Virus record (IMG/VR): IMGVR_UViG_3300032217_000845
Location: 1 to 64,000 of that record
Source: a virus
Strand: one strand, 5' to 3'
Length of the DNA stretch: 64,000 nt
Part shown: positions 1 through 64,000 of the stretch, piece after piece
How the letters are laid out: each line of letters opens with the position of its first letter
Numbering within the stretch: the first letter of the stretch is position 1
Position numbers and translations under genes: made by a program
The notes under the pieces: generated by a model
Seen by the model: the letters and a program-made list of their open reading frames with translations, nothing else
What the model was told of the DNA's origin: nothing
Databases searched by the model: none

Positions 1-1
1 C

Positions 2-418
2 ATTACAACAGTACCTTCTGCAGCAACAACTGGCGGAGGTACCCTATTTGTTGATGCAGGTGCTCTAAAGTATCGCGGAACATCTGGTTCTAATGCGACA
101 ATCGTAAATGCTAATGGAACTATTACTGCTCCTTCAGAGTCTATTAAAGTTGCTGCTAACCGTACAACATCAACCACTGGAACTACTGCGTTAACAGATA
201 ATGATAGTGAAACATTTGCTATAACTTTCCCTGTAGGAAGATTCTCTGTTTCACCAGCTGTAACAGCTTCTACTAGCTCAGTAAGATATGTAGCAGCTGT
301 TAATAGCGTTTCAACAGCTGGATTTACTTTATCTGTAAGAAACGTTTCTGGTGCTACAGGAACAACATATTTATATCACTGGCACGCAATAGAAATTATT
401 GCAGGAATGGGTAGCTAA
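2..418 (+). CDS. Phage tail/fibre protein, C-terminal part (5' end outside window)
   Basis: The open frame runs in from the left edge and stops with TAA at 416-418, giving about 138 C-terminal residues. The protein is rich in Gly, Thr, Ser and Ala, with GGGTLFVDAGALKYRG followed by beta-rich sequence and an HWHAIEI end. This is the style of phage tail-fibre or virion decoration proteins. The next gene overlaps the stop as TAATG, so the two are translationally coupled. Exact family not identified. Confidence 0.65.
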   Translation: MTTVPSAATTGGGTLFVDAGALKYRGTSGSNATIVNANGTITAPSESIKVAANRTTSTTGTTALTDNDSETFAITFPVGRFSVSPAVTASTSSVRYVAAVNSVSTAGFTLSVRNVSGATGTTYLYHWHAIEIIAGMGS

Positions 419-549
419 TGGCAATTATATTAATTTGTGAAACAGAGCAATGCGGGAATGCAAATATCCCCATTACTTTTGAAGGAACTGCTGACCGCTA
501 TATATGTGGTGTATGTATGAATGAGATAACTAATAAGGTTGAACAATAA
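418..549 (+). CDS. Small putative zinc-binding protein (43 aa)
   Basis: ATG overlaps the preceding stop codon (TAATG) and its own stop overlaps the next start in the same way, a typical coupled phage cluster. It has Cys7, Cys12, Cys32 and Cys35 (CxxC near the C terminus), which could bind one zinc ion. No family recognised. Too short for routine gene callers; the double TAATG coupling is the main support. Confidence 0.55.
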   Translation: MAIILICETEQCGNANIPITFEGTADRYICGVCMNEITNKVEQ

Positions 550-680
550 TGTTAATCATTCTGCCATCGCTAGATGAAGAGAACAATCAGATATACATAG
601 TTATCAACAAGATAACAAAGAAGACAGTAGCTACCTTTACTGACTACGAGTCAGCAAGGTCTTACCTACTCGGAAAGTAA
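549..680 (+). CDS. Small protein (43 aa), unknown
   Basis: Third member of the coupled chain (start in TAATG of the previous gene). The sequence begins MLIILPSLDEENNQIYIVI and ends SYLLGK. It overlaps the 3' end of the opposing WhiB-like gene by 15 bp, so it closes the rightward unit and meets the leftward operon tail to tail. No function can be assigned. Confidence 0.5.
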   Translation: MLIILPSLDEENNQIYIVINKITKKTVATFTDYESARSYLLGK

Positions 681-1193
681 GTCTTTCTTAGCTTTAGCTT
701 TAGCTCTAGCTGCTTTCACTTTTGCCTGGTCCTTCTTCGCCTTAATCATTCGTTCTGCACGCTGAGCATGATACGCATCAACAGCGTTTGCACTAGTACG
801 ACTTTGCCATTCAAAGCTGCACTCAGTGCACTCAACCATACGCATAGTTGCCCAGCGTCCGCCATTTGGTCTGTTGACTATCTTAGTGATTAGGTCAGCT
901 GTACCTGTATTACATCCAGGACACTTAGGGAATCGCTTACGACGAATCTCTTGCCCTTCCCAGTTTACTGAGAGGGTGCGTCTAATCTCGTCTTCATCTA
1001 GACCGCCCCATACACCGTTTATTTGCTTGTTCTCTAAGGCCCACTTTGCACACTCTTTTCGGACTGGGCACACATCGCACATTAGCTTTGCTGAGAATAT
1101 GTCGTTGTTCTTGTTTGAGAAAAATAGATTTACTTTGTCTCTGTTTGCTGGTTTTGCACATTCGGAATCCTCGTGCCATTCTTGACTTATCAC
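666..1193 (-). CDS. WhiB-family protein with C-terminal zinc ribbon
   Basis: The N-terminal half is a Wbl domain: Cys12, Cys39, Cys42 and Cys48 (C-x26-C-x2-C-x5-C) would ligate a [4Fe-4S] cluster, followed by the GVWGG turn at 60-64. WhiB proteins bind the principal sigma factor in Actinobacteria and redirect transcription. Unlike short host WhiBs, this 175-aa protein continues into CPGC...CTEC, a probable zinc ribbon, then an Ala/Lys-rich basic tail from about residue 140. It is last in the leftward operon and overlaps the upstream gene by 4 bp. Family call is firm; the regulatory target is unknown. Confidence 0.88.
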   Translation of the reverse strand: MISQEWHEDSECAKPANRDKVNLFFSNKNNDIFSAKLMCDVCPVRKECAKWALENKQINGVWGGLDEDEIRRTLSVNWEGQEIRRKRFPKCPGCNTGTADLITKIVNRPNGGRWATMRMVECTECSFEWQSRTSANAVDAYHAQRAERMIKAKKDQAKVKAARAKAKAKKDLLSE

Positions 1194-1537
1194 GGGTACT
1201 GTATTTCTACATAGGTTACTTCTATGACTTCATCTACTTCGCTACCTTCTAGAGTAGACCCGTCGTCAGCACAAACTGTTAGGTATATGTCTCCACCAAC
1301 GGGGCCAGCATACCCCTGCTCTATAATGCCAGCATCTATGAGTTGAAACGCCTGAGCCAAAGATGATACAACACCTTCACGCTGTAGAGAGGATGCTAGA
1401 GCACGCCTAACAACTTCTATCTCCAGGTCGACATGTTTTTCAGTGTAAAAAACTAGGGAGGAGTCACCAAAGTTATAGTGGTAGCCGTAGCCTTCCCACT
1501 CTGACCAGAGTGACTCGCCTTTTCTTAAATCCTTCAT
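1190..1537 (-). CDS. Hypothetical protein (115 aa)
   Basis: Unrecognised acidic protein with aromatic N terminus (WSEWEGYGYHYNF) and a C-terminal beta-rich part ending VTYVEIQYP. Its stop overlaps the start of the WhiB-like gene (ATGA), so the two are probably co-translated. No membrane segment or metal motif is seen. Confidence 0.6.
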   Translation of the reverse strand: MKDLRKGESLWSEWEGYGYHYNFGDSSLVFYTEKHVDLEIEVVRRALASSLQREGVVSSLAQAFQLIDAGIIEQGYAGPVGGDIYLTVCADDGSTLEGSEVDEVIEVTYVEIQYP

Positions 1538-1598
1538 ATAAAAGATTTTAGCTTGTTTAGTTACCTTTTGTTTGAATACTACCCGTGGATTTCAAAAA

Positions 1599-2087
1599 TC
1601 ATACAGGCCAGATATATTCGTAAGTTTCTGGTCTTTTTCCGGTGTCTTCTGGCCATTTAAACTGGGAGTACCATTCGTACTCTTTACTGAGTAGAGCTAG
1701 GCGATGACTAGATGCAATATTTCTAAAGCTAGAAAGGTTTGAAAGCCATTTAGGATTGGTTGACGCGTCCTCAAGTAACCCTAGCTCAATTGCACGCATG
1801 ATAGTTGCCTTGGCTTTGTCGCCAATAGTTGACTTAAAGCCACGACGCTTCCACTCGTCAACCATTGCCTGAATGTAACGGTAAAGAGCGTATTCGTGAC
1901 CACGCCACATCTTTACAGCCGGATGGTTTACCCAGCCTTTTGGTATACGGTGGTCCCCTTGAGGGTCAAGCTCGAGCAGAGTCATAAGAATCTGCCAGCC
2001 TTCTAAGGCTTGCTTGTTGAGACGCTTATTATCAAGCACCTTGGCAATGTGTTCAAAGCTATCTGTTACGGGTACGAATGTTTGCAT
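1599..2087 (-). CDS. Pyrimidine-dimer DNA glycosylase-like protein (T4 endonuclease V family)
   Basis: The pattern LDNKRLNKQALEGWQIL, then GWVNHPAVKMWRGHEYAL and MVDEWKRRGF, resembles the Pyr_excise family (T4 DenV relatives), where a buried Arg/His/Trp core cuts DNA at UV-induced pyrimidine dimers. Length (162 aa) is close to the 138-residue T4 enzyme. The same fold is used by phage enzymes that process modified thymines, so the substrate could differ. It lies in the replication/recombination operon. Assignment is from motif memory, not a search. Confidence 0.55.
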   Translation of the reverse strand: MQTFVPVTDSFEHIAKVLDNKRLNKQALEGWQILMTLLELDPQGDHRIPKGWVNHPAVKMWRGHEYALYRYIQAMVDEWKRRGFKSTIGDKAKATIMRAIELGLLEDASTNPKWLSNLSSFRNIASSHRLALLSKEYEWYSQFKWPEDTGKRPETYEYIWPV

Positions 2088-2105
2088 ATCTAGACCCTAC
2101 TGTAG

Positions 2106-2330
2106 TTATTTGTGGTTGTCAAGTCCAAAAGTGACAAAGTTTGCTTTGACTTTGCTATGAGCAGTTATCTCGTATTTGCCATCATTGAGCTCTACTTTGA
2201 GCTCTGTGTCGACCTTGTCCGCTACCTCACTTGGTTCAATTCCTAGGAATCTGCTGATGTAGTTGATTGTAGCTTCGCAGGCTGACTCGTAGTCTGTGGC
2301 GATGAACTTTAGTTCAAACGATGTACGCAT
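2106..2330 (-). CDS. Hypothetical protein (74 aa)
   Basis: Small protein with an amphipathic N-terminal half (YESACEATINYISRFLGI) and beta-like C-terminal half. Its ATG overlaps the stop region of the 142-aa gene upstream (shared base 2330), indicating coupling in the operon. No recognised domain. Confidence 0.55.
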   Translation of the reverse strand: MRTSFELKFIATDYESACEATINYISRFLGIEPSEVADKVDTELKVELNDGKYEITAHSKVKANFVTFGLDNHK

Positions 2331-2758
2331 TATCGAATTCGCTTTTCTAGCTTGTCTGGAGAGTAGTGAACTCCAGAAAGAACCGGCTGCTTGTTGTCAG
2401 TAATGTTTACAATAATGTCTCCGTAGCGGATTCCAGTAACTTTTCCACGACGTCCGTTGTGCATAGTTCCTGACGTATCGCCAAATGCGTCAGTCTTTAC
2501 TCGCACCTCATCGCCGACAACGATATGCCCTGGCATAGCCTGTACCCAAACTTCATCAGCATTTGGCTTAGGGTCTGACAATGATTGGTTGAGTGCTAAC
2601 TTGCTAAACATTTCGGCAGCTTCCTTAGCCATTCCCGCTGAAAGCTTGCTATCATCTGCCCAGACTTCTAGCAGTTTTAGAATCATGTTTCCTGAGCCAA
2701 CCTTTACTTTGGCGTCTTGCATTTGCTGGCGTACCCATTCAAAGTTTACTTCTGGCAT
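2330..2758 (-). CDS. Hypothetical protein with C-terminal SH3/KOW-like segment
   Basis: Residues 1-70 are helical. Residues 75-142 (GDEVRVKTDAFGDTSG, then NGRRGKVTGIRYGDIIVNI) resemble a KOW/SH3-type barrel as found in nucleic-acid-binding proteins. Ends one base before the 74-aa gene start. Function unknown; a DNA/RNA-associated role is a guess from the barrel pattern and the replication-gene context. Confidence 0.55.
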   Translation of the reverse strand: MPEVNFEWVRQQMQDAKVKVGSGNMILKLLEVWADDSKLSAGMAKEAAEMFSKLALNQSLSDPKPNADEVWVQAMPGHIVVGDEVRVKTDAFGDTSGTMHNGRRGKVTGIRYGDIIVNITDNKQPVLSGVHYSPDKLEKRIR

Positions 2759-2760
2759 TT

Positions 2761-3780
2761 TTAGCTCCTTGTTATTTGTGTTAGTAGTGTTTGTAGTGTT
2801 TCTAGTGATTCTTCCCTATCAGGGATGGCTGAAATGTAGTCTTCTCTTTGCTGTACAGCAAGCATAAATCGGTCCTTAATTGGCAAGTCTTCGATGAAAG
2901 ATGGCAATAATGACCAGCTTGACGAGATTGAAGATGACTCACGCCACTCAGTTGCTACAGGGGTTAGAGTGTTCATAGCTTGGATGTACGATGGTGACCA
3001 CCAAGTACCTCCAATTCGGTCTTGAGGGGCCACTAGAAGCCCTACAGAGGCTCTTAAGGTGTCCATAGCTTCTTGGTCTGTTTCCTTCTTAGAAGCCTTT
3101 AGAGGCTTAATAGGAATAGATGTATTGTCCGCAATTCTCTTTGCCCACTTGGTTTTAGGGTTGCTGACGGCCCAGTGGGTGGACACTCTTTCAACCTCTG
3201 AACGCTCTGGGTTTAGTAGCAATACGTCAAAGTTTAGACCAACTACGCTACTACTTGCGCCACTTGGTAGATGCTCGCTAACTGACTCGTCTGATTTCCA
3301 AGGAAGCCCTGGATAGACAGTTGTTGGCCATGTTTCCGTAAGTAGAAGTTCGCAAGCGTGGAGCATCTTGTCTAAGTTCTTGGGTTCTTTAGCTAGTAAG
3401 TACTCACTGCGTTTGTTGTAGAAAGGCTTAACTAGACTTTGGATGTCGCTAAGTACAGACTTTAAACTTGACTTAATTAGCCAGTGCTGAGGGTTATCTA
3501 CTACTAAGTGTAGTTTTGAAGACGTGTAAAGCTCCTCGATGAGGCTAAGGGCTCCGTATGCTTGATTTGCACTTAGGCTAGTTGGCGAAACTAGCCCTAC
3601 AAATACTGCATCAAATTCTTCTAGGTCTTTAGATGTCCAAAGAATATTTGGACGAGACCAGACAACATTGTGTCCAGCCTCGGAGAGAGCACGGTCTAGA
3701 ACACCAAAGAAGCCTAGATTTGCTTGGTGAGCTTTTTTAGAGGTGTGACCTGAAGTCATACCAGTTAGAAGTACTTTCAT
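2761..3780 (-). CDS. Putative GT-B-type glycosyltransferase
   Basis: The 339-aa protein starts MKVLLTGMTSGHTSKKAHQ with an alternating beta-alpha pattern. A C-terminal section (LLVAPQDRIGGTWWSPSYIQAMNTLTPV) resembles the donor-nucleotide end of GT-B enzymes. Phages use such proteins to decorate DNA bases, virions or host glycans. It sits between the SSB-like gene and small operon genes. No catalytic residue can be named, so the enzyme class is tentative. Confidence 0.45.
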   Translation of the reverse strand: MKVLLTGMTSGHTSKKAHQANLGFFGVLDRALSEAGHNVVWSRPNILWTSKDLEEFDAVFVGLVSPTSLSANQAYGALSLIEELYTSSKLHLVVDNPQHWLIKSSLKSVLSDIQSLVKPFYNKRSEYLLAKEPKNLDKMLHACELLLTETWPTTVYPGLPWKSDESVSEHLPSGASSSVVGLNFDVLLLNPERSEVERVSTHWAVSNPKTKWAKRIADNTSIPIKPLKASKKETDQEAMDTLRASVGLLVAPQDRIGGTWWSPSYIQAMNTLTPVATEWRESSSISSSWSLLPSFIEDLPIKDRFMLAVQQREDYISAIPDREESLETLQTLLTQITRS

Positions 3781-3838
3781 AGTTTCCTATACGTAGAGGA
3801 GAGAGGCACTACTAGAGTGCCCCCCTCTACTACATGAT

Positions 3839-4363
3839 TTAGAACGGTGCGTCAGTTGCAGCAATAGGTGCTGCAGGGGCTGGAGCAGGGGCTGGAGCTG
3901 GAGCAGGAGCAGGAGCAGCAACCTGAGAGGCTGGAGCTGATACTGTAGCATCGGTAGAAGCCGAGACGTAGTACATCTTAATCTCGTTCTTCTTGTTACC
4001 CTGCCAAATGCGGGAACCAACCTGGCCACGGAAAGTGCGGCCGATTAGAGCCTGTTCAATCTGTGCGTTTGATGGGTTCTGGTCAAAGTATGCGCGATTC
4101 AGGCCAAGTGCAGCCATCTTCTTAAAGAACATACCTAGTGCTGCTGAAGAGTCTGGAGAGACAACTAGGTTGTCCCAAACTAGACGCTTTGCGTGTGGAC
4201 CAGCCTGGACCTCGGTCTTTAGCGAGAACATAGTCTTGCCTGACTGAGATACTTTAGCTGTAGCTTCAACGACCTTTAGGTCAAAGTCGCCGTCTGGTAG
4301 TGGCTCGTAATTGTTTACTTCGCCTGCCTCTTTTACGAGGTCGCTCCAATTTAGTGAGCTCAT
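3839..4363 (-). CDS. Single-stranded DNA-binding protein-like (DUF669 type)
   Basis: Residues 1-135 (PLPDGDFDLKVVEATAKVSQSGKTMFSLKTEV... LIGRTFRGQVGSRIWQGN) resemble phage DUF669 proteins, which act as ssDNA-binding partners of recombinases. A Pro/Ala repeat linker follows and the protein ends in ATDAPF, much like the acidic-aromatic tip of bacterial SSB that recruits repair enzymes. Directly upstream of it is a Sak4-like ATPase, the usual partner. The Pro/Ala linker is encoded by an imperfect GGAGCW repeat at about 3878-3920. A second SSB of actinobacterial type is at 59337. Confidence 0.7.
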   Translation of the reverse strand: MSSLNWSDLVKEAGEVNNYEPLPDGDFDLKVVEATAKVSQSGKTMFSLKTEVQAGPHAKRLVWDNLVVSPDSSAALGMFFKKMAALGLNRAYFDQNPSNAQIEQALIGRTFRGQVGSRIWQGNKKNEIKMYYVSASTDATVSAPASQVAAPAPAPAPAPAPAPAAPIAATDAPF

Positions 4364-4368
4364 AGGGG

Positions 4369-5136
4369 TTAGCCTACTTTCTTTGTTGTAGTGGATTTTG
4401 CCTTCTCGCCGAAGACCATGTCGAGCATACGTTCAATACCTAAATCGCCCTGCTCGACAACTTTGCCGAGACGACCTTGGACACGCTCACCAGCTTCATA
4501 TTCTGGTGTGCGTTCCACATACATACGACGGACCTTATATGGTGGCTGCATCGGGTCAGGGTTGGGTACCTGCTCCACGGTGATAGCACCAAGGATGTCG
4601 TAGAAATATGGAGCCTGAATTGCTAGCTGACCCTGTAGGTAGGGACGGTATACGCCATCCTGACCCTTACGGGACATAGCAGTCAGAACGATAGCCTCTA
4701 GAGGCTGTGTTGGGTGCATTGTAAGGTCACGGAGGTCACGAAGTAGTGCACCCATGTGACGAAGTAGTTCGCCCCACTGTTGCATCTTCATTTGCTCTGT
4801 ACCAGCAATGTTGTCCATGCACTTAACCTGTAACTCAGAAATTGAGTCAATGATTAAGGACTTGAACTGGTGTTTGCCGCTCTGAAGCCATTGGAATGCC
4901 TTCATAACGACGTCGTAGTCACGAACTTGTACTACAACTGTATCCCAGGTGCCATCGGCCACTGGTGGCTCTTCGCGTACTGGGTCCCAATACCTTACGT
5001 TGATTGGTAGGAAGCGGTGGCCTCCCTCAACGTCTAGCATTAGACGTGGGTATGGTGCTGTGACAGCAAAGGTGGATTTACCGACCTTTGACTCTCCATG
5101 GACCATGATTGTCAAACTACGTTGTACGTCAGACAT
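4369..5136 (-). CDS. Sak4-like RecA-fold recombinase ATPase
   Basis: The Walker A motif GESKVGKS at residues 14-21, a Walker B-like LIIDSIS near 98, and overall length (255 aa) match the phage nucleotide-binding/Sak4 family (AAA_24), minimal RecA-like proteins that promote single-strand annealing or strand exchange with an SSB partner. The gene overlaps the Cas4-like nuclease gene by one base and is followed by the DUF669-type SSB, giving a compact recombination module. Function is inferred from family and neighbours. Confidence 0.75.
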   Translation of the reverse strand: MSDVQRSLTIMVHGESKVGKSTFAVTAPYPRLMLDVEGGHRFLPINVRYWDPVREEPPVADGTWDTVVVQVRDYDVVMKAFQWLQSGKHQFKSLIIDSISELQVKCMDNIAGTEQMKMQQWGELLRHMGALLRDLRDLTMHPTQPLEAIVLTAMSRKGQDGVYRPYLQGQLAIQAPYFYDILGAITVEQVPNPDPMQPPYKVRRMYVERTPEYEAGERVQGRLGKVVEQGDLGIERMLDMVFGEKAKSTTTKKVG

Positions 5137-6083
5137 TATTCATTTCCTTTTTTCTCTTCGGTGGTTCCGTAATAATCGTAAGGGTTTCCAGCCACAAACG
5201 AATCTCTGATTGCTGCTTCTGCAGCACTTCCGTCATCCATTAAAGGGCAGACGGAGAAGAATGGACACTTCCACTTACAGTCACGACTTGGGCGTGGGTA
5301 CGCAACCAACTGGTGACTCACTCCCTCGTCTAGAGCCTTGCGGACGTTAAGCATGTCTCCAACAGCGCCCTGAAGTCTTTGCCAGAAATTACGCAGTGCG
5401 TAGATGTTGTGGCGCACTTCAATCTGCTGGTAGAAAGGTGGCTTTGCATTAGCAGTACGCTTTACTTTCTTGAGCATAGTAAAGATACCACCGTCAGAAC
5501 GCTCGCCGTCCTTGTTCTGAGCAGCTTCAAGAGTCATGTATGTAAGAATTTGCTCATTCATGTGAGCGGTAGAGCCAAACTCAGTGAACGAACCACCAAC
5601 AGTCTTGAAGTCACGGAACATGCGGGCACCGTCAGACTTGCGACGAACACGCATGTCCAACTTACCCTGAAGTTCAACGGCTCCATCAAACATTGGCATA
5701 GAGATAATCTCTTCGTTTGAGATACGCTCTAGCTCCATGTCGATGCCCTCGTCTTCTACCCATTCAAGGTAGCCAGCGAGCATGATATGACCGAGTTCTG
5801 CTTCGGCTTCTAGGTCTGATGTATCGCGGTAGTCGTCCATCAAAATCTTGCGGTCTTTAGCTACGAGTTCAGAGTGAACTTCTAGTAGGTCAAGAGTCAT
5901 GTCTGAAGAGTAGTACTGGTCCATTGCTTCGTGGATACGAGAACCAAGTGCAAGTGCTCCAGTAAAATCTTTCATCTTAGGCTGAAGACGTAGGTAGTAG
6001 CTGAAGTACCATCTACGACGGCAGTCCTTGAATGTTTGAATCTCTGAGTTAGAGATTCTTAGTGGGGGTTGTTGTTCTGTCAT
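5136..6083 (-). CDS. Cas4/RecB-like PD-(D/E)XK nuclease with Fe-S cluster cysteines
   Basis: The N-terminal SEIQTFKDCRRRWYFSY and C-terminal CKWKCPFFSVCP supply four cysteines (Cys20 plus three near 270-280) arranged like the [4Fe-4S] cluster of AddB/Cas4 nucleases. GKLDMRV and FRDFKTV in the middle are the D...(D/E)xK active-site strands. Probably a 5' exonuclease producing single strands for the Sak4-like recombinase encoded next. No Cas1/Cas2 or CRISPR array is nearby, so this is a phage recombination nuclease, not an adaptation protein. Confidence 0.8.
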   Translation of the reverse strand: MTEQQPPLRISNSEIQTFKDCRRRWYFSYYLRLQPKMKDFTGALALGSRIHEAMDQYYSSDMTLDLLEVHSELVAKDRKILMDDYRDTSDLEAEAELGHIMLAGYLEWVEDEGIDMELERISNEEIISMPMFDGAVELQGKLDMRVRRKSDGARMFRDFKTVGGSFTEFGSTAHMNEQILTYMTLEAAQNKDGERSDGGIFTMLKKVKRTANAKPPFYQQIEVRHNIYALRNFWQRLQGAVGDMLNVRKALDEGVSHQLVAYPRPSRDCKWKCPFFSVCPLMDDGSAAEAAIRDSFVAGNPYDYYGTTEEKKGNE

Positions 6084-6090
6084 TGTTAAA

Positions 6091-7917
6091 TTACTTTACT
6101 TTCTCTGAGCGAAGCATGTCAAGTAGTTTCGCTTTATCGCGCACAACTTGTTCAAAGTTGTCTGCCTTGGTATCGAGAGCCTGAATTACACGCTCTTCGA
6201 TTGTGTCCTCGGTCACATAGTCAGTAATGAGAATCGAATCGTGAATCTCAGAACCAATGCGGTGAACTCGGTCCAGTGCCTGCTTGTAGTCAACAAGAGA
6301 CCATGGTCGTTGTAGCATAACAAGTCTGCGAGCGGTTGTCAAGGTGACACCAACTCCACCAGCCTGTGCAGTGAATAGAATCCACTTGATACGTCCAGCT
6401 TGGAAGTCGTCAATAGCTTGCTGACGCTGGTCTTCGTCCTGAGCACCAGTAATTAGACCATGCTCAATTCCAGCCTTAGTCATGCGGGCACTCAGTAATT
6501 CAATCAACTGGCGAGACACGGCACATACTGCTACCGAGTCGTCTCCAAAGTCACCGTTATCAATGTCATCCATCAGAGCATCAACCTTACAGGATGGGTC
6601 TGACAAAAGAATCTTTTCTTCGCCAGTAACTTCATCTACAGTTACATCGGCATACGAGCTGGCTAGTTGAAGTAGACGCAATGTCTGAGTTAGAGGGTTT
6701 GGAGCAACGATGATGTCACTCAAACCTTCTTCAGCAGTTTCTTTGCTGAGCATGGCAATCATGTTGTCACGCATCTGCTCGTAAGCTTTCTTCTGCTTAA
6801 CGGACATCTCAACATCACGACGGTCAGTAATAACTTCTGGTAGCCAAGGCAGTACTCGCTGCTTTAGCATTCTACGCATACGAGGGTGGATAGCAGAGTA
6901 GAACTCTTCTTCCATGTGAGGCTTGACACCAAGAACCATCATTCCGCCAAACGCATTCAACATAATGTTGACCATGCGGTCAATCCACTTGGTTTTGCTA
7001 GGCCACTCTTCTGGAGAAATCCAGTGCAAGATAGCCCACATGTCAACAACATTGTTTGCAATAGGTGTCCCAGTGAGAGCAAAGCGAATATCCGCATCTC
7101 CACTGGCAGCCCAGAGTGCTCGGCTCTGCTTAGACTTAGGGTCTTTTGAGCGATGCATCTCGTCGGCTACAACAGCTTTGAAATCGATAGTGTTTAGTTC
7201 ACGCTGGTGTACTTCACATCTGGTAGGCGTTACACGAGTATCGTGACCACCGCAGTTGGCACATCGGGATAGAGCGATTGAGCCATAAGGTGCAAGCTTG
7301 GAATGAGTGCGTAGTGACTCCCAGTTAATTACATAAACATTTGCTGGGTGCTCAAACTGTGCGCGACGCTGAGTAGCAGTTCCTTTGATAACCTGAACAT
7401 CAATTCCAGGCCACCACTTCTCAAACTCACGCTTCCAGTTTTTCTTCAAAGTGTTAGGGCAGACAATAAGAGCAGGGAAGACATCTTCGTCCTTGTCATG
7501 CAGAAGTTTTAGAGCGCGGATAGCCTGGGCAGTCTTACCTAGTCCAGGTTCATCGGCTAGCAATGCACGACGGGCAGTTGCTAAGAACTCTACCCCTGCA
7601 CGCTGGTGCGGGAATAGGTCGTCATTGCCGACATAGTCGTCTGGCATTATTTCTAGGTCACGAAGATGGTTAGATGGCACGATGCGGTTGGTACGCTCGT
7701 TAGCCGCCCATATAGCTAAGTTTGGACCAATCTCTAGACTATCTTTGAAAGTAGAGCGGAGTGCTAGGCAAGTAGCCCATGAAGTTGGGATACGCCAAAT
7801 CTGCTCTCTAGCAGACCAAGAGGCACCGGGGATGCTCTTACAAAGCTCCTTGAGACGCCACTCGGCGTTGATAATGATGTGTTTACCCGAATCATCGAGT
7901 TCTACATTTACAGGCAC
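6091..7917 (-). CDS. SNF2-family helicase/translocase
   Basis: The 608-aa protein has an N-terminal HARP-like segment (1-75), Walker A DEPGLGKT at 122-129, Walker B VVADEMHRSKD near 250, and helicase C motifs (FTAQAGGVGVTLTTARRLVML and QALDRVHRIG) near 520-560. A CxxC...CxxH zinc-knuckle-like insertion (CANCGGHDTRVTPTRCEVH) lies before Walker B. This resembles SMARCAL1-type annealing helicases. It probably remodels replication forks or protein-DNA complexes with the nuclease and polymerase in the same operon. Confidence 0.88.
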   Translation of the reverse strand: MPVNVELDDSGKHIIINAEWRLKELCKSIPGASWSAREQIWRIPTSWATCLALRSTFKDSLEIGPNLAIWAANERTNRIVPSNHLRDLEIMPDDYVGNDDLFPHQRAGVEFLATARRALLADEPGLGKTAQAIRALKLLHDKDEDVFPALIVCPNTLKKNWKREFEKWWPGIDVQVIKGTATQRRAQFEHPANVYVINWESLRTHSKLAPYGSIALSRCANCGGHDTRVTPTRCEVHQRELNTIDFKAVVADEMHRSKDPKSKQSRALWAASGDADIRFALTGTPIANNVVDMWAILHWISPEEWPSKTKWIDRMVNIMLNAFGGMMVLGVKPHMEEEFYSAIHPRMRRMLKQRVLPWLPEVITDRRDVEMSVKQKKAYEQMRDNMIAMLSKETAEEGLSDIIVAPNPLTQTLRLLQLASSYADVTVDEVTGEEKILLSDPSCKVDALMDDIDNGDFGDDSVAVCAVSRQLIELLSARMTKAGIEHGLITGAQDEDQRQQAIDDFQAGRIKWILFTAQAGGVGVTLTTARRLVMLQRPWSLVDYKQALDRVHRIGSEIHDSILITDYVTEDTIEERVIQALDTKADNFEQVVRDKAKLLDMLRSEKVK

Positions 7918-7993
7918 TAATGCCTTCCTTTCGTCTCTACATACATACTAGCACAAAAAAGTTTGGTTTGTTGCGTTTTTTGCTAATATTTTT

Positions 7994-8461
7994 TTAATTC
8001 AGTAATTTCACAGGTTTCCAACCAGACTTCACTAACCTTAGCAGACCGTGTCTGATTGCGTCAAGTGCGTGTCCTTCGCCACCTTTGTGCCAGTACCCGA
8101 GCTTCTTTAACTTCTCATTTGTAAACATTGCTTTAGCATCAGCAGGAGATTGGAAGTAGATGTCATCAGGAGCAACTCCAATATCCATAAGACACTGCTT
8201 AAGAATGCCAATCTGCTCAAGTGAGTACGGTGCCTGAGTGTTACGTACAGTCTGAGCATTGATGGTGAATCGTTCGCACACAATCTCGATAGGGATGGAA
8301 CGCATCATAGCGTCAGCCAGTGCTTCACGAATTGGACGTGCGTACTCTTCTTGCTGGTATTCCCCAGACCAAATAATTTCTGGCTCTGAGCCATCGATGT
8401 ACGCAAATAATGCAATACCACTGGCTTTGCCGGGGTCTACAGAAAGGACAAGTTTAGACAT
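7994..8461 (-). CDS. RuvC-like Holliday junction resolvase
   Basis: RNase H-fold hallmarks are visible: LSVDPGKASGIA (Asp9), IVCERF (Glu near 62) and EGHALDAIRHGLL with the C-terminal acidic residue near 137. Length 155 aa matches RuvC-like phage resolvases. The start overlaps the polymerase gene by 8 bp. It would cleave branched intermediates before packaging. Confidence 0.75.
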   Translation of the reverse strand: MSKLVLSVDPGKASGIALFAYIDGSEPEIIWSGEYQQEEYARPIREALADAMMRSIPIEIVCERFTINAQTVRNTQAPYSLEQIGILKQCLMDIGVAPDDIYFQSPADAKAMFTNEKLKKLGYWHKGGEGHALDAIRHGLLRLVKSGWKPVKLLN

Positions 8462-10274
8462 ACTTTGCTCCCCAATTTTCTAGTGGGCCGTCAACATCAG
8501 CAGTAAGAGGTACTGCCCAACCTTCGCGTGTAGTCATGCACTCACGGACAATACGTTGAATCTCTTCTGCATCTTCTCGTGGTGCGTTGAGCACAATCTC
8601 GTCATGCACTGGGACAATCAAAAGCTCTGTAAGGTCTGCTTGGTCAAGTTTGATTAGGTTCGACTTGAACACCTCGGCGGCACCACCTTGAATTAGGTAG
8701 TTGACCAAAGTGTAAACACGGTCTTCATCACAAGGTAAGCGGCGACCAGTCCAAGTATTTACATAGCCTTGACCCTCTGCTTTAAGGCGACGCATTCCGA
8801 TGTCTTCTACTTTCTTCTGGAACAAAGCCATTCCAGGGAATCGCTCGTCAAAAGCATTTGATACGGAACGCATCTGGTCTTCTGGCACACCTGCGGTAAG
8901 AGCTTGCTTAGCAACACCTGCACCATATAGACGTCCATAAACTACACCTTTAATTAGACCACGACGTTTATCGGACTTCTGCATCGTTGGGTCTTGGTAA
9001 ATCTCGCGGCCAATCTCTGTGAACGGGTCAGAACCAGTTGCATCAGCAAGGTTGAATAGGTTGATTAAATTTTCATCCTGAGACATAGAAGAGAACATGC
9101 GGAACTCAACTTGGTCGAGGTCGGAAGTGATAATTACGTGGTCATCGTCTTTAGGCAAGAACGCACGGCGCACTGTGTCGTCACCTTTTGGAAGAGTTTG
9201 TAGTGCTGGGTTTTGGATAGACATACGACCGGTTCGGGCACCAAGAGTCTTTACAGACGGGTGCACGAATCCATTTACGTTGTCATTGATGAAGTTAGAG
9301 AAGTAGGTAGACGCAAGTTTGTCTGCCTTACGCTGCTTGAGTGCGGTGGATGCAAGTTCTTGAACCTGCGGTGAGCCGTCTCGAACTAAAAGCTTTAGCT
9401 GGTCTGCGGATGCAGACTTGGCACCGCTTGGTGTGGTCTCAGTAATTACCGCACCTAGTGCTTCAAACTGACGAACTAGTTGAGCGTTGCTAGTGATAGA
9501 CAAGCCACTGTAGTTAGCTTTTGCCCAGTCTTTAACTTGCTCTGTGTACTGCACTAGTTCGTCATACTTCTTCTTTGAGTAGTCAAGGTCTAGACGAGCT
9601 CCATTGAGTTCCATGCGGGTAACAATGCGACGGGTGTTCATCTCAAGTTCGTAAGCACGAGAGTATGGCTGACCGGGTCCGCACTTTTCCCAGAACATCT
9701 CCCATAGACGCATAGTAAGAATTGGGTCGAGGGCACCATATGCCCAGTAAGGCTGATAGTTGATGGGGACTGTCCCCCAAGTCCAGCCATTCTTGACAAG
9801 TCCTTCGTCAAGCTGTCCTTGTAGAGCAGCAGCCTGGGGGTCCACATACTGTGAGGTGAGTCGCTTTAGTGCTCCTGAACCTAGCGGGTCAATCAGGTGA
9901 GCCATAATCATGGTGTCGTGAGCACGCTCCCATGGCATTTTCCAGCGGGACTGGACATCAAACCAACGAGCTTCGAATGCGATGTTGTGGCAGACTAGTG
10001 GACCATCAAACTTATCCATTGCTTCATAAAAAACACCATTCCATTCGTCCCATGGAATTGACCAACCAGTTTGACCATCGCCAACTTGAACTAGACGCAT
10101 GCGTCCATGCCAAGGAGATAATGCGTCTTCACGCTTACCACCTGGAAGTTCTCCAGTTTCGATGTCAACTGCAATTGCATTGTGAGGGCGGCGTTCGCCC
10201 AGCCAATTGATAAATTGTTGTGCTTGGTCTACGCTATCCACCAGCTCTAGTCTGATGTCGCCAAGTCCGGTCAT
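8454..10274 (-). CDS. polA: DNA polymerase I (family A), without 5' nuclease domain
   Basis: 606 aa. The 3'-5' exonuclease motif I (AVDIETG, Asp37/Glu39) is intact. Polymerase motif A (TSDLDQVEFRM), motif B (KRRGLIKGVVYGRLYGAG) and motif C (VPVHDEIVLNAP) follow. The N-terminal 5' nuclease of bacterial PolA is absent, as in many phage replicative polymerases. The stop overlaps the RuvC-like gene start, and upstream are small unknown genes. It is the main replicative polymerase candidate of the phage, working with the primase/helicase at 14389. Confidence 0.95.
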   Translation of the reverse strand: MTGLGDIRLELVDSVDQAQQFINWLGERRPHNAIAVDIETGELPGGKREDALSPWHGRMRLVQVGDGQTGWSIPWDEWNGVFYEAMDKFDGPLVCHNIAFEARWFDVQSRWKMPWERAHDTMIMAHLIDPLGSGALKRLTSQYVDPQAAALQGQLDEGLVKNGWTWGTVPINYQPYWAYGALDPILTMRLWEMFWEKCGPGQPYSRAYELEMNTRRIVTRMELNGARLDLDYSKKKYDELVQYTEQVKDWAKANYSGLSITSNAQLVRQFEALGAVITETTPSGAKSASADQLKLLVRDGSPQVQELASTALKQRKADKLASTYFSNFINDNVNGFVHPSVKTLGARTGRMSIQNPALQTLPKGDDTVRRAFLPKDDDHVIITSDLDQVEFRMFSSMSQDENLINLFNLADATGSDPFTEIGREIYQDPTMQKSDKRRGLIKGVVYGRLYGAGVAKQALTAGVPEDQMRSVSNAFDERFPGMALFQKKVEDIGMRRLKAEGQGYVNTWTGRRLPCDEDRVYTLVNYLIQGGAAEVFKSNLIKLDQADLTELLIVPVHDEIVLNAPREDAEEIQRIVRECMTTREGWAVPLTADVDGPLENWGAKYV

Positions 10275-10354
10275 CTATGTCCTTAGTGTCATTGTGTTTT
10301 TTGTACTCTATCAGAACTCTGTTCTGAATGCAACTCTGCTTAGCTACTGCATGT

Positions 10355-10825
10355 TTACGGAATAATCTCAAACTTGTAGATTTCTGAAATCTTTTCATCA
10401 TGCTTGGATGCCTCTTCAAGTAGACGTTGAGCAACATTAGTTAAGTAACGAGCACCGCCATCGTCATACTTATAAAGAGCGTCTAAGACCGCGGTTGGCT
10501 CGTCGCTAACCTGAGCCCAGTATCTGTGCTTCTCTGGAAACACTAGCTCTGCTTCTTGAGTAGGCTTGCATTCTTCGCATGGCAAAGCATCCTTGTGCAG
10601 CTCTTCAAAACTTATCTCAGTAAGGCTGTATCTCTTAACTAGTACGCAGCTTGAGCCGTGAAATACTAGAGATACACCAATTCTAGAAAGTATGTATGAG
10701 CCACTCTCGGTGCGATAAAGTTCAAACTCAATCCATCGGGTTGAGCCCTTACGCCATGACGAAGACTTGCCTAGTAACTTTCCGTTAAATTGGAGTGTCC
10801 TCGCTCCATCTTTAACTTCAATCAC
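10355..10825 (-). CDS. Hypothetical protein (156 aa)
   Basis: Unrecognised protein with beta-rich first half (TLQFNGKLLGKSSSWRKGSTRWIEFELYR), a single CEEC-type cysteine pair near residue 83, and a helical C-terminal half. Its start overlaps the end of the 64-aa coiled-coil gene by 4 bp. Confidence 0.55.
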   Translation of the reverse strand: MIEVKDGARTLQFNGKLLGKSSSWRKGSTRWIEFELYRTESGSYILSRIGVSLVFHGSSCVLVKRYSLTEISFEELHKDALPCEECKPTQEAELVFPEKHRYWAQVSDEPTAVLDALYKYDDGGARYLTNVAQRLLEEASKHDEKISEIYKFEIIP

Positions 10826-11016
10826 TTTTGGTCCTTGGCGTCCTTGTCCTTGGTAGCAGTTAGCTTGTCTAGTTCGGCCTGCAGCAATTCGTTACGCTGA
10901 CGCTCTAGGTTTAAAGCAGCTTCTAGCTCTGCATTTAAGCTGACTGAGCGTGATAACTGCTCTCTGGTAATCTGTAGAACTGCGGTTACATACTCTACGT
11001 TTTGTGTCTCTGACAT
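10822..11016 (-). CDS. Small coiled-coil protein (64 aa)
   Basis: Residues 20-55 form a heptad-rich helix (LNAELEAALNLERQRNELLQ) followed by a charged Lys/Asp tail. Coupled by a 4-bp overlap to the 156-aa gene, so the two products may interact. No enzymatic motif. Confidence 0.55.
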   Translation of the reverse strand: MSETQNVEYVTAVLQITREQLSRSVSLNAELEAALNLERQRNELLQAELDKLTATKDKDAKDQK

Positions 11017-11057
11017 TTGTCTCTCCTGTTTATTGGGGTATATCTATGATACACCTA

Positions 11058-11477
11058 TTACTTGTAGCCCATTCGATTTTTGATATCGGTGGTGCTGATT
11101 CCCTCTGTGTAAGGGACATATATTAAGCCTATACCACGTTTGTCAAGCCAATCTTGAGTAAACCCCATTTGTAGGTAGTAATCTTTCCTGGCCCAGTCGG
11201 AGCCGATGATTATGTAATCTGGATGAACCATCTCGATTGCTATCTTGGAATCAGTCCCGCCTACATTTGGCACTACCTGGTCTACCCAGCGGCATGCTAG
11301 TAAAGCTTCTTTACGTTCTTCATAGCTTAGGATTGGCGGTCTACCTTTATAAGATTCGATAAACTCGTCAGTATTTAGGGCTACTACCACTATTCCAATC
11401 TCGGCAGCACGCTTTAGAAGCCTGTAGTGGCCTTTGTGTGGGAGGTCGAAAGTTCCTCCTGTGTAGACTATTGGCAC
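11058..11477 (-). CDS. Cytidylyltransferase-like nucleotidyltransferase (TagD family)
   Basis: GGTFDLPHKGHYRLLKRA contains the HxGH signature of the nucleotidyltransferase superfamily, and EGISTTDIKNRM is the matching ISTT-xI-xxR motif. Size (139 aa) equals glycerol-3-phosphate cytidylyltransferases, which make CDP-activated intermediates for surface polymers. It overlaps the start region of a glycosyltransferase-like gene by one base, suggesting a shared glycan-modifying role. The acceptor substrate is not predictable from sequence alone. Confidence 0.8.
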   Translation of the reverse strand: MPIVYTGGTFDLPHKGHYRLLKRAAEIGIVVVALNTDEFIESYKGRPPILSYEERKEALLACRWVDQVVPNVGGTDSKIAIEMVHPDYIIIGSDWARKDYYLQMGFTQDWLDKRGIGLIYVPYTEGISTTDIKNRMGYK

Positions 11478-12295
11478 TAGATATCCAACTCTTCTATGCT
11501 AGATGCGTTTAGGTATATGCTCAAAGGCTCTACTTTTTCTGGACTATTAGTTCGTACTTTTTGAAAAAACGCGTTATACACGTGTCGAGCTTGACGAGGG
11601 TCCGAGCCTTTTAGAAAAATATAATCAGCAAAAGCGTCCATAACTTTTGCTCCTTCTTTATTTCCGTCTGTATTGTAGCTACTTCCTACTACTGTTGTAA
11701 CTGGGAAGTTTAAGTCTTTATAGACTTTTTTATTACTAAGAATTGCCCATGTGCAGTAGACAACGTCAATAGAGTGTCCAGAATGCATTGTATCAAAGTT
11801 CATAATCCCTTTTGCGAGCATCCACTCATAAAAACCTAAAACTTGAAGAGCAAGTTCTCGCCTCAGCATAACTATGGTTCCGTCAATATGGATGCTTAAA
11901 TGAAGATTGCTGTGCTTACTTGACTCCATTATTGAGGTAGTTCTAGAATCAGGTCCTGTCCAGATTAGGTTTGGTCCAAGCACCCAAATATTATTATCCT
12001 GCTCCATTAGCTCGGTCAGTCTATTGGTCATTTCGGCGTGACTATCTGTAAACGCATCTCCTGCGTTGAACGAAAAGAGTAGATGGTCTGTATTTTTGAA
12101 GTCTTTGAGTGCGTTGTAAAAGTGTCCGTAGTATCTAACTTTCTCTGCTACTACCCAGTTGCGTCTCTCCTCTGGATTGCTAGTAACGTCAAAAGCAAGA
12201 AAGTCTAGTCCAGCCTTTGTAAGTTGTCTATCAATTTCTACAGAGTTGTGAAGCATTTCGTCCCAGGCTACGAAGTAGGTTTTGCTAGTTGCCAC
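11477..12295 (-). CDS. Putative glycosyltransferase (GT-A-like)
   Basis: The 272-aa protein has a beta-alpha N terminus, an acidic LLFSFNAGDAF motif that could play the DxD metal role, and a mid-section (LHLSIHIDGTIVMLRRELAL) of the kind seen in phage GT-A enzymes. It is sandwiched with one-base overlaps between the nucleotidyltransferase and the phosphoesterase genes. Assignment rests on pattern and neighbourhood. Confidence 0.45.
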   Translation of the reverse strand: MATSKTYFVAWDEMLHNSVEIDRQLTKAGLDFLAFDVTSNPEERRNWVVAEKVRYYGHFYNALKDFKNTDHLLFSFNAGDAFTDSHAEMTNRLTELMEQDNNIWVLGPNLIWTGPDSRTTSIMESSKHSNLHLSIHIDGTIVMLRRELALQVLGFYEWMLAKGIMNFDTMHSGHSIDVVYCTWAILSNKKVYKDLNFPVTTVVGSSYNTDGNKEGAKVMDAFADYIFLKGSDPRQARHVYNAFFQKVRTNSPEKVEPLSIYLNASSIEELDI

Positions 12296-13491
12296 TACAA
12301 CCTCACTGGGAGAACGCTTAAGTGCTCTCTTGGGTCGAAACTACCGCCAATGACCATTGTTAAGAGGCCAGGTTTTGATTCCATACCTGCACGGTCGCGG
12401 AACCATTCGCTTCCAGGGTCAGTGGTCGGAGCCTGTACCCAGAATCGCTGACTGATATCCATGCACTTAAAGTTGTGGAAATGCCCAGATACCCAGACGT
12501 CTGCGTTACCTAAAGCTGTCTGTCCAGCAGCCTGATTTGCTAGGTACTTTAGCGGGTCACGAGATTGGTGTCCGTGGAATAGTCCAAGCATGCAGCCGTC
12601 AATGTCTACAGTTAAAGTTTGATGTCCCGATGCTGGGTAGCGAAACTCGATGTGTTGCAGTGCCGGGTTCTCTGCACAGGCATCTTGAACTGCTGAGGCA
12701 ATCTCAACATTCCATCCGTCTGCTGGGTCAGCGGCAACTTGACGAGTTACCTCGTCGTGGTTTCCGTTAATTACTGGAACTATCATGCGTTCGGCTAGAG
12801 GAGCAAAAGCTTTAATCTGTGCCATGAGCAGTCGACGTGCAACACGCACCTGTTCAGTGAGTCCAAGGTCAGATGATGCTTGGCCTTGTAGACGTCCACC
12901 CTGTGACACGATTCCTTCTACGTGGTCGCCTGGAAGCCCTAAAACAAGTCCACCAATAGATAAGCCTTGTTTGACTAGCATCTTCTGACGTTCTACGGCT
13001 GCTTCAGTAAGATGCAGGATGCGGGCTACTGATTGCTCGGTGCCTTGACCGTTTGCCTTCTTACCAATCTGCTGGTCGCTAGGGAATACTGCGTAAGAAC
13101 CATCTCCAGTTGCAGCTTTTAATCCACGCTCTGGACGCCACTTCTTAATCTCGTCTACGAGCTTTTCTGCATCTAAGCGGTCAGCAAGTGCAACTTTTGC
13201 TGGTACAACATTGACTCGAAGGGACTCAAGATATTCGCCATCATACTTCTGCCACTTACCTCTACGTACCGATGTAACTTCCCAGTCGTCTGGATTCAAG
13301 TCAAAGTCAACTAGAATCTGACGAGCGTCTTGAGGCTGCCCTGGGGTATGTGGTTCAGAAATAATAAAACCACCAGAAAGGTCATCAACATCCATACGTG
13401 GACGCCAAGATTCTGGTGTGTTTAGGTTTTTGATGTCTGACCCGGATTTACCCGGGCTGACTAACTTGTCAAACTTATCTGAGAGGCTCAT
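12295..13491 (-). CDS. Calcineurin-like metallophosphoesterase
   Basis: Metal-binding motifs appear in order: SDQQIG (D-x-Q/H) near 147, GLPGDHVEG near 201, INGNHDE near 247 and SGHFHNFK near 346. This is the dimetal phosphoesterase fold used by SbcD/Mre11 nucleases and phage metallophosphatases. The first 120 residues are a phage-specific N-terminal extension. The gene overlaps the upstream small DNA-binding-like gene by 4 bp. Likely a nuclease/phosphatase in DNA metabolism. Confidence 0.82.
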   Translation of the reverse strand: MSLSDKFDKLVSPGKSGSDIKNLNTPESWRPRMDVDDLSGGFIISEPHTPGQPQDARQILVDFDLNPDDWEVTSVRRGKWQKYDGEYLESLRVNVVPAKVALADRLDAEKLVDEIKKWRPERGLKAATGDGSYAVFPSDQQIGKKANGQGTEQSVARILHLTEAAVERQKMLVKQGLSIGGLVLGLPGDHVEGIVSQGGRLQGQASSDLGLTEQVRVARRLLMAQIKAFAPLAERMIVPVINGNHDEVTRQVAADPADGWNVEIASAVQDACAENPALQHIEFRYPASGHQTLTVDIDGCMLGLFHGHQSRDPLKYLANQAAGQTALGNADVWVSGHFHNFKCMDISQRFWVQAPTTDPGSEWFRDRAGMESKPGLLTMVIGGSFDPREHLSVLPVRL

Positions 13492-13760
13492 TCGCTAGTC
13501 TTTCTGCTGCAGCCGCACTCGGCTCTACGGTGTCGGTCTACTGCACTATTAGATGTGTCAAAACCCTCTTCGCGAAGAACTCTGGCAATAGTTGCGTTGT
13601 TCAAACGATTAGGGGTATCTTCGGGCGTGTCAAGCATCTCTTTGAGAGCTTTTCGGTCATCTTCGGAAAGTTGAGTGCCGTGGATGATTGAGCCAATTTT
13701 GCACAGTGATGCGCGTTTAGGTGCATTGCTAGCTTCTGCTAGCTTGTCTGCAAGCGACAT
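13488..13760 (-). CDS. Small helix-turn-helix-like protein
   Basis: I chose the internal ATG at 13760 (90 aa): on the coding strand it is preceded by GAAAGGAACGTT, a good ribosome binding site, while the longer frame starting at 13790 has none. LNNATIARVLREEGFDTSNSAVDRHRR looks like a helix-turn-helix with a basic recognition helix. The C terminus is CGCSRK. Likely a small DNA-binding protein at the head of the operon. Confidence 0.6.
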   Translation of the reverse strand: MSLADKLAEASNAPKRASLCKIGSIIHGTQLSEDDRKALKEMLDTPEDTPNRLNNATIARVLREEGFDTSNSAVDRHRRAECGCSRKTSE

Positions 13761-13829
13761 AACGTTCCTTTCGTACTTCGTCTTTGTCATTTGTAATTCT
13801 ACTACAGCTAGTTGCTATTTGTGTCTTAT

Positions 13830-14192
13830 CTAACTAGCTTTTTTTCTAACTCTTTTTTTTGGCATCACTGACACTGATTGTTCTGTTTCATCAACATACA
13901 CAAAAGTTGGGTTATTTGCAATTAAAATCTGCTTGATAAACTTGACTTCAGTTGACGTTTCTTTAGCCATTTCTGATGTTTGATGCACTCGGTCGGCTAG
14001 CGAGCTGCCTCCATTTGGCCAGAGCTGATGCTCGACTCGGTCCAATCTGTCCGAGATAGTGCGACCCTTTTCGTCTAAACCAATCGAGTTGCTGATTGTT
14101 CGTGCTAGTCTATACACAGCAATAATGCCACCAATGATTACACCTAACGCGGTGATTACTGCTGCAGTGGTAAAAATAATGTCTATAGGCAT
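13830..14192 (-). CDS. Single-pass membrane protein (120 aa)
   Basis: Residues 4-27 (IIFTTAAVITALGVIIGGII) form one transmembrane helix. It is followed by a predicted coiled-coil region and a very basic C terminus (PKKRVRKKAS). Architecture is common among small phage membrane proteins of unknown role. It is the first gene leftward from the divergent promoter region at 14193-14388. Confidence 0.6.
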   Translation of the reverse strand: MPIDIIFTTAAVITALGVIIGGIIAVYRLARTISNSIGLDEKGRTISDRLDRVEHQLWPNGGSSLADRVHQTSEMAKETSTEVKFIKQILIANNPTFVYVDETEQSVSVMPKKRVRKKAS

Positions 14193-14334
14193 CGGTTATA
14201 CTGGTATCTCTGGTAGGAGCAATTAGGTTTGCTTCTATAATTCTACCCTAGTAGGGTCGCCCTGATTCGGCAGGTTGTTAGGTCAACCACTCTCGGTCAG
14301 TTTGTGCTTTTGCACACAAAATTGTCGTTTCAAC

Positions 14335-14362
14335 TTGCAATCGGTTTACTTTCGTGTATGCT
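14335..14362 (+). promoter_or_regulatory. Putative promoter of primase/helicase gene
   Basis: TTGCAA (14335-14340), 16-bp spacer, TATGCT (14357-14362), about 27 bp upstream of the ATG. The 14193-14388 gap separates divergent operons; besides this promoter it holds a TTTGTG...CACAAA inverted repeat near 14311-14330. Confidence 0.45.
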
Positions 14363-14388
14363 GATGCCAGTAGATTTTAGGAGAGAAC

Positions 14389-16995
14389 ATGTCGGACTGG
14401 GACTCATCGGGTAACGGAAGATTAGCTAAAGGTGCCGCTTGGTATGCCTCTAAAGGGTGGAGAGTATTGCCATGCCACGGTGTTGCCGAGGGTGGACGAT
14501 GCACATGTAGTCAGCCTCACGGTGAGCCTAAAGATGTGGGTAAGCACCCAGCTATTCGTGAGTGGAATATCAACGCCACTTCTGATTTGTCGACTGTTGC
14601 TGGCTGGTGGGAACGCAATCCTGACTATAACGTTGGTGTTTTTTGTGGACCATCTGGATTCCTTGTAATCGATGTTGACCCTCGCTCTGACGGCCTTGAA
14701 TCATTTGAAAAGTTTGAAGAGCTTCTAGATGGCTCACTTCCTGCAACTGTTGAAGCCGAAACTGGCGAGTACATGCACAAGGGAGTAATTGTTCGTGGAC
14801 GTCACCTCTACTTTAAGTGTGACCCTGAAGAGCAGTTTGTCGGTAACCTCATCAAAAACGGCCTTAAGGGTATTGACATCAAGCACAACGGGTATGTGCT
14901 TATTGCTCCTAGCCGACACTTTTCTGGTACTTCTTATGACTGGAAGCCAGGTCACGCTCCTTGGGAAATGGAGATGGCAGATGCTCCAGAAGAACTTCTA
15001 CAAGCAATCCGTAAGAAGACTCGCCGTGGTACTGGTACTAGTTATGGCGAAGGCAGCTGGGAATGGCTAGGAGAACTGGATTTCAAGGGTGAAAAAGTTG
15101 ACATTCAGAACATGCTTGAAGAGGGCATTAATGAGGGGTCTCGTGCAGTAGACGTTTACAAGCTTGCATGTGCTTTAGCTAACAAGTTTGGTACAAGTCC
15201 TGAATCACAGATGATGATTGAGACAATGATGATTCGTTTCAACCATGAAAAGGTTCGTCCTCCGATGGAACTTGAGGGGCAGAACTCGCTTCTTATGCAC
15301 ACTCGTCGTGCCATTGAGTTTGTAGCTAACAATCCTAAGAGCAATAGACTTTGGCCTGGAATTGACGACTGGGAAAAGGGTCGTCAATGGGCTCAAGATA
15401 TCTCTAGTCCTGAGGTCCAGGCTCAGATTGCTGGTTCAGTGTCTTCTATTCCTAATGTTGTTGGCAATACAATTACTAACCTTGTTGAGTCTGGTATGTC
15501 TTTAGAAGAGGCTACTAGCAACGACAACATTGACATTCCTGATGACCCTGACTCGCTAGATGAATCTAAGGGCGGTCGTCCCGGATTCCGCTCGCTAACT
15601 GATATGGGTAATGGTCGTCGTCTAGTAGATGCTTATGGTTCTGCAATTCGATACACTCCTGGCCTTGGTTGGTTTCGCTGGGATGGTAACTACTGGAAGC
15701 CAGACCTAGAAAGCCTGGAACTGCAAGAGATTGCAAAGAACGTTGCTACTGTTATTGCTGCTGAAGTTAGCAATCACGATGACCAAGATAAGAAGACTGA
15801 AATCTTGAAGTGGGCATATCAGACTAAGTCCAATAGCCGAATCAAGAACATGACTGTCAGTGCCAATTCTGACAAGAGAATCCTTGTCGGTGTTGACCAG
15901 TGGGATAGTGATGACAACTTACTTGGTGTTCAGAATGGTGTTATTGACCTCAAGACTGGCGAACTACTAAAGGGTCAGCCAAACCTATACATTACTCGTC
16001 GTGCGCCAGTTGCTTACACTGCTGGTATTCGTAACCCACGCTGGGAGCAGTTCATTGACTTTGCTACTGGTGGAGATAAAGAACTTCAGGACTGGCTACA
16101 GCGTGCTGTTGGCTACACACTCACAGGTAAGAAAAACCACGACCTTATGTTTCTGGTCTATGGTCCTCCGGGCTCTGGTAAGAACACTTTTGTTGAAGCA
16201 ATCGTTAAAGCACTTGGCACTCAGCAATATTCTTGGCCACTTGACTCTAGCGTTCTTGCTGCTGGAGACGGAGCGGCTAACCGCTCTGATGAATACCACT
16301 GGGCTCAGTTGCGTGGTCGTCGCATGGTTTGGGTTGACGAGCTCCCAGAGTCCGAGCGTCTCAAGGAGAACTCGGTCAAGAAGTTGACTGGTTCATCTGA
16401 AATCTCGGCGCGTTCTCCAGGTGAACAGCCATTTACTTTCCAGGCTCAGGCGAAGTTGTGGGTAACTACTAACCACCGTCCTACTATTACTGATGACGCT
16501 ATGTGGCGTCGTCTACGCCCAATCCCACTTGGTAATGTTCCAGAAAAACCAGACCCAGATTTGAAGGCTTATCTATTTGACCCTGAGGGCGGGCTTCCTT
16601 CGGTATTGGCGTGGGCTGTAGAGGGTGCTATCAAGTACCTAAACTCAAGTGCAAAAGACCCGCTAGCTATGTGTACAGCAGTTGCAGAGGCAGCCTCTGT
16701 ATATCGTAAGAATGAAGACCGTATTGGACTATTTCTTGAGGAAGAGACTGCAGTGTCTGAGGGCACTTCTCTTGGAGTCAAGGCCCTTTACACTATTTAC
16801 AAAATGTGGACTGAAGAACGTGGAGAACGCTCCCTATCTCAGACCAACTTCCAGCGTCGTTTAGCGGACCGTGGAGTCAAGATTGAGGGTCAGGGTTCTC
16901 GTGCCATGATTATCGGTCGTATTATGGTTCCCCGTGCTGTTCCTAGTTCTGAGGTTGACTGGGGTACTGCGACACGCTTTGCTAAGAATTTTTAA
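14389..16995 (+). CDS. Bifunctional primase/polymerase - D5-like SF3 helicase
   Basis: 868 aa. The N-terminal prim-pol domain (about 10-210) has GVFCGPSGFLVIDVDPRSDG with catalytic acidic residues and a downstream His/Lys region. The C-terminal half has the D5_N-like segment, then SF3 helicase Walker A YGPPGSGKNT near 591-599, Walker B VWVDELPES near 645, and the WVTTNHRPTI sensor. Such proteins open and prime phage origins. A ribosome site AGGAGAG precedes the ATG. It starts the short rightward unit and pairs with the polymerase at 8454. Confidence 0.93.
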   Translation: MSDWDSSGNGRLAKGAAWYASKGWRVLPCHGVAEGGRCTCSQPHGEPKDVGKHPAIREWNINATSDLSTVAGWWERNPDYNVGVFCGPSGFLVIDVDPRSDGLESFEKFEELLDGSLPATVEAETGEYMHKGVIVRGRHLYFKCDPEEQFVGNLIKNGLKGIDIKHNGYVLIAPSRHFSGTSYDWKPGHAPWEMEMADAPEELLQAIRKKTRRGTGTSYGEGSWEWLGELDFKGEKVDIQNMLEEGINEGSRAVDVYKLACALANKFGTSPESQMMIETMMIRFNHEKVRPPMELEGQNSLLMHTRRAIEFVANNPKSNRLWPGIDDWEKGRQWAQDISSPEVQAQIAGSVSSIPNVVGNTITNLVESGMSLEEATSNDNIDIPDDPDSLDESKGGRPGFRSLTDMGNGRRLVDAYGSAIRYTPGLGWFRWDGNYWKPDLESLELQEIAKNVATVIAAEVSNHDDQDKKTEILKWAYQTKSNSRIKNMTVSANSDKRILVGVDQWDSDDNLLGVQNGVIDLKTGELLKGQPNLYITRRAPVAYTAGIRNPRWEQFIDFATGGDKELQDWLQRAVGYTLTGKKNHDLMFLVYGPPGSGKNTFVEAIVKALGTQQYSWPLDSSVLAAGDGAANRSDEYHWAQLRGRRMVWVDELPESERLKENSVKKLTGSSEISARSPGEQPFTFQAQAKLWVTTNHRPTITDDAMWRRLRPIPLGNVPEKPDPDLKAYLFDPEGGLPSVLAWAVEGAIKYLNSSAKDPLAMCTAVAEAASVYRKNEDRIGLFLEEETAVSEGTSLGVKALYTIYKMWTEERGERSLSQTNFQRRLADRGVKIEGQGSRAMIIGRIMVPRAVPSSEVDWGTATRFAKNF

Positions 16996-17071
16996 AAACA
17001 CGTCTTCTAAACTGGATTAGACTAAGACATGCTATAGAATACAAGTGTGCACTCTGGGGAGAGGCACAAAT

Positions 17072-17101
17072 GGGGGTTGGTTGTCCCAGCTTCCAACCCC
17101 C
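17072..17101 (+). promoter_or_regulatory. Strong leader hairpin before glycosyltransferase gene
   Basis: GGGGGTTGG (17072-17080) pairs perfectly with CCAACCCCC (17093-17101), with a 12-nt loop. No T-run follows, so it is not a standard terminator. It lies about 20 nt upstream of the ATG at 17123, downstream of a possible -10 TATAGA near 17034, and may stabilise or control the mRNA. Confidence 0.5.
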
Positions 17102-17122
17102 TACTAAATACCTAGGAGAGTT

Positions 17123-17926
17123 ATGAAAATTTGCATCGCAACCCCGATGTATGGCGGAAACGCTAAAAGTATGTATGTTGCATCCCTGATTGAGCTTCTA
17201 AATACATTGGCTACAAACGGTCATCAAGTATTTCAGACTGTAATCACCAATGAAAGCTTGATTACCAGAGCTAGAAACTCTCTTGTTCACGAGTTTCTAA
17301 AGTCAGATGCTGATGCAATCCTTTTCATAGATGCAGACCATGGATTTATTGCTGAGAACATTCTTCGCATGGTTGAGTCTGGTAAAGATTTGATTGGCGG
17401 CATATACCCGATGAAGGCTATCAACTGGGGAAATGTTCGCAAAGCTGCCTTAGCTGGTAAAGAAAATCTAGAAGACTACGCTGGCTATTTTGCTGTCAAC
17501 TTTTTAAGTGAGGCTCAGACGTTTCAATATTACGAGCCGTTCAAAGTTCGTGACGTTGGTACTGGGATGATGTTTATCACTCGTAAAGTGTTTGAAGACT
17601 TAAAGCCTGTATGCAAACAGTACAGAAATAACTCAATTAACAATGGCAAGATTGAAGATGCCTACATTACCGAGTATTTTACAACAATGATTGACCCAGA
17701 TGGTGATGTTCTTTTATCTGAAGACTATGCATTCTGTTATATGTGGCGTCAACTTGGTAATGATGTGTATGCTGCCCCTTGGGTAAGGTTGACCCATGCT
17801 GGTGATTACAACTTTGCTGGCAGCTTCTTGAGCATGTTAGAAGCTAACGAGTGGTCAGATGTACCTAATTCTGTTCCAGTAGATTCTTCACCGTCGTCGG
17901 ATACCACTTCCGAAGATTCTGAGTAG
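17123..17926 (+). CDS. GT-A-fold glycosyltransferase
   Basis: MKICIATPMYGGNAKSMYVASL is a GT-A nucleotide-sugar-binding start, LITRARNSLV follows, and AILFIDADHGF carries the DxD metal motif near residue 73. GTGMMFITRKVF and SEDYAFCYMWRQLG resemble the acceptor side of phage glycosyltransferases. SD GGAGAG precedes the ATG. The last 62 bp overlap the opposing serine recombinase gene, and the tail (SSPSSDTTSEDSE) is low complexity. Likely modifies virion or host glycans; substrate unknown. Confidence 0.75.
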   Translation: MKICIATPMYGGNAKSMYVASLIELLNTLATNGHQVFQTVITNESLITRARNSLVHEFLKSDADAILFIDADHGFIAENILRMVESGKDLIGGIYPMKAINWGNVRKAALAGKENLEDYAGYFAVNFLSEAQTFQYYEPFKVRDVGTGMMFITRKVFEDLKPVCKQYRNNSINNGKIEDAYITEYFTTMIDPDGDVLLSEDYAFCYMWRQLGNDVYAAPWVRLTHAGDYNFAGSFLSMLEANEWSDVPNSVPVDSSPSSDTTSEDSE

Positions 17927-18524
17927 GAATCTCGTCACGGTTTAGACCATCGGCAATTGTTTTAAACGAAGCCCCTGAAGCTCTTTCAGACAGAACTCTC
18001 TGTTTGATTTCTTCAGGGGTTTTGTTCTTTGGTCCCATGTCTACGCCCCAAACGATGCCGCGAGCTCTGCGGTCTTTGTGGACATCACGTTGACGCTCAG
18101 CGATAATTCCACGCTCCATCTCCGCCAGGGCAGACATGATTGTCACAACAAAGCGACCTTGATAGCTGGAGGTGTCTAGGTTTAGGTCTAGCATCACAAG
18201 ACGCCAACCATTCTTATTAGCTCGGTCTACTATGCTCAAGAAGTCTTGAGTGGAGCGAGCTAGGCGGTCGATGCGGGTAACAAAAAGAGCCTGTGCTTCA
18301 CCAGCATCTAAACGCTTCAAAGTTTCTGTGAGTGCTGGTCGTCCAGAGATAGATTTACCAGAACGGCCTTCTTCACGAACTAGTTCTATCTCGGTAAATC
18401 CAGCTAGCTCGGCTGCTTGTTGAAGCTGTCGCTCTTGTACGTCAAGGGATACGCCATCGTTCACCTGCAGCTGTGTAGATACACGGGCATACAGTAGGGC
18501 TAATCCAAGGTCTTCAGTAATCAC
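17865..18524 (-). CDS. Small serine recombinase (resolvase/invertase family)
   Basis: LLYARVSTQLQVNDGVSLD holds the catalytic serine in ARVS, EEGRSGKSISGRPAL and VTRIDRLARS supply the conserved arginines, and the long helix with EMERGIIAERQ follows. At 219 aa it matches resolvases/invertases rather than large serine integrases, with a short C-terminal DNA-binding part. It could resolve multimers, invert a segment or act in integration. I see no att-like core beside it. Overlaps the convergent glycosyltransferase gene by 62 bp. Confidence 0.85.
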   Translation of the reverse strand: MITEDLGLALLYARVSTQLQVNDGVSLDVQERQLQQAAELAGFTEIELVREEGRSGKSISGRPALTETLKRLDAGEAQALFVTRIDRLARSTQDFLSIVDRANKNGWRLVMLDLNLDTSSYQGRFVVTIMSALAEMERGIIAERQRDVHKDRRARGIVWGVDMGPKNKTPEEIKQRVLSERASGASFKTIADGLNRDEIPTQNLRKWYPTTVKNLLEQN

Positions 18525-18531
18525 TTACTAA

Positions 18532-19425
18532 TTATAGTTTGTGTAGCAAGTCCCCTACTCGGGCCTCTAACCCTCGAATGGTGTTGGAGTTATCAATGAC
18601 TTTGTCAAACTGATAATCGTTTAAAGCATGCTCTGACGCGTGGTCATTTGCTGCTTCTACTCCAGGTCTGAGTACACGCCACACTTTGCCTCCTAGTTTT
18701 CTGACTGCATCCGCCTCGTTAGGGTATCTTACATCAGAGAACACTGCTTTGGCTCCGTCTGGAATCTGTTTAATTGCGGCATTTACCCAAAAGTCGCTGC
18801 CGAACATTTCTCTACCAACTTCTGTCCCAAATCGTTGAAGCAGTCCTCTTACGTCTGGGCTTCTCTCTTTGATGCCGTCCCAGCCGTAAACATCTATACC
18901 CACTCTGAGTGCAGTGTTAGTGATTTCGTTTACAGTAATTCTAGGGTTGAGTCGGTACATTGCTTCTTTCATAGGAGCAGCAAACGACATTTTTGTATAG
19001 CCGTGCGACTCTACTAAGTAATCAGCAACAGTATCTTTACCTGACCTTGCCCAGCCTGCTAGACCAATACAAGTTATTCTAGGCTGTAGTTTTCCGTCTC
19101 TAAGTATTAGTAGTGGTATTCCTAGTGCTTCTGCAACTTGAACTTCGAGCGAAGCACCTTTACTGCTCTTCCAATTTGGCAGTACACATACAGCATCGGA
19201 TAGACAAAGATTAGATAAATCACGCCGCATATAAGAAGACCAAGTAGCCCCATTATTACGAGCGGATATTGCATTTTGTATGGCAGTTTCGAGATTAGCA
19301 CCGTCATTAGTGGCTGGGTTGAGCGTCTCATGTCTTAGTTCCTTTAACTGTTCTTCGGCCTCAAAAAATGCTGGAAAGTTCCAGTCTTCATATCCGGACA
19401 TTGGTCCAGCGATGTAAATCTTCAT
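18532..19425 (-). CDS. DUF4406 - deoxynucleoside monophosphate kinase fusion
   Basis: Residues 1-105 are DUF4406/nucleoside-deoxyribosyltransferase-like (MKIYIAGPMSGYEDWNFPAF and DAVCVLPNWKSSKGASLEVQVAEALG). Residues 115-297 are a phage dNMP kinase like T4 gp1: GLAGWARSGKDTVADYL is Walker A, then FGTEVGREMFGSDFWV and VFSDVRYPNEADAVR. The two domains are normally separate proteins. The fusion suggests nucleotide scavenging and phosphorylation in one polypeptide supplying dNTPs with the reductase at 26612. Confidence 0.82.
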   Translation of the reverse strand: MKIYIAGPMSGYEDWNFPAFFEAEEQLKELRHETLNPATNDGANLETAIQNAISARNNGATWSSYMRRDLSNLCLSDAVCVLPNWKSSKGASLEVQVAEALGIPLLILRDGKLQPRITCIGLAGWARSGKDTVADYLVESHGYTKMSFAAPMKEAMYRLNPRITVNEITNTALRVGIDVYGWDGIKERSPDVRGLLQRFGTEVGREMFGSDFWVNAAIKQIPDGAKAVFSDVRYPNEADAVRKLGGKVWRVLRPGVEAANDHASEHALNDYQFDKVIDNSNTIRGLEARVGDLLHKL

Positions 19426-19724
19426 AGGTCTTCCTCCGATAGGTCGTTGATGTCAATCTCCATGCCTGCTTCTAAATCTTCCATGCGAGTTGCCAGAATA
19501 GCAATATCATACCCGTCCTCGTAGCCAGACACGTATGCTTCCATTTCTTCCTTAGATGCTTCTCGAACAATGAAGTCTATCCCATTAATACCATTCACGG
19601 CTTCAGCGGGTGATGCGGCACCTACATAGGCGTAGTCTTCATCTACTCCTTTTTCTAGGTCAATGTGCTTCCAGTCAACTCGATAAAATTTGTTCTCTTC
19701 GGTGGGCTCTTTGTCGTAATCCAT
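19422..19724 (-). CDS. Acidic hypothetical protein (100 aa)
   Basis: Very acidic protein (ends INDLSEEDL) with no recognised domain. Its stop overlaps the start of the kinase fusion by 4 bp, so they form one transcription unit beginning just left of the terminator at 19753. Confidence 0.6.
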   Translation of the reverse strand: MDYDKEPTEENKFYRVDWKHIDLEKGVDEDYAYVGAASPAEAVNGINGIDFIVREASKEEMEAYVSGYEDGYDIAILATRMEDLEAGMEIDINDLSEEDL

Positions 19725-19752
19725 ATCTAAATCCTATACCCAGATAAAGTAA

Positions 19753-19779
19753 AAAGCCACCCGATTGGATGGCTTTTTT
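19753..19779. terminator. Bidirectional intrinsic terminator
   Basis: AAAAGCCA pairs with TGGCTTTT, flanked by A-run and T-run, so it can stop transcription from both sides; lies between the leftward unit at 19724 and the rightward gene at 19888. Confidence 0.6.
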
Positions 19780-19887
19780 GTATTCCAGGCTCGCAGTACT
19801 GGATTAATACGGGTTTAGTCTATGGCTCAGATAGGGTCTTGTCAAGCCATGGGATACTTGACTTACAACTTAAAAACGAAGGATGTC

Positions 19888-20049
19888 ATGGCTAGAAGAG
19901 AAGATGACCCTAATGTGTGCAAAATATGCTTAGAGATGTTTGTAGTCCCATCGCTAGCTCGATGCTGCGAGTTGAAACATGACGGAGTTGTGTTTGTGAG
20001 GCCAGAGTATAAACCTCGTCCAGGTCAAAGACCTAAGAAAGAAGACTAG
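19888..20049 (+). CDS. Small cysteine-containing protein (53 aa)
   Basis: I prefer the ATG at 19888, preceded by GAAGGATG, over the in-frame ATG at 19822, which has no ribosome site. VCKICLEMF and RCCEL offer four cysteines for a zinc site; the C terminus is basic. Overlaps the convergent 48-aa gene by 4 bp. Function unknown. Confidence 0.5.
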   Translation: MARREDDPNVCKICLEMFVVPSLARCCELKHDGVVFVRPEYKPRPGQRPKKED

Positions 20050-20192
20050 GCTGAAAGGTTGTCAACTTGCTGCTGCAATGCTTCAACTTTTGCAACAAGC
20101 AGAGTAATAGCTTCGCAAGCTTTTGCCAATGAGTCTGGGTTGATGTAACCATTTTCTTCCCATTCGGTTAGTAGTTGCTTAATCTCTTCCAT
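20046..20192 (-). CDS. Small coiled-coil protein next to tail genes (48 aa)
   Basis: The frame reads MEEIKQLLTEWEENGYINPD and then a heptad-rich helix ending VEALQQQVDNLSA. It lies nine bases after the 618-aa tail-fibre gene and in the same direction. Phage tail operons often end with such small helical proteins (possible chaperones). Too short for standard cut-offs but codon-consistent. Confidence 0.55.
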   Translation of the reverse strand: MEEIKQLLTEWEENGYINPDSLAKACEAITLLVAKVEALQQQVDNLSA

Positions 20193-20201
20193 TATTTATC
20201 C

Positions 20202-22058
20202 TTATGCCCAGGCGCTTCCAACGTTAGTAACAGTTCCGTTACCAATAGGTCTAATAAAGATATATGAGCCTGCAGCTGCAATAAATGTATAGTCAGCTTC
20301 CACTCCAGTAGATGTGGCTGCTGGAGCAATCTCTACGCTACCTGTACCAGTTACACGGATGATACCTTTTACGTTATAGATTGAATATCTAGAAGTACCT
20401 GCGGTAGTAGCAGCAAGAACAGTGACAGTGGCGTTGTTGATATTTCTAAGAGTAGTTGGGGTTGATGCAGTAGCAAGGCTTGTTGTGTTGGTTGCAAGTG
20501 AGATTTGTTGATAGATAGTTGTAGTAGGTGACCCAGATACTGTAGTCAATAAGAATGAGTGGCTCTTTGCAAGGGCGCTTGTTCCAACAGCAGTAACGCT
20601 TGTATAAACGTTTAGTTCGAACTCGTAGGTTGTTCCAGCAATAAGTGTCAGACCAGTTGTAGCGCTTCCAAAAATAGGTTTTGCAGTAGCAGTGGCTGAG
20701 AAGTCGGCAGCGTAACTTCCATCAGAAACATAGTAGTAAGAAGCAACGTCGACTGCTCTACCAGTGGTGGCGTTAGGGGTTGAGTAGAAAGCTATTCCAT
20801 CAAATTCTCTTGCACCAACAGCTGGCGTAGTTAAAAGTGCAGGGCTAGTGTTTCCAAAGTATAGCGGTGCAGTGTTTGCTGTAGCAGTTCCAGAGCGAAG
20901 CGTTAGAGAGCCAGCTGTTATGCGGCCATAGAGGTTTAATAGCGTAGTATCTAGTGTTGCCGAGGCACCAATGTTTACAGTACTTGTTCCGCTAATAGAA
21001 GTGGCGGCTGCAATGTTTATAGTTTGGGCTGAAGAATTAGATAAGGCAGTAGAGCCAATGTTAATTGTTCTAGTATTTCCACTCAGTACGCTGTTACCAA
21101 TATTTGCAGTACTTGAGCCGTTATTGGCAATATATACTGTTGAGCCACCTCCTTGACCAATGCTTATTGATGCGCTAGAAGCAGTGCTAATAGTTAATGA
21201 TGTGGCTGCTCCAGCAAAGTTAACTGTTGTTGCTACTGTGTTTAGCAAATCAAATGATGTAGAACTGGTTATTAAGCTAGTTGTTACGTTAGGACTGGTA
21301 AGTACTGGACTGGTTGCAAATACAAGAGAGCCTGACCCAGTTTCATCAGAAATAACTCCTAACAACTGAGCAGAAGTTGTTGCTGCAAATTGAGCAAGTG
21401 TTCCTGAGGTAAGACCTAGACCTGTGGTCGGGTGAACGTGGTCTGCACGAGCAGCTGTAGTTGCCGTACCTACTGCAGCAGTACCATCGGCACTAGGGGT
21501 AGTTGAGCTTAGTCCAGTGATGCTATTAAAAGAGGTTGCTGAAACTGTTCCAGGGAAAGATGTGTTTCCAGAACCATCAAGTAGTGTTGCGGTTCTAGCA
21601 ATTGTTGTAAATACGCCAGTGTACTGTCTTACATAAATTGGCTCGGTGCCGTCATCGGCGGTTGCAAGTTCTACATAACCAGCGTTAGTGGCAGTTCCAC
21701 CAACAAGGATTCTGAACTGGTCATTATCGGCCATGTTTCCACGTACTAGTTCAGTGGTGCTAGTTCCTGTTACTGTACCAACTACCGATGATGCAGTACC
21801 GATTAAGTTAGTTCCAGCAGTTGCTCCACCGCCAGTAATGTCGATGTAGTAGCCACGAGCAGTTCCTCCTTGCTCGAAGAAACGAAGTTTATTTTGATAG
21901 ACATCAATAGTAACGCCACCAGAAATTGTTGTATTAGTTACAGCATTAGCAAGGAAGATTTCTCCACCCTCATCGCCAGCAGAAGCGTTGACGTTAAGTT
22001 TTCCTGTTGTAGAGATATCCCCTTCTACAGATACAGGGGTTTTAAACGAGCGAGCCAT
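20202..22058 (-). CDS. Tail-fibre-like structural protein (618 aa)
   Basis: Ser/Thr/Gly/Ala-rich beta sequence. The N terminus MARSFKTPVSVEGDIST resembles that of the neighbouring 763-aa protein (MARKFLTPIDLNKNEL), suggesting a shared particle-attachment domain. The middle has repeated TTSLITSSTSFDLLNT- and TINIG-type beta repeats, parts of which (SPNVTTS, TSSTSFDLLN) recur in the 763-aa protein. The C terminus (about 430-618) is a separate globular region. Probably a distal tail fibre with host-binding role. Confidence 0.75.
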   Translation of the reverse strand: MARSFKTPVSVEGDISTTGKLNVNASAGDEGGEIFLANAVTNTTISGGVTIDVYQNKLRFFEQGGTARGYYIDITGGGATAGTNLIGTASSVVGTVTGTSTTELVRGNMADNDQFRILVGGTATNAGYVELATADDGTEPIYVRQYTGVFTTIARTATLLDGSGNTSFPGTVSATSFNSITGLSSTTPSADGTAAVGTATTAARADHVHPTTGLGLTSGTLAQFAATTSAQLLGVISDETGSGSLVFATSPVLTSPNVTTSLITSSTSFDLLNTVATTVNFAGAATSLTISTASSASISIGQGGGSTVYIANNGSSTANIGNSVLSGNTRTINIGSTALSNSSAQTINIAAATSISGTSTVNIGASATLDTTLLNLYGRITAGSLTLRSGTATANTAPLYFGNTSPALLTTPAVGAREFDGIAFYSTPNATTGRAVDVASYYYVSDGSYAADFSATATAKPIFGSATTGLTLIAGTTYEFELNVYTSVTAVGTSALAKSHSFLLTTVSGSPTTTIYQQISLATNTTSLATASTPTTLRNINNATVTVLAATTAGTSRYSIYNVKGIIRVTGTGSVEIAPAATSTGVEADYTFIAAAGSYIFIRPIGNGTVTNVGSAWA

Positions 22059-22078
22059 AAGCTAATCCTATCACTCTA

Positions 22079-24370
22079 CTAGCCAATAACGACTACGCGG
22101 TACTCACTGCCTGTTAATGATGCTGAGTTGAAAGTAAGAGTTACTACAGAAGTGCTTGTAGCCACAACATCTACGTCTACTAGAGCATCTGTAGAAGTTT
22201 GGTATACAGCAACATGTACGTCTTTAGTTCCAAGGCTGTGAGTTACAGTCCATGTAATTACACCAGAAGCTGCGGTTAGAGCACCGTTTGATACTGCATA
22301 CTTCTTTGTGTAAGTTCCGGTGTCTTGTACAAGCTGTCCGCCAGTGCTTAGCTTTACAAAGCCTGATGTACCTACTGTAGGAAGTTTTACAGTTCCTGAA
22401 ATTGTAGTTATAGAATCGATTACACCAGTTGCACCAATACCAATTGTAGTACCGCTACCACCTGAGTTAGTTCCAATATTAATTGTTTGACTTGCGGTGT
22501 TGCTCATACCAGCAGCACCAATAGCAATTGTTCTAGTTTGAGTGCTGGTCATAGCACCTGTACCGACATTTATGGTGCCTAGGATGTCTGTACCTATGTT
22601 TAGCGTGGTAGCTGTTCCTACTATAAAGTCGAAGGAAGTGCTTGAGGTAGTAATGCTAGTAGTTACGTTAGGGCTAGTCATTGACTGAACACCAGTAAAT
22701 GTCTGGGCCGCGTCGATTCTAGCAATAGTTGCGCTAGTGCTAGGGAACGTCATTGTAGTTGAGTCAGTACCAGCAAGAGTTAAGGTGTTGCTTACAGTAA
22801 GAGTCTTTAGGTTGGCAATTGTTAATGTTGCACCAGACGCTGGCTGAGTAATTGCAACTCTGTTGATGCTTGTAGCAGTAGCTACTCCAAGAGATGGTGT
22901 AGTAAAGGAAGGGCTTACTAGTGGGGCATAGTCAGCAATTGTTGCATAAGCACCAGTACCTAGAGTTCCACCTCCACCAATAGCAAGTGTTGAACCGTCA
23001 GTAGCAGTAAGTGTAACTGTATTGCTTACTGTAAGAGTCTTGCTTGTGGTTCCACCAGCAACAGTAAATCCTGTAGCGGCTGCAGTCAAGCTAAGACCGT
23101 TGTAAGTCTTAGTAGTAAGTGCTTGGCTGCTAGCTAAATCTACAAGAGTAACAGTTCCAGCAGGGAGAGTGGCGTTAGTAGTTCCTGATACAGTCAGCGT
23201 TGTAGCATATGCACCTGCGGTAGTTAGGTTTCCACCTAGGGTAATGGTTTTACCAGAGTTTGCTACACCAGTTCCACCATATAGACCTGGAATAACGTTG
23301 GCAGACCAGGTACCAGTGGTGACATTGCCTAGAGTAACTATAGTTGTCTGACCTGCGTATGTTGAGGCAATATCGACAGTATCGGAGCCTACAGTAATAC
23401 GGTCAGTTGTACCTCCTACGTTTAGGGTGTTACCAGTTTTGGTAAGACCAGTACCAGCGGTAACTTGACCAAGACCAGTGAACTGAGTGAATGTAAGGGC
23501 AGTAGTTCCAACAGTTACTGTACCGTTGTTAGTAAGTACAAATCCGGAGTCTGCGTTATCTGTACCTTCCTCAACAAAGACTGCAAAAGCAGCTGATATT
23601 TCTGTTGCTGTGTCTGCATCAACTGCACGAGTAGGTGCTCCTGTTGCATTTACGGTATAAATACCGTTTTCTGAACCAGTAGTTTGGTCCTTAATAAGAA
23701 TGCGGTTTCCAGTAGCAAGCGTTACACCGTCAACAACGGAGCCATTAGCGTATGCCGAGGCTAGAGTTCCATTAGCAGTAGTGGCTGCACGAACAGATGC
23801 TTTCCAGTCGATTCCCTGTGCTGTTGAGTCAACGTATAGCTTGGTTGCTGCGTCTGAATCTGCTGTAGGAGTTCCAACGTTAGTAATCTTGTTGCCACCC
23901 ATAGACACGGTTTGTGTGGCAGCAATTGTCAAACCATTCAATATACCAACGGAAGTTAGAGATGATGAGACAACAGTTGCATTAAGTACTGTGTGAGTAA
24001 GAGTTCCAGCATTAGCGGTAACCGTAATCGCGGCAGAACCGTCAAAGTTAGTGCCGTTGATTGCACGAGGGGTTTGAAGAACAGTTGCATTGGCTGCAGT
24101 TCCCGTAAGGGTTGCGGTAATTGTGTTAGCGGCAAAGTTACCGTTTGCGTCACGAAGGACGATTGTTGATGCACCATTTGCTGTGGCCGGAGTACCTGTT
24201 GTAACTGCCAACCACGATGCGCCGTTCCAGAATTTTAGAGTTAGACCAGCGGTACTATAGTAGACTTGACCCTGGGCTGGGGATGCCGGGTCGCTTGCTA
24301 GATTCTGAATAGTGGCATTTTGCAACTCATTCTTGTTGAGGTCAATCGGTGTTAGAAATTTACGTGCCAT
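22079..24370 (-). CDS. Tail-fibre protein with repeats (763 aa)
   Basis: N-terminal attachment-like segment and DPASPAQGQVYYSTAGLTLKFWNG, a motif frequent in phage tail fibres, followed by repeated TVSNTLTL/LTVSGTT beta repeats. A region at about 190-280 (NRILIKDQTTGSENGIYTVN) is a recognisable tail module. The C-terminal 85 residues (YAVSNGALTAASGVITWTVTHSLGTKDVHV) form a compact domain with a THxLG pattern also present in the collagen-like protein at 24382. Adjacent to three further tail genes, all leftward. Confidence 0.8.
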   Translation of the reverse strand: MARKFLTPIDLNKNELQNATIQNLASDPASPAQGQVYYSTAGLTLKFWNGASWLAVTTGTPATANGASTIVLRDANGNFAANTITATLTGTAANATVLQTPRAINGTNFDGSAAITVTANAGTLTHTVLNATVVSSSLTSVGILNGLTIAATQTVSMGGNKITNVGTPTADSDAATKLYVDSTAQGIDWKASVRAATTANGTLASAYANGSVVDGVTLATGNRILIKDQTTGSENGIYTVNATGAPTRAVDADTATEISAAFAVFVEEGTDNADSGFVLTNNGTVTVGTTALTFTQFTGLGQVTAGTGLTKTGNTLNVGGTTDRITVGSDTVDIASTYAGQTTIVTLGNVTTGTWSANVIPGLYGGTGVANSGKTITLGGNLTTAGAYATTLTVSGTTNATLPAGTVTLVDLASSQALTTKTYNGLSLTAAATGFTVAGGTTSKTLTVSNTVTLTATDGSTLAIGGGGTLGTGAYATIADYAPLVSPSFTTPSLGVATATSINRVAITQPASGATLTIANLKTLTVSNTLTLAGTDSTTMTFPSTSATIARIDAAQTFTGVQSMTSPNVTTSITTSSTSFDFIVGTATTLNIGTDILGTINVGTGAMTSTQTRTIAIGAAGMSNTASQTINIGTNSGGSGTTIGIGATGVIDSITTISGTVKLPTVGTSGFVKLSTGGQLVQDTGTYTKKYAVSNGALTAASGVITWTVTHSLGTKDVHVAVYQTSTDALVDVDVVATSTSVVTLTFNSASLTGSEYRVVVIG

Positions 24371-24381
24371 TTTCTAGTTTC

Positions 24382-24813
24382 CTATGTTAAGTAAGCGTAT
24401 CCGCTTAGAGCTTGAGAGATTGTAATAGTTATCTGATTAAGTGAATTGAAAGCTATATCTCCTTCAATTATGGTTCCAGCTGAATCAGTCATCACAACGT
24501 TTGGGTAAAAACCTAAATTGTGCGTAATTACCCAACTCAATGATACCGCATTCTGAGTATGGGTATAAGAGATAGTCTGTGAAGGACCGGCTGGTCCTTG
24601 GGGTCCTGTAGGTCCGGCTGGGCCAGCGGCTCCGGTTGGTCCCGCGGGTCCTGTGCTTCCTGCTGAACCTGTGGCTCCGGGTGGCCCTGGAATTCCTTGA
24701 GGCCCCCCCTGAGAAATCTCAATCTTAGTAATTTGCTCTTGAACAACAATCTTGTTCTGGTCGCGTTTATCGACTACTACTCTATTGGGTGTGTCATTAG
24801 TCTCTAGTGCCAT
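24382..24813 (-). CDS. Collagen-like tail protein
   Basis: Residues 34-75 are Gly-X-Y triplets (GPPGATGSAGSTGPAGPTG and onward), which form a collagen triple helix and trimerise phage fibres. The C-terminal domain (about 80-143) contains WVITHNLGFYPNV, shared in style with the end of the 763-aa fibre. Overlaps the upstream 123-aa gene by one base. Short repeat DNA at 24590-24700 is simply the Gly-Pro coding repeat. Confidence 0.85.
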   Translation of the reverse strand: MALETNDTPNRVVVDKRDQNKIVVQEQITKIEISQGGPQGIPGPPGATGSAGSTGPAGPTGAAGPAGPTGPQGPAGPSQTISYTHTQNAVSLSWVITHNLGFYPNVVMTDSAGTIIEGDIAFNSLNQITITISQALSGYAYLT

Positions 24814-25184
24814 TAGCGAGTTACCTCTGCCTTAACTACGAAGTTACCTTCAATAAGACGGTCAACAACACCCCCGCCAGACACTATCTCTAGGTCATAA
24901 ACATAGATGGCTGGCACTAGGTTTGCTGTATCAGCAGCTGAAATGGTGAGGGTAATCTGGCCTTTGGTTGCAGCATTGCTGCCTAGGGTGATTCTAGAGT
25001 TGGCGGTAGTCAGCGTGATAATAGTAGTATTAGCTGCAACATTGCTACGAACATGCATTCTGGCACTAAATCCAGTTAAGTCGTAGGCGTTGTTAGCTGA
25101 ATCCTTCCAGGTGATAGTGCGGCTAAAGGTAGCACCCTGGTTGCATGTAAAGTTGTGAATGCCTGTAGGTCCACAGCAGCTCAT
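24813..25184 (-). CDS. Baseplate/tail accessory protein (Ig-like)
   Basis: MSCCGPTGIHNFTCNQGATFSRTITWKDSANNAYDLTGFSARMHVRS followed by beta strands resembles small baseplate upper-protein-like domains (FxRxxxWxD, DLTGxxA). It is the first gene of the leftward tail operon and sits next to the collagen-like gene. Likely a structural adaptor. Confidence 0.6.
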   Translation of the reverse strand: MSCCGPTGIHNFTCNQGATFSRTITWKDSANNAYDLTGFSARMHVRSNVAANTTIITLTTANSRITLGSNAATKGQITLTISAADTANLVPAIYVYDLEIVSGGGVVDRLIEGNFVVKAEVTR

Positions 25185-25305
25185 GTTGCCTCGTTTCGGG
25201 GGGAGAGTAATCTCTTCTAGTTTACAACAGTATTGGCATTCTAATACTAGATAGCCAGGTGTATAGTGGATTTAGACATATACCGAGAAGACTTAGAGGG
25301 CTACT

Positions 25306-26304
25306 TTGATTTCTAGAACTATTCAGACTAAATACCCTAAGATTTCTGACTGGGGCGGTCAGACTAAGAAGTTTATGCAGCTTATGGACCCTGATGATAA
25401 ACGTTGGTCTGCATTCAACCCGTCTATTGGCTATTCGCCAGAGGTTGGCTATGCCATGACTATTCGTTCCAGTAACTATGTACTGAACAAGACTTCAGGA
25501 ACTGTAGACGTTACTGATGGCGGATTTGTAAAAAGTAAGGTATGGTTTGCGGACTTGGACCAAGACACTCTTGAAGTTACTGCGGTCCGTCAGATTCAGT
25601 TTGCCTACGACGAGTACCCACTTGTTCGTGGGATTGAGGACGCTAAGCTGTTCTGGCGTAATGGTTCTTGGTACTTCTCTGGAATTATGCTTGAAAGAGA
25701 GCACACAACCACTTGTCGAGTCTGCCTATATCAGTATGACCACGTAAACAACATTGCAACGCTAGTTAAGAAGTGGGAAGGTCCGGATATCTTTAGACCT
25801 GAAAAAAACTGGATGTTTTCCTACAATGAGAACCCTCACTTTGATGCTATCTACGGTGCTACTGGCATAGTCAAAAATGACAAGTTAATTGCAGAGTTTT
25901 TGAATGAGAAAAGTCTTGGAGGACTGAGAGGCAATACTAATCTTTGGGAACTAGAAGATGGCACCTATCTTGCACTAATGCACACTCTGTACTTAAAGAC
26001 AAGTACTTACTATGACCCTAGAACATTCGGCAATGCCACTGCTCAGCAAAGGCGTTACAGTCATCAGTTTGTAAAAATAAACCAGTACGGAAGCTTAATA
26101 GAGCTGTCTGAGGAATTTATCTTTGATGAATTGAACATTGAGTTTGCTGCTGGACTAGTTGAGAAAGATGGAAATTACATCATTACTTATGGTGCCAGAG
26201 ACGTTACGGCGCACATGGCAACGATTCCCGTAGAAGAAGTACATAAACGTCTGGCACCAATAGGAAATCTAGATGTCAACATGTATGTTCAACCTATGAA
26301 TTAA
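25306..26304 (+). CDS. GH130-like five-bladed beta-propeller (glycoside phosphorylase/hydrolase family)
   Basis: The series RWSAFNPSIGY, VRGIEDAKLFWRNGSWY, EKNWMFSYNENPHF, GGLRGNTNL and AAGLVEKDGNYIITYGARD matches the repeated motifs of GH130/GH43-like propellers, where the Asp in GIEDAKL is the catalytic position. Such enzymes cleave or phosphorolyse mannosides. In a phage it might trim or build glycans on host or virion. Start TTG at 25306 has SD AGAGGG six bases upstream; next ATG is at 25375. Confidence 0.7.
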   Translation: MISRTIQTKYPKISDWGGQTKKFMQLMDPDDKRWSAFNPSIGYSPEVGYAMTIRSSNYVLNKTSGTVDVTDGGFVKSKVWFADLDQDTLEVTAVRQIQFAYDEYPLVRGIEDAKLFWRNGSWYFSGIMLEREHTTTCRVCLYQYDHVNNIATLVKKWEGPDIFRPEKNWMFSYNENPHFDAIYGATGIVKNDKLIAEFLNEKSLGGLRGNTNLWELEDGTYLALMHTLYLKTSTYYDPRTFGNATAQQRRYSHQFVKINQYGSLIELSEEFIFDELNIEFAAGLVEKDGNYIITYGARDVTAHMATIPVEEVHKRLAPIGNLDVNMYVQPMN

Positions 26305-26305
26305 T

Positions 26306-26539
26306 ATGACTAATTTAGATGTTTTAGACAAAGAAGAAACTGATACCACTGATAGCAGTGATGAAGAGCAATTTGCTCATTACGCTGAATCCTCTGAAGT
26401 AACAGAGGGGTATATTATGGGAACTCCCGTAATAGCTCTCTGTGGAAAAATTTTTGTTCCCTCTAGAGACCCCAAGAAACTTAGGGTCTGCCCGATTTGC
26501 AAACAAGTTGTAGAGGCACTATTCTTGAACCACGAGTAA
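26306..26539 (+). CDS. DUF3039 family protein
   Basis: FAHYAESSEVTEGYIMGTPVIALCGKIFVPSRDPKKLRVCPICKQVVE is a near textbook DUF3039 sequence, a small zinc-binding family known from Actinobacteria (Cys pair CPIC and one upstream Cys). The N terminus is acidic. It starts two bases after the GH130-like gene. Supports an actinobacterial host. Molecular function unknown. Confidence 0.8.
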   Translation: MTNLDVLDKEETDTTDSSDEEQFAHYAESSEVTEGYIMGTPVIALCGKIFVPSRDPKKLRVCPICKQVVEALFLNHE

Positions 26540-26611
26540 TACTCGACCTTTCAAGGTGGATGTATACTTGTAAAACATCAATAACTCCCCCTAAAGAAGG
26601 TATAACTACAT

Positions 26612-28645
26612 ATGTTCTCATTTAAACTAAATGAAGAGTTCGTGGCGGAGTACAAGCAAAAAGAATCACCTTTCGGATACAAAGATGCCGCTGGCAACTC
26701 TGTAGGCGAAATAACTTTCTTGCGCACGTACTCACGCAAAAAAGAAGACGGAACTAAGGAAACTTGGTCTGAAGTATGTGAGCGTGTGACTAATGGCACA
26801 TACTCAATCCAGAAGGACCACGCTAAGCAGAACCGCTTACCATGGTCAGATGCTAAGGCTGCTGCCTCAGCTAAGGAGTTCTTTGACTCCCTGTTCAATC
26901 TAAAGTGGTCTCCTCCAGGTCGTGGACTCTGGGTTATGGGAACCAACATTGTAAACGTTCAGAAGAACTCGGCTGCTCTGCAGAACTGCGCTTTTGTGTC
27001 TACTTTAGAAATGACTAAGGCAAACCCTGGTAAGCCTTTTGCGTTCCTTATGGAAGCATCGATGCTCGGTGTTGGTGTTGGGTTCGATGACAAGGGTGCA
27101 GATAAGAACTTTGAAATTTACACTCCAGGGGCTGCTCAGACCTACGTTATCCCAGATACCCGCGAAGGTTGGCAGGAGAGCACCGTTGCTCTAATTAACT
27201 CATACCTAAAAGCAGACCAAGCAAGCATTGAGTTTGACTACAGCGAGATTCGTCCTTATGGTGCAACTATTGCAACCTTTGGTGGAACTGCTTCAGGCCC
27301 AGACCCGTTGGTTGCACTACACGACAAGATTCGTGAAATCTTCAGTGGACGTGCTGGTCAGCTTTTGACTACTGTTGATATTGCTGACATTGGTAACCTA
27401 ATCGGTCGCTGTGTCGTATCTGGAAACGTTCGTCGTTCAGCTGAGCTACTAATCGGTCGTATTGATGATGACAACTTCTTGAACCTCAAGAATATTGAGC
27501 AGTTCCCTGCTCGTAACTCTTATGACTCTGAAAATCCTGGCTGGGGCTGGATGTCAAACAACTCGGTCATGGTAAACGTTGGAACTGACTTCTCAAAGAT
27601 TATTGACGGAATCATCCGCAACGGTGAGCCCGGAGTTATCTGGGAAGACGTATCTAAGGCTTACGGTCGTCTAGGTGACCCAATCAACAACAAGGACCAC
27701 CGAATCATGGGCTATAACCCTTGTGCAGAGCAGTCACTAGAGAGCTACGAAATGTGTACTCTTGTTGAGACTTACCTAAACCGTCACGAAAGCAAGGAAG
27801 ACTACCTTCGCACTTTGAAGTTTGCCTACCTTTACGCTAAAACTGTAACTCTTCTTCCTACACACTGGGAGGAGACAAACGCAATCATGCAGCGTAACCG
27901 CCGTATTGGAACCTCGATGTCTGGTATTGCTAACTTTGCTGACCGTAAGGGTCTGCCAGAGCTACGTACTTGGATGGACGAAGGCTATGCGGTTGTCAAG
28001 AAGTATGACGTTACATACTCAGAGTGGTTAGGTATCCGTGAGTCAATCAAGACCACGACTGTCAAGCCATCGGGTACTGTATCTATTCTTGCTGGAGAGT
28101 CTCCGGGCGTTCACTGGACTCCGGGTGGTAAGTTCTTCAACCGTGCAATCCGTTTTGGAAATGATGACCCTATGTTGGCATTGTTCAAGATGGCTAACTA
28201 CACAGTTGAACCAGACGTATCTAACCCAGACCACACAACGGTTGTCTACTTCCCAATCAAGTCAGATGCGGAACGTGCAGAGCGCGATGTAACTATCTTT
28301 GAGAAGATGGCACTGGCTGCAACTGCTCAGCGTTACTGGTCAGATAACTCTGTATCTGTGACAATCTCGTTTGACCCTGATACAGAAGCACAGCACGTTG
28401 AGTCTGTATTGCACATGTACGATGGTCAGCTAAAGACTGTGTCATTCTTGCCGTCAGGCAACATGACCTATCCTCAGATGCCGTACACACAGATTACAGA
28501 GGAAGAGTACAACGAGTCAGTATCTAAGTTGTTCCCTATCTCTCTTGACGGCATCTACCAAGGTCTCGGAGTCGAGGCTGTTGGAGAGGCTTATTGCGTG
28601 ACAGACGCCTGTGAAATTAAGTTGATTGTAGAGAACCAGAAGTAA
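26612..28645 (+). CDS. nrdJ: Class II (adenosylcobalamin-dependent) ribonucleotide reductase
   Basis: 677 aa, typical of the monomeric B12-dependent triphosphate reductase. Hallmarks: NCAFVSTLEMT near the first active-site Cys, CVVSGNVRRSAELLIG, YNPCAEQSLESYEMCTLVET with the thiyl-radical and partner region around 370-385, KPSGTVSILAGESPGVHW, and C-terminal CVTDAC redox cysteines. It reduces ribonucleotides for phage DNA synthesis without oxygen or iron. Its stop overlaps the NrdH-like redoxin start (TAATG). SD AAGAAGG lies 11 bases upstream of the ATG. I see no cobalamin riboswitch in the short leader. Confidence 0.92.
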   Translation: MFSFKLNEEFVAEYKQKESPFGYKDAAGNSVGEITFLRTYSRKKEDGTKETWSEVCERVTNGTYSIQKDHAKQNRLPWSDAKAAASAKEFFDSLFNLKWSPPGRGLWVMGTNIVNVQKNSAALQNCAFVSTLEMTKANPGKPFAFLMEASMLGVGVGFDDKGADKNFEIYTPGAAQTYVIPDTREGWQESTVALINSYLKADQASIEFDYSEIRPYGATIATFGGTASGPDPLVALHDKIREIFSGRAGQLLTTVDIADIGNLIGRCVVSGNVRRSAELLIGRIDDDNFLNLKNIEQFPARNSYDSENPGWGWMSNNSVMVNVGTDFSKIIDGIIRNGEPGVIWEDVSKAYGRLGDPINNKDHRIMGYNPCAEQSLESYEMCTLVETYLNRHESKEDYLRTLKFAYLYAKTVTLLPTHWEETNAIMQRNRRIGTSMSGIANFADRKGLPELRTWMDEGYAVVKKYDVTYSEWLGIRESIKTTTVKPSGTVSILAGESPGVHWTPGGKFFNRAIRFGNDDPMLALFKMANYTVEPDVSNPDHTTVVYFPIKSDAERAERDVTIFEKMALAATAQRYWSDNSVSVTISFDPDTEAQHVESVLHMYDGQLKTVSFLPSGNMTYPQMPYTQITEEEYNESVSKLFPISLDGIYQGLGVEAVGEAYCVTDACEIKLIVENQK

Positions 28646-28863
28646 TGGTAACCGTATACAGCAACCCAAACTGCACTGCGTGTGAGCAGACTAAGCGATT
28701 CCTTACTGTAAAAGGCGTTGTCTTTGAGTCCAAGATGATTTCAGAAAGCCCTGAAGTCTTTGCTCTGATTGAGGAGAAAGGCTACACGGCTGCCCCTGTC
28801 GTAGTTGTCGGAGACGACAGCTGGTCTGGATTCCGTCTAGAGAAGCTAAGCACTTTAATTTAG
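28645..28863 (+). CDS. nrdH: Glutaredoxin-like NrdH redoxin
   Basis: 72 aa, VYSNPNCTACEQTKRFL with redox CxxC at residues 10-13, cis-Pro APVVVV and WSGFRLEKL, the C-terminal signature of NrdH. NrdH feeds electrons to ribonucleotide reductase; the start is coupled (TAATG) to the reductase gene, supporting the pairing. A strong terminator follows at 28886. Confidence 0.9.
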   Translation: MVTVYSNPNCTACEQTKRFLTVKGVVFESKMISESPEVFALIEEKGYTAAPVVVVGDDSWSGFRLEKLSTLI

Positions 28864-28885
28864 TAACCCTAGTAGCCACTGAGAG

Positions 28886-28912
28886 CCCCTTCTTCGGAAG
28901 GGGTTTTCTTTC
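28886..28912 (+). terminator. Intrinsic terminator after nrdJ-nrdH
   Basis: CCCCTTC-TTCG-GAAGGGG (stable UUCG tetraloop) followed by TTTTCTTT. Confidence 0.8.
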
Positions 28913-28931
28913 ATCCTATAGAATTGAACGT

Positions 28932-29126
28932 ATGCCTACATACAAATACAAGTGCTCCAATGACGCTGAGCATACTCAAACCGATACTCGTTCTATCACA
29001 GCTCCTGAGCCAGAGGACTTGATTTGCGCTGAAGAGGGTTGCGGAGGTACAATGAATAAAGTATTTGGAGCCCCTAACATCGAGTTCAAAGGTGGAGGGT
29101 GGAGTACCAAAGAAACTTGGCGATAA
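28932..29126 (+). CDS. FmdB-type zinc ribbon protein
   Basis: MPTYKYKCSNDAEHTQ... ICAEEGCGGTMNKVFGAPNIEFKGGGW matches the FmdB putative regulatory family: C-x5-H and CxxxxC zinc ribbon, then FxGxGWxxTE-like end. 64 aa. A -10-like TATAGA at 28917-28922 puts the start very near the 5' end of its mRNA. Role unknown, possibly transcriptional. Confidence 0.8.
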   Translation: MPTYKYKCSNDAEHTQTDTRSITAPEPEDLICAEEGCGGTMNKVFGAPNIEFKGGGWSTKETWR

Positions 29127-29141
29127 CTATATAGGAGCGAC

Positions 29142-29456
29142 ATGAACGACATCTTCCCGAAGGACTATCCAGACTTCCAGGAATTTGGAGACCCTCCTTG
29201 TGCAGAGTCGTTCCCAGATGCGTTCTTTCCGGAGGACGCTCCCGAAGGTAGCTTGAGTAAACGAGGCACCTACCTTTATGAAAGAGAAGCTAAGACTATC
29301 TGTAGCTCCTGCCCGTACATGCGTGCATGTCTAGAGTACGCCCTAAAGAATCCTGATTTGATGGGTATTTGGGGTGGCAGTAACGATAGAGAGCGAAAAG
29401 CCCTCAGGAAAGGCATTCGAATTACCCTATCTATGCCTCCTAGTCGTAATCGATAA
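29142..29456 (+). CDS. WhiB-family protein
   Basis: 104 aa with Cys20, Cys54, Cys57 and Cys63 (C-x33-C-x2-C-x5-C) and LMGIWGGSNDRERKALRK, the Wbl [4Fe-4S] and G(I/V)WGG signatures. It is shorter than the WhiB-zinc ribbon fusion at 666. SD AGGAG lies eight bases before the ATG. Phage WhiBs can bind host sigma factor and repress host WhiB2 function. Confidence 0.9.
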   Translation: MNDIFPKDYPDFQEFGDPPCAESFPDAFFPEDAPEGSLSKRGTYLYEREAKTICSSCPYMRACLEYALKNPDLMGIWGGSNDRERKALRKGIRITLSMPPSRNR

Positions 29457-29525
29457 ATTGCGGTAGAATAGAAGTAGCTCTTGGGAGAGAGGGTCATTAA
29501 CCCTACTACTCTTTTGGGAGAAAAC

Positions 29526-29807
29526 ATGAACATTGCAAAAATGATTTTCAAGCGTACAATTGCGCTTGTAATCCTAAAAGTCAGTGCTGTTCTTGCTGCT
29601 GGTTCTATCGGTGGCGTTGAGCTTTGGCAGTCAGCCCTAATCGCAGCCTTTGTTGGAATTATGGAAGTTGCAGAATCGCTAGCTCGTGCTTACGTTGTTG
29701 ACGGAGTTCTAGACGAAGAAGAAATCAATGTTGCATTTGCTTCTTCAGCTGAAGCGGCTCTATCTGACACAAAGAAAAACAAAGTTTCTGACGACTCTGG
29801 TCTATAG
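29526..29807 (+). CDS. Putative holin / small membrane protein
   Basis: Start chosen at ATG 29526 (93 aa), preceded by TTGGGAG; a longer TTG frame from 29481 runs through the leader hairpin. Two hydrophobic segments (ALVILKVSAVLAAGSIG and ALIAAFVGIMEVAESL) and a charged C terminus resemble holins or related membrane proteins. The leader contains GGGT-CATTA-ACCC nested in AGTAG/CTACT at about 29474-29518. Not next to a lysin gene, so the holin role is tentative. Confidence 0.5.
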   Translation: MNIAKMIFKRTIALVILKVSAVLAAGSIGGVELWQSALIAAFVGIMEVAESLARAYVVDGVLDEEEINVAFASSAEAALSDTKKNKVSDDSGL

Positions 29808-29929
29808 TAACTAACTGACAGGTCCCTCCAAGTGATTGGGGGGATTTGTTGTTTTTGGTTTAGAGTTGTGTTAGCCTATCTTTGCTGCAACCCCGTGTGG
29901 GTGCGGAGCATTAATATTGGAGGAGCATC

Positions 29930-30163
29930 ATGGATTTTGAAGAGTGGCTTAAGTTTGGATTTGACCAAGGTTGGTGTGGTCCAGCAGTTTGCTATACGCA
30001 CGATGGGCTACCTACAACTCAGGCAGAAGACGAAGAGTTTGAAATGGGTGACCCATGCATTCATATTCTGCGTCTTTACGATGATGCTGAAGTAAAGCAA
30101 GCAGTTCAGGAAAACCACTCTCCGTCAGTGTGGCGTGCTACAAATAATGGAATTGATGTATAA
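29930..30163 (+). CDS. Hypothetical protein (77 aa)
   Basis: MDFEEWLKFGFDQGWCGPAVCYTHDGLPTT followed by an acidic part with DPCIHILRLYDD. Strong SD GGAGGAG precedes the ATG. Resembles small proteins common in actinophages; function unknown. Confidence 0.65.
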   Translation: MDFEEWLKFGFDQGWCGPAVCYTHDGLPTTQAEDEEFEMGDPCIHILRLYDDAEVKQAVQENHSPSVWRATNNGIDV

Positions 30164-30174
30164 TAGGAGTTATT

Positions 30175-30309
30175 ATGGCAAAAGGTAAGAGTGGCGCAAA
30201 GGCAGTACCAGAGGTAAAAAGTTCTGGTAGACAAAATGGTAAGGCGTCTAAAAAGCGTCCTAAGGTTTTTGATAAAGAAAAGCGTAAGCTAGTAACAAAA
30301 CAAAACTAA
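30175..30309 (+). CDS. Small very basic protein (44 aa)
   Basis: Frame starts MAKGKSGAKAVPEVKSSGRQ and ends KRKLVTKQN; Lys/Arg make up about a third. SD AGGAG is eight bases upstream. It lies between the 77-aa gene and tmRNA. A nucleic-acid-associated role is possible. Below usual length cut-offs. Confidence 0.55.
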   Translation: MAKGKSGAKAVPEVKSSGRQNGKASKKRPKVFDKEKRKLVTKQN

Positions 30310-30320
30310 ATAGTGAACAA

Positions 30321-30615
30321 GGGGATGACTGGTTTCGACAGTTGTCTTGATGTTAGTGAAGCAAGCAGAGATGACAGTATCTCTTGAATCTGTCAAAACA
30401 ATAAATGCTAATACATCTGCATACGCTCTAGCCGCGTGATTTAATCGCAACGCTTCGGCCCCTGACAAAGCACTAGTTCTAGGTGGGCAGTCAGGTTTTA
30501 AATAAGTAGAACAACCCCCTGCATTACCATTGCATTACCGTGGTTGGTAGAACCTAAGCTTGTAGAAGAATAACTGAATGTCCGCTGGACCGGGGTTCGA
30601 TTCCCCGCATCTCCA
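30321..30615 (+). ncRNA. ssrA: Transfer-messenger RNA (tmRNA)
   Basis: The 5' GGGGATG (30321) pairs with CATCTCC (30608-30614), TGGTTTCGAC follows the acceptor strand as in known tmRNAs, and GGTTCGATTCCCC forms the T-arm. The tag frame (30407-30439) reads ANTSAYALAA then TGA, ending in the ALAA degron. CCA is not encoded. tmRNA rescues stalled ribosomes; a phage copy may keep translation and proteolysis running late in infection. Downstream is another structured RNA, then tRNA-Asn. Confidence 0.95.
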
Positions 30616-30870
30616 CGCTTGTAGACAAAGGAGCGTAAAGCGGTCTACCCGTCCTAGGCAACGGAATCTTCAAGGACTGGCGTAGCCAAGGTGCTACGAG
30701 TCGATTCGGTAAGTAGTAGTCGGTAGTGCAAATCTACACAGTCCACTAAAGGCTCTTTACTGCTGAGTCCACAAGACCAACCAGCAGAGCGAAAGCTTGA
30801 GACGACTCGAAAGAGTGGGAACCTCTGGAACCAAGGTCCAAACTTGGGAAAAGTCAGTACTAGGTCTTCC
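30616..30870 (+). ncRNA. Candidate structured RNA between tmRNA and tRNA-Asn
   Basis: No convincing rightward gene lies here, but many exact helices do: 30621-30626/30643-30648; 30674-30679/30739-30744 enclosing 30681-30686/30693-30698 and 30723-30726/30734-30737; 30760-30765/30782-30787; 30805-30808/30813-30816 closed by a GAAA loop; 30831-30835/30843-30847. AAGACC (30773-30778), inside the 30760-30787 hairpin loop, pairs with GGTCTT (30863-30868), giving a pseudoknot. It matches no RNA family I can name (not RNase P, 6S or SRP). Could be cut from the tmRNA-tRNA transcript. Confidence 0.6.
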
Positions 30871-30872
30871 AA

Positions 30873-30944
30873 TGACCATTAGCTCAACGGCAGAGCAGAG
30901 AGCTGTTAACTCTAAGGTTCCTGGTTCGAATCCAGGATGGTCAG
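30873..30944 (+). tRNA. tRNA-Asn (anticodon GTT)
   Basis: TGACCAT/ATGGTCA acceptor stem, anticodon loop CTGTTAA with GTT, T-arm GGTTCGAATCC; discriminator G, CCA not encoded. 72 nt. The 27-43 pair of the anticodon stem is a G-A mismatch. Confidence 0.92.
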
Positions 30945-31016
30945 CAAATAAACTTGACATCTTGATTCATGTGTGCTAGCTTTTCCTTACACGTTAAATA
31001 CGTAGGAAGGAACGAC

Positions 31017-31244
31017 ATGGCGACACACGCTAAGGAGCTAAAAGAGCTCATAAAACAGGCCCAGAAGCAGGGCTGGATAATCACCCCAAATAACAAGAAC
31101 CACTACAAGTGGACTTCCCCTAGCGGAGCATTTTTCTTCTCTGCAGGAACACCCTCTGACTGGAGGGCACTAAAGTACATTGTGCAGTATCTTAGGAAGT
31201 ATGGGTTTGATGACCCGTCTAAGAAATCGAAGGGTAGTAAGTAA
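31017..31244 (+). CDS. HicA-like small protein
   Basis: Start at ATG 31017 with SD AGGAAGGAA. The 75-aa sequence KELKELIKQAQKQGWIITPN, then NHYKWTSPSGAFFFSAGTPSDWRALKYI, follows the dsRBD-like fold of HicA mRNA interferases, with a histidine in NHY where HicA has its catalytic His. No HicB antitoxin is adjacent, so it may be a stand-alone RNA-binding domain. Stop overlaps the next ATG (TAATG). Confidence 0.6.
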   Translation: MATHAKELKELIKQAQKQGWIITPNNKNHYKWTSPSGAFFFSAGTPSDWRALKYIVQYLRKYGFDDPSKKSKGSK

Positions 31245-31429
31245 TGGGTATTGACGCATATGACTACGGAATCAAAGACGGTATAGCTGCTGAACGCAAG
31301 CGTATCCGTGATTGGGTTGAGAGCAACAGACGTGCTTTTGAGCTGGACGATGATGTATTTATCTATCGTGACAGCTTCGGCTCCGAAGACCTGTTGAGGT
31401 TTATTGATAGTGGGGAGCAACCAGAATGA
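31244..31429 (+). CDS. Hypothetical protein (61 aa)
   Basis: MGIDAYDYGIKDGIAAERKRIRDWVES is a charged helix. Coupled on both sides by start/stop overlaps (TAATG upstream, ATGA downstream). Resembles the 71-aa protein at 31944 in its YxxGxxDxxxERI core, so the two may be diverged duplicates. No function known. Confidence 0.55.
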   Translation: MGIDAYDYGIKDGIAAERKRIRDWVESNRRAFELDDDVFIYRDSFGSEDLLRFIDSGEQPE

Positions 31430-31578
31430 GTACACCTGTAAAGATTGCATGGGCACTATTTGCTGCTGCTTTAATCTGGATTGGGGCTGCTAGTGGTCAG
31501 GGTCCAACTAACTGCTGGGACCAGTACCAGACCGAAGATGAAGCCATCATGCATTGCGAGAATCACGATGACAACTGA
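31426..31578 (+). CDS. Small secreted or membrane-anchored protein (50 aa)
   Basis: MSTPVKIAWALFAAALIWIGAAS is a signal peptide or one membrane helix; the remainder has two cysteines and acidic residues. ATGA overlap with the previous gene and 11-bp overlap with the next support it as real. Lysis or membrane role possible, unproven. Confidence 0.5.
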   Translation: MSTPVKIAWALFAAALIWIGAASGQGPTNCWDQYQTEDEAIMHCENHDDN

Positions 31579-31711
31579 AGAAATCGTCCTTAGAGTCTTT
31601 TTGACTTATTTAGCTATCTTTGGTATATTCAATCTAGGTGGTCTTATCTACCTTAGGCTGTTCGTAGCTAAGAAAGAAAAAACCCCTGTAACTAGGCGTA
31701 CTAAAGCCTGA
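31568..31711 (+). CDS. Small single-pass membrane protein (47 aa)
   Basis: MTTEEIVLRVFLTYLAIFGIF continues into a hydrophobic stretch of about 25 residues and a basic end KKEKTPVTRRTKA, implying the C terminus in the cytoplasm. Starts inside the preceding small gene. Function unknown. Confidence 0.5.
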   Translation: MTTEEIVLRVFLTYLAIFGIFNLGGLIYLRLFVAKKEKTPVTRRTKA

Positions 31712-31804
31712 CGTTGTATAAACTTAGGTTTAAAGTTATACAGGAGACTGTCCGATATATTGTGTACGAAGTTAGTACCTTAGTCAAGTAAAAGGAGACA
31801 TAGC

Positions 31805-31951
31805 ATGACAGAGCCCAAAAAAGACTATGACCGCATAATTAAAGAGATTCGCTTAGATAGGGATATGAAAAAGAAGCGTCTATTTGAGCAAGCCAAACGA
31901 GCCCGTAAGAATAAAACCGTCGCCGCAAGTAAGGAAGAAACGAATGAGTAA
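31805..31951 (+). CDS. Small charged helical protein (48 aa)
   Basis: MTEPKKDYDRIIKEIRLDRD then a Lys/Arg-rich helix and TVAASKEETNE. SD AAAGGAG lies 10 bases upstream. It carries the first copy of the recurrent GTCGMCGCMAGTA motif. Its end overlaps the next gene by 8 bp. Confidence 0.5.
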   Translation: MTEPKKDYDRIIKEIRLDRDMKKKRLFEQAKRARKNKTVAASKEETNE

Positions 31952-32159
31952 ACCAAATAGTGCTGCTCGTAATACCATGAGTAAGCTTGAACGCCAATGT
32001 TATGACTGGGGATTTGAAGATGCTGAGGAACGCATCATCAAATTGCTAGAGGAACTCAAAGAGTTTTGGTCAGAAAAAATGACTCTTGAATATGGCGAAG
32101 CAACAATGATTAATGTAGATGAAGCAATTGCTCTTATTAAAGGAGAAACCAATGTCTGA
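31944..32159 (+). CDS. Hypothetical helical protein (71 aa)
   Basis: Start ATG 31944 is within the previous gene, with GGAAG upstream. LERQCYDWGFEDAEERIIKLLEELKEFW is a charged helical region. Overlaps the following zinc-type gene by 8 bp. No family. Confidence 0.5.
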   Translation: MSKPNSAARNTMSKLERQCYDWGFEDAEERIIKLLEELKEFWSEKMTLEYGEATMINVDEAIALIKGETNV

Positions 32160-32322
32160 TGGATGGACATGTGCAATCTGCAACACCCGACTAAGCACCA
32201 ATAGCAACAGTGCCCACAGTGTAGCTTTTGACCTGGAGATTATCTCTCACGCTAAGGGTCACGAATGTACCTGTGCTGATGGTGCTGATAAGTGCTTGCG
32301 ATGCGAGCTGATGAACCAATGA
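32152..32322 (+). CDS. Small zinc-finger-like protein (56 aa)
   Basis: ATG 32152 follows AAAGGAGAAACC. WTCAICNTRLST and ECTCADGADKCLRCE supply CxxC pairs plus His, suggesting one or two zinc sites. Coupled to the next gene (ATGA). Function unknown. Confidence 0.55.
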   Translation: MSDGWTCAICNTRLSTNSNSAHSVAFDLEIISHAKGHECTCADGADKCLRCELMNQ

Positions 32323-32543
32323 GAGAGTACGAGCTTGACTGTATCCATGGGGTAGGTCACTCTGCTGGGCTACATGGCTGTGACGGCTGCTGTTTACATC
32401 TTACTAAGGCACTTGCTGATAGGGAGATTAGGGCACAGGCTTTGCTGGCTGCTGCTTACATGATTGGCTCTAAGGGAATGCCAAATGACGCTATTATCGA
32501 TATGGCGGAGAAGTTCGTCAAATACATTAAGGAAGGTGCCTAA
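32319..32543 (+). CDS. Small Cys/His-rich protein (74 aa)
   Basis: Start ATG 32319 overlaps the preceding TGA. CIHGVGHSAGLHGCDGCCLHL is a dense Cys/His N terminus likely to bind metal; the rest is helical. Stop overlaps the next start (TAATG). Confidence 0.55.
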   Translation: MREYELDCIHGVGHSAGLHGCDGCCLHLTKALADREIRAQALLAAAYMIGSKGMPNDAIIDMAEKFVKYIKEGA

Positions 32544-32692
32544 TGGAACCTGAAAACGTCGACGCCAGTATTGATGCTTTACTAGAGCGAATTGAGTTGG
32601 TAGGTGTTGAATTAGAGGTCCTAAGAGAACGTACTGCTTCTCTGAGTGATAGACTGACTTTGCTACAAATGGAAGTAAATGAAGACTTCTAG
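32543..32692 (+). CDS. Small coiled-coil protein (49 aa)
   Basis: MEPENVDASIDALLERIELV, then a leucine heptad helix to the end. Contains the best copy of the in-frame GTCGACGCCAGTA motif at 32557-32570. Overlaps the next gene by 14 bp. Confidence 0.5.
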   Translation: MEPENVDASIDALLERIELVGVELEVLRERTASLSDRLTLLQMEVNEDF

Positions 32693-32801
32693 CTACAAAG
32701 GATACCCTTGTCGAAAGCATGGGATAAGATTTAAAGGAAGTTACTGCCCTAGGTGTTATAAAGAACGCCGACAAGCAGAAACCTCTAATTTGCCCCGATA
32801 G
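32679..32801 (+). CDS. Small zinc-ribbon-like protein (40 aa) running into tRNA-Thr
   Basis: MKTSSYKGYPCRKHGIRFKG followed by YCPRCYKERR gives C-x2-H...CxxC, a minimal zinc ribbon. Start lies in the previous gene; the stop TAG (32799-32801) lies inside the tRNA-Thr gene, whose 5' end begins at 32792. Processing of the tRNA would truncate this message, which could matter for expression. Confidence 0.5.
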   Translation: MKTSSYKGYPCRKHGIRFKGSYCPRCYKERRQAETSNLPR

Positions 32802-32863
32802 CTCAACGGTAGAGCACCGCTCTTGTAAAGCGGGGGTTGTGGTCTCGGAATCCACTCGGGGCT
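32792..32863 (+). tRNA. tRNA-Thr (anticodon TGT), atypical T-arm
   Basis: GCCCCGA/TCGGGGC acceptor stem, GCTC/GAGC D-stem and CCGCT-CTTGTAA-AGCGG anticodon arm with TGT are perfect. The T-arm GTGGT-CTCGGAA-TCCAC has a T-T mismatch at the top of the stem and lacks the usual TTCRA loop. It may be degenerate or need an unusual fold. Confidence 0.75.
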
Positions 32864-32888
32864 CTCAAAAACAAACATAGGAGAAATA

Positions 32889-33104
32889 ATGGAAGACCTA
32901 ACGACAATGGTAGGTAAGCACGTAACAATCTGGTGGAACTCCACTGCGTATAGAAACGTGAAGGCAGAAGACCTACTAGTACCTATAAGTCATGGTTATG
33001 GTGTTGTAGAGAACGAGAATAACTTTGGTATCTCTATCCACAATGAGAATGACCAGCATGTGTTTATTCCGTGGAACGCAATTGCTTCGATTACATTTAA
33101 CTAA
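32889..33104 (+). CDS. Hypothetical protein (71 aa), SH3/Sm-like barrel
   Basis: MVGKHVTIWWNSTAYRNVKAEDL ... VFIPWNAIASITF is an all-beta pattern similar to small Sm-like or SH3-like barrels. SD AGGAGAAA is seven bases upstream. Function unknown. Confidence 0.55.
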   Translation: MEDLTTMVGKHVTIWWNSTAYRNVKAEDLLVPISHGYGVVENENNFGISIHNENDQHVFIPWNAIASITFN

Positions 33105-33110
33105 TTAAGG

Positions 33111-33190
33111 TATAATAAGTTTAGATACGCCAATTGGGTATCTATAAATCAGCTGGTCTTCGGACAGCGAAGACTGGCACAAATCACGTC
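33111..33190 (+). promoter_or_regulatory. Promoter and structured leader of hsp20
   Basis: Perfect -10 TATAAT at 33111-33116 with no clear -35. Two hairpins follow: AGATAC/GTATCT (33123-33128/33138-33143) and GTCTTCG/CGAAGAC (33156-33162/33168-33174). The ribosome site AAGGAGTG near 33192 is outside both stems, so this is not a simple thermosensor. Confidence 0.55.
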
Positions 33191-33201
33191 TAAGGAGTGA
33201 A

Positions 33202-33702
33202 ATGAGCAATACAAATAACTGGCCTAAAAACCCGTACCCAGAAAAAGATGGTCCCTGGTCAAACCTAAAGAAACCAGAACCAAAGGTTCTAACTATTCAG
33301 GACCTCTTCCCACGCATTGAGCGTTGGGGAATCGGATGGAGCCCCGTGCTTCAGACCCTCAAAACAATCTCGGATATCAAGCCGACCTACCCGCCGTATG
33401 ACATTATCCGCAAGGAAGATGACTATACAATCGTGGTGGCTGTTGCTGGTATCAAGAAGCATGAGCTTCAGATTACTCTTGATGGTCAGAGCCTTATCGT
33501 CGCCGCAGGTACTGATACATCAGAAGAACTTGTAGGTGAGGTAGTCCACCATGGAATTGCACAGCGGGACTTCAAACTAACCTTTGCGCTCGCAGAGCAT
33601 GTAGTTGTAAAGTCTGCTGGACTGGAGGATGGGCTTCTTACTATCAAGTTGAAGCTTGAGCTTCCAAAGCACTTGGAGCCTAAGACAATCAAGATTGACT
33701 AA
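33202..33702 (+). CDS. Hsp20/alpha-crystallin small heat-shock protein
   Basis: 166 aa. The alpha-crystallin domain spans about 70-160: YDIIRKEDDYTIVVAVAGIKKHELQITLDGQSLIV, then HHGIAQRDFKLTFALAEHVVVKSAGLEDGLLTIKL with the conserved L-x-N/D-G-L-L motif. The N-terminal extension TIQDLFPRIERWG is typical. A holdase chaperone, perhaps protecting virion assembly or host proteins. Has its own promoter, leader and terminator. Confidence 0.9.
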   Translation: MSNTNNWPKNPYPEKDGPWSNLKKPEPKVLTIQDLFPRIERWGIGWSPVLQTLKTISDIKPTYPPYDIIRKEDDYTIVVAVAGIKKHELQITLDGQSLIVAAGTDTSEELVGEVVHHGIAQRDFKLTFALAEHVVVKSAGLEDGLLTIKLKLELPKHLEPKTIKID

Positions 33703-33716
33703 TAGCTCTTTGAAGA

Positions 33717-33741
33717 CCCCTCGCTTAGGCGGGGGGTTTTC
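33717..33741 (+). terminator. Intrinsic terminator after hsp20
   Basis: CCCCTCGC-TTAG-GCGGGGGG followed by TTTTC. Confidence 0.75.
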
Positions 33742-33756
33742 TATTAGGATTGATAT

Positions 33757-34473
33757 ATGACTAAATCCGTTTCCGTCGACGCCGCTATTGTTGTACCCTG
33801 GAGACCAGCAGAGGGTAGAGAGCAGTCATTTGATACTGCTTGGAGATACAACAATAAGGAGTTTGCTGACTTCAAGGTTTACTTCTCGGACAGTGTGGGG
33901 GAAAGATTTAATGTATCTGAGGCTAGAAACCGTGGCTGTCTTCAGGCAATCAAAGATGGTTACAAGACACTAGTAGTCATGGATGCTGACACTATCTTTA
34001 TCAAAGAAGGTGTACTAAAAGCCATCAATGAAGTTAGTACAAAGCATATAGTCAGCTATATCTATACCCACCACTTAGTGGTTGAGGAGCGAGATTCGTA
34101 CTTACTAAGTATTGGTGCTTCTTCTCCAGATGAATTGGCAGAAAGTAATACTTTTGAAGGACATGTTGGTAGTGGCTGGGCAATGTCTAGTGAGATGTTC
34201 TTAGAGATGGGTGGTTGGGACGAGAACTTTCAAGGTTGGGGATGGGAAGACAATGCGTTCCAGAAGGCATATGAACTTCTATTTAGTAGTGAGATGTCCA
34301 GAGCTCCTGGAACCTGTTACAGTCTTTGGCATCCTAAAAGGGATAGTAACAACACAGAGGATAATCGTCTAAGATATGAAAAACTATACAATCAACCTAG
34401 AAATAGTGTAGACATGGTGCGTTCACTCTTGCGTGGCAACATGGTACATCGTTTGAATAGTGATGTAGGATAA
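33757..34473 (+). CDS. Galactosyltransferase-type GT-A glycosyltransferase
   Basis: IVVPWRPAEGREQSF at the N terminus, VSEARNRGCLQA, VVMDADTIFI with the DxD motif, and GGWDENFQGWGWEDNAF, the acceptor motif of the glyco_transf_7C/chondroitin-polymerase type domain. 238 aa. Adds sugars to a glycan or modified base; acceptor unknown. Contains one copy of the GTCGACGCC motif near its start. Confidence 0.85.
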   Translation: MTKSVSVDAAIVVPWRPAEGREQSFDTAWRYNNKEFADFKVYFSDSVGERFNVSEARNRGCLQAIKDGYKTLVVMDADTIFIKEGVLKAINEVSTKHIVSYIYTHHLVVEERDSYLLSIGASSPDELAESNTFEGHVGSGWAMSSEMFLEMGGWDENFQGWGWEDNAFQKAYELLFSSEMSRAPGTCYSLWHPKRDSNNTEDNRLRYEKLYNQPRNSVDMVRSLLRGNMVHRLNSDVG

Positions 34474-34477
34474 GAGT

Positions 34478-34729
34478 ATGAATGAGTATGGCGTTGTACA
34501 GCTGGGAGAGTATCTAGTATCTGTCCCTGGTGCAATCCTGTACCTAATTAGTACCTTCTTAGGTGGGCTACTTGCTTGGGGTATTGCTTCAAATAGCAAG
34601 GTGTTGCACCTGAAGACAAAGGTGTTGCACTTCAGACTAACTAAGTTTCTTGTCTTTGGACTACTGTTTGTGTCAGCAATAACATTACTTTGGATTCAGT
34701 TAGGAGTTTGGTTCTATGTCAAAGCGTGA
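34478..34729 (+). CDS. Two-helix membrane protein (83 aa)
   Basis: Hydrophobic segments GAILYLISTFLGGLLAWGIAS and FLVFGLLFVSAITLLWIQLG surround a basic loop with a VLHLKTKVLHFRL repeat. Four bases after the glycosyltransferase gene and overlapping the next gene by 14 bp. Possibly anchors the glycosyltransferase or acts in lysis; not known. Confidence 0.55.
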   Translation: MNEYGVVQLGEYLVSVPGAILYLISTFLGGLLAWGIASNSKVLHLKTKVLHFRLTKFLVFGLLFVSAITLLWIQLGVWFYVKA

Positions 34730-34889
34730 TGTTTGGACTGCCTTGTTTATCTACTTTATTTTGGGTGAGATTCTTTGGACAATTATCTCTATGTCGTTCC
34801 CTTGGCAGGTTTGGCTACTCGGTCAACCTGTTCTTGTCGCCGCAAGTATGGTTATCGTCGGTGCCACTATGGGAGGTAGAGACAAGTGA
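34716..34889 (+). CDS. Small membrane protein (57 aa)
   Basis: Two hydrophobic stretches, VWTALFIYFILGEILWTIIS and QPVLVAAS then VIVGAT, ending GGRDK. Starts inside the preceding membrane protein gene and its TGA overlaps the GTG start of the peptidase-like gene. Contains a GTCGCCGCAAGTA motif copy. Confidence 0.5.
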   Translation: MSKRDVWTALFIYFILGEILWTIISMSFPWQVWLLGQPVLVAASMVIVGATMGGRDK

Positions 34890-35233
34890 AGATTCCAACA
34901 ATGCCTATGGAAATCAAGATTGGTACTCAAGTATTCAGAGTAGTAACTCGTGACTCTAAAGAAGATGGAATGCTAAACGAGGGGTCATATGGCTATACTA
35001 TGGACTCGTCTTCGTTGATTGTCATCGACGCCAGTATTTCTAAAGCCAAGCAACGAGTGACCTTTGTGCACGAGATGCTACATGCAATCCAGATGACTTT
35101 TGGCGGCGCAACTAAGCCAAGCAAAGATGCTGACTTTGAAGAGTGGGAGCACTACTTCATCGGTACTTATGAAGAGGCTCTGCTTATTGTTCTGAAAGAG
35201 AATCCAGAAGTAGCGAAGTATCTGACTGCATGA
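34886..35233 (+). CDS. ImmA/IrrE-like zinc metallopeptidase domain protein
   Basis: 115 aa, GTG start overlapping the prior TGA. TFVHEMLHAIQMTFGG has the HExxH zinc site (His62, Glu63, His66), followed by EEWEHYFIGTYEEALL, which may give the third ligand. ImmA-like peptidases cleave repressors; here it could also be a non-catalytic relative. Overlaps the methyltransferase gene by 4 bp. Confidence 0.7.
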   Translation: MKIPTMPMEIKIGTQVFRVVTRDSKEDGMLNEGSYGYTMDSSSLIVIDASISKAKQRVTFVHEMLHAIQMTFGGATKPSKDADFEEWEHYFIGTYEEALLIVLKENPEVAKYLTA

Positions 35234-36072
35234 TATTCCACGGCAACGCTGTGGAGTTTATGCGTCAGTTAGAAGATAACTCCGTACAGCTTATTTGGAC
35301 AGACCCTCCGTTTGGAACGGACATGGTTCAGCAGATTGACTCTACTGGTAAGAAGTATCGGGACCTTTCCGTCGACGCAGTTATTGTTCTAATGAAAGAA
35401 GTAGCAAATGAAAGTCTTAGAGTTCTATCTGATGATGGGGTTCTTGCTGTTTGTCTCGATTATCGGGCGGTCCATCAGGTTTATTGCACGCTCTTGGAAG
35501 CGGGGCTTACGCCGCAAGGCGAGATTATTTGGACGTTTGGCTTAGGTCGAGGAGCAACTAAGTGGTGGGCAAATAAGCACAACACTATCCTTCTATTCAG
35601 TAAGACTGGAACGCCTTTCTTCGACGCCAGTAAGGTTCCTATGGTTGAAAGAAAGTGGCCAAAGAAGGGGTATGAGGGGGCTAAGAAGGTGTCGTCTGTT
35701 TGGGATATAACGCTGTCAAATACACATCCTGAAAGAGTTGGCTACCCTAATCAGAAACCATTAGACCTCATAAAGCCTTTCATAGAAGTACACACCCGCG
35801 AGGGTGATTTAGTTATAGACCCGTTTGGTGGGTCTGGTAGTACTGCTAAAGCTGCTCAATTGCTTGGGCGCAGGTATGCAACTGCTGACACGAACTCGGT
35901 GGCAATTGATACAATGAAAGAGAGACTTGGTAGTGATGCATTCGTTGTTTGCGAGTGTTGTGTACTAAGATATTCAGTGGAGCCACCGCTAAAGTGTGGT
36001 CGCGGGTGTAGACCTTGTGGTAGTTGTATAGCAGAGAAAGAAGTTAGAAGTGCGAGAAAAACAGATTCGTAA
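35230..36072 (+). CDS. DNA (N6-adenine or N4-cytosine) methyltransferase, beta-type
   Basis: IWTDPPFGTD (motif IV, residues 23-30) precedes VIDPFGGSGSTAKAA (motif I, near 196), the order of beta-class methyltransferases, and KPLDLIKPFI fits motif X. A Cys-rich tail (CECCVLRYS, then CGRGCRPCGSC) adds a zinc-finger-like module. No endonuclease gene is adjacent, so it is probably a protective orphan methylase. Two copies of the recurrent TCGACGC motif lie inside the gene. Confidence 0.88.
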   Translation: MIFHGNAVEFMRQLEDNSVQLIWTDPPFGTDMVQQIDSTGKKYRDLSVDAVIVLMKEVANESLRVLSDDGVLAVCLDYRAVHQVYCTLLEAGLTPQGEIIWTFGLGRGATKWWANKHNTILLFSKTGTPFFDASKVPMVERKWPKKGYEGAKKVSSVWDITLSNTHPERVGYPNQKPLDLIKPFIEVHTREGDLVIDPFGGSGSTAKAAQLLGRRYATADTNSVAIDTMKERLGSDAFVVCECCVLRYSVEPPLKCGRGCRPCGSCIAEKEVRSARKTDS

Positions 36073-36328
36073 GCTGCAGAAGGACCGTCATCTCGCTGAG
36101 ATTGCTTTTACTCTTCTACGTAACCCAACCTTCAAGAACCTCACTCGCTCAGAGCGTCACAAGATGGCAAAGCTTATTTACAAGGCTGAGCTACTTGAGA
36201 TGGAACTGAAAAGCAAAGACCTTAGTAAAACGCTTGCTGCGTTCCAAGACATCATTAATCAAGTTGAATCTCAGATGATTGAGGGCCTTGATGACGATGA
36301 GGATGATGACCCTTTCTTTAATAGATAG
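36050..36328 (+). CDS. Hypothetical helical protein (92 aa)
   Basis: GTG start within the methyltransferase 3' end (23-bp overlap). Basic helical N-terminal half (KQIRKLQKDRHLAEIAFTLL) and an acidic C terminus (GLDDDEDDDPFFNR). Unknown family; last gene of the rightward unit. Confidence 0.55.
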   Translation: MREKQIRKLQKDRHLAEIAFTLLRNPTFKNLTRSERHKMAKLIYKAELLEMELKSKDLSKTLAAFQDIINQVESQMIEGLDDDEDDDPFFNR

Positions 36329-36341
36329 TCAGCGTTTTGTG

Positions 36342-36369
36342 TTGACACCTCCCTAAAATTTGATACACT
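36342..36369 (+). promoter_or_regulatory. Orphan promoter upstream of a terminator
   Basis: TTGACA (36342-36347), 16-bp spacer, TACACT (36364-36369). No gene follows before the terminator at 36428, so a transcript of about 85 nt is predicted. Confidence 0.5.
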
Positions 36370-36427
36370 TATAAGTGCAATAGTTGTTTGTTGTTCAACG
36401 TTGTGTATTTCCTTTCTACTAAGTGAA

Positions 36428-36461
36428 CCCCTCTAAGCTGCAAAGCTTAGGGGGGTTTTTC
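36428..36461 (+). terminator. Intrinsic terminator, rightward
   Basis: CCCCTCTAAGCT pairs with AGCTTAGGGG, loop GCAA, followed by TTTTT. Confidence 0.75.
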
Positions 36462-36469
36462 TTATGTCA

Positions 36470-36513
36470 AAATAAAGAGAACCCCCCAACCGCGAGGTGG
36501 AGGGTTTCTTTCT
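36470..36513 (-). terminator. Intrinsic terminator, leftward
   Basis: On the minus strand CCCTCCACC-TCGC-GGTTGGGGGG is followed by TTCTCTTT; ends the lysin operon starting at 43164. Confidence 0.65.
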
Positions 36514-36577
36514 AGGGGCTTTGTATTACGCGTTATGAGACTGTCAATGAGCGAACGCCTTTATGCCTTATCTAGCT

Positions 36578-37708
36578 TTACTTAGCCTTGTGAGCCAAAA
36601 TCCATTTCAATGGGTCAATTAACTGGTTGTATGCAGCCATGTGACCGTTTTGTTTCTTTGACATTCCCATGTGGAGATGGGCCCCGGTACTTGCGCTACC
36701 GGATGGGCTAGTAGCTTTAGAGCCACCGACCTTACCAATAATCTGACCTAGCTTAACCATGTCACCCTTTTTGACAGTAGCTGAGCTACCTGACTTTGGA
36801 GCCTTAGGGTTAGTAGGTGCGAGGTGGCAGTACTGAGTGAATACCTTATCTAGTGGGTTGTAGATTTCAACTACCCATCCAAGAACGTCAGTCCAAAAAA
36901 CGTTACTAACTTTACCAGCACAAACTGCAGGGATTGGGCTCTGGTCTTTTGGAGACCAGTCCTGACCACGGTGAGGGTGCGAACGGTAAGGAGCCATGTT
37001 GCCAAACTCATCGTTGCGAAGCTTAGGGTTGAATGGTTCCTTGTAGACGTTTGCAGGAACAGCTTTTACAACTGGCTTTGCAGCTACTGGCTCTACTGAA
37101 GCTACTGCAACAACTGGAGCCTTCTTCTCTACTGGAGCTACAGGTTCGTGAGCTGCAACTGGAGCAGTAGGTGCTTCTGCAGGAGTTGGGTTTGGAGCTT
37201 CAGCAACAACTGCTTCGGCTGCAATTACAGTCTTGATAAACTTCATTGGGTCAACAAAGCCTTTACCATCAGCAGACCATACATAAGTCTTACCAGCACA
37301 GATTTCAAAGTGTAGGTGCTTGCCAGTGACATCACCAGTTGCTCCCATCTTTCCTAGAACTGTTCCAGCAGTTACCTTCTGACCAACTTTCACTTGTAGT
37401 GAGTCCTTGACCATGTGAGCGTAAAGAGAGACATACTGCTTGCCATTGATTGTGTGAAGAATCTGAACATAGTAACCAAAGCCACCTAGTGAACCGTCAG
37501 CTTTCTTGCTCTTGCTTGGACCAGCAAAGACAACCTTGCCATCGTGGAATGCCTCGATGTAGATTACGTTTGCTGCACCCCATAGGTCGACACCATTGTG
37601 GTGCTTACGCTTAGTAGGGTCAGTTGGGTGCTGACGCCAGCCGAATGGACTGGTTACTTTGTATTCTTTGCCAACGACGCCGTCGATTGGGTATTGTGTT
37701 TTTGCCAT
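36578..37708 (-). CDS. Lysin with two M23 (LytM) peptidase domains
   Basis: 376 aa. First M23 domain about 15-160 (KRKHHNGVDLWG and GKHLHFEI); a Pro/Ala/Val linker at 170-220; second domain about 225-372 (HPHRGQDWSPKD and GAHLHMGMS). Both keep the H-x3-D and HxH zinc motifs. M23 enzymes cut peptide cross-bridges in peptidoglycan. Tandem M23 domains are unusual. It has no signal peptide, so holin-dependent release or virion association is likely. Overlaps the ParB-like gene by one base. Confidence 0.85.
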   Translation of the reverse strand: MAKTQYPIDGVVGKEYKVTSPFGWRQHPTDPTKRKHHNGVDLWGAANVIYIEAFHDGKVVFAGPSKSKKADGSLGGFGYYVQILHTINGKQYVSLYAHMVKDSLQVKVGQKVTAGTVLGKMGATGDVTGKHLHFEICAGKTYVWSADGKGFVDPMKFIKTVIAAEAVVAEAPNPTPAEAPTAPVAAHEPVAPVEKKAPVVAVASVEPVAAKPVVKAVPANVYKEPFNPKLRNDEFGNMAPYRSHPHRGQDWSPKDQSPIPAVCAGKVSNVFWTDVLGWVVEIYNPLDKVFTQYCHLAPTNPKAPKSGSSATVKKGDMVKLGQIIGKVGGSKATSPSGSASTGAHLHMGMSKKQNGHMAAYNQLIDPLKWILAHKAK

Positions 37709-39078
37709 TATTTATCCTCTGTTATAGGGCCGCCAACAACCCAGGCAGAGCAGGTTCTTGAGGCGGCACATTTGAAATCGAATGCTTCACAGTAGCCCAG
37801 CTCGGCCGTGTCGATAGCATCCCATGCATTTTGCTGACCAGAATCTCCAGCAGCAAGGCCGCCTTCAATACAGTCCAACATCTTTGGTGTACGAATGAAC
37901 ATTACGCAAGTTCCGCAAACACTCTTCTTTGCTTCTGCAATTGTTACGCTCCAACGGTCAGCCTTTTCTTTCCAGAATGGAGTGTTAGGTTCGTTTGGAT
38001 TTAGTGGTCCGTACTTGGCAGTTTCAATTGCTTTCTCACGATTAGCAAGGTTTACAGCAATATCTTGAGTTGCAGGAGGACACTCTTCGGTGTTGGCTGC
38101 TGCAAGAAGAGATGCAATTATTGGTGAGAAGTTAGAAGCTTCGCTGGAGCGTGGGTGCATTCTTGGAAGCAGGTCGTTGTCAGAAACGTATTTAGGGTTG
38201 TTAGGCTTACCTGACTTTACAAGTTTCAAGAAAGCGTTTACTCGACCCATGGCCCAAGAGTTTCTGTTTTGGTCTGGTCGATGGGAAGTTGAGAATGCAC
38301 CTGCTCCACGACGATAAACCGCTTTAAGTTTTGCTAGTGTGACCTTGCGTCCTGCTGGTGCTTTCTCGTTGTGCTCGGCAACTTTGTTTTCCAGAGACTT
38401 AATAATTGCTGCTGTAAAGTCGACGCCCTTACCTGTATCAGCAGAGCCTGCTTTGTTCTTGTCAGAGCCTTTGACTTGGTCTTTCTTTGGTGCTGGTTTA
38501 GAGCCAGCAGTAGCAACTAGTGGACCTCTGTATAGCTTTGCCATAATGTCGCTTTGACCACCACCAACTTTGTGTGCACAGCGGTGGTGTCCGTCTACTA
38601 ATTTGTAGCCTTCGTCATCTAGATAAACAGTGATTAGCTTTGTGTTGTCGCCAGCACCCTGCATCTTGATTGGGTCTAGGTAGTCTTGAGTCGGGATTAG
38701 GTCACTAATCTTTACAGACTCTTCAGTGTAGTTGTCACCCATGGCAGCAACCTTTTCCTTGAGCTGGTCTTGAATTAGATTAGGAGCCTTAGAGAACACC
38801 TTATCTGGAGTAACTGTGCCATCTGGTAGAACAGCGAAGCGACATAGGCCGCCTTCTTCTGTTTCGTGAGAGATGATGTCGCAACCGTTTGGTGCGTTCC
38901 AGAACACGCAGTTGCCACACTTCACGCCAATAGCAGCGTTCTCTGCGTTCTTCTCAGCGGAGTCATAGCCTGCCCAAACTCCGGTATTATCTTCATTGAA
39001 CTTGCCATGTCTATTAACGATGACGCGCAGAGCGTTCGCTAGGTCGCGCTCTTCGGGTACAAGATTATCATTAGACAT
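37708..39078 (-). CDS. ParB-like domain protein with Cys-rich termini
   Basis: Residues about 120-180 contain ISDLIPTQDYLDPIKM and LVDGHHRCAH, the ParB/sulfiredoxin-fold pattern. A central block (VTLAKLKAVYRRGAGAFSTSHRPDQNRNSWAMGRVNAFL) recurs in phage structural or protease-associated proteins. Cys-rich segments at both ends (VKCGNCVFWNAPNGC, CGTCVMF and CAASRTC) suggest metal binding. Could be a minor virion protein. 456 aa; adjacent to the lysin. Confidence 0.55.
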   Translation of the reverse strand: MSNDNLVPEERDLANALRVIVNRHGKFNEDNTGVWAGYDSAEKNAENAAIGVKCGNCVFWNAPNGCDIISHETEEGGLCRFAVLPDGTVTPDKVFSKAPNLIQDQLKEKVAAMGDNYTEESVKISDLIPTQDYLDPIKMQGAGDNTKLITVYLDDEGYKLVDGHHRCAHKVGGGQSDIMAKLYRGPLVATAGSKPAPKKDQVKGSDKNKAGSADTGKGVDFTAAIIKSLENKVAEHNEKAPAGRKVTLAKLKAVYRRGAGAFSTSHRPDQNRNSWAMGRVNAFLKLVKSGKPNNPKYVSDNDLLPRMHPRSSEASNFSPIIASLLAAANTEECPPATQDIAVNLANREKAIETAKYGPLNPNEPNTPFWKEKADRWSVTIAEAKKSVCGTCVMFIRTPKMLDCIEGGLAAGDSGQQNAWDAIDTAELGYCEAFDFKCAASRTCSAWVVGGPITEDK

Positions 39079-39098
39079 AGGTATATTTTACCGCTTAG

Positions 39099-39302
39099 CT
39101 ACTTGACTGATTCGAGCTGGCTGATTGCGTAGTTATGACGGTACTCTTTAATAAATCCTTCTTGGTAGGCTCTGCAGACGTCCATGTTGTAAATGCGACC
39201 CTTGTCCTTAATATACTCACGCCAAGACTCTAAAGCCATTTGGCTTAGGTCTTTATGCTTAGGGCTATAGAAATGCTTTAAATAAGTAATGTAACGTTTC
39301 AT
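39099..39302 (-). CDS. Hypothetical protein (67 aa)
   Basis: Basic, aromatic-rich helical protein (MKRYITYLKHFYSPKHKDLS). Shares one base with the stop of the upstream membrane protein gene. No domain recognised. Confidence 0.5.
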   Translation of the reverse strand: MKRYITYLKHFYSPKHKDLSQMALESWREYIKDKGRIYNMDVCRAYQEGFIKEYRHNYAISQLESVK

Positions 39303-39532
39303 TACTTCTTCTCGGCCTTCTTCTTCTTAGTAACTGGCTTCTCTTCTTCCTCTTCTGGCTTCTCGTAACGCATAGGGAAGGTTACAACCCAGATACCTAG
39401 GGTAATTAGGATAAGGTTTCCAGTTAGGTCCTTAGCAGAGCCTTCTAGTACTAGCCAAGCTACAGCCATACCTAGTAGTGTCCACGCTTGGTCGATGATG
39501 TCTTTAAGTAGTCCTTTTAGGAAGTTTTTCAT
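39302..39532 (-). CDS. Small membrane protein (holin-like)
   Basis: 76 aa with two hydrophobic segments (AWTLLGMAVAWLVLEG and NLILITLGIWVVTFP) and a Glu-then-Lys tail (EEEEEKPVTKKKKAEKK). This design is common to phage holins. Located between the coiled-coil surface protein and the lysin in the same operon, so a lysis role is reasonable. Confidence 0.55.
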   Translation of the reverse strand: MKNFLKGLLKDIIDQAWTLLGMAVAWLVLEGSAKDLTGNLILITLGIWVVTFPMRYEKPEEEEEKPVTKKKKAEKK

Positions 39533-39534
39533 TA

Positions 39535-42500
39535 TTACTGCTTTCTTCTTGATGAGCCAGAACCAGATGAGGAACTGGAAGCTGATGAGGATGCAGCACT
39601 GGCGGCGGCACCCGCGGCTGCTTGGATAGCTGCTCCTGTAGCAACAACTGTTGCAACGACTACCTTCTTGGATTCTTCACGAACCTTTGGAGACATGTCG
39701 GCACCTGCGTTGCCAAAGAAGTTGATAAGTTCTGCAGCTGCTGCAAGACCAGGGATAGCTGCTAGCTCAGGGCTTAGTTCGATGTCATCTTGCTCGGCAG
39801 CAAGGTAAAGAGCGTCCAACGCTTGCTGGTACTCTGGGCTCCCTGCTTCTGCTGTTTCAAATGTTTCAAGAGCGGCTGCAACTAGTTGCTCTGCTTGAGC
39901 CTCGGTAAGTTCAGTCGGGTCTACAGCGTCAAGGTTTACTTCCATCAGGTTCTCGGCAGATAGTTCAGCTGGGATTTCTTTAGAGCCTTTTTCTTCTGGA
40001 GCAGGAGGTTCTTCATTAGCAATAGTTTCGATGCTGTTGAACTCGATAGAGGTAGGTAGTTCGGTGTTCTGGACTTCTAGCATTGAAGATGAGTAAGAGG
40101 TCAAAGATTCTGAAACGGTCTCATCTGCAACTTCCTTAATTGAAAGATTGGCTGCAGTTACTTTCTGAGCAGAAGCTAGCGACGCACTTATTGTAGTTAG
40201 TTCAGATTCCTTAGTAGTAACTTGAGCTTGAGAGGCTGTAACTTCTGATGAGGCAACATCTACTGATTGTTGAGAAGTTGTCAAAATGTCAGTGGCTGCC
40301 AGTAAGGTTGCTTCGGCAGAAGCCTTAGTTGAAATTGCAGTTCCTAAATCAGAAGCTGCTGAGTCCTTGGCTGTCTGTGCTGAAGTCTTGGCTGCTAATT
40401 TGCTTGACTTGTCTGATGTAGCAGTAGCTAGATTGCTAGTTGCTGTCTCGTGCTTTGTTGTAGCAGTATCTACATTGGTAGATGCTGTCTGGTAATTAGT
40501 GACTGCTTCGTCATAGTTATCTTGAGCAACGGTGAACGCAGCAACGGATGAGTTGTAGGTAGATGTTGATGAGTTGTGTGCAGCGATAGCTGAGTTCAGA
40601 TTAGTAGTAGCTTCCTCCTTCGCTGCAAGTAAAGTTGCTACTGCTTGTGTCTGCTGCTCTTGTTGAGAAGTTAGAGCAACGATTAAGTTGGAAGCTTGAG
40701 TCTTCTGATTGTTTAGAGTTCCGACTGTTTCCCAGATGGAATCTCTGTTGATTAGTGCTGCGTCGTAGTCTGCTTGTGCTTGCTGTACTTCAGGATAGGC
40801 AGCATTGAGAGTTGTTGCTGAATCAATAACTGCGTAGTATCCAGCTGTTGACTGTTGAGCCGCTGCTTGCTGAGATGCTTGGGCCGATGTCCAGTCAGAG
40901 TTAGCAGTAGTGTAAGCATCAAGGGCAGCGTTATAGTTTGCCTGTGCTTCTTGAAGTGCTGGAAGTAGAGCAGGGTCATTGATAAGAGGAGCCACTTGAT
41001 TAGGGATAACCTCTGTGACATAGTAGGTCTCAGTAGTATAAGTGGTCACCTCTTCGTAGGTAGTAGTGGTTGTTGTAGTTGTACCTAAGTTAGCTGCTGG
41101 AACAAGTTGGTAGCCTGTCTGTGGGGTGTAGTAGTAAAGCCAGACTGCTGCTCCGCCGCCATTCTCGTAATAGTAGAGAGTGATTGAGTGAGTAGAGCCT
41201 GCCTCGAAATAAACAGGTACAGATGTAGAACCGCCTCCACCCTTGTCATACCAGTCGCTAATAATTTGAACTCCGTCAATTAGAAGGATTGTTCCGTCGT
41301 CTGCTGGAGAGTAGAACTGGTAGTTGCCAGAGGTTGGGAATGAGATGTTTCCAGTAAAGCGAACGATTACATCCTCTGAGCGTCCTGAGCCTAGGACTTG
41401 CCCCCCTCCCCATTGGAAGTTAATGTTTGGAACTATGGTTGTATAGAAAGGTCTCTCTGTTGCTGTTGGAAGCGGTGGAGCATTGTTATAGCCTTGACGG
41501 TTGAATACGTCAGCGGTTAGACCTCCAGTAAGAGTTGTCACATTTCTTGCAACTGTTTCAGTGTGTGCAACCTGTCTAGTGTAGGCAACTTGCCAAGTCG
41601 CTGGTGTCCACGAAGGGTCGGAGATTAGTTCATTGTCATAGTTCCATTGTGCTTGGCTTAGTGCGTTCTGAGCTAAATCTAATGTGCTTTGTGCTTGATA
41701 GAAGGCAGACTGTTTTTCTATGTAGTTGTTGTAGGCAACATCGTACTCAGCTAGATACTTGTTGTAGGCAGTGACTACCTGAGTGTAGTTTGCTTGAGCA
41801 TTGGTGAGGGCTGCTTGCTTAGTATAAAGATTAGAGGTGCTTGAGCCTAGCTCGGAGTTTGCTTGGTAGAAGTTGCCCCAGGCTGTATCTAGTGGAGCAA
41901 GGGTAGCTTCGTAAGAATCCTGAGCAGCCGTGAGTTGTGCGTTGGTGTTATCTAGGGCATCAACACTTGAGTTGTAATCAGAAGCTGCTTGGCTGAAGGT
42001 GAGCTGAGCAGCGGTCTTAGTAGCAAGTGCTAAGTCTAAGTTGGTGGTGGCTTCAGCAAGATTGGTTTCGGCCGTTACCAAATCGTTATAATTGACTTCT
42101 CTACTTTGATGCGAAGTTGACAGGATGAGCTCTGCGTTTGCTAGTTCCTGCTGAAGGGTTGACTTTAAGTTAGATGCATTGTTATAAGCAATAACCGCTA
42201 AGTCGTAGTTGTCCTTGGCAATACTTAGAAGTTCAACCGCTGTTGTGTGGTCATTGGTTGCAGTTGTTAAGTTGTTGGTGGCAGTGGTTAAGGTAGCCTG
42301 AGCATCTTCTTTAGCTGTCTGAGCAGTTGCTAGGTTTGATGAGGCTGCAGTTAAGGTGGCAGTCTTATTAGTAAGTATAAGTTGGAGAGCGTCGTACTCT
42401 GCCTGAGTTAAGGTCTTCTGACTAGTTAGGGCAGTCTCGGAGTCGATGGCAGTATTGTATTTAGCAAGAGCGGTAGCAAGAGTTTGGGTTGCCTCTTGGT

Positions 42501-42942
42501 ATTGGGAGTAGGCGGTCTTGGCTGTTGCTAGCTTAGAGGTGTAGGAATCAACCTTTGCCTGGGCTGCGTCAATACGAGTCTGAAGCTCCACGGCATTGGC
42601 TGGATTTTTAGGAAGTATGTTCTTTAGCGTTGCTAGTTGACTTTTGGCAGATGATAGATTAGACTCTAAGATATTGATGTCCGCTAAAGAAGGAGTTTCA
42701 GATGACCATTTCGTTTGTAGGTTTCGACCTAGGAAGCTATTTGATTGGTTTAGCAACCCCGTTTGTAATCGCGATTGTGATTGCAACGGTGAAGTTTGTC
42801 CGTGACCAACGCCGCCGCTAGACGCGAAAGCAGACTCTGCCATACAAATTGGTAGGCTAACAAGAAGGGCCGCAGTGAATAACTGTGGTCCTTTCTTTAT
42901 GATGCTTCGGTGCTCTCCCTCACCCTTTTTAGGGTGTAGCAC
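39535..42942 (-). CDS. Giant secreted coiled-coil protein with PA14 domain (1135 aa)
   Basis: A basic start then LFTAALLVSLPICMAESAFA is a signal peptide with an AFA cleavage site. Ala/Thr/Ser-rich coiled coil spans about 80-480 and 680-930. Between them (about 510-640) a PA14 domain has FTGNISFPTSGNYQFYSPADDG and SITLYYYENGGGAAVWLYY. An acidic stretch, a hydrophobic Ala/Val helix (near 1090) and a Ser/Gly tail SSRRKQ follow. PA14 binds carbohydrates. A phage-encoded protein with a Sec signal could coat the host surface or be a long fibre. Very unusual in size and design. Confidence 0.75.
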   Translation of the reverse strand: MLHPKKGEGEHRSIIKKGPQLFTAALLVSLPICMAESAFASSGGVGHGQTSPLQSQSRLQTGLLNQSNSFLGRNLQTKWSSETPSLADINILESNLSSAKSQLATLKNILPKNPANAVELQTRIDAAQAKVDSYTSKLATAKTAYSQYQEATQTLATALAKYNTAIDSETALTSQKTLTQAEYDALQLILTNKTATLTAASSNLATAQTAKEDAQATLTTATNNLTTATNDHTTAVELLSIAKDNYDLAVIAYNNASNLKSTLQQELANAELILSTSHQSREVNYNDLVTAETNLAEATTNLDLALATKTAAQLTFSQAASDYNSSVDALDNTNAQLTAAQDSYEATLAPLDTAWGNFYQANSELGSSTSNLYTKQAALTNAQANYTQVVTAYNKYLAEYDVAYNNYIEKQSAFYQAQSTLDLAQNALSQAQWNYDNELISDPSWTPATWQVAYTRQVAHTETVARNVTTLTGGLTADVFNRQGYNNAPPLPTATERPFYTTIVPNINFQWGGGQVLGSGRSEDVIVRFTGNISFPTSGNYQFYSPADDGTILLIDGVQIISDWYDKGGGGSTSVPVYFEAGSTHSITLYYYENGGGAAVWLYYYTPQTGYQLVPAANLGTTTTTTTTYEEVTTYTTETYYVTEVIPNQVAPLINDPALLPALQEAQANYNAALDAYTTANSDWTSAQASQQAAAQQSTAGYYAVIDSATTLNAAYPEVQQAQADYDAALINRDSIWETVGTLNNQKTQASNLIVALTSQQEQQTQAVATLLAAKEEATTNLNSAIAAHNSSTSTYNSSVAAFTVAQDNYDEAVTNYQTASTNVDTATTKHETATSNLATATSDKSSKLAAKTSAQTAKDSAASDLGTAISTKASAEATLLAATDILTTSQQSVDVASSEVTASQAQVTTKESELTTISASLASAQKVTAANLSIKEVADETVSESLTSYSSSMLEVQNTELPTSIEFNSIETIANEEPPAPEEKGSKEIPAELSAENLMEVNLDAVDPTELTEAQAEQLVAAALETFETAEAGSPEYQQALDALYLAAEQDDIELSPELAAIPGLAAAAELINFFGNAGADMSPKVREESKKVVVATVVATGAAIQAAAGAAASAASSSASSSSSGSGSSRRKQ

Positions 42943-42948
42943 TTAGGC

Positions 42949-43164
42949 TTACTCTTTCTCTTCTGGTTCTCCCCAGACATAGACTTGAGTGGTCTTCATT
43001 AGGTCAAGTACATCTCGGGTCAGTGCCTCAACCGCTAGCAGAATGTCAGCTTTCGCATCTGGATTATTAGGGGGCTCGAGTTCAAAATGTACTTCTTGAA
43101 CAACTTCTTGACACAGTTGGAGGCGCTCAAGGGCTCTCTCAAGTGGGTCTCTGTTGTCTTCCAT
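42949..43164 (-). CDS. Hypothetical protein (71 aa)
   Basis: MEDNRDPLERALERLQLCQEVV starts an acidic helical protein ending VYVWGEPEEKE. Located directly upstream of the giant coiled-coil gene; first gene of the leftward operon. Function unknown. Confidence 0.5.
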   Translation of the reverse strand: MEDNRDPLERALERLQLCQEVVQEVHFELEPPNNPDAKADILLAVEALTRDVLDLMKTTQVYVWGEPEEKE

Positions 43165-43307
43165 GGTTTAATTATAAGGCCGAAACGTAATTCTGAATTG
43201 CCTGTTTATAAGGGTTTTAAGGGGTTGAAGTATACCATACTGAGGGTGTAGACTAACATAGTTTAGTATAATAAGTCAAGGAAATATGGATAGGTTTAGG
43301 AGAGGTT

Positions 43308-43634
43308 GTGGAAAAGATACTAGCAAGAAATAATGAGTTTGACTATGCAAAAGGTGCTAATGACTCTTTGTATGTATTAGCACTGAAGTTGGAGTTTCTC
43401 TATGAAAAACGTGCTAGTATGTCAACTAATATATACAGAACAACAGAATCAACTTATAAACCCCTACGTGTATGTACATACGATATTGGAGTAGTAGTAA
43501 ACCCAGTTGGTTCTGTTGTTCTGTTATATAAGTTCTTTCTGTTAGTATTGGTGGATGGATTTGACAAAACTCACTTGACAAAACTTTTTAGAAAAAGCCG
43601 AAAAGAACTTGCACAAGCGGAACAAAAGAGATAG
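43308..43634 (+). CDS. Hypothetical protein with hydrophobic segment (108 aa)
   Basis: GTG start with GGAGAGG just upstream. Helical N terminus, hydrophobic VGSVVLLYKFFLLVLVDGF near 68-86 and a basic C terminus. Preceded by a -10-like TATAAT at 43266-43271 in the divergent gap 43165-43307. Function unknown. Confidence 0.5.
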   Translation: MEKILARNNEFDYAKGANDSLYVLALKLEFLYEKRASMSTNIYRTTESTYKPLRVCTYDIGVVVNPVGSVVLLYKFFLLVLVDGFDKTHLTKLFRKSRKELAQAEQKR

Positions 43635-43643
43635 GATGCACTT

Positions 43644-44096
43644 ATGGAAGAAAACGCAATGTCCTTCTTCGACTTCACAGAAGATGAAGCAGAGAAGGCT
43701 CTAAACAATATCGAAATGCTGAGTGGTCGTAAAGATGGTCGTATCTGTCTTTGTGGTCACTCCAACGGAAGACACTCACTGGTCAACGGCATCTTGAGCT
43801 GCCAAGCAGCCAAACAGTACTGCCCATGTAAGAGTCTCCGTCTAGTGGTTGAGTGCTCAAACACCCGACCATTCCTACGCAAGACTTCTGGAGCAGGACC
43901 ACTTCATGCACTAAGTCAAGGTATCTCCTCTGCCATCAAAGCAGGCTACGAGATTAAGTGGCTAGTTGAGATGGAATGTGACAAGTGCCACAAGTCCGTC
44001 CCAGTCAGTCCAGTCCCAGTTAGCCAACGTGGTGTTGAGATGGATGAAGCAACTGGGTACGATGCTTTATTGTGTCGCGATTGTAGGACTGCCTAA
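43644..44096 (+). CDS. Cys-rich zinc-binding protein (150 aa)
   Basis: Several metal-site motifs: ICLCGHSNGRH with a nearby C, YCPCKS, MECDKCHKS and LLCRDCRTA. Probably two zinc fingers around a helical centre. Stop overlaps the next start (TAATG). Resembles Cys-rich actinophage proteins with no known role. Confidence 0.6.
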   Translation: MEENAMSFFDFTEDEAEKALNNIEMLSGRKDGRICLCGHSNGRHSLVNGILSCQAAKQYCPCKSLRLVVECSNTRPFLRKTSGAGPLHALSQGISSAIKAGYEIKWLVEMECDKCHKSVPVSPVPVSQRGVEMDEATGYDALLCRDCRTA

Positions 44097-44626
44097 TGAC
44101 TCCAGCAAAAGCATGCACTGCTGTCTATATCAATCAAGCCCGAGATGCACATAATCCAGGCGGTCCAGCCAACACCATCATGGTGAAGAATCTAGACGAG
44201 CACAAAGACAAGATACACGAACTGTTCTCTGAGGGTCTAATTAAACTAGACGAGATTAGAGTCTTAACTAGTTGGAGTCTCGGCAATCACATCTTTGGTG
44301 GAAAAGATTACATCCAGTTCACGTTCTATTGCTACTACACAATTAGAGCATCAGACCAAGTGAACATCGATGAACTTGTGGCAAAGGCTATTACCAAACT
44401 ACCTGAGTTAAATCTAGGACTGACCCACCACATCACACATTACAGCGATGAACTTAGTGGTGAAGGATTGCTAGGACCTTGCAAGAGATGTCAGGGTAGT
44501 GGAAACTTAACTAGTTACAGCTCATATCGAGCAGACGTAGAATATGATTGCCCAGACTGCGGCGGTCATGGAAAGAAGCTAAATGTTGAAACTGATGAAC
44601 AACAAACAAGTATCTCTATGGCTTAA
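44096..44626 (+). CDS. Hypothetical protein with DnaJ-type zinc finger repeats
   Basis: The 176-aa protein has an alpha/beta N-terminal region (1-125), then CKRCQGSG and CPDCGGHG, two CxxCxGxG repeats as in DnaJ, forming one zinc site. It lacks a J-domain, so it is not DnaJ. Coupled to the upstream Cys-rich gene. Confidence 0.65.
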   Translation: MTPAKACTAVYINQARDAHNPGGPANTIMVKNLDEHKDKIHELFSEGLIKLDEIRVLTSWSLGNHIFGGKDYIQFTFYCYYTIRASDQVNIDELVAKAITKLPELNLGLTHHITHYSDELSGEGLLGPCKRCQGSGNLTSYSSYRADVEYDCPDCGGHGKKLNVETDEQQTSISMA

Positions 44627-44864
44627 TGGTCAGTTCTTAAATCTTTACTCACACAAGACACTCCCGACCGAGTCAGTAGTAGAGATGACAAAAAGAATGA
44701 CTCAATACTTCCAAGGTGATGCCACCAGAGAAGACCTGAAGAATGCAAGAGTAAGTCTCATGTCTGAAGCATTAGTTGACCAAGATGACTCCGATACACT
44801 ACTGTCCCTATCTGAGGCAGATGTTGACTTAGCCTACACACTTTGGGTACTTGGCAATGGCTAA
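44595..44864 (+). CDS. Hypothetical protein (89 aa)
   Basis: I use ATG 44595; TTG 44583 in the same frame is possible. MNNKQVSLWLNGQFLNLYSHKTL then an acidic helical part (SEADVDLAYTLWVLGNG). Overlaps genes on both sides, as usual for this cluster. Unknown. Confidence 0.5.
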   Translation: MNNKQVSLWLNGQFLNLYSHKTLPTESVVEMTKRMTQYFQGDATREDLKNARVSLMSEALVDQDDSDTLLSLSEADVDLAYTLWVLGNG

Positions 44865-45156
44865 AGCATCTGCTCAACCAGATAGGTCTTCTACTACTAC
44901 CGTTACATCGATAGTTAGAATGCAACCATGCGGTTGGTGCAACACCGGAGACCACAAGACTTGTAAGCACGAAATACGCTATTATGAGAAACTGTGGATT
45001 TGCGGTTGTGAATGCAATAAAGATTGGATACCCTCAACCGAGAGGTCTAATAATGAAAACAAGGAGAACCATGAAGAGACTGTGGAACAGGTTGTTCAAG
45101 AAGAACAGCAAGTCCAAGAACCTGAAACCCCCGAAGGCACTGAAGAAGCTAGTTGA
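44857..45156 (+). CDS. Cys-rich protein with Glu-rich tail (99 aa)
   Basis: ATG 44857 chosen (an upstream TTG at 44851 adds two residues). QPCGWCNTGDHKTCKH and ICGCECN form a zinc-binding-like N-terminal region; the tail is Glu/Gln-rich. Its last 86 bp are also read in another frame by the next gene, which is Lys/Arg-rich there. The N-terminal part is convincing; the overlap makes the exact end less so. Confidence 0.5.
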   Translation: MAKASAQPDRSSTTTVTSIVRMQPCGWCNTGDHKTCKHEIRYYEKLWICGCECNKDWIPSTERSNNENKENHEETVEQVVQEEQQVQEPETPEGTEEAS

Positions 45157-45364
45157 TAGCATCGAACGTGACGACAAGGGTAGATGGGTAATCCCTACAG
45201 AGGGAACCAAACTTCCTAGAGACTTTACAGAAGAACTGAAAAGGTTAAAGGAAGACTTAAACAAGGCAACTGAAATTGCTGTACAGGTAACTGTAAAGAA
45301 ACCAGCACCTAAGAAGCCAGCACCAAAAAAGGCAACACCTAAAAAGAAAGACACTAATGAATAA
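45071..45364 (+). CDS. Basic protein with Lys-Pro-Ala repeat tail (97 aa)
   Basis: ATG 45071 has AAGGAG five bases upstream, better than earlier in-frame starts. MKRLWNRLFKKNSKSKNLK is strongly basic; the end has repeated KKPAPKK units. Overlaps the previous gene by 86 bp and the next by 8 bp. Could bind nucleic acid. Confidence 0.55.
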   Translation: MKRLWNRLFKKNSKSKNLKPPKALKKLVDSIERDDKGRWVIPTEGTKLPRDFTEELKRLKEDLNKATEIAVQVTVKKPAPKKPAPKKATPKKKDTNE

Positions 45365-45689
45365 AGCAGCACTAGAGTCCTACCTAAGAAATCTATTAGG
45401 TCAGGCAATCGGAGCAGTTGTAATCGTTGGACAGACTTCGGGAATCGTATCCCCAGTCGACTTCGGCGTAGCAGAGTGGCTACTTGTAGCTAACGCTTTG
45501 TGGGCATCTGCAATCCCAACCCTCCTTCGTTGGGTAAACAAGAAGGACCCAGCATTTGGTCGAGTAGCCGAAGTAGTTGCAAAGGAAGTTAGCACTAAGC
45601 TAGTCACCGAAGCAGCAAAGGCAAAGGCTGTAAAGCCAGCTACTAAGCCAGTTGCAAAGAAGCCAACCCCTAAGAAGCCAAAGGCTTAA
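45357..45689 (+). CDS. Holin-like membrane protein with Lys/Pro/Ala tail
   Basis: Hydrophobic segments IGAVVIVGQTSGIVSPVDFGV and WLLVANALWASAIPTLLRWV, then NKKDPAFG and a KAKAVKPATKPVAKKPTPKK tail similar to that of the upstream protein. Length (110 aa) and topology are those of phage holins. No lysin is adjacent (nearest rightward lysin-like gene is at 47842). Confidence 0.6.
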   Translation: MNKAALESYLRNLLGQAIGAVVIVGQTSGIVSPVDFGVAEWLLVANALWASAIPTLLRWVNKKDPAFGRVAEVVAKEVSTKLVTEAAKAKAVKPATKPVAKKPTPKKPKA

Positions 45690-45690
45690 A

Positions 45691-46143
45691 TTGGATTTGG
45701 TGGCTCCAAGAAAAGCAGCCGAGGAGTTCGGAGTAACTTCTGGGATGATTTGGTATTGGCTGAAGAAGGGTCGCATTAACCGCTACCCAATTGAAGGCAA
45801 TACCAGAAACTATCTTGTGAGCTTGACCGAGGTGTGGGAGGCTATCGAATGGAAATCAAACCTAATCGATAGTCACCCTAACCTTGTCACACGGAAAGAA
45901 GCGGCAAGTCTAATCGGAGTAGTCGAGAAAGAAATCTCCTACTATGTCAAGATGGGTTATCTAAAGCCCCACTACATCTTTGGCAACGGCAAGCATTACT
46001 TAGTGGAGCGAGAAGAAGTTTTAAAGCAACCGAAACGGATTGCTGATATGTACTCTGCACCTGAACGGAAGCAGAAGTTGAGAGAGCTAGCCTTATCTCA
46101 ACCGCGTCAAGGCAAAGCCTTCGCAAAACGCCAAACCGACTAA
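45691..46143 (+). CDS. Protein with tandem MerR/excisionase-like helix-turn-helix domains
   Basis: TTG start at 45691 directly after the previous stop is preferred to TTG 45652, which would overlap it. Two similar HTH units: APRKAAEEFGVTSGMIWYWLKKGRINRY and TRKEAASLIGVVEKEISYYVKMGYLKP. 150 aa, C terminus basic and ending KRQTD. Likely a sequence-specific DNA-binding regulator, possibly for terminase/packaging or late genes nearby. Confidence 0.7.
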   Translation: MDLVAPRKAAEEFGVTSGMIWYWLKKGRINRYPIEGNTRNYLVSLTEVWEAIEWKSNLIDSHPNLVTRKEAASLIGVVEKEISYYVKMGYLKPHYIFGNGKHYLVEREEVLKQPKRIADMYSAPERKQKLRELALSQPRQGKAFAKRQTD

Positions 46144-46200
46144 GTCCCATTTTGGGACCCCCACCTGTTAGTCTTGTATCAAGACTAGAACCGAGACAGC

Positions 46201-46449
46201 GTGGAAAAAGAAAAAGCAATCAAGATAAACTACGCCGCTGAATTAGCGGGGGTGTCGCAGAAGACTATCTACAACTGGATTAGCAACGGATACCTGCGTA
46301 TGTATCACCCTGGATTTGTCTTGTTTTCTGAAGTGCGGCGAGCACAGATAGTCATAAATAATCTTAAATCAGAGCAGTCTCGTAACCGAGTTAAGGTATC
46401 AAACCGAGACAATCTTGGACGCTTTACTACCAATCAGCAAACCGATTAG
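46201..46449 (+). CDS. Excisionase/MerR-like HTH protein (82 aa)
   Basis: GTG start. INYAAELAGVSQKTIYNWISNGYLRMYHPGFVLFSEV is a winged HTH of the HTH_17 type. The C terminus ends NQQTD, echoing the KRQTD end of the 150-aa protein upstream. Small DNA-binding regulator. Confidence 0.7.
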   Translation: MEKEKAIKINYAAELAGVSQKTIYNWISNGYLRMYHPGFVLFSEVRRAQIVINNLKSEQSRNRVKVSNRDNLGRFTTNQQTD

Positions 46450-46607
46450 TATGCTACATTATGAAATGTTGTTTATGAATGGAGAAAAGGTAGCCGTCGC
46501 CCTCTCCACACGCAAAAAATCGTCTCGAGAAAATTACTGTACACTACGATTTGTACAACCGATTAAGAAAGAGTAACCTTACCAGCCATGATAAACTTGA
46601 TACGAAG

Positions 46608-46657
46608 GCACCTTCGTCACAAGTCCTCTCCCCAGCTGGCGAAGGTGTCTTCTTTAC
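46608..46657 (+). terminator. Long hairpin, likely terminator
   Basis: GAAGGCACCTTCG pairs with CGAAGGTGTCTTC (12 of 13) over a 24-nt loop, followed by TTTACTTC. The rest of gap 46450-46691 shows only an ACTAATACGAAGTT repeat copy at 46666-46679. Confidence 0.45.
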
Positions 46658-46691
46658 TTCGGACCACTAATACGAAGTTAAGGCCAACCGG

Positions 46692-47627
46692 ATGACCGAC
46701 TCAGAACTCATCAATGTTTTTAACCCAACCGGCGAGCAAGAAGAACGCGCCGAATATGTAATCGACGAACCGCTAGACCTACGTCCTGACCTGACCCTCA
46801 TCGGATTAGAAGAAGTTGACAAAGGTGTATGTGAGGATACATTTGAGAACCGACAAGTCTTGCGGCGAGCAAAGCTAAACTGGGACCCTGTCTACTCAAC
46901 CAACGGAATCCCAACGGGTCTCATTAGGGCCCGCTCCCAACAAAGTACTATCGAGCGTCGTATCCTCTCACTTAGTGAGAAGAAGCCAATCATGGTTGAC
47001 CCTGACAACCGCAACTCTGATTACCTAACCGGCCTGGACTTAGTAGCTGAGGAGAAGACCGACTACCTGGTACCGCCTTGGGTTATCGGAGCTACCCGAC
47101 TTTGGATTAAGGAACAAAACGAAGGCGGCCCGCGCAGCGAAAAGCGCAAGCCGCTAGCATTGCCGCACCGCTGTCGTCAGATTAAAGACGACACCATCCG
47201 ATGTATGCTATGGTCCAGCGGACGTCCGAATGATGACGGCTTGTGCCGCATCCATCTTCGTAGTACGAAACATAAGACTAGTGATGACATCGAACGGGCC
47301 CGCACTAAGTTGCAGCAAGCTGCACCGTATGCAGTTGACATGCTTGAAGACTTGATGGAGAACGCTGAGTCAGAACCGGTTAAGCTCAAAGCAGCAACCG
47401 AGATACTTGACCGAGCCGGCGTGCGCGGAGGAATAGAAATTGATTCAACCGTCAACATCGACTTGAGACCTGCGGCTAGCATCATCAGTGAGCGCCTTAA
47501 CCGCTTAGCCTCAGGGGCTATCGAAGCTGCAGGTAAGCTAGCCGCTGCAGGTGTTAGAGTAGAGACCGAGCAAGATATGATTGAAGCTGAAGTTGTTGAA
47601 GACAACGGCCAGGAAGAAGAGCGTTGA
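46692..47627 (+). CDS. Putative small terminase subunit-like protein
   Basis: The C-terminal third (ARTKLQQAAPYAVDMLEDLMENAESEPVKLKAATEILDRAGVRGG ... NIDLRPAASIISERL) follows the pattern common in small terminase subunits of large actinophages. A CRQIKDDTIRCMLWSSGRPNDDGLCRIH Cys/His segment could bind zinc. 311 aa is long for TerS. No large terminase is in the window, so the role is moderately supported. High local AACCG content. Confidence 0.6.
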   Translation: MTDSELINVFNPTGEQEERAEYVIDEPLDLRPDLTLIGLEEVDKGVCEDTFENRQVLRRAKLNWDPVYSTNGIPTGLIRARSQQSTIERRILSLSEKKPIMVDPDNRNSDYLTGLDLVAEEKTDYLVPPWVIGATRLWIKEQNEGGPRSEKRKPLALPHRCRQIKDDTIRCMLWSSGRPNDDGLCRIHLRSTKHKTSDDIERARTKLQQAAPYAVDMLEDLMENAESEPVKLKAATEILDRAGVRGGIEIDSTVNIDLRPAASIISERLNRLASGAIEAAGKLAAAGVRVETEQDMIEAEVVEDNGQEEER

Positions 47628-47809
47628 GCAACATCGAATTTATAATCGAGGCGGCCCGCCTTCACTACGCCAATGTCACCTCTGACATACAGAACGCCAG
47701 TACCCGCCTCGAGCACATGAGATTAACCGCTCTAGCTCAGGAAGCTAAGAACCTGGTAACGGAGCTGGAGAACTTCGCATTAACCGATGAGCAGCGAGCA
47801 GCGAGCTGA
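47624..47809 (+). CDS. Small helical protein (61 aa)
   Basis: TTG start overlapping the previous TGA (TTGA). Reads MSNIEFIIEAARLHYANVTS then a helical stretch to ALTDEQRAAS. Coupled to the terminase-like gene. Unknown role. Confidence 0.5.
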   Translation: MSNIEFIIEAARLHYANVTSDIQNASTRLEHMRLTALAQEAKNLVTELENFALTDEQRAAS

Positions 47810-47841
47810 AGAGCTCAGCCGCAGAGAGTAACTTCACATTA

Positions 47842-48693
47842 ATGTTTCGAAATGACAAACCGGCCAGGGCCCAGGAATTCATCCAGGCAGCAAAGAACTA
47901 CTTAGGCTACGTAGCGGGACCGATGCTGCGGAACCAGTTCGGCGAGCGCGTAGGGTATAATTCACAACCGTGGGCTGGAGCATTCATTGACGTCGTTGCA
48001 CGTGAGTGCGGCCTGCAGTTACCATCTTGCGTTCAAACCGCATCCGGGCTAGCTGAGCTCATCAACAACGGATTAGTACGAAGTCGACCGCTGCCTGGGG
48101 ACCTGGTCTTTTTTGCCTTCTCCTCCGAAAACGCGGCGAGCGCTTTTGCAATGCCGCATGTTGGGATAGTCATCGATACACGTGAGTACAAGTCAACGGG
48201 TAGATTCCTTACCATCGAAGGTAACGTACGGCCAGCTAATGCAAAGTATGGCCAGGATACCGACGGCGTGCACCAACGGGTCCGCTACCAGGGAGACGTA
48301 CTTGCGTACATTCGTCCGAAGTTCAACGGCAGCCGCAGCGGCCTGCATCCGGTTCAACTTCTCATTAAGGTTATTGCGAAGCTGAGCTCGAAGACGGCCC
48401 GCCTGGAAGCAACCGCTCTTGAAGAAGCGGCCCGCGTACCTAAGGACGTGTCAACCGCTGCGCTGAAGCCAGGTCTACGTAACCGCTCCATCGAAGTGGT
48501 GCAGCTAGCACTGGGTGTAACCGTTAATCTGAAGTCAGCGACGCCAGGTACCTGGGATGCTGCAACCGCGAACGCCTTCGCTAGGTATCAACGTCGCATC
48601 GGATATGTTGGAACCGCTGCCAGTGGTAACGTTGACCGAGTCACGCTACAGAGACTGGCCGCTGAAACCGGACTCTTCCAGGTAACTGATTAA
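47842..48693 (+). CDS. CHAP-like lysin with peptidoglycan-binding domain; catalytic Cys missing
   Basis: Residues 10-155 follow the CHAP/NlpC-P60 pattern: AKNYLGYVAG, then YNSQPWAGAFIDVVARECG, GDLVFFAF and MPHVGIVID. The position normally occupied by the nucleophilic cysteine (PWCxxF) is Ala in PWAGAF, while the His is kept. Residues 215-280 are a PG_binding_1 repeat (RNRSIEVVQLALG, TPGTWDAATANAFARYQRR). It may bind but not cut the wall, or use another nucleophile. Its start sits within an AACTTCACATTAATG element. Confidence 0.7.
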   Translation: MFRNDKPARAQEFIQAAKNYLGYVAGPMLRNQFGERVGYNSQPWAGAFIDVVARECGLQLPSCVQTASGLAELINNGLVRSRPLPGDLVFFAFSSENAASAFAMPHVGIVIDTREYKSTGRFLTIEGNVRPANAKYGQDTDGVHQRVRYQGDVLAYIRPKFNGSRSGLHPVQLLIKVIAKLSSKTARLEATALEEAARVPKDVSTAALKPGLRNRSIEVVQLALGVTVNLKSATPGTWDAATANAFARYQRRIGYVGTAASGNVDRVTLQRLAAETGLFQVTD

Positions 48694-48801
48694 TCCGAAG
48701 TTAATGCGAAGCTGAAGCTCGAGCTCCGGCCGCCGGCTGAACTTCGCACTAAGGATGAGAAGTTCTCCTCTTTTCTTTTTCCGACTCGCCGTCAAACCGA
48801 C

Positions 48802-48830
48802 TTGACATAATCTGCAGTGGTTGCTATAGT
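48802..48830 (+). promoter_or_regulatory. Early-type promoter
   Basis: TTGACA - 17 bp - TATAGT, 28 bp before ATG 48859. Confidence 0.7.
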
Positions 48831-48858
48831 GAATCCATCACAACCGAAAGGAACCACA

Positions 48859-49059
48859 ATGCCTAAGTACTTCATAAGATTCGATGTTCGCGAAGACTGG
48901 AAGGGCACCTTTGATGCCGACAATCTTGAGCACGCCAAGGAACTAGTTCGCCAGTTAGCCGAAGATGAGATTGGCACGGATGAACTTCCAAACTTCGATG
49001 ACCGCAACATGGGGATTTCCATCGAGGTCTACGAGGACAGTCTTGAGGAACTACCGTAA
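48859..49059 (+). CDS. Hypothetical acidic protein (66 aa)
   Basis: ATG 48859 after CCGAAAGGAACCACA, the early ribosome-site type. MPKYFIRFDVREDWKGTFDADNLEHAKELVRQL is an alpha/beta pattern. Coupled to the Cys-rich gene by TAATG. Function unknown. Confidence 0.6.
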   Translation: MPKYFIRFDVREDWKGTFDADNLEHAKELVRQLAEDEIGTDELPNFDDRNMGISIEVYEDSLEELP

Positions 49060-49370
49060 TGTGCTACGCATGCGATGACTTTGAATTCGAGGAACCGTGC
49101 CCAACCAAGTTCCCAGGATGCCAAGGTAACTGTTACGGCTTCGACTGCGCGGCATGCTCAGCGAACACGCTTCACCTGGACGAGTACTACATGGTAACCG
49201 ATGAGGTTTGGGAAGCGGCCTGGCCTCAGGACCGCGGCATGCTTTGCATCGGATGCCTTGAGTCGAAGTTGGGAAGGACCTTAACCGCTGCTGATTTCAC
49301 GGATGCCCCAGTCAATGACGGAGTCTTCGGCCAGTCCGAACGGCTAGCGGCCCGCTTGGCCGCGGAGTAA
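49059..49370 (+). CDS. Cys-rich protein (103 aa)
   Basis: MCYACDDFEFEEPCPTKFPGCQGNCYGFDCAACSANT packs nine cysteines into 35 residues, and MLCIGCLESKLGRTLTAADF adds a CxxC plus an ADF motif seen in actinophage zinc proteins. Likely binds several zinc ions. An AACTTCGTACTA element starts in its stop codon. Confidence 0.6.
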   Translation: MCYACDDFEFEEPCPTKFPGCQGNCYGFDCAACSANTLHLDEYYMVTDEVWEAAWPQDRGMLCIGCLESKLGRTLTAADFTDAPVNDGVFGQSERLAARLAAE

Positions 49371-49449
49371 CTTCGTACTAACGGCTTGCCTGGAAGACGG
49401 CGAGCGCCTTCCCCAAATCACTATCTCGAACAACGGGTATGCTAACCGT

Positions 49450-49767
49450 ATGAGACACATCGAGATTCACGTAATCGAAACCGAGTTAGACGCGGCAAGC
49501 GCAGTTGCATGCGGCCTGCTCTCTGACCCGTTCTTCGTAACCGTCTGTGCTGACTGCGGAGATGACGTTGGGGGACTCGACATCTTTGAACCGTACTGCC
49601 TAGTACTCGATGAGGTAACCGAGTGGTACCTGTGTACTTACTGCGCTGAACCTGTAACCGACCCAGACACTGTCGACTCCGACTACTACTCACTCGTTGA
49701 GGAAGAACTAACCGACCCTGACGAAGATGACGAAGATGACGGACGCTTTGTAGTTATAGATGACTAG
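49450..49767 (+). CDS. Small zinc-ribbon-like acidic protein (105 aa)
   Basis: CADCGDDVGGLDIFEP and YLCTYCAEPV form a probable four-Cys zinc ribbon; the C terminus is a run of Asp/Glu. The ATG lies six bases after a -10-like TATGCT (49438-49443), and no ribosome site is seen, so the mRNA may be leaderless. Confidence 0.55.
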   Translation: MRHIEIHVIETELDAASAVACGLLSDPFFVTVCADCGDDVGGLDIFEPYCLVLDEVTEWYLCTYCAEPVTDPDTVDSDYYSLVEEELTDPDEDDEDDGRFVVIDD

Positions 49768-49889
49768 TTGTAAATCCCGTTTCGTAGCAGTGCCTTCCAC
49801 CGACTTCTAACTACTAATAAGAAGTATAGCACTCGACCGACATAAAGTCAAACACTTAGATACTTCTAAATAGAGAAGACATACTTTTA

Positions 49890-49904
49890 GAAAAAACGAA
49901 TACA
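49890..49904 (-). repeat. T-element copy (inverted orientation)
   Basis: Reverse complement of TGTATTCGTTTTTTC. First of two inverted copies 35 bp apart in gap 49768-50015. Confidence 0.85.
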
Positions 49905-49924
49905 AGCGACTAAGACCCTCTACG

Positions 49925-49939
49925 GAAAAAACGAATACA
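49925..49939 (-). repeat. T-element copy (inverted orientation)
   Basis: Second inverted exact 15-mer copy, in tandem with the one at 49890. Confidence 0.85.
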
Positions 49940-49979
49940 ACTAAACTCATCAGCCGACACTCTGATTAGTAATAAGAAG

Positions 49980-50008
49980 TTGCTAAATGTCCGAGGGTGT
50001 GCTACTCT
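49980..50008 (+). promoter_or_regulatory. Early-type promoter, leaderless arrangement
   Basis: TTGCTA - 17 bp - TACTCT with TG before the -10; the ATG at 50016 is seven bases further, leaving no room for a ribosome site. Confidence 0.6.
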
Positions 50009-50015
50009 CTCTGGT

Positions 50016-50579
50016 ATGGAAATCACAACACTAACTAGACACGAATACACCACAGAACGAGTTGCCAAGCACACAGGCAGTTTGGAGGGTTGCTATGACG
50101 ACTTCCACGTTGGCGAAGTCAATGGCGTAGTTATCTACATAGGAACTGACTACGCTGGCACGATTGACCCTGCCAAGAACCCTTTGAGGTTCTCGGACTA
50201 CTCTGCGAAAGAGATGAAAGGCTTTCAGGAGTATTGGGGACATTGGGACGCTATCAACAAGCACCTCCACAACAAGACCACAAAACCGGGCTGGGGTCTT
50301 ATCAACCTAGTTGTCTATGGCTTTGTAAATGGCATACAGATTGGCGACCCTACAAATGTTCTACACGCTGTTCCAACAGGTTTCACGCCAGAGGCAAACA
50401 GGATAGACGCAGGGGAACTTGTCTGGGTAGAGGTAGAACAGGCTGTAATGGATTGGCTCAACTATCCAGATAGCCAGCCAACACTTCACGCAATAGCAGA
50501 GGCAAAGCGTAAGGAGGCTGTTGCTCTATTCACAGCGAGCCTAGACCTAATCCAGCCTCTCGCCACGCTGATAAAATAA
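50016..50579 (+). CDS. Hypothetical protein (187 aa)
   Basis: ATG 50016 chosen because it sits at the predicted transcription start; an in-frame TTG at 49980 overlaps the -35. MEITTLTRHEYTTERVAKHTG, then alpha/beta sequence with VVIYIGTDYAGT and WGLINLVVYGFVNG; ends in a helix. Same strand as the MoxR/VWA module downstream. Unknown. Confidence 0.6.
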   Translation: MEITTLTRHEYTTERVAKHTGSLEGCYDDFHVGEVNGVVIYIGTDYAGTIDPAKNPLRFSDYSAKEMKGFQEYWGHWDAINKHLHNKTTKPGWGLINLVVYGFVNGIQIGDPTNVLHAVPTGFTPEANRIDAGELVWVEVEQAVMDWLNYPDSQPTLHAIAEAKRKEAVALFTASLDLIQPLATLIK

Positions 50580-50592
50580 ATCAGAAATGAAC

Positions 50593-50621
50593 TTGACAAC
50601 TTCGCATTAGTAGTGTAAAGT
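50593..50621 (+). promoter_or_regulatory. Early-type promoter
   Basis: TTGACA - 17 bp - TAAAGT; the spacer is largely the AACTTCGCATTAGT element (50598-50611). Confidence 0.7.
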
Positions 50622-50674
50622 CGTCAGTAGTTGGAAACCTCCAACGCACAAACTCCGAAAGGACGGAAATACAA

Positions 50675-51154
50675 ATGGCAACAGGAACTATCGTTGGCAA
50701 GGGACTTTACTTAGAGTTCGTTCCAACAGACACCACCACTCCTAGCACTAAGGTAATGCAGGTGCTATTCACACCAGAGGGTATTGACGAGGCTGGCAAC
50801 TATGTTCAGTTCTCAATGCACTCTCGCACTATCTCTGAAACTTCACCTCGCAAACAATGGAGGATTACGAAGTGTGGCACAGAGAATAAAGAGTTGCTTT
50901 CACTTGGCTCTGTTGGACAGGTCAAGGCACAGGAACTCGCTGTCCAAATGGTAGAACGCTTTGAGAAATCACTAGAACGAGCAGTTATGCCAGACAAGAC
51001 AAATCCAACTTGGAAACTTCGGTCTAAGCCAATCGCTGTGGAAATCACTTCCTTTGACTTGTCTGAAATCACAGATTGGAAAACCCCTCTGCCAGCACTA
51101 CGCAGAATACAGAAATGTCGTGTAGCACTTGACTTCCCCGAGAAGTTAGTGTAA
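50675..51154 (+). CDS. Hypothetical protein (159 aa) preceding MoxR-like ATPase
   Basis: SD AAAGGACGG upstream. Beta-rich first half (GTIVGKGLYLEFVPTDTTTP) and a helix (VKAQELAVQMVERFEKSLERAV) in the second. Its position before the AAA+ and VWA genes suggests a partner or substrate, but no family is recognised. The promoter of the next gene overlaps its 3' end. Confidence 0.6.
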   Translation: MATGTIVGKGLYLEFVPTDTTTPSTKVMQVLFTPEGIDEAGNYVQFSMHSRTISETSPRKQWRITKCGTENKELLSLGSVGQVKAQELAVQMVERFEKSLERAVMPDKTNPTWKLRSKPIAVEITSFDLSEITDWKTPLPALRRIQKCRVALDFPEKLV

Positions 51155-51157
51155 GGT
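51129..51157 (+). promoter_or_regulatory. Early-type promoter overlapping end of previous gene
   Basis: TTGACT - 17 bp - TAAGGT; the -35 and spacer lie within the 159-aa coding region. Confidence 0.6.
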
Positions 51158-51189
51158 CAATACTACAAACCGATAAGGACGGAAAACAA

Positions 51190-52212
51190 ATGACTACAAT
51201 CGCACCAAGCACCACTCCAACTACCGAGTTGGACGACATCTATCCAGACCTTGCTAAACTTGTGTATGGAGTTGCTATTCAGACACTAGACGCTGGCTCT
51301 GTGCCAGCAGGTCTTGATAGCCTACTTCCTACTGCTGGTCGTGCTAACCTCCGAGCAAAGGGAGGCGACACCACCACTAGCAAGAAAGCAAAGGTAGAAC
51401 TATTGGCAGAACCAATCACAGGTGCTACCACCTACACCAGACCAAATGGTCGTGAGTATTATGCTCGTCAATGGGGCGAACACTCTGACGTGGAAGTCTG
51501 TCGCAAGGCTCGGGATAACAAGCAGTTTATCCTACTATACGGAAATCCTGGCTGTGGTAAGACAGCACTCGTTGAGGCTAGTTTCGGGGACGACCTATAC
51601 ACCATTATTGGAACAGGCGATACAGAGGTTGGCGACTTCCTCGGTGGCTATGTCCAAACTCCAAGTGGAGGCTTTGAGTGGATTGACGGAGTTCTAACCC
51701 GAGCAGTTGAGGAGGGCAAAGTCCTCCTGATTGACGAGGTTGGTCTGATTGACCCGAAAGTTATGTCGCTGGTCTATGGACTAATGGACGGCAGAGATGA
51801 ACTCGTCATTACCTCCAATCCAGAACGAGGCACTATCAAAGCCAAGCAGGGGTTCTATGTAATCTGTGCGACTAACCCTAACGCTGTTGGAGTTCGTCTA
51901 TCAGAGGCTCTGCTATCTCGCTGTGTTATTCAGGCTGAAATGACTACTGATTGGTCGCTTGCCAAGAAGTTAGGTGTGCCAGCCTCGGCTACCACGCTTG
52001 CTCAAAACCTGTCTAAGAAACAACTAGCAGGTGAAGTATCTTGGTCGCCACAGTTCCGAGAGTTGGAGGCGTTTAGGGACTTGTCCAAGACCTTTGGAAC
52101 TAAGTGGGCAGTTGCCAACCTAATCGCAACAGCACCCGAAATGGATAGACCTGTCGTGATAGATGTGGCTACCCGAGTATTCGGTGAGGATTGCCGACCA
52201 GCCAAGATTTAG
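51190..52212 (+). CDS. MoxR/CobS-like AAA+ ATPase
   Basis: 340 aa. Walker A GNPGCGKT at 118-125, GTGDTEVGDFLGGYV (the MoxR/CobS GATEVxDxxGG region), Walker B KVLLIDEVGLIDP near 180, sensor YVICATNPNAVGVRLSEALLSRC. MoxR-type ATPases act with VWA-domain partners; CobS with CobT inserts cobalt during B12 synthesis. The VWA gene follows, so a CobS/CobT-like chaperone pair is likely. Link to the B12-dependent reductase is inference. Confidence 0.85.
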   Translation: MTTIAPSTTPTTELDDIYPDLAKLVYGVAIQTLDAGSVPAGLDSLLPTAGRANLRAKGGDTTTSKKAKVELLAEPITGATTYTRPNGREYYARQWGEHSDVEVCRKARDNKQFILLYGNPGCGKTALVEASFGDDLYTIIGTGDTEVGDFLGGYVQTPSGGFEWIDGVLTRAVEEGKVLLIDEVGLIDPKVMSLVYGLMDGRDELVITSNPERGTIKAKQGFYVICATNPNAVGVRLSEALLSRCVIQAEMTTDWSLAKKLGVPASATTLAQNLSKKQLAGEVSWSPQFRELEAFRDLSKTFGTKWAVANLIATAPEMDRPVVIDVATRVFGEDCRPAKI

Positions 52213-52262
52213 CACTCCGTCCTGTGCTAATAGGGGGAGGTCAAAGAAGTTGCGAAATGGAC

Positions 52263-52291
52263 TTGACTTCCCCCGACAACTCTGCTACTAT
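52263..52291 (+). promoter_or_regulatory. Early-type promoter
   Basis: TTGACT - 17 bp - TACTAT; followed by leader hairpin GGTCAG-AAACG-CTGACC (52299-52315). Confidence 0.7.
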
Positions 52292-52338
52292 CTTACTAGG
52301 TCAGAAACGCTGACCAGAAAATCAGGAAGGATTTTCTA

Positions 52339-54147
52339 ATGGGACACTATTCCAGACTAGCAACACGCACCAGCACCACGCCTCCTGCTTGGCTCAAAAC
52401 CTGCTCGCAGATTGGCACACTCGCTAACACTTGGGCTAATCGTGGCGACCTCGCTGTCTATGGTGGTGAGGACGCAGGTATGGGTGAGGCTCTCGCTTGC
52501 TTTATTCACAGCACAGCAGAGATTGAGGTCAATCTACCAATCGCTTTCGGTAAGGCAACCACGCCTGAAATGGTGGGCGACCTAACAGAACGCTACAACC
52601 AATACGAGTTCCCCGAGGCAACAGGCGTAATCCTCCACGAGGCGTTTCACGCTAGATACTCGGAGTGGAACTACGAACTTATGGACGCTGAAACTAAGAC
52701 AGAGCCAAAGGTTCGGGACGCTTTTATGTTGTTGGAGGAAAGTCGTATTGAGGGGCTGGCTGTCTATCACTTCCCCGAGAACGCATTATTCCTACGAGCC
52801 TCCTCAATGGGGCTGTCTTTCGCAGAGGCAGAAACCTCTATGGAAAAGATGTCTAAGACAGGTGCTTTCGCACACCTCGCAGGTCTGACCCTTGCCAGAG
52901 TTTCGGCAGGTGTCCTTGACGAGTTTGATGTCGCTGGTATCTACAACAGAGTTGCCGAGGTCTTGGGCGAGAAGTGCCTGAAAACTTTGGAGGCTATCTG
53001 GGTAGAGTTCCAGACACTAGACAACACGCTAAACGCTGACCTACTTCGTGGGATTGACCTTGCTCGTAAATGGATAGAGGCTATCAAGGAACGAGCAGAG
53101 GAACGAGGCGAACCAGCAGAACCAGAGTTCGGTGAGGGTATTCCTATTCCACAGGAACTAGCAGAGGCTCTGTCCGAGATTATGGAGGCTCTGGGTGAGG
53201 CTATGGAGGAAACCAAGTCTGCCACAGCAGAGGCTCTGGGTGAGCAACAGCAGGACGAGAACCTGAAAGAGGAAATCAAGGAACGCCAATCCAAAGCCAA
53301 TACCAAAGAGGAACGCAAGGCAGAGGCAGACAGGGTGTTCTCGCACAACTCCACTCTCGGTCAATCTGGTAGCAGTTCCCGATTGGAAAGCACTCGTCCC
53401 CCGAAAGGTGAGGAACGAGCAGGGGCAGTAAAGTTGGCACAGATGTTAGAGAAAGCCAAGTATGTAGAGAGGTCTGCCACAGAGATAGCAACCACTATTC
53501 CACAGGGTCGCCTACGCACTCGGGCTGTCGTCCAAAAGAAAGCGTTGGAGGCTAAGGGCATTAGGTCTGACCTCCCGACTTGGAGGGCTACCAAGCACAA
53601 GCACACCACAGACCCTATCTTGTCTATCGGTGTAATGGTAGATGTATCTGGCTCTATGGGTTCGGCTATGAACCCTATGGCGAGTATGGCTTGGATTTTA
53701 TCCGAGGCTGGTCGCAGAGTTCAGGCTAGAACTGCTATGGTCTATTATGGCTCGGGTGTCTTTCCAACTCTCAAAGTTGGACAGCACTTGGAGGAGGTCA
53801 AGGTCTGGACAGCACCAGACGGAACAGAGGAGTTTGGTCAGGCTTACAAAGCACTTGACGGAGTTCTCGGTCTGACTTATGCCGAGGGCGTGAAGTTGCT
53901 CGTAATCGTATCTGACGGACACTACCGACCAGACCAAGAGAAACAAGTGGTCAAGGCTCTCGCAGAGTGCGACAAGGCTGGCGTGGGAGTTCTCTGGATT
54001 ACACCTGCCGAGTGCCGAGGTGGAAACACCAGCCTCATTAGTGGGACAAATGCCACGCACCTAAACATTACGGACACAGCCTCAATCGCAACTGCTATCG
54101 GCAGGTCGGCAACCGAGGCTCTGACTAAGATTGGAGGGCGAGTGTAA
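52339..54147 (+). CDS. CobT-like VWA protein with N-terminal HExxH
   Basis: 602 aa. N-terminal GVILHEAFHARYSEW has a zincin-like HExxH (His100-His104). A Glu-rich hydrophilic middle (about 250-360) is like that of CobT. The C-terminal VWA domain has MIDAS motif VDVSGSMG (Asp435) and later VSDGHY. Partner of the MoxR/CobS-like ATPase upstream. The HExxH plus VWA arrangement recurs in metallopeptidase-like VWA proteins, so either cobalt chelatase-like or protein-remodelling roles are possible. Confidence 0.82.
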   Translation: MGHYSRLATRTSTTPPAWLKTCSQIGTLANTWANRGDLAVYGGEDAGMGEALACFIHSTAEIEVNLPIAFGKATTPEMVGDLTERYNQYEFPEATGVILHEAFHARYSEWNYELMDAETKTEPKVRDAFMLLEESRIEGLAVYHFPENALFLRASSMGLSFAEAETSMEKMSKTGAFAHLAGLTLARVSAGVLDEFDVAGIYNRVAEVLGEKCLKTLEAIWVEFQTLDNTLNADLLRGIDLARKWIEAIKERAEERGEPAEPEFGEGIPIPQELAEALSEIMEALGEAMEETKSATAEALGEQQQDENLKEEIKERQSKANTKEERKAEADRVFSHNSTLGQSGSSSRLESTRPPKGEERAGAVKLAQMLEKAKYVERSATEIATTIPQGRLRTRAVVQKKALEAKGIRSDLPTWRATKHKHTTDPILSIGVMVDVSGSMGSAMNPMASMAWILSEAGRRVQARTAMVYYGSGVFPTLKVGQHLEEVKVWTAPDGTEEFGQAYKALDGVLGLTYAEGVKLLVIVSDGHYRPDQEKQVVKALAECDKAGVGVLWITPAECRGGNTSLISGTNATHLNITDTASIATAIGRSATEALTKIGGRV

Positions 54148-54239
54148 TCGGCTCGCCTCCACAAGAACCCGATAGGGATTGAGCAACCGAGGAGTTTCCG
54201 TCCCCTTTCACCTCAACTGCTCTCGCTATTGGTAGAGAA

Positions 54240-54272
54240 CCCCTGACAACTTCCCCTTTGGTCAGGGGTTTT
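54240..54272 (+). terminator. Intrinsic terminator after VWA gene
   Basis: CCCCTGAC pairs with GTCAGGGG, then TTTTC. Confidence 0.8.
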
Positions 54273-54374
54273 CGCTTACCCTGACCGACACACAATGTGT
54301 CCAGCAAAAGCATCTCTGCTGGAACTTCGTATCAACTAATCCGAAGTCAGCCTGAGCTGCCGAGATGGTCGCCT

Positions 54375-54389
54375 TGTATTCGTTTTTTC
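54375..54389 (+). repeat. T-element copy
   Basis: Exact TGTATTCGTTTTTTC, followed by C; between terminator and next promoter. Confidence 0.9.
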
Positions 54390-54414
54390 CAAACCGACAC
54401 GCCTCCTCGCCTAC

Positions 54415-54444
54415 TTGACAACTTCGTATTAGTTATGGTAAGGT
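54415..54444 (+). promoter_or_regulatory. Early-type promoter
   Basis: TTGACA - 18 bp - TAAGGT; spacer carries AACTTCGTATTAGT (54420-54433). Confidence 0.65.
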
Positions 54445-54470
54445 CGTAGTATCAACCGAAAGGGAAACAA

Positions 54471-54767
54471 ATGGACGACAGAGAAATAGCAACTAACGCA
54501 TTAGTCCTACTAGGGGCAACTGCCGAGGGCTGTGCCGAGAATGGATTGGCTAATCCAATCCTGTATCAAAGTTTGGAACTAGCAATAGAACTAGCAGAAC
54601 ACCTAGACGAACCTGACCTAGTAGTGCTACTCAAATCAGCGTTGATTGGAGTGGGCGAGGGGATTGAGGAAACTATGGCTATCGTCAAACAAATCAAATC
54701 GCAGTTTGACTTTATGAACACAAGCGAGTATAATCAGGACACGACACCTAACAAGGAGGACAACTAA
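54471..54767 (+). CDS. Acidic helical protein (98 aa)
   Basis: MDDREIATNALVLLGATAEGC begins a leucine-rich all-helical protein. SD CGAAAGGG. Its stop overlaps the start of the ferredoxin-like-domain gene. Unknown. Confidence 0.6.
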   Translation: MDDREIATNALVLLGATAEGCAENGLANPILYQSLELAIELAEHLDEPDLVVLLKSALIGVGEGIEETMAIVKQIKSQFDFMNTSEYNQDTTPNKEDN

Positions 54768-55663
54768 TGCCAAACTGGGTCTATACATCTATGGCAGTAT
54801 CAGGTAAGAAAGACGACCTGCTCGCCTTTGCTAAGAAAGCCAGCCAGCAACACGAAACTCTATGGCTCACCGAGAGGTGGAAACGCAACGAGGACGGCAC
54901 GAACACCGAAGTCCCCGAGGAGGAACGCAAGATTGAGAAAGAACTATCTCCACCAAGTCCTATCTCGTTCTGGAACTTCTTAGCACCAACAGAGGAGGAA
55001 CTGCCTTACTACTTTGGACACGCAACCAAGCCAGAGGACGAGGCTGACCCTGACGCAACTTCCGAGGAACGACTAGCAAAGGCTCTGTTGTTTGAGGGCT
55101 CGGGCTGGTATGATTGGAATGTTCGCAACTGGGGCTGTAAGTGGGACGCCAATGACGAGGAACTGGACACCGACCTAGACACGCTACAACCACACGATAG
55201 CCTGTCGTATCGTTTCTCTACGGCTTGGTCTCCTGCCGAGGGCGTGTTTCGTGCTATGACCGAACAGCACCCCGAACTATCCTTTGAGTTCTCTTGCGAG
55301 GAGGAACAGGGCTGGGGCGTGGTCTATGACGGCGAGAACGGCTCGCTATCTGTGGCTGACGAGTGGGAGATACCGAACAGCCACGCTGACTATGTGGCGA
55401 GGGATAACGAGGACGGCTGTGCCTGTGCGAGAGATGACGACCAAGAGGATTGGTATTCCGATTGTCCTAGACCGAGTGTTGAGGTTGTCGTAGTGGTAGA
55501 ACACCGATACAAGATTACAGCACCGACCATAGCCGAGGCTTGGGAACTTGCTCTCAACGGCAACCCTGCTGACCTGACGGCAAGCCTGATAGAGGGCGAG
55601 ACTACTGCCTTTGTGATAGGCGAGGACGGCAAGCGTATCTACCCGACCTTAGAGAACGCATAA
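54767..55663 (+). CDS. DUF1281/YubB ferredoxin-like domain protein
   Basis: 298 aa starting MPNWVYTSMAVSGKKDDLLAF, with WYDWNVRNWGCKWDA and YRFSTAWSPAEGVFRAMTEQHPELSFEF plus EEQGWGVVY, the signature of the api92/YubB family seen on plasmids and phages. The C-terminal part (from about 230) is an extra beta-rich domain. Function of the family is not known. Coupled to the 98-aa gene. Confidence 0.7.
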   Translation: MPNWVYTSMAVSGKKDDLLAFAKKASQQHETLWLTERWKRNEDGTNTEVPEEERKIEKELSPPSPISFWNFLAPTEEELPYYFGHATKPEDEADPDATSEERLAKALLFEGSGWYDWNVRNWGCKWDANDEELDTDLDTLQPHDSLSYRFSTAWSPAEGVFRAMTEQHPELSFEFSCEEEQGWGVVYDGENGSLSVADEWEIPNSHADYVARDNEDGCACARDDDQEDWYSDCPRPSVEVVVVVEHRYKITAPTIAEAWELALNGNPADLTASLIEGETTAFVIGEDGKRIYPTLENA

Positions 55664-55672
55664 CGGCTCGCC

Positions 55673-55701
55673 TTGACTAATCAGACGGATTGGTGTAGGG
55701 T
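55673..55701 (+). promoter_or_regulatory. Early-type promoter, leaderless arrangement
   Basis: TTGACT - 17 bp - TAGGGT, with ATG 55708 six bases downstream and no ribosome site. Preceded by CGGCTCGCC. Confidence 0.65.
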
Positions 55702-55707
55702 AGCCTT

Positions 55708-55941
55708 ATGAGCAAGAACGCAACCGAGGAGTTTGTAGATGTCCTGATTACTTGGGACACCGAGCAAACCGATACAGATGAAGTCGTAGTAGCAATCGGG
55801 GACGGGTCGGTAGTCTATGACGAGGACTTCGCCTTTGACCCCCGAGTGTATTTCTACTTTGATAACCGAGAGCAGTTTGAGTTAGCAAAGACCAAAATAA
55901 TAGAGGACATAAACTTCCAAATCCTACGGGTTTTGGACTAG
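55708..55941 (+). CDS. Acidic hypothetical protein (77 aa)
   Basis: MSKNATEEFVDVLITWDTEQ then acidic beta-type sequence. The start coincides with the predicted transcription start (leaderless). No domain recognised. Confidence 0.6.
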   Translation: MSKNATEEFVDVLITWDTEQTDTDEVVVAIGDGSVVYDEDFAFDPRVYFYFDNREQFELAKTKIIEDINFQILRVLD

Positions 55942-55958
55942 CAAGAAACGGAGTAAAA

Positions 55959-56192
55959 GTGCCAAAGACAAAGCAGATAGATACTTGGGAGTGGTTCATA
56001 GAACGCTACCAAGAACTCGGCTACAAATCACTAAATCAGTTTGCTATCGCAGAGGGCTTTCAGAAGTCCAGCCTTAGCAGATACTTCCACAAGCAAAGAC
56101 AAATGCCAGCAGATACCTTGGTGGCTGTTTGCCTTGCTCTCAAAGTCAAGCCAGAGGATTTGCTGGTTGCTCTGAACGAGTGGAAACGCTAG
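55959..56192 (+). CDS. XRE-family HTH protein (77 aa)
   Basis: GTG start with GGAG upstream. GYKSLNQFAIAEGFQKSSLSRYFHKQRQMPADTLVAVCLALKVKPEDLL is a Cro/C1-type helix-turn-helix. Small repressor-like protein inside the early cassette cluster. Confidence 0.75.
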   Translation: MPKTKQIDTWEWFIERYQELGYKSLNQFAIAEGFQKSSLSRYFHKQRQMPADTLVAVCLALKVKPEDLLVALNEWKR

Positions 56193-56257
56193 ACCAACCC
56201 CGATAGGGAAACACCTGAGCAAGTGTTCTAAACTGCTCGCCACAATCTGCCTCCGTT

Positions 56258-56272
56258 TGTATTCGTTTTTTC
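56258..56272 (+). repeat. T-element copy
   Basis: Exact 15-mer, followed by C. Confidence 0.9.
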
Positions 56273-56279
56273 CTCGGAC

Positions 56280-56308
56280 TTGCGAAATGTCGGAGGCTGT
56301 GATACACT
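56280..56308 (+). promoter_or_regulatory. Early-type promoter (distal of two)
   Basis: TTGCGA - 17 bp - TACACT, eight bases after the T-element. Confidence 0.6.
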
Positions 56309-56356
56309 CGCTAATGTGAAGTTCTCCGATAGGACGACACACCAGAGCAAATGAAC

Positions 56357-56385
56357 TTGACAAAGTTTCGTAAGTCTGGTAAGTT
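56357..56385 (+). promoter_or_regulatory. Early-type promoter (proximal of two)
   Basis: TTGACA - 17 bp - TAAGTT, with TG before the -10. Confidence 0.65.
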
Positions 56386-56428
56386 CTAAATGTAAAGCCC
56401 AATGATACTAAGTAGATAAGGAAATCAA

Positions 56429-56806
56429 ATGGCAACTACAAAGAGCACCACCACTAAGGGACAGGTTATCCTGACCACCACCAATGAGCCAGAGGTTCGC
56501 CTCTCGGCAAAGGGACAGAAAGCAGTTCGGGAACTCCGAGACGCACACAACTTGGAAAAGCAAGTTGCCGAAATCGTCAAGGCTAGCAGAGATGTTATCC
56601 TCAACGAACTAGGGAACGAGCAGACCAAGTTTGGAACAGACGCAAAGGGTAAGCGTCTGGTCAAAATCCACCTCATTACCCCGAAAGACCCAACACGCTA
56701 CAACACAGCAGAGTTGGTAGCGTTCCTCGCAAAGACACAGCCAGAGGTTCTGGAAATGTTTAGAGCAGAGGACGCAAAGGCGACCACCCGAGTTCTTACT
56801 CTCTAA
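56429..56806 (+). CDS. Hypothetical protein (125 aa)
   Basis: MATTKSTTTKGQVILTTTNE then helical (GQKAVRELRDAHNLEKQVAEIVKASRDVIL) and a C-terminal alpha/beta end. Two promoters upstream imply strong expression. SD TAAGGAAA. Size and pattern recall small phage proteins paired with recombination nucleases, but this is not established. Confidence 0.6.
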   Translation: MATTKSTTTKGQVILTTTNEPEVRLSAKGQKAVRELRDAHNLEKQVAEIVKASRDVILNELGNEQTKFGTDAKGKRLVKIHLITPKDPTRYNTAELVAFLAKTQPEVLEMFRAEDAKATTRVLTL

Positions 56807-56825
56807 CGAGAGTAAGCCAGAAAAG

Positions 56826-56867
56826 CCCCGACAGACAGTTATCCCCTTTCACTCTGTCGGGGTTTTC
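56826..56867 (+). terminator. Intrinsic terminator
   Basis: CCCCGACAGA pairs with TCTGTCGGGG, then TTTTC. Confidence 0.8.
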
Positions 56868-56889
56868 GCCTATCTGGTTTTGGCTCGTT

Positions 56890-56904
56890 TGTATTCGTTT
56901 TTTC
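56890..56904 (+). repeat. T-element copy
   Basis: Exact 15-mer, followed by C. Confidence 0.9.
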
Positions 56905-56951
56905 CTCGCATCTAAAATCTTCGGGTTTGACAACGACACACTAATACGAAG

Positions 56952-56980
56952 TTGTAAATGTCAGAGGTTTATGGTAGAGT
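56952..56980 (+). promoter_or_regulatory. Early-type promoter, leaderless arrangement
   Basis: TTGTAA - 17 bp - TAGAGT with TG before the -10; ATG 56987 six bases downstream. ACTAATACGAAGTT element at 56940-56953 abuts the -35. Confidence 0.65.
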
Positions 56981-56986
56981 GCTGGT

Positions 56987-57436
56987 ATGGACAAAAGACA
57001 AACTAACAACTGCGAAATCTGTGGCGAGTTATTTACTGACCTACCACTTGACGAGGAGTGTTCTTGCTCAAAGAGAAAGGACGCTGCTTTCTATGTCAAT
57101 AGTGATGGTGGCGAGTTCGTGTGGAACCCTAAACTCAATGAGGACGAGGGAGAGAAACACGAATACTATGTTGTGCGTAATGGGGAAATGCGTATCAAGG
57201 CGACAGATGGCAAGGGTAGAGATTATGTCCTACGCTACACAGAGGACTTAGAGGCTTTCGGTATCACGACAGACGAGCAACTTTACGAGGCAAGCACAGA
57301 CGAGGAAAACTTCTATTGGGATATGAACTCTTGGTTTGAGGTCTGCTGTGATTTTGACGAGGCTTACTCTGATGTCTTTGACGACCTTGACAGAGCCATA
57401 GCAGAGGCAGTAAGATTACGAAAGGAAGGACACTAA
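56987..57436 (+). CDS. Acidic protein with N-terminal Cys cluster (149 aa)
   Basis: MDKRQTNNCEICGELF ... CSCSKRK gives four cysteines for a zinc ribbon; the rest is acidic alpha/beta (WDMNSWFEVCCDFDEAYSDVF). Translation likely from a leaderless mRNA. Stop overlaps the ClgR-like gene start (TAATG), so the two are co-expressed. Unknown. Confidence 0.6.
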   Translation: MDKRQTNNCEICGELFTDLPLDEECSCSKRKDAAFYVNSDGGEFVWNPKLNEDEGEKHEYYVVRNGEMRIKATDGKGRDYVLRYTEDLEAFGITTDEQLYEASTDEENFYWDMNSWFEVCCDFDEAYSDVFDDLDRAIAEAVRLRKEGH

Positions 57437-57723
57437 TGAAACTACGAATAGCGTTTGGCGACACTCTTAGAGAGATACGACAAGACCAACACAGAACTCT
57501 TAGAGAGGTGTCTGTAAAGTCTGGCGTGGCACTTGGCTATGTATCGGAAGTAGAGAGAGGGCAGAAAGAGGCTTCATCGGAAGTCTTGGAAAGCCTGACC
57601 AACACGCTTGGCGTGTCTATGGCTGACTTCCTAATCCTTACAGCGTTGCGTCTAGGTGCTGTCGCTGTCCCCGACACAGCAGAAACCCTACTTGACGAAT
57701 ACACCGACCTTGTGGTAAGATAA
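57436..57723 (+). CDS. ClgR/PopR-like XRE regulator
   Basis: 95 aa: FGDTLREIRQDQHRTLREVSVKSGVALGYVSEVERGQKEASSEVLESLTNTLGVSMADFL. The LGYxSEVERGQKEASSE stretch is the signature of actinobacterial ClgR/PopR activators, which control clp protease and other stress genes. A phage copy could reset host Clp levels. Coupled by TAATG to the 149-aa protein; SD AAGGAAGG. Confidence 0.82.
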   Translation: MKLRIAFGDTLREIRQDQHRTLREVSVKSGVALGYVSEVERGQKEASSEVLESLTNTLGVSMADFLILTALRLGAVAVPDTAETLLDEYTDLVVR

Positions 57724-57742
57724 GGGAAAGGAAAGGACGACA

Positions 57743-57952
57743 ATGAGCAGACAAGTTTATTTTGTAATCGGTGTTGATTTAGACGACAAAACAGTTTTCA
57801 TAGATGACGGCACATTTACGGCTCGCTTTGGTAAAGACGAGCAGGTATGGGACACCGATAAACAAGAGTGGCGAGAATACGAGGGCGAGGAACAAGAGGA
57901 ATACGACCTCGCCTTAGAAATCCTCAACACCGAGAAGTTGAGGGACGACTAA
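57743..57952 (+). CDS. Acidic hypothetical protein (69 aa)
   Basis: MSRQVYFVIGVDLDDKTVFI, beta-rich then acidic. SD GAAAGGACGAC. Coupled to the next gene (TAATG). Unknown. Confidence 0.6.
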   Translation: MSRQVYFVIGVDLDDKTVFIDDGTFTARFGKDEQVWDTDKQEWREYEGEEQEEYDLALEILNTEKLRDD

Positions 57953-58257
57953 TGGAATACGACCTATACTCACCCGAGAGGAACTTCTCGGCTATCCCTG
58001 ACCTGAAACTTGTAAAGATTACAGGGGACGACAGGGACAGAAGTATTCACTTCCTCTGGCGAGGCGATAGACAATGGCTCGCTATGAGTAAGGATAATCC
58101 TTACGAGGATAACTGCTGGCTTGTAGTCAAGACCGACTACACAGACGAGTTTCAGGAGTTTCTTGACGAGGAACTCTCTGGCTACGATAGCCTAGAAAGC
58201 ACCTTTGAGTTATCGGACATTATTCCAACCGAATACTCAATAGAGTTTGATAACTAA
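57952..58257 (+). CDS. Hypothetical protein (101 aa)
   Basis: ATG 57952 overlapping the previous stop is the natural start; an upstream frame to 57868 is Arg-rich shadow. MEYDLYSPERNFSAIPDLKL then acidic alpha/beta. Followed at once by a candidate structured RNA. Confidence 0.6.
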   Translation: MEYDLYSPERNFSAIPDLKLVKITGDDRDRSIHFLWRGDRQWLAMSKDNPYEDNCWLVVKTDYTDEFQEFLDEELSGYDSLESTFELSDIIPTEYSIEFDN

Positions 58258-58527
58258 ATAGACTTGCTTGATACACGCTGAACCATTTTGGTGCGTGGGC
58301 AGAACTAACTACCTGCCTATTATCAAGGAAACCGAGTGAAATCTCGCTAAACTACGGACAACACGCTCGGTGGTGAATACGCCTCTGGTGGAAGTAGCAG
58401 GTCGGGTCTAGAACTGACCAAGAGTTTATTCTCAATGCGAAATAGCACAATGACGCAAAGTAGCCCCTTGTGTGTTCGTCCGAACCTAAGACCAGATAGC
58501 CATAACGCTTTCTGGTCTTTCTCTTTT
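58258..58527 (+). ncRNA. Candidate structured RNA ending in a terminator
   Basis: No gene reads through. A three-way junction is visible: CTTGATA/TATCAAG (58267-58273/58321-58327) encloses CACGC/GCGTG with an ACC/GGT extension (58274-58297) and GGCAG/CTGCC (58298-58302/58313-58317). Further helices: ACCGAG/CTCGGT (58331-58336/58366-58371), TGCG/CGCA (58436-58439/58454-58457), GTTC/GAAC (58474-58485), then the terminator AGACCAGA/TCTGGTCT. No known family recognised; it may be a 3'-UTR-derived or independent small RNA. Confidence 0.6.
58489..58527 (+). terminator. Intrinsic terminator of candidate RNA
   Basis: AGACCAGA pairs with TCTGGTCT, followed by TTCTCTTTTT. Confidence 0.8.
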
Positions 58528-58538
58528 TGGTGAGGTGT

Positions 58539-58553
58539 TGTATTCGTTTTTTC
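58539..58553 (+). repeat. T-element copy
   Basis: Exact 15-mer, here followed by T rather than C. Confidence 0.9.
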
Positions 58554-58600
58554 TCTACGCCTACTGTGGAAAGAGGGAACTTCGCATTAGTGTTTCGTTC

Positions 58601-58630
58601 TTGACAAATGTCAGAGGAGTATGCTAGTAT
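58601..58630 (+). promoter_or_regulatory. Early-type promoter
   Basis: TTGACA - 18 bp - TAGTAT, TG before the -10; AACTTCGCATTAGT at 58578-58591 just upstream; leader hairpin GTCAG-AAAGT-CTGAC at 58640-58654. Confidence 0.7.
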
Positions 58631-58673
58631 CACTATGTAGTCAGAAAGTCTGACACAGAAAGGGTCTAGTCCT

Positions 58674-59159
58674 ATGGGATTGGATATGTATTTAGAGGCT
58701 CGCAAGTATGTAAGTGGATACTCTCACAGACCTATTGACGAGCAGAACGAGTATGAGGAAGTGCTGAACTCGGTAGGTATGTCAAGAACAGACCTAACAG
58801 CAGAGGCAAGTCCTTTCGCTAATGTAAGTATAAATGTTGCTTATTGGCGTAAGGCTAATCAGATACACGCTTGGTTCATCAACAACTACGCCAAAGATGG
58901 TGTAGATGATTGTAGCCCTGTCCATCTTGGCGAGAGATACCACCTTAGTATTCTAAGAAACCTCTGCCAAGAGGTCATTGACGACCACAGCAAAGCAGAG
59001 GAACTTCTGCCTGTTTCATCTGGCTTCTTCTTTGGGTCAGACGAGTATGGCGAATACTACTTCCAAGACTTAGAGAACACCATTGAGCAGTTGGATAAGT
59101 TGCTCTCTAATCCTAAGTTTGCTGAGGGCTGGGACTTCATCTACCAAGCAAGTTGGTAG
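58674..59159 (+). CDS. Conserved phage protein of the MGLDMYL type (161 aa)
   Basis: Starts MGLDMYLEARKYVSGYS and contains NVAYWRKANQIHAWFINNYAKDGVDDC, a pattern recurring in phage and plasmid proteins of unknown function. Acidic, alpha/beta. Own promoter, leader hairpin, ribosome site AGAAAGGG and terminator. Confidence 0.7.
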   Translation: MGLDMYLEARKYVSGYSHRPIDEQNEYEEVLNSVGMSRTDLTAEASPFANVSINVAYWRKANQIHAWFINNYAKDGVDDCSPVHLGERYHLSILRNLCQEVIDDHSKAEELLPVSSGFFFGSDEYGEYYFQDLENTIEQLDKLLSNPKFAEGWDFIYQASW

Positions 59160-59176
59160 CCACAAACTAAGCACGA

Positions 59177-59204
59177 CCCCTTAGCACACGCTAGGGGGTT
59201 TTGC
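59177..59204 (+). terminator. Intrinsic terminator
   Basis: CCCCTTAGC-ACAC-GCTAGGGGG followed by TTTTGC. Confidence 0.8.
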
Positions 59205-59225
59205 TTTACCTGTTTGCTGGCGAGG

Positions 59226-59240
59226 TGTATTCGTTTTTTC
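59226..59240 (+). repeat. T-element copy
   Basis: Exact 15-mer, followed by A. Confidence 0.9.
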
Positions 59241-59265
59241 AGACGACACGGCACGGCACGGGAAC

Positions 59266-59294
59266 TTGACTAAACAAATGAACTATGATACTAT
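59266..59294 (+). promoter_or_regulatory. Early-type promoter
   Basis: TTGACT - 17 bp - TACTAT with TG before the -10. Confidence 0.7.
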
Positions 59295-59336
59295 GTAGAT
59301 ACAACGGGCGAACAGGAAGTAGCCTGAAAGGGATAA

Positions 59337-59708
59337 ATGGAAACTACAACTATTACGGGTCTGGTAGCAACCACACCACGACACCTAGTATCAGCAGACG
59401 GCTTGCCGATTACTTCTTTCCGATTGGCGAGCAGTAATCGCAGGTTTGACCGAGCCACTATGGAGTGGGTGGACGGCGAGACTAATTGGTATACGATTAC
59501 CTCTTTCCGCACACTCGCAATCAACACCGCTACATCTATCAGCAAGGGCGACCGCATTGTTGTATCAGGCACACTTCGTATTCGTGATTGGGACAACGGC
59601 GAACGGGTAGGAACTAGCGTTGAGTTAGAGGCGAGCAACATTGGACACGACTTAGCGTGGGGGACTACCACCTTTGTCCGAACCGTTCATAAAGCAGACA
59701 CCGAATAA
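59337..59708 (+). CDS. ssb: Single-stranded DNA-binding protein, actinobacterial type
   Basis: 123 aa OB-fold: SFRLASSNRRFDRATMEWVDGETNWYTITSFRTLAINTATSISKGDRIVVSGTLRIRDWDNGE, VELEASNIGHDLAWGT, the usual actinobacterial SSB core. The acidic C-terminal tail with DIPF-like tip is missing (ends HKADTE), so it may not recruit host SSB partners. Second SSB of the window besides the DUF669 type at 3839. Confidence 0.85.
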   Translation: METTTITGLVATTPRHLVSADGLPITSFRLASSNRRFDRATMEWVDGETNWYTITSFRTLAINTATSISKGDRIVVSGTLRIRDWDNGERVGTSVELEASNIGHDLAWGTTTFVRTVHKADTE

Positions 59709-59714
59709 CCGAAC

Positions 59715-59808
59715 GGCTCGCCTAACGGCGTGGGATTGGCAAGCCTAACGGCTTGCCTTTCTGCGTTTGACGGCAAGCCTATTGGCGAGCAGACGGCAAG
59801 CCTAACGG
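59715..59808. repeat. Iterated GGCAAGCC-TAACGG motif
   Basis: Copies at 59715-59728 (GGCTCGCC form), 59738-59751, 59772-59785 and 59795-59808. GGCAAGCC-TAAC-GGCTTGCC (59738-59757) forms a perfect hairpin followed by TTTCTGCGTTT and may terminate ssb. Confidence 0.7.
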
Positions 59809-59819
59809 GTGTGTCAGGC

Positions 59820-59848
59820 TTGACAAAGACCGACCGCTATGGTAGGCT
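59820..59848 (+). promoter_or_regulatory. Early-type promoter
   Basis: TTGACA - 17 bp - TAGGCT with TG before the -10. Confidence 0.65.
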
Positions 59849-59885
59849 AGCAGAGCAGACAACCCTGCCAACCGATAGGACAGAA

Positions 59886-60128
59886 ATGACAACCGCACTA
59901 CCCGAACTAACCGAGATGACCACCAAGACCGACCAACCGATAGTCGCACTCTACAACCGAGACGACAGACTAACGGGTATCGTAAATGGCTGGAAAGTCG
60001 CTGACGGAGTAATGGAAATGGACGAGAGTATCAAGCGAGCAGTAGCGACTAGCGAACTGACTATGGCTGAACTCGTTGAGATTGACCAGAGTATCGCCAG
60101 ACTTCGCAACTTGCGTGGAACTCTCTAA
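59886..60128 (+). CDS. Hypothetical acidic protein (80 aa)
   Basis: Start ATG 59886 (AGGA upstream) is chosen because it follows the promoter at 59820; a longer frame to 59730 reads through the repeat cluster and promoter. MTTALPELTEMTTKTDQPIV and a C-terminal helix MAELVEIDQSIARLRNL. Unknown. Confidence 0.55.
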   Translation: MTTALPELTEMTTKTDQPIVALYNRDDRLTGIVNGWKVADGVMEMDESIKRAVATSELTMAELVEIDQSIARLRNLRGTL

Positions 60129-60138
60129 ACAAAACTAG

Positions 60139-60167
60139 CCAAGTGGAAACACTTGGTTTTAGTTTTA
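60139..60167 (+). terminator. Intrinsic terminator
   Basis: CCAAGTG-GAAA-CACTTGG (GNRA loop), then TTTTAGTTTT. Confidence 0.8.
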
Positions 60168-60175
60168 GCCCGAAG

Positions 60176-60190
60176 TGTATTCGTTTTTTC
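60176..60190 (+). repeat. T-element copy
   Basis: Exact 15-mer, followed by C. Confidence 0.9.
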
Positions 60191-60229
60191 CCTGCGTAAA
60201 TTTTGCTGAAAATAAAATCCTAAATGAGT

Positions 60230-60258
60230 TTGATTTTGTCGGGAGTATGTGGTAGGGT
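60230..60258 (+). promoter_or_regulatory. Early-type promoter
   Basis: TTGATT - 17 bp - TAGGGT with TG before the -10; leader hairpin GTCAG-AAATA-CTGAT at 60268-60282. Confidence 0.65.
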
Positions 60259-60313
60259 ATAAATGTAGTCAGAAATACTGATTATCCAATCACTCTGAAA
60301 GGGTGTGGTAAAA

Positions 60314-60667
60314 GTGGAAACACTAAACCAAGTAGTAATAACAAAGTCGGTCAATGGCGTAGAAGTTGCCACGCTATCTGAACTAGGGATTTTGCTAGGC
60401 GTAAAGCCAAGCACTATCTTTGTCTGGATAGATAAATACAAGAACTTCCCTAAGCCTGTTGCCGAAATCAAAGGTGCTGGTCGTAATGGGCGTTCTCGCT
60501 TGTTCCCGATTGACGCTGTTCAGGTGTGGCACAAGAAACACATTACGACACGCAAGGCTAACGAATGGACAGGTATTCTTTCCAAGTTGAGCCAAATCTC
60601 AAAGGCTAGTCCTGCCACTTACAAAATCATTCTGGAAATGATTGACGAAGCGTCAGGTCGCAAGTAG
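60314..60667 (+). CDS. HTH protein, AlpA/MerR-like (117 aa)
   Basis: GTG 60314 gives a workable distance to GAAAGGG; GTG 60305 is too close. ATLSELGILLGVKPSTIFVWIDKYKNFPKPVAEIKGAGRNGRSRLFPIDAVQVW is a winged HTH of the AlpA/HTH_17 type followed by a helical tail that is echoed in the 107-aa protein at 62739. Probable DNA-binding regulator. Confidence 0.7.
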   Translation: METLNQVVITKSVNGVEVATLSELGILLGVKPSTIFVWIDKYKNFPKPVAEIKGAGRNGRSRLFPIDAVQVWHKKHITTRKANEWTGILSKLSQISKASPATYKIILEMIDEASGRK

Positions 60668-60686
60668 CCACACGACACTAGACTTA

Positions 60687-60712
60687 CCCCCTGCTAATCA
60701 CAGGGGGTTTTC
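60687..60712 (+). terminator. Intrinsic terminator
   Basis: CCCCCTG pairs with CAGGGGG, then TTTTC. Confidence 0.75.
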
Positions 60713-60734
60713 TGGTTTTGGGACACGACTAGTT

Positions 60735-60749
60735 TGTATTCGTTTTTTC
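60735..60749 (+). repeat. T-element copy
   Basis: Exact 15-mer, followed by C. Confidence 0.9.
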
Positions 60750-60777
60750 CATCACGACACACTTCGCACTAACACGC

Positions 60778-60806
60778 TTGACTTTATTTAGAAACTATGC
60801 GATAAT
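60778..60806 (+). promoter_or_regulatory. Early-type promoter
   Basis: TTGACT - 17 bp - GATAAT with TG before the -10; ACTTCGCACTAAC element at 60761-60773. Confidence 0.7.
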
Positions 60807-60847
60807 AGAGATGTTGTCGGGAAAGGCTCGGCACGGAAAGGGATAAA

Positions 60848-61171
60848 GTGGGCGACAGGTCTGCGATTATCATTGAGAGTGAAAGGTTCATCACGCCTAT
60901 CACGCTATACGGACACTGGTCGGGCAGGAACAACCTTGCTGCTGTGGCTAGTGTGTTGGAAACTACGGACAGGGTTGGCGACCCGTCTTATCTCACGGCT
61001 CAACTGTTTTACAAGTTTGCTGTGGAACTTGGCAAGTATGACGGAAATCTGTCTTTCGGTATTGACGCTTTCGGTGGGACACCACAGGAAATAAATGCGA
61101 CTATGGACACCGATACGATTGTCGTAAATGCCGATAATGGAACTTGGCGTTGGGCGATACCCGTAGAGTAA
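60848..61171 (+). CDS. Conserved hypothetical phage protein (107 aa)
   Basis: GTG start after GGAAAGGGATAAA. MGDRSAIIIESERFITPITLYGHWSGRNNL looks like small phage proteins of the same start pattern; rest alpha/beta. Role unknown. Confidence 0.65.
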   Translation: MGDRSAIIIESERFITPITLYGHWSGRNNLAAVASVLETTDRVGDPSYLTAQLFYKFAVELGKYDGNLSFGIDAFGGTPQEINATMDTDTIVVNADNGTWRWAIPVE

Positions 61172-61186
61172 TCTTTATACGAACGC

Positions 61187-61231
61187 AGGTTAGCACTCAC
61201 GCAACACGAGTGCTAACCTCTTTTCGTTTTT
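61187..61231 (+). terminator. Intrinsic terminator
   Basis: AGGTTAGCACTC pairs perfectly with GAGTGCTAACCT (12 bp), then TTTTCGTTTTT. Confidence 0.85.
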
Positions 61232-61245
61232 GCTTAGGTAGAAGT

Positions 61246-61260
61246 TGTATTCGTTTTTTC
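61246..61260 (+). repeat. T-element copy
   Basis: Exact 15-mer, followed by C. Confidence 0.9.
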
Positions 61261-61274
61261 CGGCAGCGACAGAT

Positions 61275-61300
61275 AACTTCGCATTAGCGACACGAAGTTA
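61275..61300. repeat. AACTTCG...CGAAGTT inverted repeat
   Basis: AACTTCG (61275-61281) and CGAAGTT (61293-61299) face each other over 11 bp; two facing copies of the recurrent element, upstream of the next promoter. Confidence 0.65.
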
Positions 61301-61307
61301 GACAGAC

Positions 61308-61336
61308 TTGCGTTTGTCGCTAGTGTGTGATACAAT
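61308..61336 (+). promoter_or_regulatory. Early-type promoter
   Basis: TTGCGT - 17 bp - TACAAT with TG before the -10. Confidence 0.7.
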
Positions 61337-61384
61337 GAAGTTATTACACAGGCGAGAAACCTAAGTATCGCTGAAAGGGAAACA

Positions 61385-61807
61385 ATGACAGAAATAGAAA
61401 CAGAGATACAAACTCTCACGGCAGAGTTGGATAGCGATTGTTCTTGCGAGGACTATGACGAGGACACAGACACAAGCAAGCCTAGTGAAAGTTGCTTCGG
61501 AGATTGTTGGACAGAAAGTAAAGACGACTTTACTGAACACTTGCTCAAACCTTACCTTGTTGTAAAGGGTTGGAAAATGGACACGCCTATCAAGGTTGCT
61601 TCATCACGAATGACTTGGCAAGGCATTAGAGGTTGGGCATACACTACGCCTGAACGCTTGGTTGATACGCTTACTCTCAATGGAGATTTTCGCCTAGTGT
61701 TTGAGTTTGACGGAAACGACCTAACTGCTATTCGCTATTCTCACGACGAGCCAATGGGAACAGGTAAGTTTGAGATTGAGTTGTCTGACGAAAGCGACGA
61801 CGACTAA
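61385..61807 (+). CDS. Acidic hypothetical protein (140 aa)
   Basis: ATG after GAAAGGGAAACA. N-terminal acidic part with CSCEDYDEDTDTSKPSESCFGDC (four Cys), then an alpha/beta region (MTWQGIRGWAYTTPERLVDTLTLNGDFRLVF). No known family. Confidence 0.6.
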   Translation: MTEIETEIQTLTAELDSDCSCEDYDEDTDTSKPSESCFGDCWTESKDDFTEHLLKPYLVVKGWKMDTPIKVASSRMTWQGIRGWAYTTPERLVDTLTLNGDFRLVFEFDGNDLTAIRYSHDEPMGTGKFEIELSDESDDD

Positions 61808-61821
61808 ACACGACACGAGAA

Positions 61822-61852
61822 AGGTCGCTGACTTCGGTTGGCGACTTTTTTT
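61822..61852 (+). terminator. Intrinsic terminator
   Basis: GTCGC pairs with GCGAC, then seven T. Confidence 0.7.
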
Positions 61853-61872
61853 GTATCTGCCGATTACGGAGT

Positions 61873-61887
61873 TGTATTCGTTTTTTC
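61873..61887 (+). repeat. T-element copy
   Basis: Exact 15-mer, followed by C. Confidence 0.9.
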
Positions 61888-61961
61888 CTCACCCCTGCCG
61901 AACACGACTTCCCTGTTATCTATTTGTTATAAAACTTTCTACACTTCGGGAATAAATGAAC

Positions 61962-61990
61962 TTGACTTTTAGTTATACTCTATGTAATAA
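61962..61990 (+). promoter_or_regulatory. Early-type promoter
   Basis: TTGACT - 17 bp - TAATAA. Confidence 0.6.
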
Positions 61991-62018
61991 TGTAGTTATG
62001 GACAACGAAAGGGAAACA

Positions 62019-62546
62019 ATGAACAACTACGAGAAGTCATACAGCAACGAGCCGTTTCTAAATGGTGCGTTAGACATACCTATTTGGAGTGAAATACTGC
62101 CGAACTTTTGGCTAGGTGGAACTGCCGATAACGATTGTGTTGGCGATAAGCACTTTCAGTTTGATAGGCAGGACATCTCTATCAAGCCTAGAAACTTTGA
62201 TAGCGTTTATACTTTCTACGCTTACGCTAACCCTGTTGATTGGCTAGTTAGAGAGTTTAGGTTTGGCTACTTTGATAGTGGCGAAACTGACTTTGACTTA
62301 GACGAGTTTAGGCGTATTGCTCTAATGGCTCACGCTGATTGGAAGCGTGGCGAGAGAGTGCTAATGCGTTGCCAAGCAGGTCTAAACAGGTCAAGCCTAT
62401 TCTTTGCCTTAGTGCTTATGATTGACGGCTACACGGCACAAGAAGCGATTGACTTGATACGAGAGAAGCGACACGATAAGTGTCTATTCAATCCTCACTT
62501 CGTAGCGTGGTTGCTCAAACAAGACTTAGAGTTTTGGCGAGCATAA
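62019..62546 (+). CDS. Protein tyrosine/dual-specificity phosphatase-like
   Basis: ATG 62019 follows CGAAAGGGAAACA exactly as in sister cassettes; earlier in-frame starts lie in the promoter/leader. VLMRCQAGLNRSSLFFAL holds the CxxGxxR(S/T) P-loop (Cys118, Arg124), and a candidate general-acid Asp lies upstream. WLGGTADND near 35 fits the DSP fold. Similar phosphatases occur in actinophages and could dephosphorylate host proteins. Confidence 0.82.
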   Translation: MNNYEKSYSNEPFLNGALDIPIWSEILPNFWLGGTADNDCVGDKHFQFDRQDISIKPRNFDSVYTFYAYANPVDWLVREFRFGYFDSGETDFDLDEFRRIALMAHADWKRGERVLMRCQAGLNRSSLFFALVLMIDGYTAQEAIDLIREKRHDKCLFNPHFVAWLLKQDLEFWRA

Positions 62547-62567
62547 ACTCACGCTAAGAAAACCTAA

Positions 62568-62595
62568 CCCCCGTGAAAACTCACGGGGGATTTTC
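62568..62595 (+). terminator. Intrinsic terminator
   Basis: CCCCCGTGA-AAAC-TCACGGGGG, then ATTTTC. Confidence 0.8.
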
Positions 62596-62615
62596 TTAGT
62601 GCGAAGTTGCGAAGG

Positions 62616-62630
62616 TGTATTCGTTTTTTC
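62616..62630 (+). repeat. T-element copy
   Basis: Exact 15-mer, followed by C. TTAGTGCGAAGTT element at 62596-62608 just upstream. Confidence 0.9.
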
Positions 62631-62660
62631 CTTACTCTACAAACACGGTGGAAGTATTAC

Positions 62661-62689
62661 TTGCGTAAATCCATAAGGTATGGTAAGAT
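62661..62689 (+). promoter_or_regulatory. Early-type promoter
   Basis: TTGCGT - 17 bp - TAAGAT with TG before the -10; leader hairpin GTCAG-AAAGT-CTGGC at 62699-62713. Confidence 0.7.
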
Positions 62690-62738
62690 AGTTAGGTAGT
62701 CAGAAAGTCTGGCACAATAGAAATCCTGAAAGGGAACA

Positions 62739-63062
62739 ATGCTAAAAATGGAAATAAATGGGACAGAAGTAGTTAGTCCTATGGAAATCGCAAGTCGCTT
62801 CGGAGTTAGTTTGCCTGCTGTTTATGTCTGGGCAAGGCGTTCGGATTTTCCGACACCACTACTAACGACAGGTGGCTCACAACGACCACGCCACATTTAC
62901 TCGGCTACCGAGATTGAGGCTTGGGTCGCTGAACACCTTGACGCTAAGGGTGGCAGGGGCAAGGCTCATCTAATCGGGCGTAGAGTTCTAGGGCTGGCAA
63001 CATCTAACCCTGAAATCTACAAGCAGATTGAGCAGTTGCTAGAAAGCACCGACACCGAATAA
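62739..63062 (+). CDS. HTH protein, AlpA/MerR-like (107 aa)
   Basis: VVSPMEIASRFGVSLPAVYVWARRSDFPTPLLTTGGSQRPRHIYSATEIEAWV is a winged HTH with an arginine-rich wing; the C-terminal helix LATSNPEIYKQIEQLLE resembles the ASPATYKIILEMIDE tail of the protein at 60314, so the two are probably paralogues. SD CTGAAAGGG. Confidence 0.72.
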   Translation: MLKMEINGTEVVSPMEIASRFGVSLPAVYVWARRSDFPTPLLTTGGSQRPRHIYSATEIEAWVAEHLDAKGGRGKAHLIGRRVLGLATSNPEIYKQIEQLLESTDTE

Positions 63063-63078
63063 GGCTCTGAAAGAAACA

Positions 63079-63113
63079 CGCTTACCCGAAAGGGTAGGCG
63101 TTTTCTTTTTTTG
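63079..63113 (+). terminator. Intrinsic terminator
   Basis: CGCTTACCC-GAAA-GGGTAGGCG, then TTTTCTTTTTTT. Confidence 0.8.
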
Positions 63114-63133
63114 CTAATGCGAAGTTAGCCGAG

Positions 63134-63148
63134 TGTATTCGTTTTTTC
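63134..63148 (+). repeat. T-element copy
   Basis: Exact 15-mer, followed by C. CTAATGCGAAGTTA at 63114-63127 just upstream. Confidence 0.9.
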
Positions 63149-63187
63149 CTTACACGCTGTCTAGCACGACACGCTAATAGTATGAAC

Positions 63188-63216
63188 TTGCTTTTGTCGG
63201 TAGTATTTGGTATAAT
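63188..63216 (+). promoter_or_regulatory. Early-type promoter
   Basis: TTGCTT - 17 bp - TATAAT with TG before the -10; leader hairpin GTCAG-AAAGA-CTGAT at 63226-63240. Confidence 0.75.
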
Positions 63217-63257
63217 AGTTATGTAGTCAGAAAGACTGATTACAGAAAGGGAAACAA

Positions 63258-63572
63258 ATGGAAATCGCTTTACTAGGTTTCTTAGGTGTTGTATCGCTTA
63301 TGACTATCGGTGCTTTCTTGGTCGTAGTCTTGTGTGCGTTTATCATCTACAAGATAGACCCGACTTATGACGAGTTTGGTTTCTGGGGAAACTTCCGTAT
63401 GGAACTCTCCACTATCCTTGCTGGCAAGTTTGGCTACGAAGTATCACGACAAGAATACAAACAGGCTTACGACTTAGGTGTCAAAATGAGCGACAGAACT
63501 CTACAAGGTAGCAAGAACAGACACCCTGCCAACAATGATGGTAAGTTGCCTTACGAACTCTACAAATACTAA
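63258..63572 (+). CDS. Single-pass membrane protein (104 aa)
   Basis: SD AGAAAGGGAAACAA. Residues 1-31 (MEIALLGFLGVVSLMTIGAF and onward) are a long membrane helix, then a soluble domain with FGFWGNFRMELSTIL and a basic tail. Function unknown. Confidence 0.65.
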   Translation: MEIALLGFLGVVSLMTIGAFLVVVLCAFIIYKIDPTYDEFGFWGNFRMELSTILAGKFGYEVSRQEYKQAYDLGVKMSDRTLQGSKNRHPANNDGKLPYELYKY

Positions 63573-63593
63573 GTAGAACTCACCGAGAGATTA

Positions 63594-63620
63594 CCCCGTA
63601 GAGATACGGGGTTTTCTTTT
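63594..63620 (+). terminator. Intrinsic terminator
   Basis: CCCCGTA-GAGA-TACGGGG, then TTTTCTTTT. Confidence 0.8.
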
Positions 63621-63638
63621 ACCCTGTGGGCTGGGAGT

Positions 63639-63653
63639 TGTATTCGTTTTTTC
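63639..63653 (+). repeat. T-element copy
   Basis: Exact 15-mer, followed by T. ACTAATACGAA at 63660-63670 just downstream. Confidence 0.9.
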
Positions 63654-63715
63654 TATACCACTAATACGAAAGATAACAACTTGATAACAACACGATACAA
63701 AGATAGTAAATGGGC

Positions 63716-63743
63716 TTGTATTGTCATTAGATAGGAGTATAAT
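63716..63743 (+). promoter_or_regulatory. Early-type promoter
   Basis: TTGTAT - 16 bp - TATAAT. Confidence 0.6.
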
Positions 63744-63788
63744 CATAGGTATAGGAAAGTTTCCAAAGGGGAAACTGAAAGGGACAAA

Positions 63789-64000
63789 ATGACACTAGTA
63801 GCAGATACCAAGATTGGCACAGCAGTAGAAACCAAGATTGGCACAGCCGAGTTGAGTGCTGGTAGAGAACGCAAGAACTTCTACAAAGACGGAACTAGGG
63901 TTGCTCACATAGACAGGATTTACGCACCGAGCAGAGTGTTTATTGACTTGGGCGAGAGTGTCTGGGAACACCTGAACAACAGACACAATAGGGATTGGCA
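63789..64000 (+). CDS. Hypothetical protein, 3' end outside window
   Basis: ATG after CTGAAAGGGACAAA. The readable 70 residues start MTLVADTKIGTAVETKIGTA, a short internal repeat, and continue RIYAPSRVFIDLGESVWEHL. No family recognised. The cassette pattern continues off the right edge. Confidence 0.65.
   Translation, partial: MTLVADTKIGTAVETKIGTAELSAGRERKNFYKDGTRVAHIDRIYAPSRVFIDLGESVWEHLNNRHNRDW

Follow-up and report, generated by a model that had tools for sequence, protein, structure and literature searches.

What reads a short sequence that is repeated, letter for letter, in the gaps between the small early genes of a phage? The question is raised by the window, i.e. the whole stretch of 64,000 nucleotides analysed here, which is the first 64 kb of the 125,776-bp record IMGVR_UViG_3300032217_000845 (G0, or G000). 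The virus is a tailed phage whose hosts are probably freshwater actinobacteria. Its closest named relative is Actinomycetia phage DSL-LC01 (65% amino acid identity in the primase and 67% in the ATPase), which comes from Dishui Lake (PMC10611076); a DNA search of named phages gave no match. The window also encodes a small serine recombinase (17865–18524; Resolvase PF00239, 1.3e-33), a family that is represented in DSL-LC01 as well, together with a phage tmRNA (30321–30616, tag ANTSAYALAA) and the tRNAs tRNA-Asn (30873–30945) and tRNA-Thr (32792–32864).

Two sets of relatives were compared. IMGVR_UViG_3300047554_000854 (G001, or G1) has a syntenic early array and came from a scan of viral contigs by the repeated 14-mer alone; among the matches listed in that scan, most are chance single matches. 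A further 80 relatives were retrieved via the ATPase gene that adjoins the array.

The repeated box and its setting

A search of the whole record finds the 14-mer GTATTCGTTTTTTC 41 times in G0, always within 49.9–78.6 kb. The preliminary description listed 14 copies, all of which proved exact and correctly placed, and termed them identical over 15 bases. This is true of the 14-mer core, but not of the first T. The exact 15-mer occurs 40 times in G0 (31 forward and 9 reversed, from 49,890 to 77,987), and the 41st copy, at 78,567, has C instead of T as its first base. In the syntenic array of G001, the 43 copies of the 14-mer are preceded by T, C, G or A, and because the first base is free there, the invariant core is a 14-mer and not a 15-mer. 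No one-mismatch variants exist in G0 or G1. Reading the pattern backwards yields 0 matches, and sequences shuffled with their dinucleotides preserved contain 2.1 matches on average when as many as three mismatches are allowed.

All copies are intergenic (41/41 in G0 and 43/43 in G001), although intergenic DNA forms only 23% and 33% of these sequences. Equal frequency inside genes, which the preliminary description had said would refute its reading, is thus not seen, and the search it proposed over the phage and its relatives also extends the same kind of box to further phages, as described below. The structural and replication regions have no copies. Forward and reversed orientations stand at 31:10 in G0 and 36:7 in G001; the two inverted copies first noted at the left edge do exist, but inversion is not limited to that pair, as 10 of the 41 G0 copies are reversed.

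When the 84 copies of G0 and G1 are aligned with 45 bp on either side, high information is confined to the 14-mer plus the bases that adjoin it (T before, C after). There is no conserved second half-site within 45 bp of the box, and inspection reveals no dyad in the 14-mer. The box contains a T6 tract, and eight positions outside this T-run are also invariant.

The gaps have a regular anatomy: a stop codon, usually a hairpin resembling an intrinsic terminator, the box, a sigma-70-type promoter, a leader with a GAAAGG-type ribosome site, and then the gene or genes. The early units of the array are all on the + strand and contain one or a few small genes each. The placement of the box between terminator and promoter, as first described, is borne out, with a terminator-like hairpin upstream of 70 of the 84 copies (G0 and G1) and a promoter-like site downstream of most. 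In the G0 array, 31 of the 34 promoter-bearing gaps have a box, and the structural region (79–126 kb) has almost no promoters of the array type and no box.

At the left edge, the reversed copies at 49890 and 49925 lie between a leftward promoter and the promoter of an operon encoding gene A, an ATPase and a VWA protein. Internal reversed copies are upstream of rightward promoters, not leftward ones; a rule that the reversed box always serves a leftward promoter holds for the left-edge pair of G0 and fails for the internal copies. The features of the window are given below, where promoters and start sites are computed predictions and d is the distance in bp from the box to the -35 hexamer.

49823–49851, - strand: leftward promoter-like site TTGACT-17-TATACT, PWM score 11.0, d = 38 from copy 1
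49890–49903, - strand: copy 1, exact match; left edge, reversed; leftward promoter 38 bp away
49925–49938, - strand: copy 2, exact match; left edge, reversed; 41 bp from the rightward TTGCTA-17-TACTCT
49980–50008, + strand: promoter-like site TTGCTA-17-TACTCT of the first operon (gene A, 50675, AAA-ATPase, VWA protein)
54376–54389, + strand: copy 3, exact; promoter 54415–54444, d = 25
56259–56272, + strand: copy 4, exact; promoters at d = 7 and d = 84
56891–56904, + strand: copy 5, exact; promoter 56952–56980, d = 47
58540–58553, + strand: copy 6, exact; promoter 58601–58630, d = 47
59227–59240, + strand: copy 7, exact; promoter 59266–59294, d = 25
60177–60190, + strand: copy 8, exact; promoter 60230–60258, d = 39
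60736–60749, + strand: copy 9, exact; promoter 60778–60806, d = 28
61247–61260, + strand: copy 10, exact; promoter 61308–61336, d = 47
61874–61887, + strand: copy 11, exact; promoter 61962–61991, d = 74
62617–62630, + strand: copy 12, exact; promoter 62661–62689, d = 30
63135–63148, + strand: copy 13, exact; promoter 63188–63216, d = 39
63640–63653, + strand: copy 14, exact; weak promoter calls at d = 27 and d = 62

Other intergenic elements are found in the same region. The 29-base element AACACCTGAGCAAGTGTTCTAAACTGCTC is near-identical in three phages (56210–56238 of the window, 12244 of G001, and the G003 record, L134 11406), with diverged surroundings. It sits behind a small Cro/C1-type HTH gene, where a hairpin terminator would be, and could fold into a stem-loop with the loop GAGC pairing to a downstream GCTC (a pseudoknot). 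The 273-bp gap at 58258–58530 has a strong predicted fold (-87.7 kcal/mol), is partly conserved in L134 (8770–8933), and may possibly be a non-coding RNA unit; an Rfam search of 48–64 kb, this gap included, gave no match. A second, degenerate element, AACTTCGCATTAG, is present in both orientations in the array (49800–79000) and in G001, with 29 intergenic matches in G0 and 19 in G1 at up to 2 mismatches. It overlaps or adjoins promoters, is related to AACTTCnnACGAA of relatives, and is possibly an operator, perhaps for the ClgR-like regulator encoded at 57436–57723.

The box is in helical phase with the promoter

The decisive finding is a link between box and promoter through helical phase. 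The promoter model was derived by expectation maximisation on the spacers downstream of the boxes, with box position unused, and yielded TTGACT, 17 bp and TAnnnT. Distances from the box to the -35 hexamer in G0 and G1 fall in clusters of 28–30, 36–41, 47–51 and 59–60 bp. A periodogram over 6–20 bp has its maximum at 10.5 bp (R = 0.58, n = 67), which 0 of 5000 smoothed-null draws reach, and when five genomes are pooled the peak is at about 10.25–10.5 bp, the DNA helical repeat (R = 0.54, n = 120, 0 of 2000 smoothed-null draws). It should be pointed out that the p-values take copies as independent and some cassettes are orthologous, which the lineage replicates partly offset.

The same phasing test is negative for terminator-to-box (p = 0.11), stop-to-box (p = 0.17) and box-to-start-codon distances (p = 0.67). 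When a plain regular expression replaces the model, the outcome is unchanged: it finds 105 promoters versus 3.0 in shuffled spacers, and with these promoters the forward copies alone give R = 0.61 (n = 89). Reversed copies alone, 16 of them with promoters, display no significant phasing (R = 0.23, p = 0.42). A downstream promoter scoring >6 accompanies 94 of 131 forward copies, and G0 has an off-phase minority (d = 7, 24–25, 55 and 70–76). Changes by whole turns between orthologs are weakly positive (p = 0.036, the pairs being non-independent).

Dialects of the box in related phages

The same kind of box recurs in at least seven related phage contigs, in a dialect that is uniform within each; the exact 14-mer is absent from the 80 relatives fetched via the ATPase gene. 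The box is GTATTTATTTTTTC in record G002 (orientation 36:2) and in L141 (10:0), GTATTCATTTTTTC in G003 (23:1) and TATGTATTTTTTC in the L146 record (13:0). A more divergent form, TTTTTCATTTTTAC, is found in the L155 record (13:0), and TATTCATTTTTTC was found in G013 (22:1) by a composite-pattern search. Dialects of the TATKYR-TTTTTTC type have their differences confined to three central bases (TCG, TCA, TTA or GTA). Invariance within a genome is strict in G0, G1, G003, L141 and the L146 record; the L155 record and G002 have a minority of one-mismatch copies, and invariance is therefore not strict in every lineage.

Spacing to the promoter is nearly fixed in G003 (G3), with 16 of 20 distances at 27–29 bp, is mostly 28–31 bp in G002 (G2), and is 28–30 and 39 bp in G4. 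In G013 it extends over whole turns at 18, 26–30, 37–41, 48 and 57 bp (R = 0.70, p = 1.4e-4). The pattern by which G013 was found had required 27–31 bp at a single site, and this slight bias leaves the other G013 sites unaffected. The left-edge pair of G013 consists of two forward copies 21 bp, or two helical turns, apart (d = 48 and 27).

Other relatives (L133–L212) have other lineage-specific intergenic repeats, TTTTTCCATGC, TTTTTACCC, TGCTACTAAG and TGATCGATCA, plus extended -10 elements; TGCTACTAAG is present in about 42 copies, at up to 1 mismatch, in 14 kb. No clear phasing was found in relatives with these four repeats and others, and the claim is thus limited to the TATKYR-TTTTTTC clade and its near variants. 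DSL-LC01 is similar in its homologous primase and ATPase and in its array of small early units, many with a terminator and a promoter. It differs in being without the box and in repeating an extended -10, TCTAAAGATGTTATA, which is present in 15 copies, all on the + strand.

Unrelated genomes, also named in the preliminary description, were searched for the box followed by 27–31 bp and TTGAC. In 84,980 species genomes this one spacing class gave 13 single matches, with 0 in Actinomycetota, and no prokaryote regulon with the box appeared at the tested spacing.

A candidate activator site and its alternatives

The reading favoured here, at a probability of about 0.62, is that about 40 early units share a composite promoter whose upstream element is the 14-mer, and that a regulatory factor reads this element. 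Since the box stands whole helix turns upstream of the promoter, one regulatory protein most likely docks there, probably a sequence-specific activator encoded by the phage. The earlier guess of a transcription factor binding site is supported by the promoter phasing, the lineage dialects and the lack of a prokaryote regulon at the tested spacing. The observations themselves cover the invariance of the box, its place between genes, its helical phasing to the promoter, the recurrence of this pattern in independent lineages and the lack of such a prokaryote regulon at the tested spacing; protein binding, activation rather than repression, a phage origin of the factor and contact with the alpha C-terminal domain (alphaCTD) are what we infer.

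In the proposed mechanism, a sequence-specific DNA-binding factor would occupy the box on a fixed face of the helix; the -35 hexamer, belonging to a sigma promoter of the host type, would lie 28–30 bp downstream or farther by one to three helical turns. The bound factor would touch RNA polymerase, most simply via alphaCTD in class-I fashion, and a single factor would set the output of the entire early array together. A probable phage origin of the factor, together with its co-evolution with the site, would account for copies that are identical within a genome and differ in dialect among relatives.

With a 17-bp promoter spacer and a start 7 bp after the -10 assumed, the box centre is at -(42.5 + d), i.e. 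at about -61 for d = 18–19, -71 for 28–29, -81.5 for 39 and -92.5 for 50, with a range to -103. Class-I activator sites, such as those of CRP at lac and related promoters, also lie upstream of the -35, near -61.5, -71.5 and -82.5, and need the same helical face; with CRP, class-I cooperativity is greatest at -61.5, -71.5 and -81.5/-82.5 and absent or almost absent at -66.5 and -76.5 (PMC6301791). The box agrees in location (centres about -61 to -103; main d values 28–30, 38–40 and 47–51) and, as judged from box-to-promoter distances and their maximum at 10.25–10.5 bp, in helical-face dependence. CRP sites are 22 bp long, palindromic and degenerate, whereas the box is 14 bp, asymmetric and invariant at about 40 promoters of one phage. 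Because the box does not overlap the polymerase footprint, positive control is the simplest interpretation, and repression by contact or looping is conceivable. The MotA box of T4 middle promoters is at about -30, in place of the -35 element; the present box differs, as its end is mainly 28–30 bp or farther from a -35 hexamer, on the upstream side.

A search for the factor among HTH proteins did not find it: none of the HTH candidates covaries with dialect. HTH proteins are encoded at 55959, 57436, 60314, 62739, 80358 and 82562. The ClgR-like XRE protein (57436–57723) is widespread, with a recognition helix that is nearly invariant across dialects and in box-less phages. Two dual-HTH proteins (80358–80867, 169 aa; 82562–83116, 184 aa) are conserved across dialects, and a counterpart of the first adjoins the terminase in Microbacterium phages. 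Gene A (50016–50579), behind the left-edge pair, is unrelated or highly divergent between lineages. All of these were set aside as readers of the box.

The same site and geometry might instead serve a repressor or silencer, such as an immunity regulator, that closes the early units late in infection or in lysogeny by polymerase contact or looping, with a function like that of stoperators, a reading that appears unlikely. Cluster A (L5) stoperators are short asymmetric sites of about 20–30 copies per genome, mostly in one orientation, and their dialects track relatedness (PMC6550527, PMC9283540); the L5-type motif varies with its cognate repressor (PMC6550527). An asymmetric site of about 13 bp, repeated more than 20 times with biased orientation, is closely matched by the invariant, lineage-specific and intergenic 14-mer (41 and 43 copies; orientations 31:10, 36:7, 23:1 and 10:0), and the phage has the serine recombinase at 17865–18524. 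However, the centres at -61 to -103 are outside the polymerase footprint. Most stoperators, moreover, are away from promoters, block elongation and are inactive when reversed (PMC6550527, PMC9283540), whereas the box is phased to promoters (94/131 forward copies with a promoter; 31/34 G0 gaps) and keeps its reversed copies in front of them. By its position, the box is not an L5-type stoperator. The 17-bp repeats of Cluster O (Corndog) also exceed 30 copies in one phage genome, but they are palindromic, with a third in genes and most not near promoters (PMC4351075), and are excluded by the lack of a dyad in the 14-mer.

That a host activator or nucleoid protein reads the box, or that the T6 tract is a UP-like or bent-DNA element for alphaCTD, is if anything more doubtful than repression. 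UP elements are rich in A/T, and a T-tract introduces a bend into DNA, from which helical phasing is expected too. Yet the eight positions beyond the T-run are invariant as well. A host factor is also less likely because the composite is rare and, in the one spacing class searched, never found in Actinomycetota, and because dialects differ between close relatives.

The preliminary description also suggested a boundary used in cassette shuffling. As the main role of the box, by linker homology or as a recombinase site with the promoter link secondary, this is very improbable. G0 and G1 do differ in the order of their early units once the first block is passed, a single box stands between units, and one orthologous unit (G0 64735–65088, G1 19626; 88% amino acid identity) has its boxes in opposite orientation, although its downstream spacers are about 83% identical over aligned bases. 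Here the box is inverted in place and the genes are not, which a recombinase would not leave; in addition, the phasing is to the promoter and not to terminator or genes, and a second half-site is lacking. Several downstream spacers of orthologous units in G0 and G1 are above background, and most upstream spacers are not. As the downstream spacer tends to be similar to that of the ortholog and the phasing is to the promoter, the box seems to be a part of the promoter that is carried along with it. PeSLs of T4-like phages are composite promoter-terminator motifs in a repeated gap around small shuffled early cassettes; unlike these, neither the hairpin nor the promoter spacer is conserved here, and within 45 bp of the box information is confined to the 14-mer and its neighbours.

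A second, hairpin-less terminator read through the T-run, likewise suggested at first, is scarcely credible: the box does follow a hairpin terminator and its T-run faces downstream in most copies, but 70 of 84 copies are already behind such a hairpin, reversed copies stand in the same place, and nothing would hold a T-run that acts in RNA in phase with the next promoter.

The activator reading can be carried further, tentatively and with considerable doubt: a phage class-I-type activator might read the 14-bp box as a password at about 40 early promoters, with lineage dialects, perfectly uniform in each genome, that gate acquired units and tell co-infecting relatives apart. If so, newly acquired units would be expressed only with the resident password, and co-infecting relatives would be distinguished at promoter activation.

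Boxes repeated throughout a phage genome are usually read as repressor sites, or as repeats with no function assigned; here, the statistics of position link the box to the promoter. As this link is by helical phase, an activator-type mechanism is directly testable, and the phasing test can be applied to other repeated phage motifs. On the activator reading, a single upstream contact would coordinate an early programme of some 40 small units, and this contact would be diversified in concert by related phages.
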